Shown: piece after piece, positions 1 through 64,000 of the stretch | How the letters are laid out: each line of letters begins with the position of its first letter | Numbering within the stretch: position 1 is the first letter of the stretch | Assembly (NCBI RefSeq): GCF_900106095.1 | Contig: NZ_FNUD01000002.1 | Span: 4,051,501 to 4,115,500, forward strand | Reading direction: 5' to 3' | DNA length: 64,000 nt | Source of the DNA: Pseudomonas deceptionensis | GTDB taxonomy: Bacteria; Pseudomonadota; Gammaproteobacteria; Pseudomonadales; Pseudomonadaceae | Notes under the pieces: generated by a model | Told to the model about the DNA's origin: nothing | The model's input: the letters and a program-made list of their open reading frames with translations, nothing else | Databases searched by the model: none | Position numbers and translations under genes: made by a program

Positions 1-66
1 ACCCCTCTCCCGCAGGGAAAGAGCGCTGATGTGTGATGTTGCGCACATCAGCTTCTGCCTTCGGTT

Positions 67-87
67 CCCTCTCCTCCCTGGAGAGGG
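67..87. repeat. Intergenic inverted repeat (CCCTCTCC / GGAGAGGG)
   Basis: Perfect 8-bp arms around a 5-nt spacer, followed by TTAGGGTGAGGG. This C/T-rich hairpin is a common intergenic element in Pseudomonas. It has no T-run, so it is not a clear intrinsic terminator. The rest of positions 1-153 holds no gene that I can support. Confidence 0.45.
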
Positions 88-153
88 TTAGGGTGAGGGA
101 CTTCTTATCGTTATGCGCTCCATCCGAATTCTTTCTGCACAAGGCCCTGCGCA

Positions 154-2652
154 ATGCCGTTAGCCCTCTCCGCGTCTCAGACTGCCCCTCGCACAACGGT
201 ATTAATGCCTGCCTTGTTGCTCTTCATCTCCGGCGCCGCAGCGCTGATTTATCAAGTTATCTGGATCAAGCAACTGTCCCTGGTGATCGGCGTCGAGGTG
301 TACGCCATCACCACCGGCATCAGTGCTTTCTTTGCAGGTCTGGCACTGGGCGGGCTGCTGTTTGGCCGTTTTGCCGACCGTCTGGGCAAACCCCTGCTGC
401 TGTACGCAGGTCTTGAGATCGGCGTGGCACTGCTGGGGGTTGGTGCCACTCTGGGGCTGAGCATGGCCGCCGCGCCGTTCGCCTGGCTCGACCGGCAGAT
501 CGGTCTGCTGGCCTGGTTTTTACCCTTGCTGTTGGTGGGTCTGCCCGCGCTGTTGATGGGCGGCACCTTGCCGGTACTGATGCGCGCACTGGCGGCTGAC
601 CCGCAGCACCTGGGCCGGGCCGGTGGCCGTCTGTATGCCGCCAACACTGCCGGGGCCATTGTCGGCACCTTGCTCACCGCCTTTGTGCTGATCGCCACCC
701 TCGGCGTGCGTGGCAGCGCCATGGCCGCCGCCGTGCTCAACCTGGTCGCCGCTCTGGGTGCGCTCCTGCTGCAACGCAATCGTGCCACCCCCGCCGCCCC
801 GGCCAAAACCCCGGCCACACCCCATACCCCGGCACGTTTGGCCATGGTGCTGTATGCCATTGCCGGCGGCGTGGCGCTGGGTTACGAAGTGGTGTGGTCG
901 CAGTCCATCGTGCAATTCATGAGTACCCGTACCTACGCCTTTGCCGTGGTGCTGGCGACTTATCTGACCGGGTTGTTTATCGGCAGCAGCCTGATGGCCC
1001 GCCGGGTTGATCGCATCCGCGATCCCTGGGGCCTGTTCGGCTTGCTAATCGCAGGCGCGGGCCTGGTGGCCTTGCTGGAGATCGCCCTGCTCGGGCGCTG
1101 GCTAATCGTTCTGCAAACCCAGGCCGAAGCCCTCACCCTGGCGATGGGCGGCAGTGTGCTGCTGGGTATGAGCAGCCGTTTCGCAGTGGCCGCGCTGAGC
1201 ATCGTATTTGTCCCTACTGTGCTGCTGGGCGCCGCCTTCCCGCTGGCCGTGCGGCTGTGCGTGGGCCCGCACCGGGTGGGGCGCGATGTCGGTGCGGTGG
1301 TGGCGTTCAACACCCTGGGCGGGATTGTCGGGGTTGCACTGTGCGGCTTTGTGTTGATTCCGCTGCTGGGACTGGTGCGCACCCTGGGGCTGCTGGCGAT
1401 CATCGCCGCCACCGTAGGTTATGTGGCGGTGCGCCAGGGGCACGGGGTGAAAAAAGGTCGCCGCCAGGCGGTGATCGCGGTCGGTCTGGCGGCGCTGCTG
1501 GTGGCCTGGCTGACACCCGTTGACCGTCTTGCCAGCCTGCTGCCAGGGGCGCGCAACGCCGAGCTGGCGTTCTATGAAGAAGGCCGCGGTGGCACTGTCG
1601 CCGTCGTGACCCAGGGCAAGGGCGAACGCGCCTTTCACCGTTTGTACATTCAGGGCGTGTCCAACACCGGCGACGCCATGCCTTCGCTGCGCTACATGCG
1701 CATCCAGGCCTTGCTGCCGCTGCTGATCCACAACGGCGAGCCCCGCTCGGCACTGGTGATCGGTTTCGGCACAGGCATCACGGCGGGCGCACTGCTGCGC
1801 TATCCGCAACTGGAACAGCGGGTGGTGGCGGAGCTGTTGCCCTCGGTGGTCAGCGCCGCTTCGCTGTTCAAGGGCAACTTCAACGCCGCAAACGACCCGG
1901 GCCTGCAGGTGCGCTTGCGCGATGGCCGTCAGGAACTGCTGCGCAGCCAACAACGCTATGACCTGATCACTCTCGAACCACCACCGCCCTCCGCTGCCGG
2001 CGTGGTCAACCTGTACTCGCGGGACTTCTACCAACTGGCCGCAGAACGCCTGCAACCCAAAGGCCTGGTCGCGCAATGGCTGCCATTGCCGACGCAAAAC
2101 ATCGACGACTCGCGCTCGCTGGTGCGCAGTTTTCTCGACGTGTTCCCCTACGCCACGCTGTGGACCAGCGAGTTTCACGAAATGCTGCTGGTGGGCTCCC
2201 TGGAGCCGATTGAGCTGGACGCTGCCCGCATCAGCGCCCGCTTCGAACAACCCGGCGTGCGCGATGCCTTGCAGGATGTCGGCGTAGCCTCGGCGGCGGC
2301 GATGCTGGCCACCTGGGTGACCGATCGCCAGGGCCTGGAACGCTTTGCCGCCGACGCCCCTGCCGTGACCGACGACCAACCCCATATCGAGTACGCACCC
2401 TGGGTGCGCGCCAAGGAAATCAGCCGGGTGCTCCCGGCGCTGCTTGACCTGCGCCAACCGTTGCCGCTGATCAATGCCGACCCGGCTTTTGTCGAGCGGA
2501 TGAATATTCACCAACAGCGTCTGATGCAGTTTTACCGCTCCAGCCTGCACGCCTATGATGGCGATCGCGAAGCCTGGGGCCGCGACATCCGTGAAGTCAT
2601 CCGCGGTGATGGCGCCAACCCGTATTACCGATGGTTTGTCGGCGAAAGATAG
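154..2652 (+). CDS. Fused MFS-like / spermidine synthase-like membrane protein
   Basis: An 832-residue protein. Roughly the first 460 residues are a polytopic membrane region in two halves (hydrophobic helices near 15-210 and 230-460). The C-terminal part (about 480-740) has the spermidine-synthase Rossmann fold: LVIGFGTGITAGALLRYP is the SAM/dcSAM-binding glycine motif, and YDLITLEPPPPSAAGVVNLYSRDFY corresponds to the D-x-x-x-x-D/E...LYS-x-F-Y region of that family. Proteins of this design are annotated as fused MFS/spermidine synthase. The activity is unproven, and polyamine synthesis at the membrane is only an inference. The start at 154 is the first ATG; an internal ATG at 205 (MPALLLFISG) is possible. 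The next gene starts 22 bp downstream and is probably co-transcribed. Confidence 0.85.
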   Translation: MPLALSASQTAPRTTVLMPALLLFISGAAALIYQVIWIKQLSLVIGVEVYAITTGISAFFAGLALGGLLFGRFADRLGKPLLLYAGLEIGVALLGVGATLGLSMAAAPFAWLDRQIGLLAWFLPLLLVGLPALLMGGTLPVLMRALAADPQHLGRAGGRLYAANTAGAIVGTLLTAFVLIATLGVRGSAMAAAVLNLVAALGALLLQRNRATPAAPAKTPATPHTPARLAMVLYAIAGGVALGYEVVWSQSIVQFMSTRTYAFAVVLATYLTGLFIGSSLMARRVDRIRDPWGLFGLLIAGAGLVALLEIALLGRWLIVLQTQAEALTLAMGGSVLLGMSSRFAVAALSIVFVPTVLLGAAFPLAVRLCVGPHRVGRDVGAVVAFNTLGGIVGVALCGFVLIPLLGLVRTLGLLAIIAATVGYVAVRQGHGVKKGRRQAVIAVGLAALLVAWLTPVDRLASLLPGARNAELAFYEEGRGGTVAVVTQGKGERAFHRLYIQGVSNTGDAMPSLRYMRIQALLPLLIHNGEPRSALVIGFGTGITAGALLRYPQLEQRVVAELLPSVVSAASLFKGNFNAANDPGLQVRLRDGRQELLRSQQRYDLITLEPPPPSAAGVVNLYSRDFYQLAAERLQPKGLVAQWLPLPTQNIDDSRSLVRSFLDVFPYATLWTSEFHEMLLVGSLEPIELDAARISARFEQPGVRDALQDVGVASAAAMLATWVTDRQGLERFAADAPAVTDDQPHIEYAPWVRAKEISRVLPALLDLRQPLPLINADPAFVERMNIHQQRLMQFYRSSLHAYDGDREAWGRDIREVIRGDGANPYYRWFVGER

Positions 2653-2674
2653 TTAATCAGATACGGAAGTCGTA

Positions 2675-5023
2675 ATGCCCAATACTAAAAATAAAGCCTC
2701 ACCTGACCAACCTGATTTGCGCCCTACCCTGATGAGCCGTTACCTGTTCCCCGTGATCATCGCCGCGTTGCTGGTGGTGGTCGCGGGGTTGTGGTTTTTC
2801 CTCAATCGCCCGCAACCCGCGGCACCGCTGGCCCATGAGCCGGCGGTGGCCGTAGTGGCAGCCCCCGTGATACCCAAAGCGGCGCCCGCGAACATGGTCG
2901 ATGAGCAGCAATGCCAGGGTTGCCACAGCGCTCAAGTCAAGGACTGGCAAGGCTCGCATCACCAGCTCGCCATGCAGCAGGCCGACCCGCAAACCGTGCT
3001 GGCCAACTTCGATAACGTCCAGTTCAAAAGCGAGGGTGAACGCACCCGCTTCTATCGCCAGAACAACGAGTTCTGGGTCAACACCCCGGGCGCAGACGGC
3101 AAGCCTGCTGACTTTAAGGTGGCCTACACCTTCGGCATCGCCCCGTTGCAGCAGTACTTGATCGACGTCGGCGACGGCAAATTGCAGGCGCTGGGCATCG
3201 CATGGGATACCGAGAAAAAAGGCTGGTTCCACCTGTACCCGGGCCAGGGAGTGAACTTCAAGAACCCGCTGCACTGGAGCAAGCCCAGCCAGAACGCCAA
3301 CTTTATGTGCGTCGAATGCCACACCACCGGCTACAAGCGCAACTTCGATGCCGCGACCAACAGCTTCAACAGCCAATGGAACAGCCTTGGCGTCGGTTGC
3401 CAGGCGTGCCACGGCCCGGCCTCCAATCACCTGCAGGCAGTGGCCGGTAAAAGCGATCTGCCCCATGCCGGTTTCGACGTCGACCTCAACAGCAAGGACG
3501 CCACCGCAGAGATCGAAACCTGCGCCCGCTGCCATGCCCGCCGCGCGCCCCTGGGCGATGGTTTTACCGTTGGCAAGCGCTTGATGGACGACTACCTGCC
3601 CAGCGTACTCACCCGCGAACTGTATGCCCTGGACGGCAAAATCAAGGATGAGGTGTTCGAACATGGCTCCTTTGCCCAAAGCAAAATGTTCGACAAGGGC
3701 GTGCGCTGCAGCAACTGCCACAACCCCCACAGCAACGAGCTCAAGGCACCGGGCAATGGCGTCTGCCTGCAATGCCACAACCCCGCAGGCAAGGCCGCGA
3801 TCCCCGGCATCGATGACAAGGGACTACAGGCCAAAAACTACGACTCGGTGGAGCACCATCGGCACACCGAGGGCAAGCCCGGTTCCCAGTGCGTGGATTG
3901 CCATATGCCCGGCAAGCTGTACATGGGCAATGACTTTCGCCATGACCACAGTTTCAGCCTGCCCAACCCGGTACGGGCCAAGACCCTCGGTACCCCGGAT
4001 GCCTGCCTGACCTGCCACCAGGGCAAGGCGGGAGACAAGGTGACCGAGCAATTCAAACTCTGGACCGCCCATGACGCGCCCCAGGCCGCCCGCTACGACG
4101 AAAGCCTGTGGCTGATCCGCGGCGGCCAACCCGGCGCAGCGCAGGCGTTGTACGAGCAGTTGCAACGCAGCAATCTGCCGGCGATTCAACGGGCGACGTT
4201 ATTGGCCGAACTGGCGGGCTACCCCAGTGAATCGGCCTTGAAGCTGGCCAGCAAAGACCTCAACGACCCGGCGCCGCAAGTCCGTGAAAGTGCCGTGCGG
4301 GCCGTGAGTGCATTCCTGCCACCGGCCGAGCGTCAGCCGCTGCTGACACCGCTGCTCAATGACAGCGTGCGTGCGGTGCGCATCATCGCTGCGCGCAACC
4401 TGCTGGGGGCGTCACGCAATGGTCTGGGTGCGGCGCAAGGCGCTTGGGAGAAGGCCATCGGCGAGTACGAGGCGGTGCAACTGAGCCTGGCCGAGCGGGC
4501 CGAATCCAATCTCAACCTGGCCATGCTGTATCAGGCCAGCGGCCGCAATGCCGAGGTCGAGCCCAAGCTGCGGGCCGCCCTGCTCAGAGATCCGGACTTC
4601 TTCCCGGCACTGGTGACCCTGGCCCAATGGCTGGAGGCCAGTGGTCGCAGCGTCGAGGCCAAAACCCTGCTCGGCGACGGGATCAAGGAACACCCTGACG
4701 CGGCGCTGCTGCAACACACCCAGGGCTTGGCGCTGATCCGCGCAGGCCAGCCGGCACAGGCCATGGCCGCGTTGCAAAAGGCGGTGAAACTGGAACCCGA
4801 GAGTGCGCAATACCGCTATGTGCTGGCGGTGGCACTGCACGAAAGTGGTGAGGTGGATAAAGCCTGCGCGCAACTTGAAGACCTGCTCAAACGCCAGCCT
4901 TCAAACCGTGATGCGCGGCTGTCGTTGATCCAGTTCTACCTCGACAGCGGCCAGGAACCCAAGGCGCAGGCGGTGCTGCAGGCCTGGAAAAAGATCAACC
5001 CGCACGATGTGGCGTTGAAGTGA
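2675..5023 (+). CDS. Membrane-anchored octaheme c-type cytochrome with HEAT-like and TPR repeats
   Basis: 782 residues. A single hydrophobic helix near residues 20-45 probably anchors the protein with its bulk in the periplasm. Eight CXXCH heme-binding motifs are visible: CQGCH (about 79), CVECH (211), CQACH (242), CARCH (282), CSNCH (345), CLQCH (364), CVDCH (406) and CLTCH (444). Spacing and motif context resemble the cytochrome c554/multiheme family. From about 500 the chain becomes HEAT-like alpha-helical, and from about 610 to the end it carries TPR-type repeats. This suggests a multiheme electron carrier on a protein-protein scaffold. The redox partner is unknown. It follows the fused MFS/spermidine-synthase gene by 22 bp. 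Confidence 0.85.
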   Translation: MPNTKNKASPDQPDLRPTLMSRYLFPVIIAALLVVVAGLWFFLNRPQPAAPLAHEPAVAVVAAPVIPKAAPANMVDEQQCQGCHSAQVKDWQGSHHQLAMQQADPQTVLANFDNVQFKSEGERTRFYRQNNEFWVNTPGADGKPADFKVAYTFGIAPLQQYLIDVGDGKLQALGIAWDTEKKGWFHLYPGQGVNFKNPLHWSKPSQNANFMCVECHTTGYKRNFDAATNSFNSQWNSLGVGCQACHGPASNHLQAVAGKSDLPHAGFDVDLNSKDATAEIETCARCHARRAPLGDGFTVGKRLMDDYLPSVLTRELYALDGKIKDEVFEHGSFAQSKMFDKGVRCSNCHNPHSNELKAPGNGVCLQCHNPAGKAAIPGIDDKGLQAKNYDSVEHHRHTEGKPGSQCVDCHMPGKLYMGNDFRHDHSFSLPNPVRAKTLGTPDACLTCHQGKAGDKVTEQFKLWTAHDAPQAARYDESLWLIRGGQPGAAQALYEQLQRSNLPAIQRATLLAELAGYPSESALKLASKDLNDPAPQVRESAVRAVSAFLPPAERQPLLTPLLNDSVRAVRIIAARNLLGASRNGLGAAQGAWEKAIGEYEAVQLSLAERAESNLNLAMLYQASGRNAEVEPKLRAALLRDPDFFPALVTLAQWLEASGRSVEAKTLLGDGIKEHPDAALLQHTQGLALIRAGQPAQAMAALQKAVKLEPESAQYRYVLAVALHESGEVDKACAQLEDLLKRQPSNRDARLSLIQFYLDSGQEPKAQAVLQAWKKINPHDVALK

Positions 5024-5091
5024 TGGGTGCTAAGCGGCGGGGTACGTAAAACGTGTAGCCGCTGCCACTCAATATTGCAGTTATTCACCCC

Positions 5092-6520
5092 GCTGTGGGA
5101 GCGAGCCTGCTCGCGAAGGCATCACTGCGGTTGGCCAGACAGAGCGCGTCGCCTGCTTCGCGAGCAGGCTCGTTCCCACATAAAAAGGGGGCTGTTTCAG
5201 GTCTGATCATTGCCTTGGCTTTTGCTGTATAGCCACGCGATTGTCCAAACGACACGAGCGCCCCTCAAAGAAGACCGAACCCAGGGGCTGTTATGGGGGT
5301 TGCCTGTTTGGTGGCGGGATCTGTGACGCCTCCAATCCGCTGTGGGAGCGAGCCTGCTCGCGAAGGCATCACTGCGGTTGGCCAGACAGAGCGCGTCGCC
5401 TGCTTCGCGAGCAGGCTCGCTCCCACAAAAAAAGGGTGCTGTTTCAAGGCTGATTATTGCCTTGGCTTTTGCTGTATAGCCACGCGATTGTCCAAACGAC
5501 ACGAGCGCCCCTCAAAGAAGACCGAACCCAGGGGCTGTTATGGGGGTGGCCTGTTTGGTGGCGGGATCTGGGACGCCTCCAATCCGCTGTGGGAGCGAGC
5601 CTGCTCGCGAAGGCATCACTGCGGTTGGCCAGACAGAGCGCGTCGCCTGCTTCGCGAGCAGGCTCGCTCCCACATAAAAAGGGTGCTGTTTCAAGTCTGA
5701 TCATTGCCTTGGCTTTTGCTGTATAGCCACGCGATGGTCCAAACGACACGAGCGCCCCTCAAAGAAGGCCGAGCGCAGAGGCTGTTATGGGGGTGGCCTG
5801 TTTGGTGGCGGGATCTGTGACTCCTCCAATCCGCTGTGGGAGCGAGCCTGCTCGCGAAGGCATCACTGCGGTTGGCCAGACAGAGCGCGTCGCCTGCTTC
5901 GCAAGCAGGCTCGCTCCCACAAAAAAAGGGTGCTGTTTCAAGTCTGATTATTGCCTTGGCTTTTGCTGTATAGCCACGCGATTGTCCAAACGGCACGAGT
6001 GCCCCTCACAGAAGGCCGAGCGCAGGGGCTGTTATGGGGGTGGCCTGTTTGGTGGCAGGATCTGTGACGCCTCCAATCCGCTGTGGGAGCGAGCCTGCTC
6101 GCGAAGGCATCACTGCGGTTGGCCAGATAGAGCGCGTCGCCTGCTTCGCGAGCAGGCTCGCTCCCACATAAAAAGGGTGCTGTTTCAAGTCTGATTATTG
6201 CCTTGGCTTTTGCTGTATAGCCACGCGATTGTCCAAACGGCACGAGTGCCCCTCACAGAAGGCCGAGCGCAGGGGCTGTTATGGGGGTGGCCTGTTTGGT
6301 GGCGGGATCTGTGACGCCTCCAATCCGCGGTGGGAGCGAGCCTGCTCGCGAAGGCATCACTGCGGTTGGCCAGACAGAGCGCGTCGCCTGCTTCGCGAGC
6401 AGGCTCGCTCCCACAAAAAAGGGGGCTGTTTCAAGTCTGATCATTGCCTTGGCTTTTGCTGTATAGCCACGCGATGGTCCAAACGACACTAGCGCCCCTC
6501 ACAGAAGACCGAGCGCAGGG
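5092..6520. repeat. Six-copy, 247-bp tandem repeat, each unit with a REP hairpin
   Basis: The sequence GCTGTGGGAGCGAGCCTGC recurs at 5092, 5339, 5586, 5833, 6080 and (one base changed) 6327, exactly 247 bp apart. Each unit has inverted arms, GTGGGAGCGAGCCTGCTCGC and its complement, around about 50 bp containing CATCACTGCGGTTGGCCAGA. The remainder of the unit is a conserved spacer with GCTTTTGCTGTATAGCCACG. The arms are a typical fluorescens-group REP pair. Short open frames of 60-135 codons across the array are repeat shadows, because they recur in step with the unit. Confidence 0.95.
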
Positions 6521-6558
6521 GCTGTTTTGAGGGGGGCGCCCTTACGGCGAGGCCACGG

Positions 6559-7269
6559 TCACTCCCCCGCCATCCGCTCCAGGCTGTTGCTTAGATGCAG
6601 CAGCATGGCCGCGCGGGCGGCGTCGGGGTCTTGCCGGCGAATGGCACGCAAGATTGCCTCATGTTCCAGCACTGCCATTTGCCCCAACTGCTTCAGGTCG
6701 GCATCACCGCGCTCCTCGCTATTGATCCGGGTACGCGGGATCGCCGAACGCCCCAGCTGCGCAATGATATCGGTGAAATAGGTGTTGCCCGTGGCCTGGG
6801 CAATCAGCCGATGGAAACGCAAGTCCGGCTCGACACTGCTGTCGTTATTGGCCAGTGAGTCCTGATGGTCATCCAGCGCCTGGCGCATCTGCAGCAGTTG
6901 TTCTGCCGTGCGACGTTTGGCAGCCAGCGCCGCAGCCTGGGTCTCCAGCCCCATGCGCAACTCAAGGATGCCGCGCACGCTGGCCGCGGTATCGCGGCTC
7001 AACTGAATGCCATGGCGCTGATCGCGCTCCAACACGAAGGTACCTATCCCGTGCCGGGTTTCGACCAGCCCCGATGCCTGCAATTTTGAAATCGCCTCAC
7101 GCACCACCGTGCGGCTCACACCCTGCTCACGCACGATGGCCGACTCGGAGGGCAGCTTCTCGCCGGGAACCAGCTGGCCCAACAAGATCCGTTGTGTCAG
7201 CTCGGCCACGATATCGTGGGCCAGGCCGGGGGAACGCTTGCGAACCATTGCGTTCTGCGGGTCGTGCAT
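6559..7269 (-). CDS. GntR-family (FadR/FCD) regulator, probable glucarate-operon repressor
   Basis: 236 residues from the ATG at 7269. That start is preferred because AAGGAA lies 8 nt upstream; a TTG at 7290 would extend it by 7 residues. The N-terminal winged helix (about 5-75) includes PGEKLPSESAIVREQGVSRTVVREAI and the LVETRHGIGTFV wing. The C-terminal FCD ligand domain (about 95-225) keeps DLRFHRLIAQATGN and the HEAIL motif that supply metal or ligand residues in the family. It is divergent from gudP/gudD across a 331-bp gap, so regulation of glucarate uptake and dehydration is likely. The effector is inferred from context only. Confidence 0.85.
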   Translation of the reverse strand: MHDPQNAMVRKRSPGLAHDIVAELTQRILLGQLVPGEKLPSESAIVREQGVSRTVVREAISKLQASGLVETRHGIGTFVLERDQRHGIQLSRDTAASVRGILELRMGLETQAAALAAKRRTAEQLLQMRQALDDHQDSLANNDSSVEPDLRFHRLIAQATGNTYFTDIIAQLGRSAIPRTRINSEERGDADLKQLGQMAVLEHEAILRAIRRQDPDAARAAMLLHLSNSLERMAGE

Positions 7270-7325
7270 GGGGCAATTCCTTTCGAACAAGACCTCCTGA
7301 TACTAGCACTACAACCGCCCCCAAC

Positions 7326-7336
7326 ATGTATGACAA
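7326..7336. promoter_or_regulatory. Candidate GntR/FCD operator ATGTATGACAA
   Basis: The site fits the FadR-subfamily consensus TNGTNNNACNA at all but one defined base. It lies 56 bp upstream of the regulator start and 265 bp upstream of gudP, in the shared intergenic region. The rest of 7270-7600 is AT-rich without another clear element. Confidence 0.35.
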
Positions 7337-7600
7337 CCAAGTTAATATGCAGACAGCCCACCGTGTATAAAGACTTCAAGCCGCCAGACGAGCATTTAAA
7401 AACCGCCATCAACCCCGAGAAAATCGGCATAAAGCGCTATAAAATCGACTAAAAGCATTCATAGAGGGATTTTTTATAACTTATTGGTTTGTTTCAGGGC
7501 ATTGCGAGGGCAAAAGTCAACTCGTATGATGTCCGTCAACTGCAAGCCCGACTTGCAGCACACATCACCCGCATAAAAATAATCAGTGGGGCTTTGAATT

Positions 7601-8941
7601 GTGAACACTTCCAGTAACCCGTCTGCTGCGCACGCCAACGACCCTGTCCTGGCGCGTGCGATCCAAAAGGTGAAGAGGCATGTACTGCCGCTCTTCGTCA
7701 TCATGTTCATCGTCAACTACATTGACCGCGTAAACATCGGCTTTGTGCGTACCCACATGGAGCACGACCTGGGCATTGGCGCCGCCGCTTATGGCTTCGG
7801 TGCCGGGCTGTTCTTCATCGGCTACGCGCTGTTCGAAGTACCGTCCAACATGCTGCTACAAAAAGTCGGCGCCCGCATCTGGCTGACCCGGATCATGTTC
7901 ACCTGGGGCATCACCGCTACCCTGATGGCCTTTATCCAGAACGAAACCCACTTCTATATTCTGCGTTTTTTACTCGGCGTGGCCGAAGCCGGATTCTTCC
8001 CGGGCGTGATCTATTACTTCACCCGCTGGCTGCCCGGCGCCGAGCGCGGCAAGGCGATTGCCATCTTCCTCAGCGGGTCGGCGCTGGCCTCCCTGATCTC
8101 GGGGCCACTGAGCGGTCTGTTGCTGCAAATCACCGGCATGGGCCTGCATGGCTGGCAGTGGATGTACATCATCGAAGGCATGGCCTCAGTGTTTCTGTGC
8201 GGTTTTGTCTGGTACTGGCTGGATTCCAAACCCCATGACGCGAAGTGGCTCAGCCGTGAAGAGCAAGATGCGCTGGTCAACGAAATTGACCGCGAACAGC
8301 GCGAGCGCGATGCGGTAAACACCGTCAAACCCAGCATGCTTACGCTACTCAAGGACCGCCAGATCATGCTGTTTTGCGCGATCTACTTCTGCATCCAGCT
8401 GACCATTTACGCGGCGACCTTCTGGCTGCCGAGCATCATCAAGAAAATGGGTGACCTGAGCGACATGCAGGTGGGTTTTTTCAACTCGATCCCGTGGTTG
8501 ATTTCAATCATCGCCATGTACGCCTTTGCTTCGCTGGCCAGCCGTTTCAAGTATCAACAAGCCTGGATCGCCACGGCCCTGCTGATTGCCGCGCTGGGCA
8601 TGTTCCTCTCCACCACCGGCGGCCCGATCTTTGCGTTTATCGCCATCTGCTTTGCCGCGATCGGCTTCAAGTCGGCGTCTGCGCTGTTCTGGCCCATCCC
8701 CCAGGGTTACCTGGATGCACGCATCGCGGCGGCAGTGATCGCGCTGATCAACTCCATCGGCAACCTCGGCGGATTCGTCGCCCCCACCACCTTCGGCTTT
8801 CTGGAACAAACCACAGGCTCGATTCAGGGCGGACTCTATGGCCTAGCCGGTACGTCGATCATTGCGGCCATCATCGTGTTCTTTGCCAAGACCAAACCCA
8901 CGCCAACGGCTGTGCCCCCCGCCGCCCTGCAACCTGCCTGA
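7601..8941 (+). CDS. gudP: MFS glucarate/galactarate-type permease
   Basis: 446 residues with about 12 hydrophobic helices; inner-membrane transporter of the anion:cation symporter (ACS) family. The region [20 protein letters not shown] near residue 27 and the [11 protein letters not shown] loop after helix 4 are typical of hexarate/galactonate transporters. The GTG start at 7601 is the only one that keeps the full first helix, but its ribosome site is weak. The glucarate dehydratase gene begins 13 bp after the stop, so the pair forms an operon for uptake and first-step dehydration of D-glucarate. Substrate is inferred from that pairing. Confidence 0.88.
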
Positions 8942-8954
8942 CAAGGAACAGACC

Positions 8955-10304
8955 ATGAACGCCGAACATCAGCACCACAGCACAAAAGCCCCGATCGTCA
9001 CCAGCTTGCAGGTGATCCCGGTGGCAGGCCATGACAGCATGCTGCTCAATTTGAGCGGCGCCCACGGCCCCTTCTTTACCCGCAACATCGTCATCCTCAA
9101 GGACAGCAGCGGCAATATCGGCGTCGGCGAAGTGCCGGGCGGTGAGCGTATCCGCGAAACCCTTGAAGACGCGCGCAGCCTGGTGGTGGGCCAACCCATC
9201 GGCAACTACCAGAGCATCCTCAACGCCATGCGCACCACCTTCGCCGCCCGCGACTCGGCGGGCCGTGGCCTGCAGACCTTTGACCTGCGCATCACCATCC
9301 ATGCCGTCACCGCCATGGAAGCCGCCCTGCTCGACCTGCTCGGTCAGTTCCTTGAAGTGCCGGTGGCAGCCTTGCTCGGCGAAGGCCAGCAGCGCGACGC
9401 CGTGAAAATGCTCGGCTACCTGTTCTATATCGGCGACCGCCAGCAGACCGACCTGGCCTACCGCAGTGAAGCCGATGCCGATGACTGGTTCCGTTTGCGC
9501 CATGAGAAAGCACTGACCCCCCAGGCCGTGGTCCGCCTGGCCGAGGCGGCACAAGCCAAATATGGCTTCAACGATTTCAAGCTCAAGGGTGGCGTACTGC
9601 GCGGCGCCGAAGAGATCGAAGCGGTGACCGCACTGGCCGAACGCTTCCCCGCTGCCCGCATCACCCTGGACCCCAATGGCGCCTGGTCACTCAAGGAGGC
9701 CATCGCACTGTGCCGCGACCAGCACACAGTGCTGGCCTATGCCGAAGACCCCTGCGGTGCGGAAAACGGCTATTCGGGACGCGAAGTGATGGCAGAATTT
9801 CGCCGTGCAACCGGGCTGCCCACCGCCACCAACATGATCGCCACCGACTGGCGCGAAATGGGTCATGCCATTCAGTCCCAGGCCGTGGACATCCCCTTGG
9901 CCGATCCGCACTTTTGGACCCTGCAGGGTTCGGTACGGGTCGCGCAGATGTGCCACGAGTGGGGCCTGACCTGGGGTTCGCACTCCAACAACCACTTTGA
10001 TATATCCCTGGCCATGTTCACTCAGGTTGCAGCCGCGGCCCCTGGCGAAATCACCGCCATTGATACCCACTGGATCTGGCAGGACGGCCAGCGCCTCACT
10101 CGCGAGCCGCTGAAAATTGTCGACGGCCACATCAAGGTGCCCGCCAGACCGGGGCTGGGCGTAGACATCGACATGGACGCCGTGGCCAAGGCGCATGAGC
10201 TGTACAAAGGTATGGGCCTGGGTGCGCGAGACGACAGTGTGGCGATGCAGTACATGATTCCCGGCTGGAAATATGACAACAAAAAGCCCTGCCTTGTACG
10301 CTGA
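8955..10304 (+). CDS. gudD: Glucarate dehydratase
   Basis: 449 residues of the enolase superfamily (mandelate racemase/glucarate dehydratase group). It dehydrates D-glucarate to 5-keto-4-deoxy-D-glucarate in the cytosol. Visible active-site elements are the KLKGG lysine motif (about 205), TLDPNGAW (metal Asp, about 235), the NMIATDWR segment (about 290) and the catalytic histidine in GSHSNNHFD (about 340). The start is the ATG at 8955, after AAGGAA. Near full-length identity of these motifs to the family makes this one of the surest calls in the window. Confidence 0.96.
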
Positions 10305-10338
10305 GTTCGCCATTGATCAATGGCGTGAGATTTGACTG

Positions 10339-10364
10339 AAGGCGCCTGCAACGGGCGCCTTTTT
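10339..10364 (+). terminator. Rho-independent terminator after gudD
   Basis: AAGGCGCC, a 7-nt loop, GGCGCCTT and a T-run, 35 bp after the gudD stop. Confidence 0.85.
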
Positions 10365-10401
10365 CATGCCTGAAAAATGGATCCAATACTGAATCGCAGG
10401 C

Positions 10402-10469
10402 AAAAAAAAGCCCAAGTAGCTGATGGAAACTTGGGGCTTAAAAATGCATAAACCGTGGTAGGTGAACGC
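10402..10469 (-). ncRNA. Candidate small RNA (about 68 nt) ending in an intrinsic terminator
   Basis: On the minus strand a strong stem (AAGCCCCAAGT / ACTTGGGCTT) is followed by eight T at 10402-10440. A sigma70-like promoter sits directly upstream: TTGTTA, 18 bp, TAAGAT at 10505-10476. No open frame lies between, so the unit would be a short transcript starting near 10469. It could instead be a long leader or a terminator for the gene at 10709. I do not recognise the RNA family. Confidence 0.4.
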
Positions 10470-10475
10470 AGGGCG

Positions 10476-10505
10476 ATCTTACCCTATCGTAACAATCGGT
10501 AACAA
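10476..10505 (-). promoter_or_regulatory. Sigma70-like promoter of the candidate sRNA
   Basis: Minus strand: TTGTTA (10505-10500), an 18-bp spacer and TAAGAT (10481-10476). Confidence 0.4.
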
Positions 10506-10595
10506 GTGATTCTGCACAATTTATTTCAAATCAATACTGACCTAAGTCATTAAATCGCCACGTTTTTTATTATTTTTTTGGATCCAACGTGATTA

Positions 10596-10616
10596 TAAAA
10601 AGCCATTACGGGGCTT
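10596..10616 (-). terminator. Weak terminator-like stem after the SRPBCC gene
   Basis: Minus strand: AAGCC, a 7-nt loop, GGCTT and T-run, about 95 bp past the stop at 10709. Short stem, so modest confidence. Confidence 0.4.
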
Positions 10617-10708
10617 GATTTGAGTATTTATTACCCACCTTGAAACCCGTCTGCGCTCACCGCGCCGGTGCCTGAATTGCGTTGCAAATCAAGCACTCTG
10701 GCCGCTCT

Positions 10709-11119
10709 TCAGCCTGCGTAGTTAGCTCGCAGCGCCATCAAGCCGCCCTGATAGATCCCGGCAAACAGTTCTTGTGCCTCTTCATCGCTGACACTCAGAG
10801 GCGTGAAACGCCCCGACCAGGTCACCCGCGAGGCGTCGCCGTGGGCTTCGACGCGCAAGGTCGCCAGATAATCGGTCACCGGGAACGGCGCCTTGGTGAT
10901 GGAGTAACTGTAGGTTTTGCTCGCGTTGTCGAACTTTTCAAGCCGCTCGACGATCACCGTGCCATCTTCGGTACGCAACGTGCGCAAGCGCCCGCCTTCG
11001 CCGGGTTCGCTTTTAACAACAAACGGCAGCCAGTCCGGCAGTGAGTTGAAACCGCCGATCAATTGCCACACCTGATCGGCCGAAGCGGGAATATCGATAA
11101 ACGCGGATGCAGTTGCCAT
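10709..11119 (-). CDS. SRPBCC (polyketide cyclase/START-like) family protein
   Basis: 136 residues from the ATG at 11119 (MATASAFIDIPASADQVW). The opening strand plus DQVWQLIGGFNSLPDWLP, the central strands and TPLSVSDEEAQELFAGIYQGGLMAL as the long C-terminal helix match the Bet v1-like SRPBCC fold. Such small cytosolic proteins bind hydrophobic ligands; no specific substrate can be named. An upstream extension to 11296 in the same frame lacks family similarity and is rejected. The 196 bp between this gene and the NIPSNAP gene hold nothing I recognise. Confidence 0.8.
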   Translation of the reverse strand: MATASAFIDIPASADQVWQLIGGFNSLPDWLPFVVKSEPGEGGRLRTLRTEDGTVIVERLEKFDNASKTYSYSITKAPFPVTDYLATLRVEAHGDASRVTWSGRFTPLSVSDEEAQELFAGIYQGGLMALRANYAG

Positions 11120-11315
11120 GTGAAATGTACCTGTTTGAAGAGATGGGGTTTGACCGCCCTGCTTTCGACGGTCCGGATGTACGGTGTGAAGGGCGACAAC
11201 ATGCTGCGCGAAAGGCGCCCGATTGTCTGCTGCGAACACAACCTCGACAGCGACTGCAGATCCCTGGGCCGCCGGAGGGCAACCCGGCGTCCACACAACA
11301 TTGCGCCGCGCCCGG

Positions 11316-11621
11316 TTACTCGAACAGTGGCCTGAAGAAGCTTCGCTCGTAGCTCAGAATGCAGCGGTTGTCTTCTGCCAGCTTGAAGGCGGCAATGCAC
11401 TCGGCATCGGTTCTGGAGCGCTCCCGGTAGTCTTCATAGACCGCGAGGCTGGGGAAGGTAAACATTGCGAGGGCGATGTTGTTGGCGCCTTCTGAAGGCA
11501 GGAAGTAGCCGTGGTGCTGGCCGCCGAACTTCGCTACCAGCGGTATCCACACTTTCGCATAAGCTTCGAATTCGGCCAGTTGATACGGGTCAATCACATA
11601 ACGCAGGTAGCACGTGATCAT
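11316..11621 (-). CDS. NIPSNAP-family protein
   Basis: 101 residues with the ferredoxin-like NIPSNAP pattern: ITCYLRYVIDPYQLAEFEAYAKVWIPLVAKFGGQHHGYF at the start and a C-terminal strand SYERSFFRPLF. Function in bacteria is unclear. It lies 65 bp downstream of the isoaspartyl peptidase gene on the same strand and may be the tail of the ABC transporter operon. Confidence 0.8.
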   Translation of the reverse strand: MITCYLRYVIDPYQLAEFEAYAKVWIPLVAKFGGQHHGYFLPSEGANNIALAMFTFPSLAVYEDYRERSRTDAECIAAFKLAEDNRCILSYERSFFRPLFE

Positions 11622-11686
11622 CGGTTCATTCCATGAGGCGAAAAGAGACCGAGACTAGTCTCCAGCCGCCTCACGGGTCAACACGC

Positions 11687-12646
11687 TCACACCGCGTGCA
11701 GGCGATCATCCTCGGCGTAGATCGCAGTGTGCAGGCCGCCCTCGGCATCCCGCCAGGCGCGGTACATGCCCGGGGTGTTGAAGCTCAGTACCGTCTCGCC
11801 GGACGGTGTCACGGCGACCACGCCGCCGTTTCCGCCCAGGTCCTTGAGTTCGCCCTGCACCACCTGTTCGCAGGCGTCTGCCAGGCTCGATCCCACCAGC
11901 CGGATACGCGATGCAATATTATGTGCCACCACGGTACGCATGAAGAATTCGCCGTGACCGGTCGCTGAAATCGCGGCACTGCGGTCATCGGCCCAGGTGC
12001 CGAGACCGATCAGCGGCGAGTCGCCCACGCGGCCATAGCGTTTGTTGGTAATGCCGCCCGTGGAGGTGGCCGCCGCGACATGCCCCTGCCGATCCAGCGC
12101 CACGGCGCCCACGGTGCCGAATTTTTTCTCCACGCCACCCGGCTCCAGCAAGACCGTCTCCGGTTGTTGTTGCTGCGCAGCCCACTGGCGACGACGCAAG
12201 GGGGTGTCGTACCAGTCGTTGCTGACGTGCTCAAGGTCGGGTTGCTCGGACAGGAACAGATCCGCGCCCTCACCTGCCAGCAGCACATGCTCGCTGTGTT
12301 CCAGTACTGCCCGCGCACCGCAAATCGGGTTACGCACGTGGTGTACGCCAGCCACCGCCCCGGCTTCGAGGTTGGCGCCGTTCATGATCGCCGCGTCCAG
12401 TTCGTGGTCTCCCTTGTGGGTAAACACCGCACCTTTACCTGCGTTGAACCATGGGCACTCTTCGAGTTCGACCACGCTTGCCTGCACGGCGTCCAGGCTG
12501 CTGCCGCCCTGTTCCAGTACATCAACACCGGCCTTGAGCGCCTGCAACAGTGCTGCGTGGATCGCCTGTTCGTCATCTGGCGTCAGCACGCCGGGCATCA
12601 GTACACCGGCACCGCCATGCAAGGCCATCGCTATGGATTGAGTCAT
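11687..12646 (-). CDS. Isoaspartyl peptidase / L-asparaginase (Ntn-hydrolase family 2)
   Basis: 319 residues. The family begins with MALHGGAGV (about 7-15). It matures by self-cleavage before a nucleophilic threonine, seen here in [23 protein letters not shown] with Thr about 178. The [16 protein letters not shown] segment (about 206) and the later HGEFF motif complete the substrate pocket. The enzyme hydrolyses beta-aspartyl dipeptides and, weakly, asparagine. Its start overlaps the ABC ATPase stop by 4 bp (ATGA), so it is translationally coupled to an amino-acid importer. The pair may bring in and hydrolyse aspartyl or asparaginyl compounds (inference). Confidence 0.92.
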
Positions 12647-13419
12647 TGCGCATGCACTCCGTGATTAATTATCTGGCTCAAAAAGCGTTGGGTACGAGGT
12701 GATTCCGGGGCCGAGAAAAACCGCTCGGGCCGCGCTTCCTCGACGATTTCGCCCTGGTCCATAAACACAATACGGTCAGCAACCTTGCGAGCAAAACCCA
12801 TTTCATGGGTCACACAGATCATGGTCATGCCTTCCTGCGCCAGGCTGGTCATCACGTCCAGCACCTCGGCAATCATTTCCGGGTCCAGTGCCGAGGTCGG
12901 TTCGTCGAACAGCATGACCTTTGGCTGCATGCACAGAGCCCGGGCAATCGCGATACGCTGCTGCTGACCACCGGACAACTGCGAAGGAAACTTGTTGGCG
13001 TGGTCGCGCATCTTGACCTTGTCCAGCAAGGCCAGCGCGCGCTCGATGGCTTCAGCCTCGGGTACGCCCAGATTGGACGTCTGCGGCAACGTGCAGTTTT
13101 TCAGTACCGTGAGGTGCGGGAACAGGTTGAAGTGCTGGAAGCACATGCCCACCTGCCGGCGAATACGCTCCAGGCCCTTGACGCTGCCATTGAGCTCCTC
13201 GCCCAGCACTTCGACCAGGCCCTGCTGGTGTTGCTCAAGCTGATTAATGCAGCGGATCAAGGTCGATTTACCCGAGCCGGACGGCCCGCAGATCACCACT
13301 TTTTCTCCGGCTTGCACATTCAGCGAGATGTTTTTCAACACGTGGGCATTGCCGAACCACTTGTTCAATTGTTCGATACGCACCATCGCGGCGGCATCTG
13401 CCTTGGGTTTCAGGATCAT
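12643..13419 (-). CDS. Amino-acid ABC transporter ATPase (AapP/GlnQ type)
   Basis: 258 residues. Walker [10 protein letters not shown] (about 45), Q-loop in [12 protein letters not shown], signature [15 protein letters not shown] (about 148) and Walker [15 protein letters not shown] (about 168) are all intact. [23 protein letters not shown] is the typical opening of polar-amino-acid ATPases. Overlaps the upstream permease stop by 4 bp and the downstream peptidase start by 4 bp, showing a tight operon. Confidence 0.94.
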
Positions 13420-14513
13420 GAGCGGCTTTGCTCCATACGAAGTTCAAGATGTCGGGCATAGCGCGACAGTGCAAAACAGATGACAAAGAAATAGATCGCC
13501 AGGAAGACGTAAATTTCGTGGCCGTACTCAACCCACTCTGGCGCTACGGCAGTGCTCATGGCGATACCGACGATGTCCAGCACGCCGACAATCATCACCA
13601 GGGTGGTTTCCTTGAACAGGCCGATAAATTGCGTGAGCAAGGGCGCAATGGATTGCTTGAGCACTTGCGGCAGGATGATCTGGCCCATGGTTTTCCAGTA
13701 GCCAAAACCCAATGCCATGGCGGCTTCGTATTGGCCCTTGGGCAGGTTCTGCAAACCGCCGCGCAGGGTCTCGGCCATATAGGCGGCCGTGAACAGGATC
13801 AGCACCAGTTGCACCCGCAGCAGGATGTCGAACACCGAGCCCGGCGGCAGGAACAGCTGGATCATCAACGACGCCATAAACAGCAGCGAGATCACCGGCA
13901 CCGAGCGCACCAGCTCGATATAGAGCACGCACAGCATGCGGATAACCGGCAACTTTGAACGTCGACCCAGGGCCAGCAAAATCCCCAGCGGCAAGGCGAA
14001 TATCATCCCCGCAGTGCCCAGAAACACTGTCACCAGCATCCCCGCGAACTTGGTCGAAGACACTTCAGGCAACCCGGCGCCGCCCTTGAGCAACCACCAC
14101 ATCACGATCGGCAGCAAGGCCAGATAGGCCAGCAGCACGCGGCGGTCCAGACGCTTGAAAAACAGCAGCGCAAACGCCGTACCCGCCAGCACCATCGACA
14201 GGGTTACCCGCCACTGCTCGGCTTGCGGGTAGAAGCCATACACAAACAGGTTCCAGCGTTGGGTAATTGGCAGCCAGCAGGCGCCGTTGGGGTTGCAGTC
14301 CTTGGCGCTGTCGCCCACGAACGTCGCGTCGAACACCAGCCAGTTGAGTACCGCAGGAACGCACCAGCACAACAGTGCAATGACGCTGAGCGTCAGCAGG
14401 CTGTGGCCCACACTGGGAAACAGCTGGCTACGGCTCCAGGCCACGGCCCGCTGTACCCAGGGCAATTTTGGAGGTGCCAGCGCGATAGCCAGTGATTGAT
14501 TCATGGCGGTCAT
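13416..14513 (-). CDS. Amino-acid ABC transporter permease (AapM type)
   Basis: 365 residues from the ATG at 14513, only 2 bp after the stop of the first permease. It has an extended N-terminal membrane and periplasmic region, then the conserved permease core, with the EAA-type loop in [40 protein letters not shown]. Long permeases of this kind belong to the Aap general amino-acid family. It pairs with the permease at 14516 to form the membrane channel. Confidence 0.9.
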
Positions 14514-14515
14514 GT

Positions 14516-15670
14516 TCAGTGCCCCCTCTGGCCGATACGGTGGTTGTAGAAGTTCATCCCCAGGGAGATCACCAGGCTGATCGCACAGTAAGTGCCCATG
14601 ACCAGTGCGATGCACTCAATGGCCTGACCCGTCTGGTTAAGGGTGGTACCGCCGGTAGACGACACCAGCTCCATAAAGCCGATGACCACACCCAGCGAGG
14701 AGTTCTTGACGATGTTCAGGTACGTGTTGGTGATCTGCGGAATCATCGGGTAGATCGCTTGCGGCACGATCAGTTGGCGCATGGTTGACCCGGATTTAAA
14801 GCCGAGCGCTTTGGCCGCTTCATACTGACCACGATGCACCGACTCGATGGCACCCCGCACGATTTCTGCGATGTAGCTGGCGCTGTAAAACGACAGGGCC
14901 AGGACCAGTGCAAGCATTTCCGGGACCAGGGTAATCCCGCCCTTGAACCCGAAACCGTGGGGCACCGGCACCTCCCATTGCACATGGGCACCGCTCAAGG
15001 CGTACACCAGCAATGGCAGCAACACGGCCCCGGCCAGAAGCGCGGGCCAGCGTCTGGAGGCAAAGCCGCGCCACGGCGTACGGGCTTCCTTGTAGCGACA
15101 AATCAGATAGCCCAGCAACGTGCCCAACACCATCAGGGCCAGGCCCCAGCCAACCTGACCGCCTTGCGCAAGCCAGGGCAGGTTCAGACCGTTGTTGTTC
15201 AAAAACACGACGCCAAACAACGAGGCCGAGTGCTTGACCCCGGGCAACGCCAGTACCAGGCCGTACCACCAGACCAGATGCACCACCAGCGGCACGTTGC
15301 GCAGAAACTCGATGCAGGTCCCGCTCAGGCGCTTGATCAGCCAGTTCTCCGAGACGCGGGCCATGCCCAGCGCGCCACCCAGCAGAGTCGCCAGCACAAT
15401 GCTCAGCACCGACACCAGCAAGGTGTTGAGCAAACCCACCAGATACGCCCGGGCATAGGTCGCGTCCGGGGTGTAATCAATCAGCGAGAAACTGATGTCG
15501 TAGCCAGCACGCTGAGAGAGAAATCCGAATCCAGAGGCGATATTCAGATGCTTCAGGTTCAGCGCGGCGTTACTGGAAAGCAGGTAGAAGACTGCCGCAA
15601 CCAGGGCCAGTACCAGCCCTTGCTGCAAGACACTCGAAAGACGCAGGTTGTGCGAACGATGGGTCGACAT
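14516..15670 (-). CDS. Amino-acid ABC transporter permease (AapQ type)
   Basis: 384 residues from the ATG at 15670, which has AGGGGA upstream; an upstream in-frame start at 15703 is less likely. The C-terminal core holds YIAEIVRGAIESVHRGQYEAAKALGFKSGSTMRQLIVPQAIYPMIP, the HisMQ/GlnP-type EAA loop. The middle carries a large loop between helices, typical of AapQ. The gene begins 13 bp after the binding-protein stop. Confidence 0.9.
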   Translation of the reverse strand: MSTHRSHNLRLSSVLQQGLVLALVAAVFYLLSSNAALNLKHLNIASGFGFLSQRAGYDISFSLIDYTPDATYARAYLVGLLNTLLVSVLSIVLATLLGGALGMARVSENWLIKRLSGTCIEFLRNVPLVVHLVWWYGLVLALPGVKHSASLFGVVFLNNNGLNLPWLAQGGQVGWGLALMVLGTLLGYLICRYKEARTPWRGFASRRWPALLAGAVLLPLLVYALSGAHVQWEVPVPHGFGFKGGITLVPEMLALVLALSFYSASYIAEIVRGAIESVHRGQYEAAKALGFKSGSTMRQLIVPQAIYPMIPQITNTYLNIVKNSSLGVVIGFMELVSSTGGTTLNQTGQAIECIALVMGTYCAISLVISLGMNFYNHRIGQRGH

Positions 15671-15683
15671 GACAGTAATCCCC

Positions 15684-16721
15684 TTAACGAATCGGCGGTG
15701 CATACATCAAGCCACTGTCTTTCCAGCTGCGGTTCAGCCCGCGCGGGATATTCAGTGCCGTCTGCTGGCCGAGGTTACGGTCGTAGATTTGCGCGTAGTT
15801 GCCGACTTGTTTGAGGGCGCGATACGCCCAGTCACTGTCCAGGCCGAAGGACGGACCGATCTTGCCTTCAGTGCCCAGCAAGCGGGCGATATCGGTCGAC
15901 GCGGTTTTATCGCCGCGCAGTTGGTCGACGTTCTCTGAAGTCACACCCAGCTCTTCGCCCGTCATCAGCGCGTAGGCGGTCCAGGTCACGATATTGCGCC
16001 AGGTGGTGTCGCCCTGAGCGACGAAAGCACCCAGTGGCTCCTTGGAGATCACTTCCGGCAACAGCACGTAGTCCTGGGGGTTGTTCATCAGCGCCAGCCG
16101 GGCCGCCAGGCCCGAGGAATCGTTGGAGATTGCATTGCAACGCCCGCGCTGGAAGGCGGCGTAGAGTTCGGGGCTCTTTTCGATGACCACGGTTTTGTAA
16201 GTCAGGCCGCGCCGACCGAAATAGTCTTCAAGGTTCTGCTCGGAGGTGGTGCCCGGCGACAGGCAAAAGGTTGCACCGTCCAGATCCGTCAGCTTTTTGA
16301 TGCCATCCGCTGCGTGGGTCATAAAGCCCTGGCCGTCGTAGAACCAGACCGTGGTGAAGTCCACACCCAGGTTGGCCACCCGTTCGGCGGTCCAGGATGC
16401 GGCCCGCGAAAGAATGTCGATCTCCCCGGAAGCCAGGGCGGTAAAGCGATTTTTGGCGGTGGTGGTCAGGTACTCGACCTTGTCCGCATCGCCCAACACC
16501 GCGGCCGCAACGGCACGGCACAAATCCACGTCCATGCCGGTCCAGCGGCCTTTATCGTCGATCAGGGAAAACCCCGGTTTGTCACCGGCCACGCCGCAGC
16601 GCACGCTGCCATGTGCCTTGACCTTTTCCAGCACACCTGCCTGGGCGACTTGAGCACTGGTCACCAGCAGCGCCAGCAGTGGCGCCCCAAGTAAAAGCTT
16701 CGCCCTATCCAATTTGTGCAT
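15684..16721 (-). CDS. Amino-acid ABC transporter periplasmic binding protein (AapJ type)
   Basis: 345 residues. A signal peptide (about 1-28, cleavage after AQA) is followed by GVLEKVKAHGSVRCGVAGDKPGFSLIDDKGRWTGMDVDLCRAVAAAV, the hallmark opening of the AapJ/BztA family. AKNRFTALASGEIDILSRAASWT and the DYVLLPEVISKEPLGAFVAQGD segment follow family order. It is first in the leftward operon of binding protein, two permeases, ATPase and isoaspartyl peptidase. AAGGGG precedes the ATG at 16721. Substrate is probably an acidic or amide amino acid given the peptidase, but this is inference. Confidence 0.92.
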   Translation of the reverse strand: MHKLDRAKLLLGAPLLALLVTSAQVAQAGVLEKVKAHGSVRCGVAGDKPGFSLIDDKGRWTGMDVDLCRAVAAAVLGDADKVEYLTTTAKNRFTALASGEIDILSRAASWTAERVANLGVDFTTVWFYDGQGFMTHAADGIKKLTDLDGATFCLSPGTTSEQNLEDYFGRRGLTYKTVVIEKSPELYAAFQRGRCNAISNDSSGLAARLALMNNPQDYVLLPEVISKEPLGAFVAQGDTTWRNIVTWTAYALMTGEELGVTSENVDQLRGDKTASTDIARLLGTEGKIGPSFGLDSDWAYRALKQVGNYAQIYDRNLGQQTALNIPRGLNRSWKDSGLMYAPPIR

Positions 16722-16875
16722 ATCATTGCCCCTTCAAAATTCTTCTTGTTATGCCTGTCAACCACAGTTCAACGGCAGGTGGCGGTTCAGTCGCACAATA
16801 AAGACAGAGGCATGGGCCGGATAGCGACTATTGATCCACTAATCTGGACGGGCTATCGAATATTGGAATAACTCT

Positions 16876-17745
16876 ATGAACATCGACTGGTATGAAGACT
16901 TTCTCGCCCTGGCCGATACCGGCAAGTTCACGGCAGCGGCCAGCATGCGCGGCTCTTCGCAATCGGCGCTGAGCCGGCGAATCCAATTGCTGGAAGCGCA
17001 TCTGGGGGCAACCCTGATCGACCGCGAACGCAACCCTGTGCGACTGACGGCCGCCGGTGAAGCCTTGCTGCCCAATGCCGTGGAACTGGTGCGCATGGCC
17101 CGCGACTGCGAACAGAGCGTAAAAGTGCTGAATCGGCCGCTGACCTTTGCCTCATTGCACACGCTGGCGTGCAACTTCTTCCCGGACTGGATCAGCCAGT
17201 TGAACAGCCCGCAAACGCCCCTGTTCACCCGTATCGATACCGGCTATCGCAGCACCGATGACTACTACATGGCGCTGATGTCCGGGCGCTGCGACTTCAT
17301 CCTGTTCTACCGTGATACCAAGACCGCGCCCTACTCCCGGCAAAGTGAGTTCGAGGTCAAGTCCCTGGGCCATGACGAGCTGTACTGGGTCGCCACCCCG
17401 GCACTGGCGATGCATTGCGCGCAGACCGATGAACCGATCCCGCTGCTCAGTTATTCGCGCAGTGCGCAACTGCACGAATTGTCCCGCACCCAGATCAACC
17501 GCCACCCCCAGCCTCATCGCCTGCTTCAGGTGTTTGAGGCCACCGTGTCCGAAGCCCTCAAACCGATGGTCGCCAGCGGCCAGGGCGTGGCGTGCATGCC
17601 CCACAGCATGGTTGCGCCGCTGATCGAGCGCGGGGAACTGGTGCGCTTGTATCCGGACATGGAATCCGACCATCTGGAAGTGATTCTGGTGCGCTGGCGG
17701 GACAACCGTAACCCGCAGGCCGATGCGCTCTGGCAGCGGTTATAG
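16876..17745 (+). CDS. LysR-family transcriptional regulator
   Basis: 289 residues. N-terminal winged HTH (about 1-60): YEDFLALADTGKFTAAASMRGSSQSALSRRIQLLEAHLGATLIDR. The C-terminal effector domain spans about 90-285. The gene is divergent from the amino-acid transporter operon across a 154-bp gap, the usual arrangement for a LysR regulator controlling its neighbour. I could not define its operator with confidence. Confidence 0.9.
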   Translation: MNIDWYEDFLALADTGKFTAAASMRGSSQSALSRRIQLLEAHLGATLIDRERNPVRLTAAGEALLPNAVELVRMARDCEQSVKVLNRPLTFASLHTLACNFFPDWISQLNSPQTPLFTRIDTGYRSTDDYYMALMSGRCDFILFYRDTKTAPYSRQSEFEVKSLGHDELYWVATPALAMHCAQTDEPIPLLSYSRSAQLHELSRTQINRHPQPHRLLQVFEATVSEALKPMVASGQGVACMPHSMVAPLIERGELVRLYPDMESDHLEVILVRWRDNRNPQADALWQRL

Positions 17746-17815
17746 ACAAAGGGCATGTAAAAATCCCGGGGGCCGCTGCGCAGCGGCTACAGCATTTTCC
17801 AAAGACTCACGCCCT

Positions 17816-17987
17816 CCTCCTGTAGCCGCTGACGAGGAGTACGAGGCTGCGTTCGAGCGCGCAGCGGTCGCAAAACCGGTACACGCGGTATGCCTGATTA
17901 ACCGAGGAAGCTGACTTTGCGACTGCTACGTCGCAGTGGCGCACCAAGCCGAACGCAGCCTCGCACGGCTCGTCAGCGACTACAGAT
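17816..17987. repeat. Single copy of the TGTAGCCGCTGACGAG repeat (REP-type)
   Basis: Same family and same orientation as the arrays at 30507-31323 and 52417-53290, in the form that includes TCGCAGTGGCGCACCAA. Ends in GGCTCGTCAGCGACTACAG, complementary to its start. No gene is supported here. Confidence 0.85.
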
Positions 17988-18208
17988 CGTGAATGCACCC
18001 CACCAATCAGGCCGGCCGGTCGGCCGCCTCGGCGTGCAGCGCTTTTGATCTGCCCGCCCCTTCGGGAGGCCGAGAGGAGGTTCTGCTTAGTGGGTCGACC
18101 GGCATCGATGCCGGGAGAGCCGTGTTGGGCCATGGATGGCCCGTCACGGCGGGCCCACGGAGCGTACCTGCGCGAGGGACACCTGAGCGCAGCGAAGGCC
18201 GTACGCTG

Positions 18209-18448
18209 GGGCGAGGACTTTTTGGTTCCTTTTTGGTCCTTCAAAAAGGGACTCGCTGTAAGAGCGAAACCATAATTTCAGTTAACTGCGGATGCCGGAT
18301 ATGTACCCCGTGTGCCAGTTGTTTTGCGATGCGCCCGCACCTACGCCGAGTACATATCCATTCGATGTGTCACGACTTTCTACGGGTTCCGCCCTTACGG
18401 CGGGTCACTTTTTCCAGACGCCGAAAAAGTAACCAAAAAGGCTTGCCC
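18209..18448. repeat. Inverted pair of about 66-bp intergenic repeats
   Basis: The left arm (18209-18274, containing CTTTTTGGTTCCTTTTTGG and ACTCGCTGTAAGAGCGAAAC) and the right arm (18383-18448) are diverged reverse complements with about 108 bp between them. This CTTTTTGGTTACTTTTT sequence is a widely dispersed Pseudomonas intergenic repeat. Flanking sequence from 18000 to 18500 is gene-free. Just beyond, at 18541-18562, is a short CAAAAG microsatellite with 3 perfect units. Confidence 0.75.
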
Positions 18449-18625
18449 TACCATACGGCCGCCTCGCCCAGGCTCGGTGGTTCCCTCACTTCGGCACTGT
18501 CATGGGCATTCGCGTCGTCTGGACATACGTGTGGTTCCAGCAAAAGCAAAAGCAAAAGCAAAATCCATCGCAGACGCCACAGAACCTTGCGCAAAACGTT
18601 TTAGCGCCAACATACAAGCCCCTGA

Positions 18626-18740
18626 CGAGTAGAACGAGGCTGCGTCCGGGCGCGCAGCGCTCGCAAACCCTGCACACCCGGTCTGTCTGATAATCCGAGG
18701 GCTGCCCATCGCAGCCTCGCTGCGCTCCTCAGCGGCTACA
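18626..18740. repeat. Diverged REP-type repeat copy overlapping the end of mhpR
   Basis: CTGACGAGTAGAACGAGGCTGCG at the left and TCAGCGGCTACAG at the right match the ends of the 182-bp family. The CTA within its right end is the complement of the mhpR stop codon. Confidence 0.75.
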
Positions 18741-19524
18741 GTTTGTCTGCGCCCAACCCTGCCTGAATTTTTTCCACCACCTCCTGCATCGCAGGCAGAA
18801 AACGGCGGGCAGCTTCTTCCACCGGCATGGCCTTGGCGATATAGACCAGGTTCAGGCAACCCATGACCCGCTCCTCGTGCATCACCGGGATCGCAATCGC
18901 CGCGATCTTGCGCTCCTCGCCCCAGTGCGCGTTGTTTTCGCCATACCCCTTGCTGCGGGTGTGCTCCACCAGTCGCTCGACGAATCGTCGATCCGCCGCC
19001 AGCGGCGATTGCGAGTCGTCCCGACTGATCATCAACTCGATCAATTCTTCTCGCTCGGCAGGCGGGCAAAACGCGAAGTATGCCCGCCCGGTTGCGGTCA
19101 TCAGCAAGGGCAAACGGCGCCCCACCATCGAACGGTGAAACGACAGGCGACTGAAACGGTGAGTGGTTTCGCGAATCACCATGGCGTCGCCATCCAGGGT
19201 GCACAGGTCGGTGGGCCACGCCACTTGCTGGAGCAACTGGCCGAGCAAGGGCGCAGCAATCGAAGAAATCCACTGCTCATCGCGAAAGCCTTCGCTCAGC
19301 TCACGCACCTTCAGGGTCAACCGGTAACTGTCATCGGATTCACTGCGGCGCACGTAGCCTTCGGCCTGCAATGTCTCCAGCAAACGACGCACGGTCGTGC
19401 GGTGCAGGCCACTCTGCTCAGCCAGTTGAGCCGTACTGGCGCCCCCGTCAAAACGGTTGAGACCGTTGATCAGTAACAGCCCGCGCATCAGGCCCCGCAC
19501 GGCCTTGTATTCGGTTTCGCTCAT
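18736..19524 (-). CDS. mhpR: IclR-family activator of the mhp operon
   Basis: 262 residues. The N-terminal HTH (about 10-75) includes GLLLINGLNRFDGGASTAQLAEQSGLHRTTVRRLLETLQAEGYV. The C-terminal IclR effector domain (about 90-255) contains LMTATGRAYFAF and NAHWGEERKIAAIAIPV. It is divergent from mhpA with an MhpR-like palindrome between them. In enterics MhpR activates the operon when 3-hydroxyphenylpropionate is bound. The stop codon lies inside the end of a REP-type repeat, so the extreme C-terminus (GADKL) may be set by repeat insertion. Confidence 0.92.
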   Translation of the reverse strand: MSETEYKAVRGLMRGLLLINGLNRFDGGASTAQLAEQSGLHRTTVRRLLETLQAEGYVRRSESDDSYRLTLKVRELSEGFRDEQWISSIAAPLLGQLLQQVAWPTDLCTLDGDAMVIRETTHRFSRLSFHRSMVGRRLPLLMTATGRAYFAFCPPAEREELIELMISRDDSQSPLAADRRFVERLVEHTRSKGYGENNAHWGEERKIAAIAIPVMHEERVMGCLNLVYIAKAMPVEEAARRFLPAMQEVVEKIQAGLGADKL

Positions 19525-19558
19525 GTGTTTCCCATTATTTTTATCGGTAAATCAACGA

Positions 19559-19575
19559 TGTGCACTGAGTGCACC
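19559..19575. promoter_or_regulatory. MhpR operator (TGTGCACTGAGTGCACC)
   Basis: Near-perfect palindrome with two GTGCAC arms, 90 bp before mhpA and 35 bp before mhpR. Both arms match the E. coli MhpR operator GGTGCACCTGGTGCACA as I recall it; only central bases differ. Binding is inferred. Confidence 0.7.
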
Positions 19576-19664
19576 CTAGCAAGGGTTGTCGTTGTTCACC
19601 AGCTTCGCGATTTCCATACTGCGCCCAACAAGAAATCCAAAAAAAGCGCTGTACGGAGATACCC

Positions 19665-21323
19665 ATGAGTTCTGCACCCACTGCTTCCCCCTTGGACCTG
19701 AGCACCGATATCGCCATTGTCGGGGCTGGCCCTGTAGGGCTGATGATCGCCAATTACCTGGGCCAATGTGGTGTAAACGTCACCTTGGTGGAAAAGCTCG
19801 ACAGCCTGATCGACTACCCGCGCGCCATTGGCCTGGACGACGAAAGCCTGCGCACATTCCAGGCCGTCGGCCTTGCCGATAACGTGCTGCCGCACACCAC
19901 GCCCTGGCATGCGATGCGTTTCATGACGCCCAAAGGTCGCTGCTTTGCAGATATCCAGCCCAAGACCGATGAGTTCGGCTGGTCCCGCCGCAACGCCTTT
20001 ATCCAGCCCTTGGCAGACCGCGTGCTGTTCGAAGGCCTGCAACGCTTTGACAACGTCAAGGTGCTGTTCGGCCGCGAACTCGAAGGCTTCGAGCAAAGCG
20101 ACAGCGGCGTGCAACTCACACTTAAAAACGCCGAGGGCCGCAGCGAGCGCTTGCAGGCCAAATACCTGATTGGCTGCGATGGCGGCAACAGCCTGGTGCG
20201 CCGCAGCCTGGACATCAGTTTTGAAGGTAAAACCGCGCCCAATCAGTGGATCGTGGTGGATATCGCCAACGACCCGCTCAGCACGCCCCATGTGTACCTG
20301 TGCTGCGACCCGGTGCGCCCGTACGTGTCTGCTGCCCTGCCCCACGGCGTGCGCCGCTTTGAGTTTATGGTGATGCCCGGCGAGACCGAAGCCGAGCTGA
20401 GCAAGCCCGAAAACATGCGCAAGCTGCTGGCCAAGGTGCTGCCGGACCCTGACCGCATCGAGCTGATTCGCAGCCGCGTCTATACCCACAACGCCCGCCT
20501 CGCAGGCAGCTTCCGCCAGGGCCGGGTACTGCTGGCCGGGGATGCCGCGCATATCATGCCGGTCTGGCAGGGCCAGGGTTACAACAGCGGCATGCGCGAT
20601 GCCTCCAACCTGGCCTGGAAACTGTCACTGGTGATCAAGGGCCTGGCCAGTGACCGCCTGCTCGACAGCTATGAGCTGGAGCGCCGGGATCACGCCAAGG
20701 CCATGATCGACCTCTCGGTTCTGGCAGGCCACGTGCTGGCGCCACCCAAGCGCTGGCAGGGCACCCTGCGCGATGGCGTGTCGTGGTTGCTCAACTATGT
20801 GCCGCCGGTCAAACGCTACTTCGTCGAAATGCGCTTCAAGCCCATGCCGCAATACACCCGTGGCGCCCTGATCGTGCCGAGCGAAAAAGGCTCGCCGGTG
20901 GGCAAGATGTTCATTCAGCCCAAGGTGCTGACCGACGCCGGTGCAACCGTGCTCCTCGATGAAGTGATCGGCGAGAATTTCGCGATTATCGCTTGGGGCT
21001 GCGACCCGACCTGGGGCCTTACGGCGGCGCAGATTGCGCAATGGAAAACCCTGGGTACGCGGTTTATTCAAGTGCTGCCGGATGTCCAGCTCAGGGCCCC
21101 GAGCGACGCCGGCAACGACGTGATTCGCGTCGGCGACAGCAGTGGCCGCCTGCGCGAGTGGTTCGCTCGCGGCTCATCGTCCATTGCCCTGCTGCGCCCT
21201 GATCGCTTCCTCGCCGGGCTGGCCACACCACAAACCCTCGACAAGGCCTGCAATGAACTGGCCCTGGCGCTTAACGCGCAACCACACATCACGGTGGCGC
21301 CAGCCGTCAGCAAGGTGGCTTGA
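19665..21323 (+). CDS. mhpA: 3-(3-hydroxyphenyl)propionate hydroxylase
   Basis: 552 residues from the ATG at 19665, with GGAG 7 nt upstream; the frame extends to 19569 but without a better start. It is a class A FAD monooxygenase that adds a hydroxyl to 3-(3-hydroxyphenyl)propionate (or 3-hydroxycinnamate) to give the 2,3-dihydroxy product. FAD-binding motif [29 protein letters not shown] (about 14-42) and the second FAD motif [33 protein letters not shown] (about 288-320) are complete. First gene of the operon; mhpB follows after 1 bp. Confidence 0.95.
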
Positions 21324-21324
21324 G

Positions 21325-22278
21325 ATGAACGCCTACTTGCACTGTTTGTCACACACGCCGCTGGTGGGCTACGTCGACCCGGCACCTGAAGTGCTGGCCG
21401 AAGTGGACAGCATGATCCGCGAAGCCCGCGAACGCATCGCCCGCTTCGACCCGCAACTGATCGTGCTCCTGGGGCCCGATCACTACAACGGCTTCTTCTA
21501 CGACGTCATGCCGCCTTTTTGCATTGGCATGGCTGCCGATGCCATCGGTGATTTCGACACGGCAGCCGGCCCCCTCGACGTGCCCAAAGCGCTGGCCGAA
21601 GCCTGCGCACAAGCGGTCATGGATGCCGGGATAGACACCGCCGTGTCCTATCGAATGCAAGTGGATCACGCCTTTGCCCAACCGCTGGAGCTGCTGCTGG
21701 GCGGGTTGCGCACCTGCCCGGTGATTCCGGTCTTCATCAATTCGGTGGCTGTGCCCCTGCCCGGTTTCAAGCGTGCGCGCTTGCTGGGTGAGGCCATCGG
21801 CCAATGGGCCAAGTCACTGGACCTGCGCGTGCTGTTTCTGGCGTCCGGAGGCCTGTCCCATCAGCCTCCAGTGCCCGAACTGGCCAAGGTCGATGCGCGC
21901 ATGGCCGACCGCTTGATGGGCAGCGGCCGCCAGTTGCCCGCCGATGAACGCGCCGCACGCCAGCAGCGGGTCATCGAGGCCGCCCGGCACTTCGTCGAAG
22001 ACCAGAACTCCCTGCATCCGCTCAATCCGGTCTGGGACCAACAGTTTCTCGACACGCTGGAGCAGGGTCGCTTGAGCGACCTCGATGCGCTGGGCAATGA
22101 CGCGCTGTCGGCGCTGGCCGGCAAGTCAACCCACGAGGTGAAAACCTGGGTCGCCGCGTTCGCAGCACTGTCCGCCTTTGGCCCTTACCAAACCGAAGGC
22201 CGCTACTACCGCCCGATTCCCGAATGGATCGCAGGCTTCGGCGCCCTTGGCGCACAGCCGCTGAACACCCCCCTTTGA
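21325..22278 (+). CDS. mhpB: 2,3-dihydroxyphenylpropionate 1,2-dioxygenase
   Basis: 317 residues of the LigB class III extradiol dioxygenase family, Fe(II)-dependent. It cleaves the ring of 2,3-dihydroxyphenylpropionate in the meta position. [19 protein letters not shown] is the family opening, and the histidines in [13 protein letters not shown] (about 50) and [14 protein letters not shown] (about 115) are the conserved metal and acid-base region. Start ATG at 21325 lies directly after the mhpA stop (TGAGATG). Confidence 0.95.
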
Positions 22279-22295
22279 ATTCAAGGAACACTGCC

Positions 22296-23165
22296 ATGAC
22301 TGCCACTGCCAGCGTATTTACTGAAGCCTCGACCAGCCGCTTTGCCCGTATCAAGGAAGGCGACCTGGACCTGCAATTGCACTACAACGACGTCGGCCAG
22401 GGTGCCGAGACCGTGGTCATGCTCCACGGCTCCGGGCCCGGCGCCAGCGGCTGGGCCAACTTCAACCGCAACATCGAACCGTTGGTGACGGCCGGTTACC
22501 GGGTGATCCTGCTCGATTGCCCGGGCTGGGGCAAAAGTGACCCGGTGGTGAGCGAAGGCTCACGCTCGAACCTCAATGCTTCGGCGCTCAAAGGCCTGCT
22601 CGATGTGCTGGACCTTGACCGGGTACACATCATCGGCAACTCGATGGGTGCCCACAGCACCGTAGCCTTCGCTCTGGAAAACCCCGAGCGCATCGGCAAA
22701 CTGATCCTCATGGGCGGCGGCACCGGCGGCCCGAGCGCGTTTGTGCCCCAGCCCACCGAAGGCATCAAGCTGATCGGTGCGCTGTACCGCGAGCCGACCA
22801 TCGAGAACCTGAAAAAAATGATGAGCGTCTTCGTTTTCGACGCCAGCAGCCTGACCGAAGAACTGTTCCAGACCCGTCTGGATAACCTCCTGGCGCGCCG
22901 CGACCATCTGGAAAACTTCGTCAAAAGCAGCACCCTCAATCCCAAGCAGTTCCCCGACTTCAGCCATCGCCTGCACGAAATCAGCGCCGAAACCCTGCTG
23001 GTCTGGGGGCGCGAAGACCGCTTTGTGCCGATGGACACCGGCCTGCGCTTGCTGGCTGGCCTGCCTAAAGCGCAGTTGCACGTGTTCAACCGCTGCGGCC
23101 ACTGGGCGCAGTGGGAACACGCCGACACCTTCAACCGCATGGTGCTGGACTTCCTGACCCACTGA
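22296..23165 (+). CDS. mhpC: 2-hydroxy-6-oxonona-2,4-dienedioate hydrolase
   Basis: 289 residues, alpha/beta hydrolase. The nucleophile elbow GNSMGAHS (about 113), the acid in [10 protein letters not shown] (about 235) and the histidine in [11 protein letters not shown] (about 265) form the Ser-Asp-His triad. The oxyanion loop is [11 protein letters not shown]. It hydrolyses the ring-fission product to 2-hydroxypenta-2,4-dienoate and succinate (or fumarate). AAGGAA precedes the ATG at 22296; the stop overlaps mhpD by 1 bp. Confidence 0.95.
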
Positions 23166-23986
23166 TGACCGAGACCGCCATGAATCCGACTCCCGAAACA
23201 CTGGCCCAACTGGCCGCCGACCTGCGTCACGCCGAAACTCACGGCAACGCCATCGCACCGCTGCGCGAGCTGATCGGTGAAGACAACGCGACAGCCGCCT
23301 ACACCATCCAGCAGCTCAATGTCGCCCACGGCGTCGCCAACGGGCGCCGGGTAGTGGGCCGAAAAATCGGCCTGACCAACCCCAAGGTGCAGGCGCAGCT
23401 GGGCGTGGACCAACCGGACTTCGGCACCCTGTTCGCCGACATGTGCTACGGCGACAACCAGACCGTGCCCATCGATCGCGTGTTGCAACCCAAGATCGAG
23501 GCGGAAATCGCCTTGATCCTCAAACATGACCTGCCCCACTCCGACACCACCTTCGACGAAGTCATGGCCGCCACCGGCTGGGTGGTCCCGGCCCTGGAAA
23601 TCGTCGGCAGCCGTGTGCAGCAGTGGAACATCCGCTTTGTCGACACGGTGGCCGACAACGCCTCCAGCGGCTGCTACGTACTCGGCGGCCCGGCCCGCCG
23701 CATCGAGGGGCTGGACTTGCGCAATGCGGGCATGCGCATGACCCGCAATGGTGAAGAGGTTTCCAGTGGCAGCGGCGCGCAATGCCTGGGCCATCCGCTC
23801 AATGCGGCCGTGTGGCTGGCTTGCACCATGGCGCGCCTGGGCAATCCGCTGCAAGCGGGCGACATCATCCTGACAGGCGCACTGGGGCCGATGGTGGCCG
23901 TGGCCGCCGGTGATCGTTTCGACGCGCATATCGAAGGCATCGGCAGTGTCGGTGTGGACTTCTCGCAACACAGCAGCGCCGAGTAA
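23165..23986 (+). CDS. mhpD: 2-keto-4-pentenoate hydratase
   Basis: 273 residues. It adds water to 2-hydroxypenta-2,4-dienoate to form 4-hydroxy-2-oxovalerate and needs a divalent metal. The family segments [29 protein letters not shown] (about 62-90), [11 protein letters not shown] (metal-binding glutamates) and [20 protein letters not shown] are all present. The start overlaps the mhpC stop (TGATG); the second ATG at 23180 is an alternative. Confidence 0.94.
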
Positions 23987-24018
23987 TCGGCGACTTGCGT
24001 GCAAATGAGGCAACAATA

Positions 24019-24957
24019 ATGAACAAGAAACTCAAGGTCGCCATCATCGGCTCCGGCAATATCGGCACCGACCTGATGATCAAAATCCTGCGCAATGCCC
24101 GGCACCTGGAAATGGGCGCCATGGTCGGTATCGACCCCGCCTCCGACGGTCTGGCCCGTGCTGCCCGCATGGGTGTTGCAATCACCCACGAAGGGGTTGA
24201 AGGCCTGACGCGCATGGACGTGTTCAAGGACATCGACTTCGTGTTCGATGCCACCTCCGCCGGTGCCCATGTCAAGAACGACGCCTTTCTGCGCGCCATT
24301 AAACCCGGCATCCGCCTGATTGACCTCACCCCGGCTGCCATCGGCCCGTACTGTGTGCCGGTGGTCAATCTGGAGCAGAACCTCGACCAGCTCAACGTCA
24401 ATATGGTGACCTGCGGCGGGCAGGCGACCATTCCGATGGTCGCCGCCGTGTCCCGTGTGGCCAAGGTGCATTACGCCGAAATCGTCGCGTCGATTGCCAG
24501 CAAATCTGCCGGTCCGGGCACCCGCGCCAATATTGACGAGTTCACCGAAACCACCTCCAAGGCCATCGAAGTGATTGGCGGTGCAACCAAGGGCAAGGCG
24601 ATCATCGTGATGAACCCGGCCGAGCCGCCGCTGATGATGCGCGACACCGTTTTTGTGCTCAGCGAAGCGGCCGACCAGGCGCTGGTCGAAGCCTCCATCG
24701 TCGAAATGGCCGCCGCTGTGAACGCCTATGTGCCGGGCTATCGCCTCAAGCAGAGCGTGCAATTCGATGTGATCCCTGAAGACGCACCGCTCAACATTCC
24801 CGGACTGGGCAGGTTTTCCGGCCTCAAGACGTCGGTGTTTCTTGAAGTCGAAGGCGCCGCCCACTACTTGCCGGCCTACGCCGGAAATCTCGACATCATG
24901 ACCTCCGCAGCCTTGGCCACCGCCGAGCGCATGGCGCTGTCGATGCTCAACGCCTGA
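24019..24957 (+). CDS. mhpF: Acetaldehyde dehydrogenase (acylating)
   Basis: 312 residues. NAD-binding motif [18 protein letters not shown] (about 7-24); catalytic cysteine in [17 protein letters not shown] (about 130); [16 protein letters not shown] downstream. It converts acetaldehyde released by mhpE into acetyl-CoA, and in this family forms a channelling complex with the aldolase. It lies 32 bp after mhpD and 10 bp before mhpE. Confidence 0.95.
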
Positions 24958-24967
24958 GGGGAAAACC

Positions 24968-25978
24968 ATGAACGGTAAAAAGATCTACATCAGCGACGTC
25001 ACCCTGCGCGACGGCAGCCACGCGGTGCGCCACCAGTATTCGTTGCAGAACGTGCAAGACATCGCCCGCGCCCTGGACAAGGCCCGCGTCGACGCCATCG
25101 AAGTGGCCCACGGTGACGGCCTTCAGGGTTCGAGCTTTAACTACGGTTTTGCCTCCCATACCGATCTGGAGTGGATCGAAGCGGCGGCGGACGTGATCAG
25201 CCACGCAAAAATCACCACCCTGCTGTTGCCCGGCATCGGTACGGTTCACGACCTCAAGGCCGCATACAACGCCGGGGCCCGGGTGGTGCGCATCGCCACC
25301 CATTGCACCGAAGCCGACGTATCGAAGCAGCACATCGAATATGCCCGCGAACTGGGCATGGACACCGTGGGCTTCCTGATGATGAGCCACATGATCCCGG
25401 CCGAGCAGCTGGCGGCCCAGGCCAAGCTGATGGAGAGCTACGGCGCGACCTGCGTGTACATGGCCGACTCGGGCGGAGCGATGAATATGCAGGACATTCG
25501 CGATCGCTTCCGTGCTTTCAAGGCCGTGCTCAAGCCTGAAACCGAAACCGGCATGCATGCTCATCACAACCTGTCGCTGGGCGTGGCCAACTCGATTACA
25601 GCGGTTGAAGAAGGCTGCGACCGGATCGACGCCAGCCTCGCGGGCATGGGCGCCGGGGCCGGTAATGCCCCGCTGGAAGTGTTTATCGCCGCCGCCGAGC
25701 GCCTGGGCTGGAACCACGGTACGGACCTTTACACGCTGATGGATGCGGCGGATGACATTGTTCGACCGTTGCAGGATCGCCCGGTGCGGGTCGACCGCGA
25801 GACCTTGGCGCTGGGTTATGCCGGCGTGTATTCGAGCTTCTTGCGCCACGCCGAAATCGCTGCGGCCAAGTACGGGCTCAAGACCCTGGACATCCTGGTC
25901 GAGCTGGGCAAACGGCGGATGGTGGGCGGTCAGGAAGACATGATCGTCGACGTGGCGCTGGACCTGCTCAAACGCTAA
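24968..25978 (+). CDS. mhpE: 4-hydroxy-2-oxovalerate aldolase
   Basis: 336 residues of the HMGL-like TIM-barrel family. It cleaves 4-hydroxy-2-oxovalerate to pyruvate and acetaldehyde. The metal and catalytic motif [14 protein letters not shown] is at about 9-22, the conserved MADSGGAMN follows at about 165, and the metal-binding [13 protein letters not shown] is at about 197. It is the last catabolic gene; a large REP-like hairpin separates it from the transporter. Confidence 0.95.
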
Positions 25979-25983
25979 AGCCT

Positions 25984-26087
25984 CCTGTAGCCGCTGCCGC
26001 AGGCTGCGATCGAGCCCGAAAGGGTCGCGCTTGTCCTGGAGCGAAGGTCCCTCGGACCTTATCGCAGCCTGCGGCAGCGGCTACAGG
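25984..26087. repeat. REP-type hairpin with perfect 27-bp arms
   Basis: Arms 25984-26010 and 26061-26087 are exact reverse complements (CCTGTAGCCGCTGCCGCAGG...). A smaller GGTCC/GGACC hairpin sits in the loop. Lies between mhpE and the transporter gene and may stabilise or attenuate the transcript. Confidence 0.9.
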
Positions 26088-26139
26088 TCGTGCGCATCAG
26101 ACGCACCTATTCATAACAACAATAAAACGGGTACAGCCC

Positions 26140-27333
26140 ATGACTTCACTCAATCTGCAAATGGCCCGCACCATCGGCCTGTGTTTTCTCGTCGCCCTCA
26201 TGGAAGGCCTCGATCTACAGGCCGCAGGGATCGCGGCTCAAGGCATGGCTGCCGCGTTCGAACTGGATAAATTACACATGAGCTGGGTGTTCAGCGCCGG
26301 CATTTTCGGCCTGTTGCCCGGTGCGTTCGCGGGTGGATGGCTGGCTGACCGCATTGGCCGCAAACGGGTGCTGATGGCCTCGGTGGGGCTGTTCGGGGTG
26401 TTCTCCCTTGCCACCGCATTGGCCTGGGACTTTAACAGCCTGCTGGTCGCACGTTGCCTCACCGGCGTGGGCCTTGGCGCCGCCCTGCCCAACCTGATCG
26501 CTCTCACCAGCGAAGTGGCTGGCCCGCGCTTGCGCGGTACGGCGGTAAGCCTGATGTATTGCGGCGTACCTTTGGGCGCCGCGCTGGCCGCCATGATCGG
26601 CATCGCCGACCTGGCCGGTGGCTGGCAGGTGGTGTTCTACGTCGGCGGTGTGGTGCCGCTGCTGATCGTGCCGCTGCTGGGGCTCTACCTTCCCGAGTCG
26701 CAGCAGTTTCGCAACGTTCAGGGCGAGGCGCCCATCGGTGTGGTTCAGGGCCTGTTTCGCGATGGCGCGGCACTGCCGACTGCGCTGATCTGGGTCAGCT
26801 ATTTCTTCACCCTGATGGTGGTCTACATCCTGATCAACTGGCTGCCCAGCCTGGTGATCGGCCAAGGTTTCACCGGGCGCCAGGCCAGCTGGGTGATGCT
26901 CGCCCTGCAAATTGGCGCAGCGGCCGGCACCCTGTTTCTGGGCTGGATCATGGACCGCCTGCCCGCCTGGGCCCTGTCGGCGCTTATCTATATAGGCATC
27001 CTCGTGTCACTGACTGCCCTCGGGTTGGCCAGTCATTTGCCGGGCATGCTGGCAGCGGGCTTTATCGCCGGTTTCTTTGCCACCGGTGGCCAATGCGTGC
27101 TCTACGCCCTGGCGCCCCATTTCTATCGTCCCTCCATACGCGCTACGGGCGTGGGCAGCGCGGTGGCCATCGGTCGCCTCGGTGCCATGAGCGGCCCATT
27201 GGTGGCCGGCAAGATGCTCGCGCTGGGCACCGGCACCGCCGGGGTGATGCTGGCGGCGGCGCCGGGCATCGTGATCGCGGCCGTGGCCATGTTTTACCTG
27301 TCGGTGCGGCGCAACGCAGCAGCGCCGGACTGA
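26140..27333 (+). CDS. mhpT: MFS aromatic-acid permease (MhpT-like)
   Basis: 397 residues with 12 predicted helices; aromatic acid:H+ symporter (AAHS) family. FLVALMEGLDLQAAGIA in helix 1 corresponds to the conserved acidic motif of the family, and GGWLADRIGRKRVLM after helix 2 is the MFS signature. Position directly after mhpABCDFE, as in the enteric cluster, supports uptake of hydroxyphenylpropionate. It is 161 bp after mhpE with a hairpin in between. Confidence 0.88.
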   Translation: MTSLNLQMARTIGLCFLVALMEGLDLQAAGIAAQGMAAAFELDKLHMSWVFSAGIFGLLPGAFAGGWLADRIGRKRVLMASVGLFGVFSLATALAWDFNSLLVARCLTGVGLGAALPNLIALTSEVAGPRLRGTAVSLMYCGVPLGAALAAMIGIADLAGGWQVVFYVGGVVPLLIVPLLGLYLPESQQFRNVQGEAPIGVVQGLFRDGAALPTALIWVSYFFTLMVVYILINWLPSLVIGQGFTGRQASWVMLALQIGAAAGTLFLGWIMDRLPAWALSALIYIGILVSLTALGLASHLPGMLAAGFIAGFFATGGQCVLYALAPHFYRPSIRATGVGSAVAIGRLGAMSGPLVAGKMLALGTGTAGVMLAAAPGIVIAAVAMFYLSVRRNAAAPD

Positions 27334-27395
27334 CAACCTGCGCGTCGAAAGGCGCGCAGTGCTCCACCCCCAATAACAATAAAAGTGAACCCGCC

Positions 27396-28667
27396 ATGCT
27401 CAAGACTGTTCTTCGGGCGCTCAGCGCCTGCACCTGCGTTTTATCCATGGGCCCCGCCCTGGCCAGTGGTTTTATCGATGACAGCCACGCTGATCTGGTG
27501 ATGCGCAACTATTACTTCGATCGCAACTACGTCAATGCAACGCCCCAGGCTGCTGCCCGGGAATGGGCACAGGGGTTTATCCTCAACCTGCGCTCGGGCT
27601 ATACCGAAGGTCCGGTCGGGTTTGGCCTGGACGCCCAGGGTTTGCTCGGCGTGCGCCTGGACTCCTCGCGCGCACGCACCGGCACCGGCCTGCTGCCCTA
27701 CAACGCCACCACCCGCGAACCTGCCGATGAGTACTCGGAGCTGGGGCTGACAGCCAAGGCCCGCGCCTCGAAAAGCGAGCTGCAACTGGGCACCATCAGC
27801 ACCTTTTTGCCGATCGCATTCGCCAGCCCTACCCGCCTGCTGCCGCAAACGTTTCGCGGCGCGTATCTGAAGTCTCAGGACATTGACCAACTGACGCTGC
27901 ACGTCGGCTGGCTGGACCGCATCAACCTGCGCGACTCTACCGACTACCAGAAAATGTCGGTCGGCTCGCCCAATGGCCGCTTCAATGGGGCGGCCCAGTC
28001 GAACCGCTTCATGTTTATCGGCGGTGACTACGCCTGGTCACCGCACCTGACCCTCAAGTACTACCACGCTGAACTGGCGCAACTGTACCGCAAGGATTTT
28101 TACGGCCTTGTCGATAATCGACCGATGGGCCCCGGCAGCCTGAAAAGCGATTTCCGCCTTTTTGTCACTGGCGAAGACGGCGCAGCCAAAGCCGGAACGG
28201 TGGACAACCGCAATGCGGCGCTGATGCTGACCTACAGCCTGGGCGCCCATAAATTCGGCGCCGGTTACATGCAACTGACCGGCAAGACCGGCATGCCGTA
28301 TCTGTTTGGCACCGAACCGCTGGTGATCACCGAAGGCACCCTGAGTTCCGAGTTCCTGAACCCCAAGGAGCGCAGCTGGCAGGTGCGCTATGACTACAGC
28401 TTTGCCGGGATGGGCGCGCCGGGCCTCAACGGGATGCTGCGCTACGTGAGCGGTGACAATATCGAGCTGGCCCGATTCGGCGGCTCGAACCTGAGCGAGA
28501 GTGAAAAGGACATCGAGGTCTCGTACGTGCTGCAGAGCGGACCGCTCAAGGACCTCTCGCTGCGGTTGCGCAACGCCTGGTACCGCAACGATTTCACGGC
28601 ACAGGCCAGCCACCGGGATGACAACGAACTGCGGGTCAATATCGATTACACCTGGAAGCTGTGGTGA
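27396..28667 (+). CDS. OprD-family outer-membrane porin
   Basis: 423 residues from the ATG at 27396. Signal peptide about 1-24 (cleavage after ALA). The mature protein begins SGFIDDSHADLVMRNYYFDRNY, the standard OprD-family opening, and ends in an aromatic-rich strand VNIDYTWKLW. The family forms 18-strand channels for small carboxylates or basic amino acids. Placed 62 bp after the permease, it is probably the outer-membrane route for the same aromatic acids. The frame continues upstream across mhpT, but that part is a shadow. Confidence 0.92.
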   Translation: MLKTVLRALSACTCVLSMGPALASGFIDDSHADLVMRNYYFDRNYVNATPQAAAREWAQGFILNLRSGYTEGPVGFGLDAQGLLGVRLDSSRARTGTGLLPYNATTREPADEYSELGLTAKARASKSELQLGTISTFLPIAFASPTRLLPQTFRGAYLKSQDIDQLTLHVGWLDRINLRDSTDYQKMSVGSPNGRFNGAAQSNRFMFIGGDYAWSPHLTLKYYHAELAQLYRKDFYGLVDNRPMGPGSLKSDFRLFVTGEDGAAKAGTVDNRNAALMLTYSLGAHKFGAGYMQLTGKTGMPYLFGTEPLVITEGTLSSEFLNPKERSWQVRYDYSFAGMGAPGLNGMLRYVSGDNIELARFGGSNLSESEKDIEVSYVLQSGPLKDLSLRLRNAWYRNDFTAQASHRDDNELRVNIDYTWKLW

Positions 28668-28759
28668 CGATTTACGACAACAATTGCGACATGGGCTGGC
28701 TGAGCAGGCAGGACTTTAGATAAGCTCTGCCACCCCCATCAGCAACCAGCGGTAAGCGC

Positions 28760-30469
28760 ATGATTGAAGTCACCGAGGTTTCCATAGCCCAACTGCGCGC
28801 CGCGCTCGAATCCGGCCAAACCACGGCGGTCGAGCTGGTGCAGGCCTATCTCGCACGGATCGACGCCTACGACACCCCGCACACCCCTACCGCGCTCAAT
28901 GCGGTGGTGGTGCGCAACTCGCAGGTGCTGATCGAGGCTCAGGCATCCGACGCCCGCCGGGCCAAAGGGCAAACCCTGAGCCCGCTGGATGGTATCCCCT
29001 ACACGGCCAAGGACAGTTACCTGGTCAAGGGCCTGACCGCAGCGTCGGGCAGCCCGGCCTTCAAGGACCTGCTTGCCTGCCGCGATGCGTTCACCATCGA
29101 ACGGCTGCGCGGTGGCGGTGCGATCTGCCTGGGCAAAACCAACATGCCACCCATGGCCAACGGCGGGATGCAGCGCGGTGTTTATGGCCGTGCCGAAAGC
29201 CCGTACAACGCCGACTACCTCACGGCCCCCTTTGCTTCGGGTTCGTCCAACGGCGCAGGCACTGCCACGGCGGCGAGCTTCTCGGCATTCGGCCTGGCGG
29301 AAGAAACCTGGTCGAGCGGACGCGGCCCGGCCTCCAACAATGGCTTGTGTGCCTACACGCCTTCACGCGGTGTGATTTCGGTGCGCGGCAACTGGCCGCT
29401 GACGCCGACCATGGACGTGGTGGTGCCGTTTGCCCGAACCATGGCCGACCTGTTTGAAGTGCTTGATGTGGTGGTCGCGGACGACCCTGACACCCGCGGC
29501 GACCTGTGGCGGCTGCAACCCTGGGTGCCGATCCCCGACGCCAGCGCGGTTCGCCCCGAGTCTTATCTGGCACTGATTGCCAATGCCGACAGCCTGGTCG
29601 GCAAGCGTCTGGGTGTACCGCGTATGTACATCAATGCAGACCCGGATGCGGGCACCTCTGAATCGCCGGGTATTGGCGGGCCGACAGGGCAACGCATTAT
29701 CACCCGGGCCTCGGTGATCGACTTGTGGGAACAGGCGCGCAAGGCCCTTGAAGCGGCTGGCGCGCAGGTGATCGAAGTGGATTTCCCGCTGGTGTCCAAC
29801 TGCGAGGGTGATCGCCCGGGGGCACCGACGGTATTTACCCGGGGCCTGGTGTCCAAGGAGTTCATGCATCACGAGTTGTGGGACCTTTCAGCCTGGGCGT
29901 TCGATGACTTCCTGCAGGCCAACGGTGATCCCAAACTCAACCGCCTGGCCGACGTCAATGGCGACCTGATCTTCCCGCACGACCCTGGCACCCTGCCAAA
30001 CCGCGAAGATGATCTTGGTGCCGGCATGGACGAGTATGTGCGCATGGCCAAGCGCGGGATTACCCCGTGGGACCAGATCCCTACGCTGCAAGACGGCTTG
30101 CGCGGGCTTGAACAGACGCGCCGGATCGACCTTGAAGACTGGATGGACCGCCTGGGGCTCGATGCCGTGTTGTTCCCGACCGTGGCCGATGTAGGGCCGG
30201 CGGATGCGGATGTCAATCCGGTGTCTGCGGACATCGCCTGGAGCAATGGTGTGTGGGTGGCCAACGGCAACCTGGCCATTCGGCATTTGGGTGTGCCTAC
30301 GGTCACCGTGCCGATGGGCCTGATGGCGGACATCGGCATGCCGGTGGGGCTGACCTTTGCCGGGCGCGCCTATGATGATTCGACGTTGCTGCGCTTTGCT
30401 TCGGCGTTTGAGGCTACGGGCTCCAAGCGAGTAATTCCGCCGCGTACGCCGCCGTTGTCGGGCGGTTAA
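28760..30469 (+). CDS. Amidase (amidase-signature family)
   Basis: 569 residues. The catalytic lysine is in GIPYTAKDSY (about 79), the cis-serine in FASGSSNGAGTATAASF (about 156) and the nucleophile in EETWSSGRGPAS (about 178), which aligns with the usual DTGGSIRxPA but is diverged around the serine. Expected to hydrolyse an amide in the cytosol. No signal peptide is seen. It lies 92 bp after the porin and could belong to the same operon or be independent. Substrate unknown. Confidence 0.85.
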   Translation: MIEVTEVSIAQLRAALESGQTTAVELVQAYLARIDAYDTPHTPTALNAVVVRNSQVLIEAQASDARRAKGQTLSPLDGIPYTAKDSYLVKGLTAASGSPAFKDLLACRDAFTIERLRGGGAICLGKTNMPPMANGGMQRGVYGRAESPYNADYLTAPFASGSSNGAGTATAASFSAFGLAEETWSSGRGPASNNGLCAYTPSRGVISVRGNWPLTPTMDVVVPFARTMADLFEVLDVVVADDPDTRGDLWRLQPWVPIPDASAVRPESYLALIANADSLVGKRLGVPRMYINADPDAGTSESPGIGGPTGQRIITRASVIDLWEQARKALEAAGAQVIEVDFPLVSNCEGDRPGAPTVFTRGLVSKEFMHHELWDLSAWAFDDFLQANGDPKLNRLADVNGDLIFPHDPGTLPNREDDLGAGMDEYVRMAKRGITPWDQIPTLQDGLRGLEQTRRIDLEDWMDRLGLDAVLFPTVADVGPADADVNPVSADIAWSNGVWVANGNLAIRHLGVPTVTVPMGLMADIGMPVGLTFAGRAYDDSTLLRFASAFEATGSKRVIPPRTPPLSGG

Positions 30470-30506
30470 CAGAAAGATCTCGTCAGCGGTCACCACCTGA
30501 CCGCTC

Positions 30507-31323
30507 TGTAGCCGCTGACGAGTAGAACGAGGCTGCGATCGATCGCGAAGCGGTCGCAAAACCGGTACACGCGGTTTACCTGATTAACTGTAGAAGCCGA
30601 CTTTACGACTGCTGCGCAGCCGATCGCAGCCTCGCGGAGCGAGTCAGCGGCTACAGATTCGTCGCCTGGCTCGCGTCGTAATCCGCTCTGTAGCCGCTGA
30701 CGAGTAGAACGAGGCTGCGTTCGATCGCGTAGCGGTCGCAAAACCGGTACACGCCGTTTACCTGATTAACTGTGGAAGCCGACTTTACGACTGCTGCGTC
30801 GCAGTGGCGCACCAAACCGATCGCAGCCTCGCGGAGCTCGTCAGCGGCTACAGATTCGTCGCCTGTCTCGCGTCGTAATCCGCTCTGTAGCCGCTGACGA
30901 GTAGAACGAGGCTGCGATCGATCGCGAAGCGGTCGCAAAACCGGTACACGCGGTTTACCTGATTAACTGTGGAAGCCGACTTTACGACTGCTGCGCAGCC
31001 GATCGCAGCCTCGCGGAGCTCGTCAGCGGCTACAGATTCGTCGCCAGTCTCACGTCGTAATCCGCTCTGTAGCCGCTGACGAGTAGAACGAGGCTGCGAT
31101 CGAGCGCGTAGCGGTCGTAAAACCGGTACACGCGGTATGCCTGATTAACTGTGGAAGCCGACTTTACGACTGCTGCGCAGCCGGACGCAGCCTCGCGGAG
31201 CTCGTCAGCGGCTACAGATTCGTCGCCTGTCTAGCGTCGTAATCAACTCTGTAGCCGCTGACGAGTAGAACGAGGCTGCGATCGAGATGGTGCGCAACTG
31301 CGACGAAGCGGTCGCAAAACCGG
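30507..31323. repeat. Five-copy REP-type array (about 182-bp unit), left of the fimbrial block
   Basis: TGTAGCCGCTGACGAGTAGA starts at 30507, 30689, 30886, 31068 and 31250. Unit length is 182 bp, or 197 where a 15-bp TCGCAGTGGCGCACC segment is included. Each unit begins and ends with complementary TGTAGCCGCTGACGAG / CTCGTCAGCGGCTACA. The last copy is cut short at about 31323. Open frames of about 90 codons here are repeat shadows. Confidence 0.95.
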
Positions 31324-31370
31324 AAATTACTCAGTTAGCCGCTCTGAACAGTAAGCATGGCAATAGAGGC

Positions 31371-32015
31371 CTAACACCCCACCTGCTGAGGAACTTTAAT
31401 CTTTGTGCCTTTAACCAATAACGGCACACCGGGATACACGTTGAATGACTCACTGGCTTTACCATCAACAGTCACGTCTTTCACCGCAAAACGCGTCGTA
31501 CCCGAAGCGTAAAAACGCGCGCCATCCGCTTCACATTTAACCGTTAACGTTGACGTTTCTTTCTGCGGCATATGCCGAATCAGTGAGCTAAAGGCAAGGT
31601 TGACCACCACATTGCCCGCCACGCTGGTTTGCTTGGGGTCGATGAGGTTGACCACCGGTTTTACTTCCAGGCGGTAAACCTGTTCCTCTTCGATAGAAAC
31701 CAGAGGCTTGATGGTGATTTTCTTGCTCTGTCCTGGGGCCAGCATCATCTTGAAAGGTGTGGCATAGAGCTTGGGTTGCGTCACCTGGACGATAGATTCC
31801 AGCCGTTCATCCTCAAACTCGACCCCTGGATTGAACAGGCGCGACAGCGAGATGGAGACAAACTCGGGGCGCTCGCCGTCGTTGGAAATGTCGAGCGTTA
31901 CAGGCTTATCCGATACCTCAGTGACCGCCGGCGTGACGTTGATCACGGCCGACGCTGGCGATGCTAGAACAAGCCCGCACAGAACAAAAAAAAGGCCGTT
32001 AGTAAATGGTTTCAT
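31371..32015 (-). CDS. Fimbrial chaperone, alternative (CS1/cable-pilus) class
   Basis: 214 residues with a signal peptide (about 1-23, ASA cleavage). VINVTPAVTEVSDKPVTLDISNDGERPEFVSISLSRLFNPG and MLAPGQSKKITIKPLVSIEEEQVYRLEVKPVV match the CblB/CooB type of periplasmic chaperone. Both immunoglobulin-like domains are present. It is the last gene of the leftward operon, 66 bp after the second pilin. As a second full-length chaperone it may serve that pilin specifically. Confidence 0.82.
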   Translation of the reverse strand: MKPFTNGLFFVLCGLVLASPASAVINVTPAVTEVSDKPVTLDISNDGERPEFVSISLSRLFNPGVEFEDERLESIVQVTQPKLYATPFKMMLAPGQSKKITIKPLVSIEEEQVYRLEVKPVVNLIDPKQTSVAGNVVVNLAFSSLIRHMPQKETSTLTVKCEADGARFYASGTTRFAVKDVTVDGKASESFNVYPGVPLLVKGTKIKVPQQVGC

Positions 32016-32081
32016 AGGTTTCTCGTAATAACTGAAGCATACCCTTGTGGCCTGGGCATGCCTGTTAACAGCAGGCGAACC

Positions 32082-32630
32082 TTAAAGGTTAGAAATTACC
32101 GGCTCGAAGGTCAGGGATAACACACCCGTGTAGGTGCCGACGGTTTCCCTGAACGTACCAGCCGGTGGATAAGCCGAGATGGAGAGGCCGTAATAGCCGA
32201 TGGAATCCACACCCGCCACGCCCTGCACGGGATTTTTAAAGACTGTCGGTGTTGCGACTGCCAGGGTTTTTGGCGCCTGGCCTTCTGCGTTCAGCTCCAC
32301 GATGGGTTGCAGGAAGACTTTCGAGGCATTACTGGCGTTGCGTATCACCAAGGGCTGATCCAGGCGCACCTGAAAATCCCTGTTGGTGGAGACAACTTTC
32401 AATCGGGCTTGCACCGCATAGGCGGAGTCCAATCCACCCGACTGTGACATTTTCAACCCCTGGTCAAACCATCCGCCCGTATCGCTGGTCACGAAAAAGT
32501 TGTTTTGTTTACTGACCGTGGCGGTAATTGTGCTGGTGACTTTACCTTGCAGATCGATATCCACCGCAAAGGCCACGGCCGGCAGAGTGCCCAGGACGGC
32601 CAGCAGGCTAGCCAATGCTACGTTGTTCAT
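32082..32630 (-). CDS. CS1-type fimbrial subunit (second pilin)
   Basis: 182 residues with signal peptide (about 1-22). VDIDLQGKVTSTITATVSKQNNFFVT is the donor-strand and first beta region, and TYTGVLSLTFEPVISNL the closing strand, as in CFA/I-CS1 pilins. There are no cysteines, as usual for this class. It resembles the first pilin at 37228 in pattern but is clearly diverged. GGAG precedes the ATG and only 3 bp separate it from the short chaperone gene. Confidence 0.82.
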   Translation of the reverse strand: MNNVALASLLAVLGTLPAVAFAVDIDLQGKVTSTITATVSKQNNFFVTSDTGGWFDQGLKMSQSGGLDSAYAVQARLKVVSTNRDFQVRLDQPLVIRNASNASKVFLQPIVELNAEGQAPKTLAVATPTVFKNPVQGVAGVDSIGYYGLSISAYPPAGTFRETVGTYTGVLSLTFEPVISNL

Positions 32631-32633
32631 GTG

Positions 32634-33134
32634 TTACTCCGATTGAGGATTAATCCTTGAAGTTGCCAAGTTCTGGTAAATCACCATGCCGTATCCGACG
32701 CTGACCGACAGGGGCGCCAACACGCCGTCTGGACCTTGCACTTGTACGGTCACGTGCTCTCTGGGCCTGAAGGTCACGCGCCACACCTGATTGCTGTCAG
32801 GTGTACCCAGGGTTTTGATGTTCATCCGGTACTTTTGCCCCGGCGCCAGCACCAATCGGGTAGGCGTCACCAGCAAACCGGGTTTGGGCACCTGACTGAT
32901 CGCCAGCAACTGCTCCGGTTTCTCACCGGGGTTGAGAACCAGGGCTTGCTCTACATCCAGATACAGGGGGGAGTCCCCGGTGTTCTGGGCGTAGAGCGCG
33001 CCTTGAAGTTGCTCGGGCACAAAGCGTAATTCAGGGGGCGAAAGTTTCAATACTCCCGCCGCCATGCCATTTAACGGGCTGATACATAACCAGCCCAACA
33101 GCAAGGCCACGGGAAATTTTATATACCTGCCCAC
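32634..33134 (-). CDS. Short, single-domain fimbrial chaperone-like protein
   Basis: 166 residues with a signal peptide (cleavage near AAG). Its body, LSPPELRFVPEQLQGALYAQNTGDSPLYLDVEQALVLNPG and VLAPGQKYRMNIKTLGTPDSNQVWRVTFRP, matches the N-terminal immunoglobulin domain of the neighbouring chaperones. The sequence stops where their C-terminal domain would begin. The GTG start at 33134 directly follows the adhesin stop. It may be a natural half-chaperone dedicated to one subunit or a shortened paralogue. The frame is intact. Confidence 0.75.
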   Translation of the reverse strand: MGRYIKFPVALLLGWLCISPLNGMAAGVLKLSPPELRFVPEQLQGALYAQNTGDSPLYLDVEQALVLNPGEKPEQLLAISQVPKPGLLVTPTRLVLAPGQKYRMNIKTLGTPDSNQVWRVTFRPREHVTVQVQGPDGVLAPLSVSVGYGMVIYQNLATSRINPQSE

Positions 33135-34211
33135 TTAAGGTTTCGCGACAACAGTGAAGGTCAATATATCGCTGTAAGCACCCGCTTTTACCGTTTTGTC
33201 AGGTTGAGCATTGAAGGTAGGTGTGAAGCACGTTCGCCCCCCTGCATCCAACGAAAACAAACGATTTAGAGTATTGGGCAAAAATACGGCATCGGTGCTA
33301 CTTTTGAGAGTTAATGTATAAGGAACCGTTTGCGAACTGTCTTCCAGGCTCTTTAGCAGATAACGACCGTTCGCCGACAAGCCATTGCTATTCGTCGCAT
33401 TAATTAAATATCTCTGACTGGTGAGCGCCGTTACCCCCTCATAGTTGAAACACAACTGGTCTTTGGTCGCTGGTAACGCCAAGACAGTTTCTTCACCCGC
33501 TGGCAACTCACCCAGATTCCAGTCCGGTGCGGTCATGGTGACTTTGGGAAATACGGCAGGAGGAGGGTCCGTTGGGTTGCTATAATGTGGACAATTGCCT
33601 CCCTTCGTACTGGGCCCTATATAAATCCAACCTTTCTCATCTGCGACAGAGAGGCCGCCGCGAGTAGTCAGCACGTTAGCTGCGCGCACACCAATCGCAG
33701 GCCACGTGCTAATCCTGGCAATTGGTATTTTCATTACAAGCCTCGCGGAAAATGCATTCGCTTTTGACCAATTCACCCCCCCCTGCCCACCTTGAGAAAA
33801 ATATAAAACATAATTATCGTCTCCATAAAGTTGGTCATTGGACTTACCATCTAATGCAGAATCTGCTATATCCTCACTATTAATTGGAGTACCGTTAGCA
33901 TTATAAGCCATAAGCAAATAACCGCGAGATTGAAACGTACTGTAATCGATGCGAGCCTGTGTCGCCGCATTAAAATTTAAAGTAATTCCATAAACGTAAT
34001 TAAAGCCAGTAATCTGAAAAGTACAGTCACTATAACTCGCAACAACATCACTGTACGAAACAATATGCGCTAATGCCTCTCCCGAAAAAATCAGCCCTAC
34101 AAAAGCAAGGAAAGAACCTAAAGGATTTATCGAACGCTTGCGCAATAATTTAATATGGGGAGAGTTACCAGACACAACCATTCTATTCAACAGAATTCTA
34201 TTTATTGACAT
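33135..34211 (-). CDS. Tip adhesin / minor pilin (CooD/CblD-like)
   Basis: 358 residues with a long leader (basic region, then PLGSFLAFVGLIFSGEALA; cleavage near residue 48). The two-domain pattern, with an N-terminal variable domain and a C-terminal pilin-like domain ending CFTPTFNAQPDKTVKAGAYSDILTFTVVAKP, fits the CooD/CblD tip adhesins of the CS1 class. The start overlaps the chaperone stop by 10 bp, and AGGTG precedes it. The gene is much richer in A and T than its neighbours, especially at 33780-34140. Receptor unknown. Confidence 0.8.
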   Translation of the reverse strand: MSINRILLNRMVVSGNSPHIKLLRKRSINPLGSFLAFVGLIFSGEALAHIVSYSDVVASYSDCTFQITGFNYVYGITLNFNAATQARIDYSTFQSRGYLLMAYNANGTPINSEDIADSALDGKSNDQLYGDDNYVLYFSQGGQGGVNWSKANAFSARLVMKIPIARISTWPAIGVRAANVLTTRGGLSVADEKGWIYIGPSTKGGNCPHYSNPTDPPPAVFPKVTMTAPDWNLGELPAGEETVLALPATKDQLCFNYEGVTALTSQRYLINATNSNGLSANGRYLLKSLEDSSQTVPYTLTLKSSTDAVFLPNTLNRLFSLDAGGRTCFTPTFNAQPDKTVKAGAYSDILTFTVVAKP

Positions 34212-34876
34212 TGTAGCACCTGCGATTTTTCATCAACCATAAACTTGAGACTCTTTGTGGCGAAGTGTTGTGGCGTCCCCGGAAACAAGGCAATTTTGGC
34301 TTTGGGTAGTTTGATACCTGCACTCTCAAGTCCCGATACCTGCACACTTATATTGCCCGTATTTTCCAGCGTCACACCGCCGTCTTTGCAGTGATAGGTC
34401 CAGCTCGCCTGTTGTTTGGCTGGGGGCGGCATATGCCGAACCAATACCCCGTAGCCAATGGCAACGGACATGGGCGCGGTGATTTTGTCTTTAGGCGCCT
34501 GCTCTACCTGCATGGCCCGTACCGGCACGATATACAGGCGGTACAAGGTCTCGGCCTCGGGCTCGACCAGCGACTTGAGGCTGATAGCGCGGCTCTGCCC
34601 CGCCCCCAATGTGAGTTTGTCAGGGCTGGCTAGCATGCCCGGATGCGTCAGGGCACTCAGCGGCTGTTTTATTTCCGGCGACACTCCGGGGTTCATCACC
34701 TTTTGCAAGCTGATGGACAAATACAGCGGCTCGTCACCGAGGTTTTTAACGTTCACCGAGTGCTCGTGATTGTTGTAAACCTTGAGGGTGGCCGGCATGA
34801 CCATCAACTCGCCTTCGGCCTGGGCCAGGCTTGAGCCAAGGCACATCAGGCTCAGCACTATCGTACGTAACTTCAT
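34202..34876 (-). CDS. Fimbrial chaperone, alternative (CblB/CooB) class
   Basis: 224 residues with signal peptide (about 1-20). ELMVMPATLKVYNNHEHSVNVKNLGDEPLYLSISLQKVMNPG, TLGAGQSRAISLKSLVEPEAETLYRLYIVPV and GYGVLVRHMPP match the alternative-class chaperones. Two immunoglobulin-like domains are present. It lies 25 bp after the usher and overlaps the adhesin start, so it is probably the main chaperone of this operon. Confidence 0.85.
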   Translation of the reverse strand: MKLRTIVLSLMCLGSSLAQAEGELMVMPATLKVYNNHEHSVNVKNLGDEPLYLSISLQKVMNPGVSPEIKQPLSALTHPGMLASPDKLTLGAGQSRAISLKSLVEPEAETLYRLYIVPVRAMQVEQAPKDKITAPMSVAIGYGVLVRHMPPPAKQQASWTYHCKDGGVTLENTGNISVQVSGLESAGIKLPKAKIALFPGTPQHFATKSLKFMVDEKSQVLQCQ

Positions 34877-34901
34877 AAAAGTTTCCTGTCAGGTTGTGCG
34901 C

Positions 34902-37154
34902 TTACTTGCACAAGTAATGGCTAGGCTGCACCGGCTTGGACAGATCACAGGTGTAACGCCCCCCCGCCCCTTCGACCGAAATATTCGCCAGCACTGCTTT
35001 GCTGCTGATCGAGAACAGGCCATTGGCATAGGCCGTGTCCCCGGTCTCGTGAATGGTGCCGCCCACCGGCTTGCCAGCCGCGTCCACCAATATGCCGCTG
35101 TAAACCATGTTGATATCCACCTTGGCCTTGGCGTTGTAAACCTGGCCTGGATGAGCGCGGATAATGTTCGCCGGTACTTCGATGTTCATGTCCATGTTTT
35201 CGCTGTCACTGCTGACACGAGCAAAGGGCACATCGCTGTACTGGTTAACTGGCACGGCATAGGTACCGTCGCCCGCAACCGGCTGACCTTCCACTTTGAA
35301 GCCGTAAGGCGTTTCACCCAGCGCAGGTGTTTGCAGAAGCATGGCGCTGCCGTTGCTGTAACGCCCCAGGGCAATGCCATCTGCGTTCGCAGCAAACATG
35401 CCGCGGTAGTTGAAGTCGACGTTACTGGCCGAATCACTGTGCCCCAGGTTAAGGGACGCATCGCCACGGGTACCTGCACGGCTGCCATAAGCGTTGAAGC
35501 TGTTGGTGCTGTCTACGCGGCTGACCGTGACACCGGTCGAAGTGGTGCCAAAGTTGTCGTCATAGTCCTTGCGATAGTCGCCACTCAACTGGGTTTTACC
35601 GCCGTACTGGGCCGCACGCACGCTGGCTTGCGACTTATCGAGCATCCAGGTCATGTTCAAGTAAACGGTGTAGTCGCTGTCACCGGGCATGGCGTTGGCT
35701 TTTTGCACGCCCAGGGCGAAGGTCGACCATAAACCGTTGGGTTTGTAGTTCCAGCGTGCTTCAAGTTGCTGGGTCTCCCCACGACCATAGTCCCGGTAGT
35801 TGTAGCCCAGCGTGACGCCGGCAATGTTTCTGCTGTAAGAAAGGCTGGAGCTGGGGGTGCCGTAATAAAAACGCGAGACGTCGGTGTTCTGATACCTGCT
35901 GAGCATCAAGTTGCCCAGTACCGGGTCGTTCATGCTCAGGTTGAAGTAACCGCCCGTGCCATTCTCGCCGCTCAACACACCCACTGTTGGGTCAACACTC
36001 AGCGTGCCAAAAGAGGAAGGTCGGGTGACGTTGACTTCAGAGGCCCAATCAGAGTCTTCACCGGAAACAGCCGCGGCGTTTAAATAGAACTGGCTCATAT
36101 TGCGGCTGATGGCGGCTTCTAGCAGTTGCCCGCCCTCGTCCATATCCTGCCCCGCCGTGACGCGCCAAGAGTTTGCACCGCCGAAGTTCAGGTTGTTGAT
36201 GTCCTGGGTCTGCTCGCTGATCAAATTACCGTTGCGATCGACCAGGCGAATCTCGACAGGGTAGTAGCCCCCGGGCAAGTCCATAAAGCTGACTTCGTTA
36301 CGCCCCAGAATGGCCGGGCGTTTAAGAATCAGGCGACCATTGCGGTAAAACTCGTAGTTACCTTCGGCCGTAGAAAACAGCACCAGCGAGCCCACGTCCC
36401 GGTCGCTGCGCATATAATCCTGGCTGCCCAGGGTAATAAACTGGTCGAAACTGGGCGACAGCACCGTACTGACTGAACCCGAGCCATAGTCGATACTGTT
36501 TTGCTTACCGGCACGCACATAGGTGTCGGCAAAGTTCTTCTGCAGGTAATAGGACGAAACGCCCTGGTCACGGCTGCTTTGACCACGGTTTTGGCTTCGG
36601 TTAGCGTACCAGTTCATATAGCCAAAACTGCGACCCGGCAAGCCAAGCCAGGTGGTGCCGTTCAAGTTGAAAGCACTGTAGCTTTCAGATGAACCCCGCA
36701 TATCCAGAGACTGATTATTGATCAGCCCCCACGTAGTATCAGGCGCAAGAAAATCTTCGCGCGTGGAGAGAATCTTTAGCGTGCGACGTGCCTTGTCCAG
36801 GGTGACGTAATGATCAGCCACCTTCAGATCACAACCCTCCTTGCATTGCTTATAGTCAATTTTTGACAGCACCTCTTCGATAACGCGCCGATCTTCAGCG
36901 TCAATACCATTATCCGCATACTGACGCGCATCAAATACAAGGGCATTTCCAGACACTGAATAACTGATAAAACCAGGCAATGTCTTACCATTGTAAGTAG
37001 CGACATACTTCGCCGTATTATCCATCTCAACCGTACTGAAACCTTCAGGCACCCCATAAGATATCTTTACTTCAGCCAAGGTATGTGAAGAAAAAGCCGT
37101 AACAATACAAGCCGCCAATATATGCAACTGAAAGGGAATCTTATGGGTGAACAT
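34902..37154 (-). CDS. Outer-membrane usher, alternative (CblC/CooC-like) class
   Basis: 750 residues with signal peptide (about 1-27). EVKISYGVPEGFSTVEMDNTAKYVATYNGKTLPGF, the middle barrel segment RPAILGRNEVSFMDLPGGYYPVEIRLVDRNGN and the C-terminal GILVDAAGKPVGGTIHETGDTAYANGLFSISSKAVLANISVEG are typical of CS1-class ushers rather than FimD/PapC. It forms the secretion and assembly pore for the pilus. It lies 73 bp after the major pilin, with a terminator-like stem between. Confidence 0.88.
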   Translation of the reverse strand: MFTHKIPFQLHILAACIVTAFSSHTLAEVKISYGVPEGFSTVEMDNTAKYVATYNGKTLPGFISYSVSGNALVFDARQYADNGIDAEDRRVIEEVLSKIDYKQCKEGCDLKVADHYVTLDKARRTLKILSTREDFLAPDTTWGLINNQSLDMRGSSESYSAFNLNGTTWLGLPGRSFGYMNWYANRSQNRGQSSRDQGVSSYYLQKNFADTYVRAGKQNSIDYGSGSVSTVLSPSFDQFITLGSQDYMRSDRDVGSLVLFSTAEGNYEFYRNGRLILKRPAILGRNEVSFMDLPGGYYPVEIRLVDRNGNLISEQTQDINNLNFGGANSWRVTAGQDMDEGGQLLEAAISRNMSQFYLNAAAVSGEDSDWASEVNVTRPSSFGTLSVDPTVGVLSGENGTGGYFNLSMNDPVLGNLMLSRYQNTDVSRFYYGTPSSSLSYSRNIAGVTLGYNYRDYGRGETQQLEARWNYKPNGLWSTFALGVQKANAMPGDSDYTVYLNMTWMLDKSQASVRAAQYGGKTQLSGDYRKDYDDNFGTTSTGVTVSRVDSTNSFNAYGSRAGTRGDASLNLGHSDSASNVDFNYRGMFAANADGIALGRYSNGSAMLLQTPALGETPYGFKVEGQPVAGDGTYAVPVNQYSDVPFARVSSDSENMDMNIEVPANIIRAHPGQVYNAKAKVDINMVYSGILVDAAGKPVGGTIHETGDTAYANGLFSISSKAVLANISVEGAGGRYTCDLSKPVQPSHYLCK

Positions 37155-37177
37155 CCTGATCTTCCGTCACTGGAAAA

Positions 37178-37198
37178 GAAGAGCCCCTTACGGGGCCC
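37178..37198 (-). terminator. Terminator-like stem-loop between pilin and usher
   Basis: Minus strand: GGGCCCCGTAAGGGGCTC followed by TTCTTTT. It would let most transcripts stop after the abundant pilin while some read on to the usher (inference). Confidence 0.6.
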
Positions 37199-37227
37199 TG
37201 GGCATTTGATGGGAACTAATGCCGGCG

Positions 37228-37734
37228 TTACGGAGCTGGAGTTGGCTCGAACAGCATGACCAGGTCACCGCTGTAGCTACCATTGGTGCTTACGGTGCCT
37301 ACCTTGGTAGGTGCGTTTACACTGACAGCCAGTTGGTGAATCTGGTCATAGCCGCCAACACCGGCAACGGTTTGATCAACGGTCAGCGCACTACCGTAAG
37401 TCAGAGGTTTTGCGTTCAAGCTCACAGCAGCGTTGGTCATCTCATAAGCGCCGTTGGACATTTTCAGTGGCTGGGCCAACGTGACGTTAAAGTCGTCAGC
37501 AGAGCTCCAAACACGCACAGGCAGTGTTTTCGAGAACGAAGTTTGAGTGTGGTTGTTTGCAGCCAACTCTTCGGTGCCGTACCAGGTTGAACCGTCTGCC
37601 TTGGAAACGAACAGCGTGTCGTTAATCTGTGCAGTCAGGGTGATCTTCTTGGACACAGTGTTATCTGCAGCCTGCGCCATACCAACCAATGCGCCGCTCA
37701 GGCCAAGAGCAATCAAAGCAACTTTAAAGTTCAT
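37228..37734 (-). CDS. CS1-type major fimbrial subunit
   Basis: 168 residues from the ATG at 37734 (MNFKVALIALGLSGALVGMAQA signal, then ADNTVSKKITLTAQINDTLFVS). The last strand is TNGSYSGDLVMLFEPTPAP. Cysteine-free, as in CFA/I-CS1 pilins. First gene of the leftward operon pilin-usher-chaperone-adhesin-short chaperone-pilin-chaperone. An upstream frame extension to 37776 lacks a signal peptide and is rejected. Confidence 0.85.
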   Translation of the reverse strand: MNFKVALIALGLSGALVGMAQAADNTVSKKITLTAQINDTLFVSKADGSTWYGTEELAANNHTQTSFSKTLPVRVWSSADDFNVTLAQPLKMSNGAYEMTNAAVSLNAKPLTYGSALTVDQTVAGVGGYDQIHQLAVSVNAPTKVGTVSTNGSYSGDLVMLFEPTPAP

Positions 37735-37866
37735 CTTATATATCCAAGGTAGGGAAAATGTCGCCAAACAGATCATGCATCAAGCATTAGATATGGTTGG
37801 CAGTTGTTCATTAAAGGCAGTTCCTACTGCCTGACAAAATAATGACATGACCGCCCCCATTCAACC

Positions 37867-37881
37867 ATAAGACGAATCTTA
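37867..37881. promoter_or_regulatory. Inverted repeat ATAAGA-N4-TCTTA upstream of the first pilin
   Basis: Located 133 bp upstream of the pilin start and 144 bp upstream of the kinase start. Shares arms with 46206-46227. A candidate site for the LuxR-type response regulator encoded nearby (inference). The rest of 37735-38024 is AT-rich with no other clear element. Confidence 0.4.
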
Positions 37882-37983
37882 ATGAGCCCCCACCTTCAAC
37901 AAAATGACAGGACCTTCATAATATTAAACGCCCCCCTGCTCACGACAGGCCAATATGCAAATTATTACCTGACTTTAAGGATT

Positions 37984-37992
37984 GTCTTATAT
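37984..37992. promoter_or_regulatory. GTCTTATAT motif upstream of the first hybrid kinase
   Basis: Exact 9-bp match to 46221-46229 in front of the second fimbrial operon, 32 bp before the kinase start. Confidence 0.3.
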
Positions 37993-38024
37993 GCAACAGC
38001 GTGTGCCAAACATACAGTATCGGA

Positions 38025-40847
38025 ATGAAACTGAAAATGTACTTGCACGCCATAAACCCTCTTCTTTCATCGCCTCATTCGGCAAGACGCTTATTATGGG
38101 CAGTGGCTACCATACTGTTGGCAGGGCTGCTGGCCGGGGTCTATAACTTTTTGCTCTTTACGTTCAATACCGAGTTATCCCAACGTCGCGGGTATATGAG
38201 CAGTGCCATTGCCGAAGCCCATACCTTTTTCACCACCCGCCAGGCGCTGCTGGAAAGCATCAGCCTTTCGGCGACGCGTCAGCCGCAAGGTGAGTTTGTA
38301 TCGGTCTCCGCTGAAGAAATTCATTTACTCCTGGGGCCCTCACCGCAACAGCAATGGAGCCTCTGGCTGACTGAGCGCTTGCGTGATTATATGAAAGAGA
38401 AACAGGTCAACCTGGTTTACGTCAGCACAGGTGCCAACGCCAAAGTATCCCGCCTTTATAACGCCACCGATGCCGTGAGCGGTTTTTCCGAAACCATCCT
38501 GCGCCAGCTTGAATCCCTGAAACACGATGACAGTGCACTGCTCGATGAGCTGTGGTTATCCGAGCAGAACAGCCCCCATGCCCGGCTGTATATTTTTATC
38601 CGCCTGGATGAGCGCGACCCTCAATCCGGCTGGCTGGGGCTGGAAATGGATTCCGGCGAAGTCTCGACGGCCCTGAGTGATCAGAGCGCCGGGCAATTTA
38701 TGATGCTCAACTCGCAGGGCTCTTTGCTGTTCACCAACAGCCTTGTGCATGCATTGGGTGACAGGCTGTTGCCGCTGCAAGACCAGAACTTCTTCGGCCT
38801 GGTCGGTAGCCGGTGGTGGCCGGATCATGTGGTTATCCGCAAACAACTCAAGTCGTCTGACTGGCAGTTGGTGTACTTCATCGACTTGCGTTCAGTCATG
38901 CTGTCGTTATGGCCGCAGTTGCTGGGGGCACTGCTGTTTTGCCTGATCAGCCTGACGTTGGTGTGGCTGTTGATGCGGCGCCTGGAGCAGCGCTTTATCG
39001 CCCCCACGATTCATCGCATCCAGGCGCTGGTCGAAAGCGAGCTGTTCAGCCGCGACGTGATTCAGACCGCACCTGTGGCGCTGTGTGTGCTGCGTCGCAG
39101 CGATGGCCAGGTGGTGCTGGAAAACACCCTGGCCCAACAATGGATGGGCCAGGGCGGTGAACGCGAAGCGTTGAGCGCCACCTGGATACAGCGCGCCTTC
39201 GGCAGTGCCGAGCCAGAGCTTACCGACTACTTTGAAACGGCCGACGGCCGCCACTTGTATTTAAGCTGTGCACCGACCCGCTATAGAAGCGAGGACGTGC
39301 TGCTGTGCGCCTTCAGCGACATCAGTACTCGCACCCAGATTGAAACAACGCTGCAACAGGCACGGCAAATAGCAGAAGCTGCCAACGAAGCCAAAACCCT
39401 GTTCCTGGCCACCATGAGCCATGAGATTCGCACACCGTTACATGGGGTGCTGGGCACGCTGGAACTGCTGGGGCGCACTCAACTGGACCCCCAGCAAAAG
39501 GATTATCTGCATGCTATCGAAAGCTCCTCCGCCACGTTGTTACAGCTGATTTGTGACGTACTGGATGTATCAAAGATCGAAGCAGGGCAACTGGCGCTGG
39601 AACTGAGCGAGTTCTCTGTGCTGGAACTGGCTCAGGAGGTTGTTCAAGCCTATGCCGCCGCTGCACAGCGCAAGGGGTTGAAACTCTACGCCTGCTATGA
39701 CCCCAAGTTGCCGGACCGGGTTATAGGTGATGTGGCGCGCATTCGCCAGGTGCTCAACAACCTGTTGAGTAACGCCGTGAAATTCACCGACTCCGGCCGA
39801 GTGGTTCTGCGCTTGAGCCTGCAGAGTCGTGAAGGTGAACGGGCCAGTCTGTTGTGGCAAGTTTCAGACACGGGCAGAGGCATTCCACAGGCCGCGCAGC
39901 CTTTTATTTTCGAGCCGTTCTACCAGAGCGAAGGCAGCACCCATGGGGTGGCTGGCACCGGCCTTGGCCTGCCGATCTGCCTGCGTTTAATCCAGTTAAT
40001 GAATGGCAGCATCCGCATGGTCAGTGAAGTGGGCCTGGGCAGCAGTTTTTCCCTCAGCCTGCCTTTGGAGGTGCCAGCCACCAGCGGCTTGTCAGCGGCC
40101 CTGCCCGAGCTGCTGCCGGAAACCATCCATGTGGTTTCACCTGTGCGTGAACTGGCCGAGACCGTCAGCGGTTGGCTGCGCAAGTGGGGCGCGCGCCCAC
40201 AAATCGGCCACCCTGCGCACCACCAGGGTGATACAGCCGCTGTTTTGCTTGAGTTACACCCAGGCTCCCTTGAGCAACGGCTGGAACCTGACTGGGATGG
40301 CCCGGTAGTGCTGGCCACTGGAGACGGCAACCACGAACCACAGATCATTGACGGCACATGGAAGGTCAACCTCAATCATTTAAAAGCCATCCATCAAGCC
40401 GTCGGCGAGGCACAGGGTGTGCAGGTGCTCAAACCCAACAAGCCCAATGAAATAAATGAATTGAAAAGGCTCAACCTGAAGATCCTGGTAGCCGAAGACA
40501 ACGTGATTAATCAATTGATTATGAGCGCACAGCTGGAAAAACTCGGCTGCTGCGTCGAGCTGGCCTCCAATGGCGAAGAAGCACTGTCCATTTGGCACAA
40601 AGGAAAGTTCGATTTGCTGATCACCGACGTCAATATGCCCAAAGTCAACGGTTATGAACTGACCCGCCTGCTCCGCAGCCAAGGTTGCCTGTCACCGATC
40701 ATCGGCGCCACCGCCAACGCCATGCTTGGCGAAGAAGAACTCTGTCTTGGGGCCGGAATGAACCACTGTCTGGTCAAACCTTTCAACTTGCAGGCCTTGT
40801 TTAACTGCCTTGCGCCTTACGAAGGAGCAGCCCATGAAACCCTTTAG
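38025..40847 (+). CDS. Roc-like hybrid sensor histidine kinase (no Hpt)
   Basis: 940 residues from the ATG at 38025; a GTG at 38001 and an ATG at 38037 are alternatives. Helix near residues 20-42, a periplasmic sensor of about 240 residues, a second helix near 300, and a PAS-like stretch. The HisKA domain has [18 protein letters not shown] (phospho-His about 466). The HATPase domain has [22 protein letters not shown] and GTGLGLPIC. The C-terminal REC domain (about 815-930) has ILVAEDN and LITDVNMP (phospho-Asp about 867). Resembles P. aeruginosa RocS and Burkholderia cable-pilus kinases, which act beside fimbrial operons. It ends without an Hpt domain. Overlaps the next gene by 14 bp. Confidence 0.87.
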
Positions 40848-42021
40848 CATTTTGATTGTTGAGGATCATCCTTTTCAGCGGATGTATTTACAGAACCTGT
40901 TCAGCGAGTTGGGAGACTTTTATCTGGAGTGTGCACAAGACGGCGCACACGCCCTGGCCTGCCTGCAACGGCATAATTACGATTTAGTCCTCACCGATCT
41001 GCTGATGCCTGGCATGGATGGTGTGCAGTTCATCCAGAAGCTGGCAGCCCTGCGCTCACGACCTGCCCTGGCAATCATGAGCTCGTCCTCACGACGCATG
41101 CTGATGGCCGCAAGCCTGGTTGCCCGCAATCTGGAGGTCAACGTCATCGGGCTGATTTCAAAGCCGGTGCGGGCCAGCGCCCTGCGGGATCTGATCGACC
41201 AGCTCATGAGGCTGCGAGATAAAACGCCACCGGCACCCCTTGCCGATATTGACCGCCAGTCACTGATTGACGCACTGGACAACGCAGAGTTTGAGGCCTG
41301 GTTTCAGCCCAAAAAAGCATTGGCCAATGGCCGCATCGTGGCTGCCGAAGCACTGGTGCGCTGGATACATCCCGAACACGGGGTGCTGTTACCCGGGGTG
41401 TTTCTGCCCGCACTGAGCACCTTTAATCTGGAGGAACGCCTGTTATGGCTGATGCTTGAACAAGGTATCGAGGCCCAGGCGCAATGGGCCAGGCAAGGCT
41501 ATGACATACCTGTGTCGATCAACCTGCCTACCCACCTGCTTAACAGCGATGACCTTCCCGATCGTATTCACGCGTTCGTTCTGCGCCACAACGGTGTGCC
41601 GGAAAAAGTGTTCTTTGAGTTGATGGAGTGCTCAACCCCTCAACAAATGAGTAGCTTTTATGCGGGTGCTTGCCGGTTACGGATCAAGGGGTTCGGGCTG
41701 TCACAAGACGACTTCGGCAAAGGTTACAGCTCCTACATCAACCTGGTCTCGACCCCTTTTACCGAGCTCAAGATCGACCGGGCGCTGGTGCGCGGCTGCA
41801 GTGAAAATGAAGAGCTGGCGCAAGCCTTGACCAGCATCGTCGGGCTTGGACGGCAACTGGGCCTGACCGTTGTCGCGGAAGGTGTAGAAACAGCGCAAGA
41901 ACTTGCCTTTTTGCACAAGATCGACTGCACTCAGGTCCAGGGCTTTTTGATCTCCCACGCTGTCTCTAGCGACTTGTTTGCGCAGTTGTTGACTCATGAT
42001 GGCCCGGCAAGCGCATTTTAG
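40834..42021 (+). CDS. RocR-like response regulator with EAL c-di-GMP phosphodiesterase domain
   Basis: 395 residues from the ATG at 40834 (GAAGGAG 9 nt upstream). REC domain (about 1-125): ILIVEDHPFQR and LVLTDLLMPGMDG (phospho-Asp about 57). EAL domain (about 150-390): AAEALVRW, SINLPT, FFELMEC, QDDFGKGYSS, LKIDRALV, VVAEGVET and QVQGF. The usual metal-binding and catalytic residues, including the EAL glutamate, DD, K and the last E, are all present, so it is probably an active phosphodiesterase. Loop 6 reads DDFGKGYSS where DDFGTGYSS is common. Lies inside the kinase/regulator operon, as RocR does. Confidence 0.9.
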   Translation: MKPFSILIVEDHPFQRMYLQNLFSELGDFYLECAQDGAHALACLQRHNYDLVLTDLLMPGMDGVQFIQKLAALRSRPALAIMSSSSRRMLMAASLVARNLEVNVIGLISKPVRASALRDLIDQLMRLRDKTPPAPLADIDRQSLIDALDNAEFEAWFQPKKALANGRIVAAEALVRWIHPEHGVLLPGVFLPALSTFNLEERLLWLMLEQGIEAQAQWARQGYDIPVSINLPTHLLNSDDLPDRIHAFVLRHNGVPEKVFFELMECSTPQQMSSFYAGACRLRIKGFGLSQDDFGKGYSSYINLVSTPFTELKIDRALVRGCSENEELAQALTSIVGLGRQLGLTVVAEGVETAQELAFLHKIDCTQVQGFLISHAVSSDLFAQLLTHDGPASAF

Positions 42022-42038
42022 GCGCTTGAGGGTTTTTT
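42008..42038 (+). terminator. Terminator overlapping the end of the EAL gene
   Basis: CAAGCGC / GCGCTTG stem with the stop codon in its loop, AGGG, then six T. The second kinase 46 bp downstream may therefore have its own promoter or depend on read-through. Confidence 0.5.
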
Positions 42039-42083
42039 GAAGGTTAACTCTTTTGTACGAATCGCTTTGTTCAGGGCTTCAAG

Positions 42084-45000
42084 ATGACTGCGCGTAACAC
42101 CCTCCTTGATAAGTTGACCAAGAGCTCACTGCGCCTTAACAAAGGGCTTACCGTTCTACTCGCACTCGCATTGCTGTTGATTGGAGTCAGCTATTGGGGC
42201 GTGCAGCGCATGCTTGACGAGCAACGCGAGAATGTGGGTTTTCACTTTGCCCGGCTGATGGAAAGCATTCGTGAGCACGAGTCTTTTCTCAACACCGTAT
42301 CCAGGGAAAGCACCAAGGGCAGGCTGCTGGAAAAACTGCATGCACCGATAAACCTGCACGACCCGGCACCTGCGCAGGGTGACAACGTCTATGTGGGGCG
42401 AGAGTATTCGTTCTCTCTGCCGTTCAGTGTAAGAATCAACCCGACCACCATCCCTGCCCTGCAGAACAGCAAAATCACTGAATTGGGCGCCCATCTGGCC
42501 AACTATTACAGCGCGTATTGGTCCGCCTCGCACTATCAGTCACCGCAAATTTACGTGTTCAATGTCCCGGACAATTTTGAGCTCAGCGTCCCGGCCCACG
42601 GACGGCTGCGCGGTGTGGCCCATACGCAGGTAGGTGAGTCAGCCTTTGTCATACAGCAGATTCTGGCGTCCAGAACCGCAAACACTGCGCAGGGAGAAGC
42701 CAACTCTGTGCATTGGCTGCCCTATATCGGCAGGCCCGGTAGTGGCAGCGCCCCAAACATGCTGAGCTATGTCGATATTGATCTGCCCTCCACGCAACTG
42801 CATATTTCCGGTGCCAGTCCAAGGGTCGTGGTTGCTTCGTTGCTGAATCTGGCTCAGGTCAACAATGTCGAGCGAATCACGCAGCGGTCGATCTATGACC
42901 ATTTCATCCTGATCGCTCCCACTGGCGAGACAGTGATTGGCGCGCCCAAGCCGGAACTGGCGCTGCATGACGGGCTGAACCTTAATAGCGAGGGCCTCGT
43001 ATTTCAGATCAGCAGTGCTGAGCCAAAGCCCTGGACCGGCATTTACATCATCAGTTTTACAACCTTTCTGGACTATGCCTTGTGGGCTTTACTGGGCCTG
43101 CTCGCGCTGTTGCTGGCGGGACTGGGTTGCGGCTGGGCGTTCAGCCGGTGGTACAAAAAACGGGTCATCGTGCCCGCGCGACAAGCTCACGACGATATTG
43201 CCGAGCGTGAGGCTTTCAGTCAGACAGTTATTGAAAGTGCACCTACCGGTCTATGTGTGGTGAGGTGCAGCGATCACAAGGTATTGCTTGAAAACCAGCT
43301 CGCCCAGCAATCGCGCAGCTCGGCAAAGCTTGTTGCTGCTCTCGAGAAGCACCATGAGCTGTCTGCTCACGGTAAAACCGAGCTGGAGATTGACGGTCGC
43401 CATTTACAGGTGGGTGTTGTTTTTACCCGCTACCACGGTGAGGACGCCTGGCTTTGTGCCTTCCACGATGTGACTAACCATATTGAAGATGCGACCATCC
43501 TTGAGCACGCGCGCCAGGCTGCAGACTCGGCCAACAAAGCCAAAAGTCGTTTTCTGGCAACCATGAGTCATGAAATCCGCACCCCCCTCTATGGCGTATT
43601 GGGCACGCTGGAACTGCTGGAACTCACGGCTCTGCAACCGCGTCAGCAGGAGTATCTGCACACCATCCAGCGCTCATCGTCGACCTTGTTCCAGCTAATC
43701 AGCGATGTTCTGGATGTCTCCAAGATTGAAGCGGGACAGATGACCATCGACAGCCAGGACTTTTGCCCCCTGGATATAACCGAAGAAACGATGAGCACCT
43801 ACAGTGCCTTTGCCCTGAACAAAGGCTTGCAACTCTATGCCTGCATTGATGCCCAGATACCCGCCAGGGTACGGGGTGACCCGGTGCGCATCCGTCAGAT
43901 TCTCAATAATCTGCTCAGCAATGCCATCAAGTTCACCGACAGCGGCCAGGTAGTTTTGTGGGTCCGCACACTGGAGCAAAACGAGGAATACAGCACTCTG
44001 GAATGGCAAGTCAGCGACTCGGGCATCGGTATTTCCCCTGCACAACAAGTGCAACTGTTCGAGCCTTTTTATCAAGTGCGCACTACCTTCAGTGAAGGAG
44101 GCGCAGGCCTGGGGCTGTCCATTTGCCGACGGCTGTGCGAGTTGATGGGTGGTTCACTTGAGGTGATAAGCGAACCCGGTCTGGGCAGCAGTTTTTCCTT
44201 GCAACTGAGGCTCAAACGCGAGCCTGGAGAGCTGGCCGACTGCCCTGAGTTCGGGCCTCAGACAGTACCCGTTTATGTACGGGCACCGGCCCCTGAGCTG
44301 GCACAACATATCTGTGCATGGCTAAGTCGAATGGGGGTACACGCTCGGCTGCTGAACGATATGCAGTCGGTTGACCGCTCAGCACTGCTGGTAGACATCC
44401 TGGCATCGGACACTCATCACGACTGGCCGGGCCCGCGCATTATTGCCAGGCCAGACGGGCGCAACCCACCTGAGTTCAGTGCCAATGGCTGGGAAGCAGA
44501 TGCCAATTCCATTCGGGGGATTGCCTGGGCCGTGAGCTTTGCACAGCAAGGAATCGCCACGCCCGTCAGTGACTCACTCCCCAGACAAAACCAACAGCTG
44601 CAACTGCGCGTGCTGGTTGCCGAAGACAACCCGATCAATCGAGAAATCATCAAGGAACAACTGGAGGCGCTGGGATGCTTCGTAGTGGTGGCCATCAATG
44701 GTGAACAGGCACTTGAATTCTGGATGCCCGGCGTGTTCGACCTGGTACTGACCGACGTCAACATGCCGGTGCTCAACGGTTATGAGTTGGCCAGGGCCCT
44801 GCGGGCACAAGACTCGGAACTGCCCATTATCGGCATTACTGCCAATGCCATGCGCGAAGAAGGCAAACGCTGCGCCGCTGCCGGCATGAACGCCTGGATG
44901 GTCAAGCCCTTGAGCATGCATACCCTGCATGCCCAACTGCTCAAGCACTGCAAGGGCGTACTGATTGATCCTGGCATGACGACTGACCAGCCCCCGGCCC

Positions 45001-45311
45001 CCACAAGCGGCATCGATCAAGTCCAGCTCTCGCCCCGAATGCGCGAGCTGTTCTTCAGCACGATGTACGAAGATGTGCACATGATTCAAGTTGCGCTGGA
45101 CAGTAACGATGCCATGGCACTGGCACATCAGTTGCACAGCATGGGCGGAGCCTTGGGCTCAGTACAGTCTTACGCCCTGGCCGATACCTGCAGTGAACTT
45201 GAACTCCAGCTAAGAGAACGTGGCGTTACACCTCAACTGGCACAGGATGTCAGCGACTGGCTGGAACGAATTGCTGCATTGCTAAAAAAACTGGAGGCTC
45301 CTGACTTATGA
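42084..45311 (+). CDS. Roc-like hybrid sensor histidine kinase with REC and Hpt domains
   Basis: 1075 residues. Two membrane helices (about 18-38 and 325-352) bracket a sensor region of about 285 residues. His[20 protein letters not shown] (phospho-His about 496). HATPase: NNLLSNAIKFTDSG, SDSGIGIS and GAGLGLSIC. REC: VLVAEDNPINREI and LVLTDVNMPVLNG (phospho-Asp about 891). C-terminal Hpt: LAHQLHSMGGALGSV (phospho-His about 1015). This is the full four-step phosphorelay arrangement of RocS/BvgS-type kinases. The LuxR-type regulator 41 bp downstream is its likely partner. Paralogous to the kinase at 38025, which lacks Hpt. Confidence 0.9.
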   Translation: MTARNTLLDKLTKSSLRLNKGLTVLLALALLLIGVSYWGVQRMLDEQRENVGFHFARLMESIREHESFLNTVSRESTKGRLLEKLHAPINLHDPAPAQGDNVYVGREYSFSLPFSVRINPTTIPALQNSKITELGAHLANYYSAYWSASHYQSPQIYVFNVPDNFELSVPAHGRLRGVAHTQVGESAFVIQQILASRTANTAQGEANSVHWLPYIGRPGSGSAPNMLSYVDIDLPSTQLHISGASPRVVVASLLNLAQVNNVERITQRSIYDHFILIAPTGETVIGAPKPELALHDGLNLNSEGLVFQISSAEPKPWTGIYIISFTTFLDYALWALLGLLALLLAGLGCGWAFSRWYKKRVIVPARQAHDDIAEREAFSQTVIESAPTGLCVVRCSDHKVLLENQLAQQSRSSAKLVAALEKHHELSAHGKTELEIDGRHLQVGVVFTRYHGEDAWLCAFHDVTNHIEDATILEHARQAADSANKAKSRFLATMSHEIRTPLYGVLGTLELLELTALQPRQQEYLHTIQRSSSTLFQLISDVLDVSKIEAGQMTIDSQDFCPLDITEETMSTYSAFALNKGLQLYACIDAQIPARVRGDPVRIRQILNNLLSNAIKFTDSGQVVLWVRTLEQNEEYSTLEWQVSDSGIGISPAQQVQLFEPFYQVRTTFSEGGAGLGLSICRRLCELMGGSLEVISEPGLGSSFSLQLRLKREPGELADCPEFGPQTVPVYVRAPAPELAQHICAWLSRMGVHARLLNDMQSVDRSALLVDILASDTHHDWPGPRIIARPDGRNPPEFSANGWEADANSIRGIAWAVSFAQQGIATPVSDSLPRQNQQLQLRVLVAEDNPINREIIKEQLEALGCFVVVAINGEQALEFWMPGVFDLVLTDVNMPVLNGYELARALRAQDSELPIIGITANAMREEGKRCAAAGMNAWMVKPLSMHTLHAQLLKHCKGVLIDPGMTTDQPPAPTSGIDQVQLSPRMRELFFSTMYEDVHMIQVALDSNDAMALAHQLHSMGGALGSVQSYALADTCSELELQLRERGVTPQLAQDVSDWLERIAALLKKLEAPDL

Positions 45312-45352
45312 AGCCATTCGATCTACTCGTGACGTTTCACGGATAACGTGCC

Positions 45353-46000
45353 ATGCGCAAACTTAATGTTGTAATCGCCGACGATCACCCCATTGTGCTG
45401 TTGGGCTTGCTTGAATTGATTGAGCGCGACGGACGCTTCCATGTTGTCGGCCAGGCGGTAGGCTCTGAAGGGCTGGTGCAGCTGCTGGAGAAGCAGGCTG
45501 TAGACCTTATCGTCACGGATTTCAGCATGCCGGCAAAATCACCTTATGGTGACGGCCTGAAACTGGTGGAGTATTTGAAGCGTCACTACCCCAGTGTGCG
45601 CATTCTGGTGTTGACCATGATATCCAGCCCCTTGATTCTCACTCGCCTGCACGAACTGGGAGTGGCCGGGATCATTCAAAAAAGGCATTTGCACAACGAA
45701 ATCGAAGTCGCGCTCAACGCTGTTATCCAGGGCATGGAATACCAGAATGCTGACGCAACGGCTAAATCGTTGACTGATAACCTGCTGACCTTGAATGAGC
45801 GCTTCGCCACTCTGTCACCCAAAGAGCACGAAATACTTCGTCTTTTTGTCTCAGGGCAAAGTGTCAGTGACATCGCAAGAGGGCAAAACAGAAGCTCTAA
45901 GACCATCAGTGCTCAGAAAATTTCTGCCATGCGTAAACTGGAAGTGACCAGCGACCAGGATTTGATCACCTATTGCCTGGAGACCAATATCTTTAAATAG
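45353..46000 (+). CDS. LuxR/FixJ-type response regulator (RocA-like)
   Basis: 215 residues. REC domain (about 1-120): VVIADDHPIVLLGLLELIERD, LIVTDFSMPAKSPYGDG (phospho-Asp about 57), with K in GIIQKRH. LuxR HTH (about 145-205): TLSPKEHEILRLFVSGQSVSDIARGQNRSSKTISAQKISAMRKL. Resembles RocA/EvgA/BvgA regulators that drive fimbrial promoters. A deleted second copy of its 3' part lies at 52137-52255. Confidence 0.9.
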   Translation: MRKLNVVIADDHPIVLLGLLELIERDGRFHVVGQAVGSEGLVQLLEKQAVDLIVTDFSMPAKSPYGDGLKLVEYLKRHYPSVRILVLTMISSPLILTRLHELGVAGIIQKRHLHNEIEVALNAVIQGMEYQNADATAKSLTDNLLTLNERFATLSPKEHEILRLFVSGQSVSDIARGQNRSSKTISAQKISAMRKLEVTSDQDLITYCLETNIFK

Positions 46001-46040
46001 GATTTAGCAGGGGTCTCAATGGTCGCGGTAGAGATGGCAG

Positions 46041-46151
46041 CTACCTGCCCCGCGATACGTACGTGCACAACCGCCGCAAACGGCCCCTGCCCATGTGTAG
46101 CCCGACTTGAGTAGTCCCGTGTTGTTCAATGCTGATTTCTGTATAGGCCAT
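46041..46151 (-). pseudogene. IS30-type transposase relic (N-terminal fragment)
   Basis: On the minus strand an ATG at 46151, after AAGGTG, opens a 36-codon frame beginning MAYTEISIEQHGTTQVGLHMG. This resembles the MAYTELSIEERATIQVGL start of IS30-family transposases, then runs out of similarity and hits TAG. It is too short for an active element, and no intact terminal repeat was identified. It lies directly after the response-regulator gene. Confidence 0.5.
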
Positions 46152-46205
46152 GGTTTCACCTTACCTAAGGATGAGGTGTTGTACCCAGCTTTTGCGGTCG
46201 CCCTT

Positions 46206-46227
46206 ATAAGAATAAGGAACGTCTTAT
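46206..46227. promoter_or_regulatory. Inverted repeat ATAAGA-N10-TCTTAT upstream of the second fimbrial operon
   Basis: Perfect 6-bp arms, 326 bp upstream of the first DUF1120 pilin. Shared with 37867-37881. The remainder of 46228-46552 is AT-rich and probably holds the pilin promoter, but no convincing -35/-10 pair can be chosen. Confidence 0.4.
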
Positions 46228-46552
46228 ATTCTTTTCCCGCCAGCCCAAATATGATGACCGTTATTGAAAGACGCCATAGTTATTGAGGTAGGTTGCGCCA
46301 ATTGCCAAAAGCAATATTTACATGTATTCCCTACTACCGGAACAACCGACTTTAGCCTCCGCTAACTCAAGATACATTTGCGGTTTTTTCTGCACACCAA
46401 AACTCCTAGCCGAGTGCTTGCATTCATCTGCACAGCCTGTTGAATACTATTTTTATTTTCACCCAAAATGGGAATAAAAAGAACGCATCGCCAGGCATAT
46501 CTGAAACGCTATTAAGTAAATAGCATTCAACTTGTAAAATAGGAAAGTTAAA

Positions 46553-47251
46553 ATGTTCACTGTTCAAAAATCCCTATGCGCCTTGGCCGTTCTGGCGACT
46601 ACATCAATGCCAGTCCTGGCAGAAAGCATTGACGTGCGCGTTGTAGGGACTATTTCTCCCGCAGCCTGTACACCAATGTTGACCGGCGGTGGCACTGTAG
46701 ATTACGGCGCAATCAAGCCTGACGCCCTGAGTGAAGATGCATTCACCGTACTGGCTGAAAAGCAGTTGGACTTCGGTATCGTTTGTGATGCACCGGCTAA
46801 AATCGCGCTGAAAGCAATCAATGGCCGTCCAGGCTCTTTGGCGGGCGCAGTTGAAGGCCCAGGCGGCTTTGGTGTCCCCAAAGTTAATCTGTTAACAGAC
46901 GCGAATGCGGTAGCAGGCGGTCTGGGACTCGACGGCCAGCACAAAATTGGCGGTTATGCCGTTGCCATGAAACCAGGCACCGTGCAGGCGGATGGCGTAG
47001 ATGTTAACAGTATTCGTAGCAGCAACAACGGCACAACCTGGGAAGCCAGCCCAGCGGGTATTCTGGGCGGCAACGCCTGGGCTAACTTGTGGAACACCTG
47101 GAGCAAGACAGGCACTACCGTGCCGGTCGCTTTCGAAACGTTGTCAGGCAAGTTGTCGGTACAAGCCTATATCAACAAAACTTCAGAGTTGGACCTGACC
47201 AAGCCTGTAGCACTGGATGGCCTGACAACTATCGAGTTGGTTTATCTGTAA
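46553..47251 (+). CDS. DUF1120-type fimbrial subunit (first pilin of second operon)
   Basis: 232 residues with signal peptide (about 1-23, VLA cleavage). The mature chain begins ESIDVRVVGTISPAACTPMLTGGGTVDYGAIKPDALS. Two cysteines (in AACTP and IVCDAPAK) probably form the pilin disulfide. It ends in the strand LDGLTTIELVYL. Closely similar to the pilin at 51217. First gene of a pilin-chaperone-usher-minor pilin-pilin operon. AGGAAAG precedes the ATG. Confidence 0.85.
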   Translation: MFTVQKSLCALAVLATTSMPVLAESIDVRVVGTISPAACTPMLTGGGTVDYGAIKPDALSEDAFTVLAEKQLDFGIVCDAPAKIALKAINGRPGSLAGAVEGPGGFGVPKVNLLTDANAVAGGLGLDGQHKIGGYAVAMKPGTVQADGVDVNSIRSSNNGTTWEASPAGILGGNAWANLWNTWSKTGTTVPVAFETLSGKLSVQAYINKTSELDLTKPVALDGLTTIELVYL

Positions 47252-47284
47252 CGCTCTCTGAAACAGATCGCTAGATTTAATAGT

Positions 47285-47312
47285 GGCCCCATATCCCTAT
47301 GGGGCCCTTTTC
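47285..47312 (+). terminator. Terminator between pilin and chaperone
   Basis: GGCCCCATA / TATGGGGCC stem followed by CTTTTCC, 34 bp after the pilin stop. Likely gives excess pilin mRNA over assembly genes. Confidence 0.75.
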
Positions 47313-47372
47313 CTTGTTGGTCATAATTAGCAACGACACTGTATCTCCTACACCGCACTGGTATAAAACAGT

Positions 47373-48071
47373 ATGAAATTATCATCTTTATTTAACACAG
47401 GCGCGATCGCGCTCTTGCTGTTCTCTACCCATTCCGAGGCCACCGGCATGGTGCCGGAAACCTCCGTGGTAATCGTCGAGCAAGAGGACGGTGAAGGGGC
47501 TATCAATGTCAAAAATACCGATGCATTCCCGGTATTGTTATTAACCACTCTTGAAAATATCGAAGACGACGGTGAAAACCTGCTGACTATTACGCCACCG
47601 ACTGCGCGCGTCGAACCCGGCAATTCTCAACGTGTTCGCTTTATCATAACTAACAAAGAACCGCTGAAAACCGAACGTCTCAAACGTGTCACCTTTGAGG
47701 GCGTGCCGCCGCAGCAAAAAGGTAAAAATGAAGTGCGCGTCACCATGCGCCAAAACCTCCCGGTGATTATCCGCCCTGCTGGATTGGAAAAAGACTTGTC
47801 ACCCTGGAAACGCCTAGCCTGGAAGCAGATCGGCGGCAGCATCACCGTCAGCAATCCGTCACCTTACGTGGTACGTCTTGGGCAGGGTATACAAACGCTG
47901 CCAGACAACACCAACTGGACTCTGCCGAATACCTACGTATTACCGGGCCAAACGCTGACCATCAAGCCGGATGACAATACAAATCCGGGGGAGGCCCAAC
48001 AGGTACGCATTTCTCCAGCGACTACCTGGGGTTACACCGTCAACACCTATGACGCGCCACTGAGCCACTGA
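47373..48071 (+). CDS. PapD-like periplasmic fimbrial chaperone
   Basis: 232 residues with signal peptide (about 1-23). The classical chaperone pattern is present: GAINVKNTDAFPVLLLTTLE, RVEPGNSQRVRFIITNKEPLKTERLKRVTFEGVPP, MRQNLPVIIRPAGL and a C-terminal immunoglobulin domain. This is the conventional PapD/FimC class, unlike the CS1-type chaperones at 31-35 kb. Binds subunits in the periplasm and delivers them to the usher, whose gene starts 1 bp later. Confidence 0.9.
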   Translation: MKLSSLFNTGAIALLLFSTHSEATGMVPETSVVIVEQEDGEGAINVKNTDAFPVLLLTTLENIEDDGENLLTITPPTARVEPGNSQRVRFIITNKEPLKTERLKRVTFEGVPPQQKGKNEVRVTMRQNLPVIIRPAGLEKDLSPWKRLAWKQIGGSITVSNPSPYVVRLGQGIQTLPDNTNWTLPNTYVLPGQTLTIKPDDNTNPGEAQQVRISPATTWGYTVNTYDAPLSH

Positions 48072-48072
48072 C

Positions 48073-50508
48073 GTGAGGATGACGGTGCCAAATCAATCCC
48101 ACTCGGCCGTCAACACTAGACCAGCACGCTCAGTGCTTTCTTTGGCGCTATTGACCGCCTTGAGCACACAACCATTATCAGCTCTGGCAGCCGCTGGCGA
48201 TGTCGAGTTCGATATCCAGGCCATGCAGGCGCGCGGTGTCGATACAAAAGTTGCGGAATGGTTTCGCCAGGCACCGCGTTTTATGCCGGGTGAGTCGACA
48301 GTGGCATTAACGGTGAACGGTAGTGCCCGAGGCAGGGCCAAAGTTCGCTTTGATCATGATGGTCAACTGTGCGCGGACAAAGACTTTCAACGGCAGGCTG
48401 GGTTGTTGTCACCGCCCGGCTTTAGGGAAGATGCGGCCTGCTTTGACCTGAAAAGTGCCTGGCCGCAAGCCGAACTGAACCTCAATCCGGGCCAAGAACG
48501 GATCGATCTGGTGGTACCACAGCAGGCGGTCGCCTTATACGGTACCGAAAGCGGTAACTGGAACCATGGCGGCTTTGCCAGCATGCTCAACTACGATGCG
48601 CAATATATGGATTCGGACGGCAGCACAGGTCTGAATTTTACACAACTGGGTAGTGAAGCCGGGTTCAACCTTAGCGACTGGATTGTGCGTAGTCGCCAGA
48701 CCTATACGCGGTTTGACGGTGATACGTCGATGCAGCATCAAGCAGCCTATGCGCAGCGCAGCTTTACCGCCCTTAAAAAGGTGCTACAGGCCGGGCAAAT
48801 CAGCTTGTCTAACTCGATGTTCGGCACTGGCCAGGTTCTAGGTATGCAACTACTCCCTGAGGCGGCGCTGACGGGTAACCGCGGCGGTGCCGGATTGGTT
48901 GAAGGCATTGCCGACAGTCAGTCGGTGGTGGAAGTTCGCCAGTCTGGGGTGTTGGTTTACAGCACCACAGTCCCTGCCGGGCCATTCCGTTTGCAAGGGT
49001 TATCCTTGCTCAACACCCGCTCCGATCTGGATGTCACGCTCACCGGTAGTGATGGGGAGCGTCGTCAGTTTCGCGTTCCGGCTTCAGCATTCTTGCTCAA
49101 TGGCTCCGCCGTTGCTCCGGGCTTGTCTTTCGGCGTCGGTAAGCTGGATCAGCAAGGGAGTAGCGAATCCCCGGTATTAGGCACAATCGCCAACGGCTGG
49201 GCACTAAATCCATACACGACGCTCAATGCCGGTTTGCTGGGTTCAACACCTTATCGCGCCGCAGCGGTCGGTGCGGATAGCCAGCTGTTTGATTCCACGT
49301 TGCTATCACTGCAGACCACGGCGGCCCAGGACGACAAACACGGCAACAACGGGGTTTCGGTCGTCACCACCTTGAACCATCAGGCCACCGAGCGTATTGG
49401 GTTGAACGTTAATGCCAGACAGCAAACTTCTGGCTACCGCGAGCTGAGCGATGCATTGCAAGAAGAGCAGATCGACGAGACTAGCCGCATTCGCAGTCAG
49501 TACGGCGGCGGCGCCAGTTGGTCTGACGAAAGCCTGGGTAGCTTCTCGTTGTCCGCTGCGCGCAGTATGACTTTTGAAGGCGACGCAACCAACTATCTGC
49601 GTGGCGGCTGGAGCAAACAGTTTGGCCGTGCCTACGTCGGTGCCAGCCTGGAACATGACACCGGCACCCGCGATAGCGAGGCCGATAATCGCTTTTACCT
49701 GACGGTCAATATTCCCTTCGGCAATGGCAGCAGTGTCAGCAGCTACCTTAACAGCGCAAGCAAAGGCAGCCGTGGGGGTGTGCGTTACAGCGATCGCACC
49801 AGCCAGGATCGCGGCTGGAGTCTGTCGAGTGACCGGGACATCCAGAATCGCCGTACCGCCAACACGGGAACGGTGGATATGACCACGCCGTTCAGCCAGC
49901 TTAACGCCAGCCTGAGCCATGACTCAGACAGCAACTCCAGCTGGTCGGCGCGGGCCTCTGGTGGCATCGTGGCTCATGATGGCGGCGTGACCCTCTCACC
50001 CTATCGCGTCGGCGATACCTTTGGGGTGGCTAAAGTCGGTGACGAAGTGGGCGTTCGCGTGGAGACCCCGGCAGGCCCCACCTGGACCGATGGGAAAGGT
50101 TATGCCGTCTTGCCTTCATTAAATGGTTACAGGCGTTCGGCGATCCAGGTTGATACCCGCAGTCTGGCCAAAAACGTCGATATCGGTAATGCCTGGCAAG
50201 AGACTGAGGCGGCACGCGGTTCAGTGAGCTACGTCAATTTTGACGTGGTACGCACGCGGCGAGTGTTGGTTGACGTGAGAGATGCGCAGGATAAACCGTT
50301 ACCGCACGGTGCCAGCGTATTCGATGCGGCTGGCAACTTTGTCACCGTAGTTGGTAATCAGGGTAGCGTATTTATTCCAGACGCCAGCACCAGCGACACG
50401 CTGGAAGTACAAACCTCTGGCGCCACGATTTGCTCATTCTCACTCTCTCTGCCGGTAAAAACAGACATGAGCGGCCTTTATGAAACAGCCAGCGCAGTCT
50501 GCCGCTGA
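48073..50508 (+). CDS. Outer-membrane fimbrial usher (PapC/FimD class)
   Basis: 811 residues. Signal peptide to about residue 40. N-terminal domain: GDVEFDIQAMQARGVDTKVAEWF. The barrel region includes GQVLGMQLLPEAALTGNRGG and VVEVRQSGVLVYSTTVPAGPFRLQGLSL, the usher signature. C-terminal domains: GVRVETPAGPTWTDGKGYAVLPSLNGYRRSAIQVDTRSLAKNVDI and a final segment with the cysteines of TICSFSLSLPVKTD...CR. The GTG at 48073 is used; an ATG 6 nt later is equally possible. Confidence 0.92.
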   Translation: MRMTVPNQSHSAVNTRPARSVLSLALLTALSTQPLSALAAAGDVEFDIQAMQARGVDTKVAEWFRQAPRFMPGESTVALTVNGSARGRAKVRFDHDGQLCADKDFQRQAGLLSPPGFREDAACFDLKSAWPQAELNLNPGQERIDLVVPQQAVALYGTESGNWNHGGFASMLNYDAQYMDSDGSTGLNFTQLGSEAGFNLSDWIVRSRQTYTRFDGDTSMQHQAAYAQRSFTALKKVLQAGQISLSNSMFGTGQVLGMQLLPEAALTGNRGGAGLVEGIADSQSVVEVRQSGVLVYSTTVPAGPFRLQGLSLLNTRSDLDVTLTGSDGERRQFRVPASAFLLNGSAVAPGLSFGVGKLDQQGSSESPVLGTIANGWALNPYTTLNAGLLGSTPYRAAAVGADSQLFDSTLLSLQTTAAQDDKHGNNGVSVVTTLNHQATERIGLNVNARQQTSGYRELSDALQEEQIDETSRIRSQYGGGASWSDESLGSFSLSAARSMTFEGDATNYLRGGWSKQFGRAYVGASLEHDTGTRDSEADNRFYLTVNIPFGNGSSVSSYLNSASKGSRGGVRYSDRTSQDRGWSLSSDRDIQNRRTANTGTVDMTTPFSQLNASLSHDSDSNSSWSARASGGIVAHDGGVTLSPYRVGDTFGVAKVGDEVGVRVETPAGPTWTDGKGYAVLPSLNGYRRSAIQVDTRSLAKNVDIGNAWQETEAARGSVSYVNFDVVRTRRVLVDVRDAQDKPLPHGASVFDAAGNFVTVVGNQGSVFIPDASTSDTLEVQTSGATICSFSLSLPVKTDMSGLYETASAVCR

Positions 50509-50520
50509 CAGGAGAACACC

Positions 50521-51117
50521 TTGAAATCCTTCTTCACCGCGCTGGCAATGATGCTGGCATTTAGTCCAATGGCGCAGGCAATAGCTGTTGGGAATGACAT
50601 GGGGCCAAATATCGGAACGATATTACCGTCCGACATGCGCTGCCACCTGTCGGCAAGCGCAGCAGTAATTGACTATGGCAGCCACTCACGCTGGCAGCTA
50701 CAGGATGTCGGCGGTGGTCAACAGGTCAGCCCTGGCAAACGTATGCTGATGGTGAGCGTGGTGTGCCCCTACAGCCAAACGATGCGCGTGATGTTGCGTG
50801 GCGACAGGGCCAGCAACGGCAATCTGCGTTATGGCGACCGGGGCAACGTGACAATGCGGCTGTTGGATGCGCAATTGGATGGCCAGAACATTCCTGTAGC
50901 GACCACCACGGCGGATGGCAGGGTGAGCGGTGCTGCTGAAACCAGCATGTCGCTGCAGCCAGGCAACGGCATTGTCGCCATGCATAACGGCCAACCGGCC
51001 AAAGGAAAAACCTTCACCGCCCGCATTCAGCTTGAGCCGGTTATGCCAGAAAGCGACGCTCGGATTTCAGCCCGTCAGATCACTGAGTCCAGCCTGGATC
51101 TGGATTTGATGGATTAA
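50521..51117 (+). CDS. Minor fimbrial subunit or tip protein
   Basis: 198 residues with signal peptide (about 1-20, AQA cleavage). Two cysteines (MRCHLSA and VVCPYSQ) suggest the pilin disulfide. The body is beta-rich and ends with ARIQLEPVMPESDARISARQITESSLDLDLMD. Position 12 bp after the usher suggests an adaptor or tip subunit. No specific adhesin family is recognised. Confidence 0.7.
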   Translation: MKSFFTALAMMLAFSPMAQAIAVGNDMGPNIGTILPSDMRCHLSASAAVIDYGSHSRWQLQDVGGGQQVSPGKRMLMVSVVCPYSQTMRVMLRGDRASNGNLRYGDRGNVTMRLLDAQLDGQNIPVATTTADGRVSGAAETSMSLQPGNGIVAMHNGQPAKGKTFTARIQLEPVMPESDARISARQITESSLDLDLMD

Positions 51118-51216
51118 ATTTCCCGGCCAGGGCATACCGTTTTGTGGTGAGCGCCAGCCAAACAAAGATAACAACGCTCTGGCGGAAATAGCGCCTGAGG
51201 CCGTGAAAAAGGAAAG

Positions 51217-51924
51217 ATGCCAATGTTGGGCGATGTTCAAAAAACCTTGTGTCTGCTGGCCGTGCTGGCTACCTGCTCTATGCCTATCCAGGCAGAAAGC
51301 ATTAATGTGCGCATTATCAGTACTCAAGTTCCAGTGGCTTGCACTCCGATGCTGTCAGGTGGAGGCTCCGTAGATTATGGTGCGATAAAGCCAAATACCC
51401 TGAGCACTGATGCATACACAATACTGACCGAGAAACAGTTGGATTTCGCCATCACCTGTAATGCACCGGCAAAAATTGCCCTGAAAGCGGTCAATGGCCG
51501 CCCAGGGTCTCTGGCTGGAGCACCCGAAGGTCCCGGCGGCTTTGGTACCCCTGGGGTCCGGCTGCTCAATGACGACGCTGCGGTGGCTGGAGGCTTGGGG
51601 TTTGACGGTACGCACAAGATCGGCGGTTATGCTGTGGCCATCAAACCAGGCACTGTGCAGGCTGATGGTGTGGATGTCGACAGTATTCGCAGCAGCACCA
51701 ACGGCGCAGGTTGGGGACCCAGCCCATCGGGGATTCTGGGGAAGAACCTTTGGGATAACCTGATGAACTCATGGAGTAAAAAGGGAACCACGCTGCCGAT
51801 CGCTTTCGAAACCTTGTCGGGTAAGTTGGCAGTGCAGGCCTACATCAACAAAACTTCCGAGTTGGACCTGAGTAAACCGGTGGCATTGGACGGTCTGACA
51901 ACCATAGAACTGGTGTACCTGTAA
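51217..51924 (+). CDS. DUF1120-type fimbrial subunit (second pilin, paralogue of 46553)
   Basis: 235 residues. Signal peptide, then ESINVRIISTQVPVACTPMLSGGGSVDYGAIKPNTLSTDAYTILTEKQLDFAITCNAPAK. It closely matches the pilin at 46553 over its whole length, including the identical end LDGLTTIELVYL. Last gene of the operon, 99 bp after the minor subunit. The twin genes probably arose by duplication and offer alternative or co-polymerised subunits. Confidence 0.85.
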   Translation: MPMLGDVQKTLCLLAVLATCSMPIQAESINVRIISTQVPVACTPMLSGGGSVDYGAIKPNTLSTDAYTILTEKQLDFAITCNAPAKIALKAVNGRPGSLAGAPEGPGGFGTPGVRLLNDDAAVAGGLGFDGTHKIGGYAVAIKPGTVQADGVDVDSIRSSTNGAGWGPSPSGILGKNLWDNLMNSWSKKGTTLPIAFETLSGKLAVQAYINKTSELDLSKPVALDGLTTIELVYL

Positions 51925-52022
51925 TTTCCTTGGAACCTTGCAGTTTCTACGGGGCTTTTTTAACTCTACTGTCTCGCCCTGAATAAGGTTTACACCTTCT
52001 GACCTTTCCTCAGGAGGATTCA

Positions 52023-52136
52023 ATGGATTCGGGTACAAGGCGCAGTCAGCGCGACTACACGTTAGCCTTTAAATTATCGGTCGTAGACCAGGTTGAAAAA
52101 AGCGAGTGGGGTTATGAAGAAGCTCAGCGGCGTTAC
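52023..52136 (+). pseudogene. IS3-family orfA relic (N-terminal fragment)
   Basis: After AGGAGG, ATGGATTCGGG begins MDSGTRRSQRDYTLAFKLSVVDQVEKSEWGYEEAQRRYA, which resembles the helix-turn-helix start of IS3-family OrfA proteins. Similarity stops at 52136, where sequence from a response-regulator gene is joined in frame. The remainder of the element is absent. Confidence 0.65.
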
Positions 52137-52255
52137 GCGCATTCTGGTGTTGACCATGATTCCAGCCCATTGATTCTCACTCACCTGCACGGATTAGGAG
52201 TGGTCAGCGACCAGGATTTGATCACCTATTGTCTCGAGTCCAATATCTTCAAGTA
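52137..52255 (+). pseudogene. Deleted relic of a second LuxR-type response-regulator gene
   Basis: GCGCATTCTGGTGTTGACCA at 52137 matches 45599 onward in the intact regulator; a 2-bp loss follows after CCATGAT. Similarity continues through SPLILTxLHxLG, then jumps to the regulator's last codons, SDQDLITYCLESNIFK. The internal gap removes the HTH. The junction lies at a shared AGTG in both flanks, pointing to a small-homology deletion. Joined to the IS3 orfA start, it forms a 77-codon chimeric frame (52023-52256). The 160 bp after it hold nothing recognisable. Confidence 0.8.
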
Positions 52256-52416
52256 AGGGGTGTAGATTGAGCTGGACGTGAGTTTTTCTGAGGGGGGATG
52301 ACAGCGTTATCGGGGATAGTTTTCAGATAACCCGGCCTTATCTTTACTTTGCTGAACACCTTGCATGCGACTCCTTCCAACCCAGCACTGAATCGGGGTT
52401 GACGTCTACTCCGCTC

Positions 52417-53290
52417 TGTAGCCGCTGACGAGTAGAGCGAGGCTGCGATCGCGATGGTGCGCCACTGCGACGAAGCGGTCGCAAAACCGGTACACGCGGT
52501 TTGCCTGATTAACCGTGGAAGCTGACTTTACGACTGCTGCGCAGCCGATCGCAGCCTCGCGGAGCTCGTCAGCGGCTACAGATTCGTCGCCTGTCTCGCG
52601 TCGTAATCCGCTCTGTAGCCGCTGACGAGTAGAACGAGGCTGCGTTCGATCGCGTAGCGGTCGCAAAACCGGTACACGCGGTTTGCCTGATTAACTGTGG
52701 AAGCTGACTTTACGACTGCTGCGCAGCCGGACGCAGCCTCGCGGAGCTCGTCAGCGGCTACAAATTCGTCGCCTGTCTCGCGTCGTAATCCGCTCTGTAG
52801 CCGCTGACGAGTAGAACGAGGCTGCGTTCGATCGCGTAGCGGTCGCAAAACCGGTACTCGCGGTTTGCCTGATTAACTGTGGAAGCCGACTTTACGACTG
52901 CTGCGCAGCCGGACGCAGCCTCGCGGAGCTCGTCAGCGGCTACAGATTCGTCGCCTGTCTCGCGTCGTAATCCGCTCTGTAGCCGCTGACGAGTAGAACG
53001 AGGCTGCGTTCGATCGCGTAGCGGTCGCAAAACCGGTACACGCGGTTCGCCTGATTAACTGTGGAAGCCGACTTTACGACTGCTACGCAGCCGGACGCAG
53101 CCTCGCGGAGCTCGTCAGCGGCTACAGATTCGTCGCCTGTCTCGCGTCGTAATCCGCTCTGTAGCCGCTGACGAGTAGAACGAGGCTGCGTTCGATCGCG
53201 TAGCGGTCGCAAAACCAGTACACGCGGTTTGCCTGATTAACTGTGGAAGCTGACTTTACGACTGCTGCGCATGGCTCGTCAGCGGCTACG
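52417..53290. repeat. Five-copy REP-type array, right of the fimbrial block
   Basis: TGTAGCCGCTGACGAGTAGA-type starts at 52417, 52614, 52796, 52978 and 53160 (197, 182, 182, 182 bp). Same family and orientation as 30507-31323. The last copy ends near CTCGTCAGCGGCTACGG. Repeated 90-codon minus-strand frames here are shadows. Confidence 0.95.
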
Positions 53291-53358
53291 GGCAGTGATT
53301 GCCGCCCGAAAGTCGAAACCGCTTTATCGCTGCAAGTGCGAAATCAATATGCCGGTTA

Positions 53359-53739
53359 TCAACCCTTCGCAGCCATCGCGGTCACTTCTACCCGCATCCC
53401 TTCAACCGCCAACGAGGCCACACCCACCGCCGCACGCACCGGCCACGGCTTGGCGAAAAACCGCTTGTACACCTCGTTAAACGCCGCACGATCGGCCATG
53501 TCAGTCAGATAAATAGTCAGATGCAACACCCGGTCCATCGAGCTGCCCGCCTTCTCCAGCGCTACCTTGAGCGCCTGTAGGGTGCATTCGCTCTGCTCGA
53601 CAATCCCGCCCAGCTCAAGGCTGCCGTCAGCACGGGTCGGGATCTGCGTGGAGACCAATATGCCGCCGAAACCAGCCACATCCGACGAGATGGATTCAGC
53701 ATCAGGATCCGGAACAAACGTTATGTCGTGATTGCTCAT
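53359..53739 (-). CDS. RidA-family (YjgF/UK114) protein
   Basis: 126 residues. The family core is seen in GGILVSTQIPTRADGSLELGGIVEQSECTLQALKVALEKAGSSMDRVLHLTIYLTDMAD and the end PVRAAVGVASLAVEGMRVEVTAMAA. The conserved arginine (VRAAVGV, about 105) and glutamate (VEVTA) for imine/enamine deamination are present. Probably a RidA subgroup member that removes reactive imines made by amine or amino-acid oxidation, which suits the neighbouring amine oxidase. Divergent from the AraC gene. Confidence 0.9.
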   Translation of the reverse strand: MSNHDITFVPDPDAESISSDVAGFGGILVSTQIPTRADGSLELGGIVEQSECTLQALKVALEKAGSSMDRVLHLTIYLTDMADRAAFNEVYKRFFAKPWPVRAAVGVASLAVEGMRVEVTAMAAKG

Positions 53740-53868
53740 GTGAGTCTCTTGGTTGAAGTAAAAAACACATTCTCCAATCTCAGCGCGTGCCTTGCGCGGT
53801 TTTTTTCACGCTGCTAGGGTGCGCTGAAACAATAATTATAAAAAACACCCTGCAAAAGGAAGCAAACC

Positions 53869-54747
53869 ATGCAGATTCAATCCCACAACACTGCGGACGT
53901 GGATCAGCAACTGGTGATTGCAGGCTGGCAGGAACACTACCAGCAAATGTCGGCAGGGTATTTCCAGGGCAAGGTGGTGCACCTGCAACTCAATGGCCTA
54001 GAGGTGTTTGAGGAGCAGATGAACACCCGCATCGAGCAGCATTTCCATGCGCCCGCTGCCTCGCTGGTGTTCAGTTTTGACACGCAAAACGGTTCGCTCT
54101 ACCTGCTCAACGAAGAAACCCAGAACACCTGGATCACCCCGGAAAACTACAAGGAAGTCTCGGTCGTCATCGGCCCCCGCTACCTCAAGCAACTGGAAAA
54201 CCTGAGCAACCTCGACGGTCTGTTCCTCACGCCGCTGGTGTCCCAGCAAAGCCGGATTTTTGGCCGCTGGCTCAGCAGCACCCTGCAGCAACTGGCCGTC
54301 GATGACTCGCCACTGCCCGACGAAAATCTGGCCCAGCAACTGGTCGACGACTGCCTGTATATCCTCGACTGCCCGCGCCAGACCCTCGATCACAGCCAGC
54401 AAAAACACCTGGCCCATGACCGCCGCCTGATCCAGCGCGTATTCGATCTGGTCATGACCGCCCCGCAAGAACACTTCAACGTACTGCAACTGGCCAATGC
54501 CGCCGGGGTGTCCGTGCGCCAGTTGCAACACAGCTTCACGTCCTTTACCGGCGTCTCGCCCAGCCAATGGCAACGTTTGCGCCGTCTGAACTTCGCCCGC
54601 CGCGACTTGTTGCGCATGTCTGCCGCCGAAACCACCGTGGCAGAAATCGCCATGCGCTGGTCGTTCTGGCACCTGGGCAGGTTCTCGGAAACCTACCGCG
54701 CACTGTTCGGCGAACTGCCCAGCAGCACCTTGTTGCGCCCCCGCTAG
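53869..54747 (+). CDS. AraC-family regulator (EutR-like)
   Basis: 292 residues. The N-terminal half is a ligand or dimer domain. The C-terminal double HTH (about 195-285) contains FNVLQLANAAGVSVRQLQHSFTSFTGVSPSQWQRLRRLNFARRDLL and TVAEIAMRWSFWHLGRFSETYRALFGELPSSTL. This ending resembles EutR and related amine-responsive regulators. It lies 130 bp upstream of the ligase gene on the same strand and is the likely activator of the amine cluster. Confidence 0.88.
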   Translation: MQIQSHNTADVDQQLVIAGWQEHYQQMSAGYFQGKVVHLQLNGLEVFEEQMNTRIEQHFHAPAASLVFSFDTQNGSLYLLNEETQNTWITPENYKEVSVVIGPRYLKQLENLSNLDGLFLTPLVSQQSRIFGRWLSSTLQQLAVDDSPLPDENLAQQLVDDCLYILDCPRQTLDHSQQKHLAHDRRLIQRVFDLVMTAPQEHFNVLQLANAAGVSVRQLQHSFTSFTGVSPSQWQRLRRLNFARRDLLRMSAAETTVAEIAMRWSFWHLGRFSETYRALFGELPSSTLLRPR

Positions 54748-54877
54748 CGCACCAAAACAGGGCGCGCATTAAAGCGCAAATCGGATAGAAGCCCGCCACC
54801 TCAGGATTGCACTATGACCTTGCAACACGGAACCGGGCAGCCAGGGGGCGCTCGGGCATTTCCCTGCAAGAGGCGTT

Positions 54878-57368
<2,491 letters not shown>

Positions 57369-57418
57369 TCCTGTGCCGGGCATGAATGGGTGCCCGGCAA
57401 CTCAGTAGGCAGTTTTTT

Positions 57419-58717
57419 ATGACGTCCATGATGTCTGTACCGCACACCTATTACAGCGCTACGCGCAATCAGCAGCTCCACTGCCCGCCCCTTGAAGGCC
57501 AGGTGCAGGCGGACGTCTGCATCGTCGGCGCGGGCTTTACCGGTTTGAACACCGCCATCGAGCTGGCTGAACGCGGGCATTCGGTGGTTGTGCTGGAGGC
57601 GCAGCAAATCGCCTGGGGCGCTACAGGCCGCAACGGCGGACAACTGATTCGCGGGGTTGGTCACGACCTCGATGCCCACGAAAAAACCATCGGCCACGAA
57701 GGCGTCAAGGTCCTCGAACGATTGGGCCTGGACGCGGTGGACCTGGTGCGCCAGCGCGTAGAAAAGCACGGCATTGCCTGCGATTTGCGCTGGGGCTTCT
57801 GCGAACTGGCCAACACCCCGCGCCACGTTGAAAACCTGATTGCCGAGCAGGCGTCTCTGCAAAAACTGGGGTATCGGCACAAGGTCGAACTGGTTGAGCG
57901 CGCTGACATGCATCGTGTTGTCGCTTCGGATCGCTACCTCGGCGGGCTGATCGATGAAGGTTCGGGGCATTTGCACCCGCTCAACCTGGCCCTGGGCGAA
58001 GCCAAAGTCGCTCAGCAACTGGGGGTTCGGATCTACGAGAACAGCGCGGCGCTACGGATCGACTATGGCAGCCAGGTTCGCGTACACACGGCCAATGGCG
58101 TGGTGCATGCCAAGACCCTGGTGCTCGCCGGTAACGCCCACCTCGGTGATCTGGAACCGGCCCTCAGCGGCAAGGTGCTGGCCGCGGGTAGCTACGTGAT
58201 TGCCACCGAGCCCTTGAGCGAGGACCTGGCACACAGCCTGATCCCCGGAAACCGGGCGCTGTGCGATCAACGTGTCGGCCTTGATTACTATCGTTTGTCG
58301 GCCGACCGGCGCTTGCTGTTTGGCGGCGCGTGTCACTACTCCGGGCGCACGCCCAAGGATATCGCCGGCTATATGCGCCCCAAAATGCTCGATGTATTCC
58401 CGCAGCTGGCGGGCAAGCGCATCGACTTTCAGTGGAGCGGCATGATCGGCATCGGCGCCAACAGGCTGCCCCAGATAGGCCGCCTGCCGGCTCACCCCAA
58501 CGTGTTTTATGCCCAGGCCTACGCCGGGCATGGCATCAACACCACCCATATGGCGGCACGACTGGTTGCGCAAGCCATCAGCCTTGAGCAGAGCCAGGGC
58601 TTCGACCTGTTCTCCCGTGTGCCTCACCTGACATTCCCGGGTGGCAAGCATCTGCGCTCGCCTTTACTGGCGCTGGGCATGCTCTGGTATCGACTCAAGG
58701 AAATCGCCGGTCACTGA
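57419..58717 (+). CDS. FAD-dependent amine oxidoreductase (PuuB-like)
   Basis: 432 residues from the ATG at 57419. DAO-family FAD domain: VCIVGAGFTGLNTAIELAERGHSVVVLEAQQIAWGATGRNGGQLIRG (about 31-78), with the GATGRNGGQ segment characteristic of gamma-glutamylputrescine oxidase. The C-terminal FYAQAYAGHGINTTHMAARLVAQAI closes the FAD site. It would oxidise the glutamyl-amine made by the ligase to an aldehyde, with H2O2 or a reduced acceptor as co-product. Confidence 0.92.
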   Translation: MTSMMSVPHTYYSATRNQQLHCPPLEGQVQADVCIVGAGFTGLNTAIELAERGHSVVVLEAQQIAWGATGRNGGQLIRGVGHDLDAHEKTIGHEGVKVLERLGLDAVDLVRQRVEKHGIACDLRWGFCELANTPRHVENLIAEQASLQKLGYRHKVELVERADMHRVVASDRYLGGLIDEGSGHLHPLNLALGEAKVAQQLGVRIYENSAALRIDYGSQVRVHTANGVVHAKTLVLAGNAHLGDLEPALSGKVLAAGSYVIATEPLSEDLAHSLIPGNRALCDQRVGLDYYRLSADRRLLFGGACHYSGRTPKDIAGYMRPKMLDVFPQLAGKRIDFQWSGMIGIGANRLPQIGRLPAHPNVFYAQAYAGHGINTTHMAARLVAQAISLEQSQGFDLFSRVPHLTFPGGKHLRSPLLALGMLWYRLKEIAGH

Positions 58718-58776
58718 CATCAGCCCTCCCACACCTTGAATTGTGCCAACAACAAAAACTCAAAAAGGACGTTCAC

Positions 58777-60519
58777 ATGAAGCGCTTTACCCCGTGTGTC
58801 TTGGCAGCATTGTTTGCCCTGCCCTCGTTGCAGGCCATGGCCGCTGCCGATCTGGTACTGACCAATGGCAAGGTGTTTACCGGCGTACCCGGGCAGGCGC
58901 TGGTCAACGCTGTGGCAGTCGAAAACGGCAAGATCATCAAGGTCGGCAGCGATGCCGAGGTCAATGCACTGGCCGATGCCAAAACCCGGCGTATTGACCT
59001 GGAGGGCAAGGTGCTCATGCCCGGCATGATTGACACCCACAGCCACCCCGTGATCGCCGGGCTGGACAGCCTTGGCGCGAATCTTCTGGATGAAGAAAAA
59101 CCGTTACCCGAACTTGAGCAGTGGATTATCGAACAGGACAAAGCGGGCAAGGCACGGGCGGGTGACGTGATCAATATTGCAGGCGTCAGCTCGGCCTACT
59201 GGGAGCAGGCACAGGCGCTGGGCAAAATCTTCAATCAGGGCCGCTGGGCCGATCAGCCGCTGGTTTTGAGCGGGATCGACGGGCATACCGGCTGGGCTAA
59301 CAACGCGATGCTCAAGCGCGCAAAGATTGATGCCGCCCTGGTTAAAAGCCTGCCGGCCAATGAGCTCAGTTATGTAGGCCACGAGGCTGACTTCACCCCT
59401 ACCGGCTTTTTTGCTGAGTCACGCTGGGACCAGGTACGCGGCCAGATTCCGGCGCCCAGCCCTCAGGTGATGCTCAAGGCCGCGCGTGAAGCCGTCAGGG
59501 TCAATAACCAGTACGGCGTGACCGCATGGATGGACGCAGCCTCGAACGCGGGCGGTGGCGATTCGCTGTTTGACTTCACGGCCACCGAGCAAAGCGTTGG
59601 CGTACTGCCGCTGTATCGCCAGCTGGCAGAAAATGGCGAACTGTCGGCCCACGTCGCGGCACTGATGCTCACCAACTCCAAAAGCAAGCCTGCCGACCTC
59701 GAAGTCCTGGCCAAGGTGATGAAGCAGTTCGAGGGCGTGCCCAACCTGACCTTCCCCGGAATCAAAGTGTTTGCCGACGGCATTCTGGAATACCCGGGGC
59801 AAACGGCTGCGGTCATCGTGCCGTACAAGAACAACAATAAAAACGGCGAATTGCTGATCGACCCCGAGCACTTTGGCGAGCTGGTGGTCGCGGCCGAAAA
59901 GCGCGGCTGGATCGTGCACATGCACGCCGTCGGCGACCGCGCGGTGCGCGAGTCCCTCAACGGTTTTGAATACGCACGCAAGCTCAGCCCCGCGCCAGTC
60001 ACCCACAGCATCAGCCACCTGCAACTGGTCAACCCCAAGGAATTCCCGCGCTTTGCGCAACTGGGGGTCATCGCCTCCATGCAGCTGCTGTGGGCCACTG
60101 AAGAAAGCTACACCGTCGATCTGGTGAAGCCTTATATCAGTGCATTTGCCTATGGCTACCAGTACCCGGCCAAATCGCTGCAAGACGCCGGCGCCATGAT
60201 CGCAGGCGCCAGCGACTGGCCGGTGTCGAGCCCCAACCCGTGGAATGCCATCGCCCAGGCAGCCACCCGCAAAGGGCCGCTGGGCGTGCTCAATGCCAAG
60301 GAAAGCGTTGATCGCCAGACCATGCTCTATGCCTACACCAGCAATGCCGCGAAAACCATCGGGCTGGACGCACAGATCGGCTCTCTGGCACCCGGCAAGC
60401 AGGCCGACCTGATCATCCTCGACCGGGACGTGTTCAACGTGGATGAGGAGGCCTTGTCGGACACCAAAGTCCTGAAGACCTTCTTCGCCGGCAAGCAGGT
60501 CTACGGCCCCGACGCCTGA
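58777..60519 (+). CDS. Secreted YtcJ-like amidohydrolase
   Basis: 580 residues from the ATG at 58777 (AAAGGAC upstream). Signal peptide about 1-23 (MAA cleavage). Amidohydrolase family 3: ADLVLTNGKVFTGVPGQALVNAVAVENGKIIKVGSD at the start, metal motif GMIDTHSHPV (about 85), HMHAVGDRAVRE (about 388), SHLQ (about 418), GASDWPV (about 484) and the closing SLAPGKQADLIILDRD. A likely periplasmic metal-dependent hydrolase of amides or formamides. Substrate not known. Probably in the same operon, 59 bp after the oxidase. Confidence 0.88.
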   Translation: MKRFTPCVLAALFALPSLQAMAAADLVLTNGKVFTGVPGQALVNAVAVENGKIIKVGSDAEVNALADAKTRRIDLEGKVLMPGMIDTHSHPVIAGLDSLGANLLDEEKPLPELEQWIIEQDKAGKARAGDVINIAGVSSAYWEQAQALGKIFNQGRWADQPLVLSGIDGHTGWANNAMLKRAKIDAALVKSLPANELSYVGHEADFTPTGFFAESRWDQVRGQIPAPSPQVMLKAAREAVRVNNQYGVTAWMDAASNAGGGDSLFDFTATEQSVGVLPLYRQLAENGELSAHVAALMLTNSKSKPADLEVLAKVMKQFEGVPNLTFPGIKVFADGILEYPGQTAAVIVPYKNNNKNGELLIDPEHFGELVVAAEKRGWIVHMHAVGDRAVRESLNGFEYARKLSPAPVTHSISHLQLVNPKEFPRFAQLGVIASMQLLWATEESYTVDLVKPYISAFAYGYQYPAKSLQDAGAMIAGASDWPVSSPNPWNAIAQAATRKGPLGVLNAKESVDRQTMLYAYTSNAAKTIGLDAQIGSLAPGKQADLIILDRDVFNVDEEALSDTKVLKTFFAGKQVYGPDA

Positions 60520-60527
60520 TTCCACCC

Positions 60528-60550
60528 GGCCCCCTCACCCGCAGGGGGCC
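60528..60550. repeat. Perfect 8-bp inverted repeat between amidohydrolase and TorF genes
   Basis: GGCCCCCT, 7-nt loop, AGGGGGCC; no following T-run. May attenuate or stabilise the transcript. Confidence 0.5.
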
Positions 60551-60598
60551 CGTCAAAACGCATTGCTCATAGCGCCTTATAAAAACAAGAGACTTGAT

Positions 60599-61375
60599 AT
60601 GAACGCATTGTCTGTTTTCATGCTCACCGGCCTTGCCCTGACACCCCTGCTCAGCGCCCAGGCACTCCCGCTCAACGACGAATTCGAGCTGGTGATTACC
60701 CCCACGCTGGTCAGTGACTACCGGGCCAGCGGCATCTCGCAAACCCTGGGCGACCCGGCCGCACAGCTGGCAATTACCCTCAACCACGCCAGCGGTTTGT
60801 ATGCCGGCCTCTGGACCTCGAATGTCGACTTTGGGCATGACTCAAAAACACGTCAGGAGATCGAGTACTTCGCCGGCTACTTCTGGCAAATCAACGACAA
60901 CATCAGCCTGGACACCTTCTACACCCGCTACGAATTTCCGCGTGAAAGCGGGTACAACCAAAGCGACATCCAGACCACCCTTGATGCATACGGCGTTTTA
61001 CTTGGGGCCAAATATGTCAGCAACATGAAAGGCCCGGACTACGAGGATGAAAACGGCGAGTTCCACGAAGGCAAAAAAGACGAGGATTTGTCCTCGATTT
61101 TTATGGGTTACCACACCGTGCTGCCCGCCGAGATCGGGCTGGAAATGCGCTATGAATATGTCGATTACAAGGACGACGTATTCTTCACCGAGAGCGGCAA
61201 GGGCCGCGCCGACTACTACGACTGGGAGATCAAGCTCAGCCGTGAGCTGATCGGTATCAAGTGGGCGCTGAGCTATATCGATACCGACCTCTCGAAGGAC
61301 GAGTGCACGAGCTTTACCGGCTACGACGACCTGTGCGGTGCAACCCTGGTGGCCAGCGCCAGCAAGACGTTCTGA
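60599..61375 (+). CDS. TorF-family outer-membrane protein
   Basis: 258 residues from the ATG at 60599. Signal peptide about 1-22 (AQA cleavage). FELVITPTLVSDYRASGISQTLGDPAAQLAITLNHASGLYAGLWTSNVDFG is the typical TorF putative porin opening. Alternating beta strands continue to the end (LVASASKTF). Last gene of the rightward amine cluster; may be the outer-membrane channel for its substrate. It is convergent with the SDR gene. Confidence 0.85.
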   Translation: MNALSVFMLTGLALTPLLSAQALPLNDEFELVITPTLVSDYRASGISQTLGDPAAQLAITLNHASGLYAGLWTSNVDFGHDSKTRQEIEYFAGYFWQINDNISLDTFYTRYEFPRESGYNQSDIQTTLDAYGVLLGAKYVSNMKGPDYEDENGEFHEGKKDEDLSSIFMGYHTVLPAEIGLEMRYEYVDYKDDVFFTESGKGRADYYDWEIKLSRELIGIKWALSYIDTDLSKDECTSFTGYDDLCGATLVASASKTF

Positions 61376-61396
61376 TGACCTGGCCGGTGGCAGGGG

Positions 61397-62170
61397 TCAA
61401 ACCACGCTGGTCAGCCCCCCGTCCACAAAGATCGTTTGCCCGTTGATAAAGTCCGACGCGGGCGAAGCAAGGAACACCGCTGCGCCACACAGCTCTTCCA
61501 CCTTCCCCCAGCGCCCTGCGGGCGTACGCTTGCACAGCCATTGGGAAAACGCCTGATCGTCTACCAGGGCTCGATTCATCTCGGTTGCAAAATAACCCGG
61601 GGCCAGGCCGTTGGCCTGGATCCCGTGGCACGCCCATTCGGCGCACATGCCCTTGGTGAGCATCTTTACCGCGCCCTTGGACGCCGCATAAGGGGCGATC
61701 GAGGGGCGGGCCAGCTCACTCTGCACCGAGCAGATATTGATGATTTTGCCGCGACCACGGGCAATCATGTGCCGCGCCACAGCCTGGGACACATGGAACA
61801 CACCGTCCAGATTGACCCGCATCAGCTCGTGCCAGTCGTTGGCCTCGTAATCCTCCAGGGGTGCGCGACGCTGGATGCCGGCGTTATTGACCAGGATCTC
61901 GATGGGCCCGCTGCTGGCCTCAAAGGTATTGATCGCCGCAAACAGCTGTGCGCGGTCGGTGACGTCAAAGACCGCGGTTTCAGCGCTGATGCCCTCCTCA
62001 CGCAATTGCGCGGCAACGGCCTGGGCTTTTTCCCTATTGCGATCATTGATCACCACGATGGCGCCAGCGGCTCCCAAACCTCGGGCCAGTTCAAGCCCGA
62101 TGCCCTTGCCTGAACCTGTGATCAGGGCCCTGCGGCCATTAAGCTGGAAGCTGTTGATATTGAATGACAT
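61397..62170 (-). CDS. SDR-family dehydrogenase (gluconate 5-dehydrogenase-like)
   Basis: 257 residues from the ATG at 62170 (GGAGAG upstream). NAD(P)-binding GSGKGIGLELARGLGAAGAIVVINDRN (about 18-44), NNAG (about 93), and the Ser-Tyr-Lys triad in NICSVQSELARPSIAPYAASKGAVKML (Ser about 143, Tyr about 156, Lys about 160). The end NGQTIFVDGGLTSVV is standard. Closest pattern is gluconate 5-dehydrogenase/IdnO; the true substrate is uncertain. Divergent from a LysR regulator. Confidence 0.88.
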   Translation of the reverse strand: MSFNINSFQLNGRRALITGSGKGIGLELARGLGAAGAIVVINDRNREKAQAVAAQLREEGISAETAVFDVTDRAQLFAAINTFEASSGPIEILVNNAGIQRRAPLEDYEANDWHELMRVNLDGVFHVSQAVARHMIARGRGKIINICSVQSELARPSIAPYAASKGAVKMLTKGMCAEWACHGIQANGLAPGYFATEMNRALVDDQAFSQWLCKRTPAGRWGKVEELCGAAVFLASPASDFINGQTIFVDGGLTSVV

Positions 62171-62257
62171 GCTGCTCTCCACAAACGGCCATTTATTATT
62201 TTGAAGGCCTTGCAGCCACTTCACCTCAGGTGATGGATAGCGTCCAATCGTCATTCA

Positions 62258-62284
62258 TGATCTTGTGATCATTTACCGTGATCA
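62258..62284. promoter_or_regulatory. TGATC-N4-GATCA inverted repeat with an extra TGATCA
   Basis: Lies in the 147-bp gap between the SDR and LysR genes: TGATCTTGTGATCA at 62258-62271 and TGATCA at 62279-62284. A candidate LysR binding region. Confidence 0.35.
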
Positions 62285-62317
62285 GCGCAATGGCGCCGTG
62301 CATACCGGGAGCACCCA

Positions 62318-63214
62318 ATGGAAATAAAACACCTGCGATCATTTGTGACCCTGGCCGAGGAGCTGCACTTCGGCCGTGCGGCGCAACGGTTGTCCATCGT
62401 ACAACCGGCCCTGAGCATGCAAATAAAGATGCTGGAAGAGGAGCTGGGGGTGCGCCTTTTCGAGCGTAACCGGCACTCGGTCACATTGACCGAAGTGGGC
62501 ACCGTCTTCTTGCCACAGGCACGCGCAACCCTGAACCAGGCGGCCCATGCGGCGGACGTGGCCAAGGCTTGCGGGCGCGGGGAAATCGGCCGTGTGCGCC
62601 TGGGCTTTGTGTCCTCGGTACTGCCGCACCTGCTGCCCACGCTGATCCGCGCGCTGCATGAGCGATTCCCGCGCATAGAACTGGAGCTCAAGGACATGCC
62701 GGGCCCGGACCAGGCCGCGGCCCTCAAGAGCGGCCAGCTCGACTTCGGGCTGATGCGCTTGCCGGCCACCATCCCGGGCATCCAGACCCGCGAGGTGCTG
62801 CGGGAAACCTTCATCATTGCCCTGCCCGGCGACCACCCGCTGGGCGCATGTGACACCCTGCACCCGACAGCACTCGCCCAACTGCCGGTATTCATCCTGG
62901 CCAGGCGCTATGCACCCGGCTTTTACGATGAACTGATGCAGGCACTTACGCGCCAGGGCGTACAGCTGGAAATTGCCTCCGAGCTGGGCGAGTTCACCAC
63001 CATGCTCGCACTGGTTTCGGCCGGTTTAGGCGTGGGCTTGCTACCGGCCAATGCGGGGCGCGCGCTGCCCGCCAACGTCATCTCCAGGCCGCTGGAGCTG
63101 GGGGACTACCGCGCAACCACAGGCCTGGCGTGGACGGATTTGAACAGCGCAGTGAAAAGTACGGTGTTCAGCTTGATGAGCGAGTTGCTGCCGGAGCCAT
63201 CTGAGGGAACATGA
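62318..63214 (+). CDS. LysR-family transcriptional regulator
   Basis: 298 residues. HTH: IKHLRSFVTLAEELHFGRAAQRLSIVQPALSMQIKMLEEELGVRLFERNRHSVTLTEVG (about 3-62), of the BenM/CatM/AlsR-like subgroup. Effector domain (about 90-290) with GRVRLGFVSSVLPHLLPTLIRALHERFPRIELELKDM and MLALVSAGLGVGLLPA. Divergent from the SDR gene and probably its regulator. Confidence 0.92.
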   Translation: MEIKHLRSFVTLAEELHFGRAAQRLSIVQPALSMQIKMLEEELGVRLFERNRHSVTLTEVGTVFLPQARATLNQAAHAADVAKACGRGEIGRVRLGFVSSVLPHLLPTLIRALHERFPRIELELKDMPGPDQAAALKSGQLDFGLMRLPATIPGIQTREVLRETFIIALPGDHPLGACDTLHPTALAQLPVFILARRYAPGFYDELMQALTRQGVQLEIASELGEFTTMLALVSAGLGVGLLPANAGRALPANVISRPLELGDYRATTGLAWTDLNSAVKSTVFSLMSELLPEPSEGT

Positions 63215-63242
63215 TGACCGCCAGGGGCCTCTACCACGCCGG

Positions 63243-64000
63243 CTAGAATTTGGTCTGCAACCCCATGCGCAGCGTGCGCCCCGGAGCGGGCATAAAACTC
63301 TGTGCCAGCGGGTCCAGGTAATAACGGTCGGTCAGGTTCTGCAAGGACACGTTCAGGGTGGTGTGATCCTTCAACTTGTAGTTGAGGAACAGATCAAAAA
63401 GCGCTACCTGGTGATAGACCAATTGCGGCGTAGTGGCGCCGGTTTGCCATTCATTGTCGGCCTTGACGGTTGGACCCGAGGTATAGGTTGCTCGCCCTCC
63501 GACTGTCAGCGTCTGATCAAAAAAGCGCAGGCCCGTGGTCAGGTTCGCCGCGAAGCGTGGCGGGTTTTGCGTGTTGGAGTAAGAGCCCATAAAACTGCCC
63601 GGCGTACAGTTCGGTGTTTTGCTCAAATCCTGATAGGGGTTGGAGCTGGCACGCAAACGCGCGGCGAAGGTCGCATCGCAGGTCTCGGTCTTGAGGTAGT
63701 AAGTGGATGAGAAATCAGCGAACACGCGGCCCGCGTCATAGCGTGACTGCAACTCCAGACCGCTGGTTTTGAAGCTGTCGGTATTGCTGAACTGCATCAG
63801 GCCCATCAGCCCCGGGCTGGGATCGTAATAGCGGGTGATGTAGTTCTTGATGGTGTTGTTGAAGTAGGCAACCTTGATGGCCGCCGAGTCGTTGTCCACC
63901 AGCAGGCTTTTTTGCAGGGTGCTGGCACCGATCTCCCAGTTGCTTGAGCGCTCCGGTTTCAGACCCTTGCCGGGCATGGTCTGCAAGACGCCCTGGCTGG
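63243..64000 (-). CDS. TonB-dependent receptor, C-terminal part (runs off window)
   Basis: The frame is open from the window edge to the stop at 63243 (252 codons). Visible features are outer-membrane barrel strands: LQTMPGKGLKPERSSNWEIGAS, the later SGLELQSRYDAGRVFADFSSTYYLK, TLNVSLQNLTDRYYLDPLAQSFMPAPGRTLRMGLQTKF and a final phenylalanine. The ending resembles heme/hemophore (HasR-type) receptors. The plug domain and TonB box lie outside the window, so substrate assignment is tentative. Confidence 0.85.
   Translation of the reverse strand, partial: SQGVLQTMPGKGLKPERSSNWEIGASTLQKSLLVDNDSAAIKVAYFNNTIKNYITRYYDPSPGLMGLMQFSNTDSFKTSGLELQSRYDAGRVFADFSSTYYLKTETCDATFAARLRASSNPYQDLSKTPNCTPGSFMGSYSNTQNPPRFAANLTTGLRFFDQTLTVGGRATYTSGPTVKADNEWQTGATTPQLVYHQVALFDLFLNYKLKDHTTLNVSLQNLTDRYYLDPLAQSFMPAPGRTLRMGLQTKF

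Follow-up and report, generated by a model that had tools for sequence, protein, structure and literature searches.

Two chaperone-usher operons around a signalling block

The window analysed here is a 64 kb stretch of DNA from a Pseudomonas of the fragi/psychrophila group (usher identity 95% to P. psychrophila DSM 17535 and 93% to P. fragi F1801). A signalling block (38025-46000) is flanked in it by a seven-gene CS1/class-5 (alternate) fimbrial operon on the minus strand (37776-31371) and by a DUF1120/PapD/FimD operon on the plus strand (46553-51924). The first-pass annotation had described two unrelated chaperone-usher operons on either side of signalling genes, and all the genes it named were found at about the positions it gave them; the Pfam architectures of the two ushers differ.

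All seven genes of the left operon lie on the minus strand. The CS1-type major fimbrial subunit (37228..37776; PF04449) matches CFA/I fimbrial subunit B with an E value of 2.5e-5, and next to it lies the alternate (CS1/class 5) usher of 750 aa (34902..37154; PF16967, the TcfC E-set, and PF00577), whose named Burkholderia relatives are 56-63% identical among the 120 matches listed. As PF04449 and PF16967 both scored above the cut-off, the operon has the CS1-type major subunit and the TcfC-type usher of its class. The fimbrial chaperone of 224 aa (34202..34876), without a Pfam match, likewise adjoins the usher in loci L009-L013, L107 and L108. A protein of 358 aa (33135..34211), also without a Pfam match, is a putative tip protein or adhesin by its position, and is only 51% identical to its P. 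psychrophila counterpart versus 85-96% for the other six genes of the operon. The short chaperone paralogue (166 aa, about one Ig domain; 32634..33134) was the one of the three chaperones that was folded, and the predicted model (mean pLDDT 76) points to a class-5 chaperone fold, its best matches being the CfaA entries 6k73 and 4ncd. The operon ends with a second CS1-like subunit of 182 aa (32082..32630), which gives 27-29% cross-matches with the major subunit and is present in L009-L013, and a third chaperone-like protein of 214 aa (31371..32015), without a Pfam match, which has orthologues in L009-L013 and a 28-29% match to the locus of the first chaperone in L009 and L010.

The signalling block is an operon-like run of four plus-strand genes. 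The first encodes a hybrid kinase without Hpt (PvrS-like; 38025..40847; HisKA, HATPase_c, REC) that most likely starts at ATG 38025 and not at GTG 38001, since many homologues are 940 aa long and the start is conserved. The H and D boxes of this kinase are invariant across 32 sequences, and according to a predicted model of low confidence (pTM 0.38) the input domain may be of mixed alpha/beta type and consist of two parts. The second gene, whose start was corrected to ATG 40834, encodes a REC-EAL protein (PvrR-like; 40834..42021; PF00072, PF00563), a putative phosphodiesterase matching RocR (3sy8) with an E value of 9.4e-60; the tie to c-di-GMP proposed in the first-pass annotation is putatively supported by the EAL and loop-6 residues, which, as read by eye, are kept in the alignment with RocR. 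No close relative of this protein was found on plasmids (147 records, all below 60%), and the usher matched three records in the plasmid search, two of which were large Burkholderia replicons. The third gene encodes a hybrid kinase with Hpt (RcsC-like; 42084..45311; HisKA, HATPase_c, REC, Hpt), in which the phosphorelay H and D boxes, those of the Hpt included, were read by eye. The last product is an RcsB-type (NarL/LuxR-type) response regulator (45353..46000; REC and GerE), which matches solved RcsB structures with an E value of 2.4e-42 and has a very similar recognition helix. Kinase without Hpt, REC-EAL protein, kinase with Hpt and RcsB-type regulator thus stand in one run beside a chaperone-usher operon with a predicted RcsB-type box; judged from domain make-up against the published description, the block is of the PvrSR/RcsCB type of P. 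aeruginosa rather than of the Roc type.

The right operon, entirely on the plus strand, comprises a DUF1120 fimbrial subunit, D1 (46553..47251; PF06551), a PapD-type chaperone (47373..48071; PF00345, PF02753), a FimD/PapC-type usher (48073..50508; PF00577, PF13954, PF13953), a small subunit-like protein without a Pfam match (50521..51117), relatives of which adjoin some other DUF1120 ushers, and a second DUF1120 subunit, D2 (51217..51924; PF06551), a duplicate of D1 with 73.5% DNA identity to it. The usher with PapC_N, Usher and PapC_C domains together with the PapD chaperone makes this a classical PapD/FimD system. Past the operon lies a remnant of the regulator 3' end (52137..52270, plus strand), which matches 45598-45665, 45943-45999 and, over its distal part, also the DNA directly past the regulator stop in P. 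psychrophila. By eye, positions 52023-52139 hold what we take to be an IS3 OrfA-like fragment; Pfam gave no match on its 39 residues. Both P. psychrophila and P. fragi F1801 have the CS1 operon and the block, and the DUF1120 operon is absent from both. It was probably inserted at the regulator 3' end, leaving the scar behind, a direction of events that we infer. The two-pilus state is young and the CS1 operon with the block is the older partnership, so that the two-fimbria arrangement first proposed is real in this genome and weakened as a long-standing one.

Two ushers beside one such block are uncommon. Among 39 block loci in which the first kinase could be detected (the window, a second block of the same genome and 37 others), one usher was found in 35, two in 2 and none in 2 within the stretch examined; the two-usher loci are the window and L030, and a further stretch adds a second usher at a third locus, G030 (L086). 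In a survey of 398 Pseudomonas genomes, which scored no more than the two top candidates of a first look at each genome, the CS1-type usher was matched in 4 (E<=1e-60) and the DUF1120 usher in 3 (E<=1e-200), and only the present genome had both; a conserved linkage of the two fimbriae was rejected on this basis.

Predicted RcsB-type boxes

Within the 64 kb there are exactly three copies of the box TAAGNNNNGTCTTA, before the CS1 operon, before the first kinase and before the DUF1120 operon, each time with a -10-like hexamer 23 nt downstream. The candidate box of the CS1 operon (TAAGATTCGTCTTA; 37868..37881, minus strand) is followed by CATTAT, that of the signalling operon (TAAGGATTGTCTTA; 37976..37989, plus strand) by TACAGT, with 6 nt between this hexamer and ATG 38025, and that of the DUF1120 operon (TAAGGAACGTCTTA; 46213..46226, plus strand) by TATGAT. 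The last one lies 340 bp upstream of the first gene, and the leader between them is not unusual in folding (z -1.2) and has no terminator-like or sigma-70-type promoter site. When the window was scanned with a matrix trained only on the kinase promoters of 24 relatives (10 distinct 18-mers, to which the window contributed none), the three boxes ranked first (kinase, 26.7 bits), second (CS1, 21.4) and third (DUF1120, 18.8), the next site scoring 16.8. Across 59 sites, the -10-like hexamer peaks at a gap of 23, where the agreement with TATAAT reaches 3.59 matches, compared with 2.78 at the next best gap and a mean of 1.43 overall. Shuffles of the window are post hoc, because the motif was first noticed there; the independent tests are the relatives, themselves mutually non-independent.

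The whole genome (5.1 Mb) holds 6 matches of TAAGRWNNGTCTKA, against 1 for the reversed-pattern control, and five of them are the three window boxes and two by a second DUF1120 operon. There, an exact box stands 107 bp before one subunit gene, one of the two boxes is oriented away from its subunit gene, and the operon carries exactly the 14-mer of the CS1 promoter. The genome's second block (L014; contig C2, near 52,000) has two RcsB-like regulators, and the best site at its own kinase is the variant CAGGAATTGTCTGA.

In 149 Pseudomonas genomes the strict form TAAGRATCGTCTKA gave 46 matches (control 2), 39 of them within 12 kb of a block. It was present in 27 of the 40 genomes with a block versus 1 of the 109 without, and missing from 13 block genomes, the present one among them. 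Seven matches lie away from blocks, one of these in a genome without a block; checked against the query set, L079 and L081 adjoin another regulator/kinase pair, and the other five (L080, L082-L085) have no neighbour matching that set. Among the 26 closest blocks (L016-L041), 24 carry exact TAAGNNNNGTCTKA at the kinase start, and all 23 that have a same-direction downstream fimbria show it with at most one mismatch within 900 bp past the regulator; in L030, the block with two fimbriae, the kinase box has two mismatches. The layout of the kinase start (box, 23 nt, TANNNT, 6 nt, ATG) is conserved in 29/29 close loci examined, and the first kinase would thus be apparently leaderless, with the same conserved start in all of them, an observation that we did not expect.

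Seven stretches carrying other CS1 operons, which represent six distinct loci, gave no exact match to a loosened form of the box. Exact TAAGNNNNGTCTKA was found in none of 20 other DUF1120 operons, which were sampled from the upper part of 81 places, one per genome and with some skipped; a one-mismatch site stood somewhere in the stretch in 5/20. On the evidence of these 20 operons the box is not a trait of the DUF1120 family, and the idea that DUF1120 promoters carry it in general was rejected. Two of the five one-mismatch sites (L089, L096) are palindromic, lie upstream of a subunit gene and belong to genomes with a block. In genome G062, a related DUF1120 operon adjoins a block, and a box with one mismatch stands 94 bp upstream of the subunit gene.

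Probable joint activation and its alternatives

Since the same predicted site precedes both fimbrial operons and the control genes, joint turn-on by one regulator is probable: we give a probability of roughly 0.65 to the reading that the RcsB-like regulator activates its own operon, the CS1 operon and the DUF1120 operon through the TAAGNNNNGTCTTA boxes. A box 23 nt upstream of the -10 would lie at about -42, an activator position overlapping the -35. Phosphate would flow from the PvrS-like kinase to the Hpt of the RcsC-like protein and on to the regulator, and the RcsC-like protein would also remove it. As a product of this self-activated operon, the REC-EAL protein would reduce c-di-GMP and counter fimbrial output, and the regulator probably also activates the second DUF1120 operon elsewhere in the genome. 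The CS1 operon and the block would have come first, with the DUF1120 operon joining later at the regulator 3' end. What the sequences show directly is the gene content, the boxes and their spacing, their co-occurrence with the block and the lack of the DUF1120 operon in two sister species; binding, activation, phosphate flow and phosphodiesterase activity are all steps that we infer.

Of the alternatives, the one that survives best, though unlikely, is that the block controls, besides its own genes, only its inherited CS1 partner. The DUF1120 operon would then be a passenger with its own control and a box present by chance or as a relic; the relic would be the box of the fimbrial operon found downstream of the regulator in other pseudomonads. 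The absence of the operon from both sister species, its insertion scar and the 340 bp between box and first gene agree with this, as does the other fimbria with a box just past the regulator in most of the closest blocks. However, the DUF1120 box has a near-perfect -10 at the conserved gap, and the boxes close to subunit genes in G062 and in the second DUF1120 operon speak against a passenger. Moreover, the DNA past the regulator of the window matches the loci fetched from other genomes only over two short stretches (30 and 49 bp), neither of which spans the box, so it is not an obvious relic.

It is still less probable that the DUF1120 boxes serve another RcsB-family regulator, such as one of the second block, with no true co-control by the block of the window. 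That block does have two RcsB-like regulators, and RocA1-3 of P. aeruginosa share very similar in vitro binding sequences, but its own kinase has a variant site, and the second DUF1120 operon has the very 14-mer of the CS1 promoter. A switch with opposite effects on the two fimbriae, activation of one and repression of the other, for which only the presence of two fimbrial types beside one regulator speaks, is highly improbable and was rejected because of the shared promoter layout: the same box at the same -10 distance at both promoters predicts the same regulatory sign. The first-pass annotation had allowed for either choice or co-control; co-activation of both pili fits the predicted activator-type layout, common to both operons and the kinase operon, better than choosing between them.

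Beyond joint activation, we tentatively consider, at somewhat less than even odds, that the block is a plug-in hub which in Pseudomonas keeps its box-driven, apparently leaderless start, has its adjoining fimbria swapped, and wires in newcomers through a box at constant spacing from the -10. The usher classes found beside the block include L002-like, L003-like, CS1 and DUF1120 ones, and new pilus operons would gain or bring a box, next door or elsewhere in the genome. If so, the message of the master sensor would be leaderless and its output a self-activated, low-yield start. What was a guess from gene order is now a predicted regulon with exact operator coordinates, and it points to a way in which pilus operons of differing ancestry may join one phosphodiesterase-linked phosphorelay after horizontal transfer.

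Comparison with known systems

The Roc1/2/3 systems likewise combine a kinase network, a RocR-like phosphodiesterase and DNA-binding regulators; as far as the available parts of the reports go, the network acts on more than one fimbrial operon, cupB and cupC, and the in vitro targets of RocA regulators include the roc1 locus (PMC3083521, PMC12051241). RocS1 carries SBP_bac_3 input domains, and the gene order differs from that seen here. Neither kinase of the window has a Pfam match to SBP_bac_3 at E up to 0.001, and the identity between the EAL protein and a P. aeruginosa RocR is 31%, grounds on which Roc membership was rejected; the Roc-like phosphorelay of the first-pass annotation gives way to a PvrS/PvrR/RcsC/RcsB make-up. 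In the open-licence literature searched, we found no published description of the CS1 plus DUF1120 arrangement.

The CblS/CblT/CblR cable pilus system of Burkholderia also has a regulator and two kinases along with its pilus genes, and in the part of the source available both kinases relay through the Hpt of one of them (PMC3842833). The present locus has seven structural genes and a second fimbria, and an EAL gene lies within its block, whereas that part of the Cbl description names no EAL gene (PMC3842833). Alternate-usher operons of Burkholderia, Achromobacter and a few Pseudomonas (L107, L108, L012, L112) all have major subunit, usher and chaperone, with one or more hybrid kinases upstream as in the window, and in L108 a classical usher operon also adjoins the alternate-usher operon. 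Their signalling proteins, however, are only 29-45% identical to those of the window, an EAL gene was seen only in L012 and L112, and the exact box was not found in any of the four.

The closest likeness is to PvrSR/RcsCB-cupD on PAPI-1 of P. aeruginosa. In the portions of the reports available, and with the PA14 gene order taken from the cluster name, it shares a hybrid kinase, a REC-EAL protein, an Hpt hybrid kinase and an RcsB-type regulator beside a chaperone-usher operon, and further direct repeats on either side of the unit, self-induction and a fimbrial promoter with a putative RcsB site. According to the same portions, three bases of the putative RcsB site are required for cupD promoter function in PA14, and RcsB overproduction induces pvrS, pvrR, rcsC and rcsB (PMC2696094, PMC3842833). 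The present locus differs from that partial description in having two fimbriae and not one, of CS1 and DUF1120 type, on opposite sides of the block. It is thus a pilus-control module of a known type, here lying between two unrelated pilus operons.

Two fimbrial operons around one signalling block

The genome that holds the window belongs to a Pseudomonas of the fragi/psychrophila group and measures 5.1 Mb. As the first-pass annotation had it, two fimbrial operons flank a single signalling block in this stretch, and gene content, Pfam and structure matches confirm that this layout is real. The leftward operon (37776–31371, minus strand) comprises seven genes which encode, in order, a CS1-type subunit, an alternate usher, a chaperone, a putative tip protein, a short chaperone, a second CS1-like subunit and a third chaperone-like protein; only the CS1-type subunit and the alternate usher have naming Pfam matches. 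The short chaperone (32634–33134, minus) is essentially one Ig domain in the model (mean pLDDT 76), and its best solved match is the class-5 chaperone CfaA; this single-domain class-5 chaperone paralogue is also present in the CS1 operons of other fetched loci (L009–L013, L107, L108). The putative tip protein (33135–34211) shares 51% identity with that of P. psychrophila, against 85–96% for the other six genes of the operon, which may reflect either fast divergence or exchange. The rightward operon (46553–51924, plus strand) contains DUF1120 subunits, a PapD chaperone and a FimD/PapC usher.

The plus strand between both operons (38025–46000) carries a hybrid kinase (the first kinase), a REC-EAL protein, an Hpt hybrid kinase and an RcsB-type regulator. 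For the regulator, solved RcsB structures come up as matches (E 2.4e-42), and the aligned recognition helices are very much alike. The EAL protein can be aligned to RocR over almost its full length, with its EAL motif and DDFG-GYSS loop retained as judged by eye. This block had been proposed, as a Roc-like phosphorelay with a c-di-GMP phosphodiesterase, to choose between the two pili or to co-control them. Choice between pili found no support; the best reading of the sequence is that a PvrSR/RcsCB-type block would co-activate both, through a box predicted as the regulator's operator at three promoters.

A candidate operator at three promoters

TAAGNNNNGTCTTA is matched exactly at three places in the window: at 37868 on the minus strand, ahead of the CS1 operon; at 37976 on the plus strand, ahead of the first kinase; and at 46213, also plus, ahead of the DUF1120 operon. 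Shuffling the two intergenic regions gave 0 of 20000 and 5 of 20000, and shuffling the whole window 0 of 300; these figures are post hoc because the box was first noticed in the window. Independent support comes from a matrix built from the kinase promoters of 24 relatives, by which the window's three sites rank as the top three in 64 kb. Across 59 sites in the fetched block loci, the 23-nt gap from the box is where a -10-like hexamer is most evident; in the window it reads CATTAT at the CS1 operon, TACAGT at the kinase and TATGAT at the DUF1120 operon. The own genome contains six TAAGRWNNGTCTKA matches (control, 1), namely the three window sites, one at 4.66 Mb and a pair at about 3.23 Mb beside a second DUF1120 operon. 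Of this pair, one lies 107 bp before a subunit gene and the other points the opposite way; that orientation makes co-activation by the window's block very slightly less likely, and use of the DUF1120 boxes by another RcsB-family regulator very slightly more so. Besides the pair of exact boxes, the stretch fetched there (L072, C2:3226001–3242000) holds two one-mismatch sites among the operon's subunit genes.

An EAL match at E ≤ 1e-60 was found in 45 of 149 sampled Pseudomonas genomes, with at least 51% identity in 40 of those, and block stretches were fetched around it in 38 of the 40 block genomes (G023 and G142 were left out). In the 149 genomes TAAGRATCGTCTKA has 46 matches (reversed-pattern control, 2), 39 of them at most 12 kb from a block, and it is present in 27 of 40 block genomes versus 1 of 109 others. 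Three observations count against the box as an operator: none of 20 other DUF1120 operons examined has an exact box, six other CS1-type loci (7 stretches, as L011 and L113 cover one locus) lack any exact copy of a loosened pattern, and 340 bp separate the DUF1120 box from the first gene. Box-like sites with 2 or 3 mismatches are present in L011, L012 and L013. In 398 genomes this DUF1120 usher group has three close members, counting the window's: in G062, where the usher stands beside a block, a box with one mismatch precedes the subunit gene by 94 bp, and G036, with no EAL match at E ≤ 1e-60, has a two-mismatch site only. These three cases by themselves prove nothing.

At the first kinase, all 29 loci examined (the window, with hexamer to ATG at 38013–38027, L009, L010 and L016–L041) share the succession of box, 23 nt, TANNNT, 6 nt and ATG, while the bases between these elements vary. 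The ATG stands at 35 nt in 27 of the 29; in L026 and L040 hexamer and ATG are shifted one base downstream. Two kinase boxes (L029, L030) have 2 mismatches. TANNNT lies six bases before the first ATG in 38 of 616 ORFs of at least 150 codons in L016–L041, kinases counted in. Transcription starting at the spacing typical of such a -10 would begin on the ATG itself, which suggests a leaderless kinase mRNA; a literature search found no paper on it.

Origin of the two-pilus arrangement

The CS1 operon and the block are also found in P. psychrophila (L009) and P. fragi F1801 (L010). The match to L010 runs from 31371 to 46008, and no further on the left, which suggests that operon and block may form a transferable unit. 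The DUF1120 operon is absent from both species, where the best matches to its usher reach just 28% and 26%. In P. psychrophila a RidA-like gene directly follows the regulator; over 44100–45959 the window differs from that species by at most 3 bases per 60, and in the following 60 by 8 of 51 aligned bases. Past the operon, at 52137–52270, the regulator's 3' end recurs in shortened form. The absence could also be read as loss from both sister species, which is less economical; insertion at the regulator's 3' end would explain it together with the divergence and the shortened copy. Judged from these sequences, the two-pilus state is young. A 39-codon stretch (52023–52139), which by eye we take to resemble the start of IS3 OrfA, runs into the regulator remnant; a Pfam search of it gave no match.

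Tandem arrays of a 182-bp repeat (30501–31323 and 52403–53271; ~92% identical, same direction) bracket the whole fimbrial locus, and P. psychrophila has related repeats at both locus ends. Elsewhere in the window, 5090–6537 is a tandem array of 5.9 copies of a 247-bp unit (96% matches), and 18092–18156, within an open frame without a Pfam match, is a borderline Rfam match to TwoAYGGAY RNA (43.5 bits, cut-off 43).

The CS1-type usher is present in 4 of 398 Pseudomonas genomes; among the matches listed (120 of 186, many unnamed), its named relatives belong mainly to Burkholderia and Achromobacter and in some cases to Pseudomonas. A tblastn search with the proteins of the window places hybrid kinases upstream of the CS1-type operon in Achromobacter, B. 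multivorans, B. arboris and genome G224, with an EAL gene in Achromobacter and G224; next to the Achromobacter kinases it showed no regulator, and the L011/L113, L013 and L110/L111 stretches gave no hybrid kinases. In B. arboris (L108) a kinase, a regulator, a kinase, a classical usher operon and the CS1-type operon adjoin, the classical operon lying between kinases and CS1 operon, and no EAL domain was found. The pairing of such kinases with such pili appears to have arisen on more than one occasion.

Known counterparts of the block

The first kinase is detectable at 39 block loci; of these, 35 carry a single usher, two carry two and two carry none. In 23 of the 26 closest blocks (L016–L041) the usual partner, an usher of another class, follows the regulator in the same orientation. 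The own genome has a second block (L014, C2:42001–62000) with two RcsB-like regulators and a separate Hpt-kinase-like gene, whose kinase carries the variant site CAGGAATTGTCTGA.

For P. fragi D12, a fim operon that is induced by cold and lies close to an EAL gene has been reported (PMC13188923). Control of several pili by one network is already published for Roc, as far as the portions consulted describe it (PMC3083521, PMC12051241). The cupD-rcsBC-pvrRS cluster of P. aeruginosa PA14, whose internal order we read from its name, has the same make-up as the block. According to the sections of the PA14 papers used (PMC2696094, PMC3842833), PvrS is likely a kinase, RcsC acts as relay and phosphatase, and PvrR is a phosphodiesterase countering cupD, while RcsB activates cupD via a putative binding site and also induces all four signalling genes.
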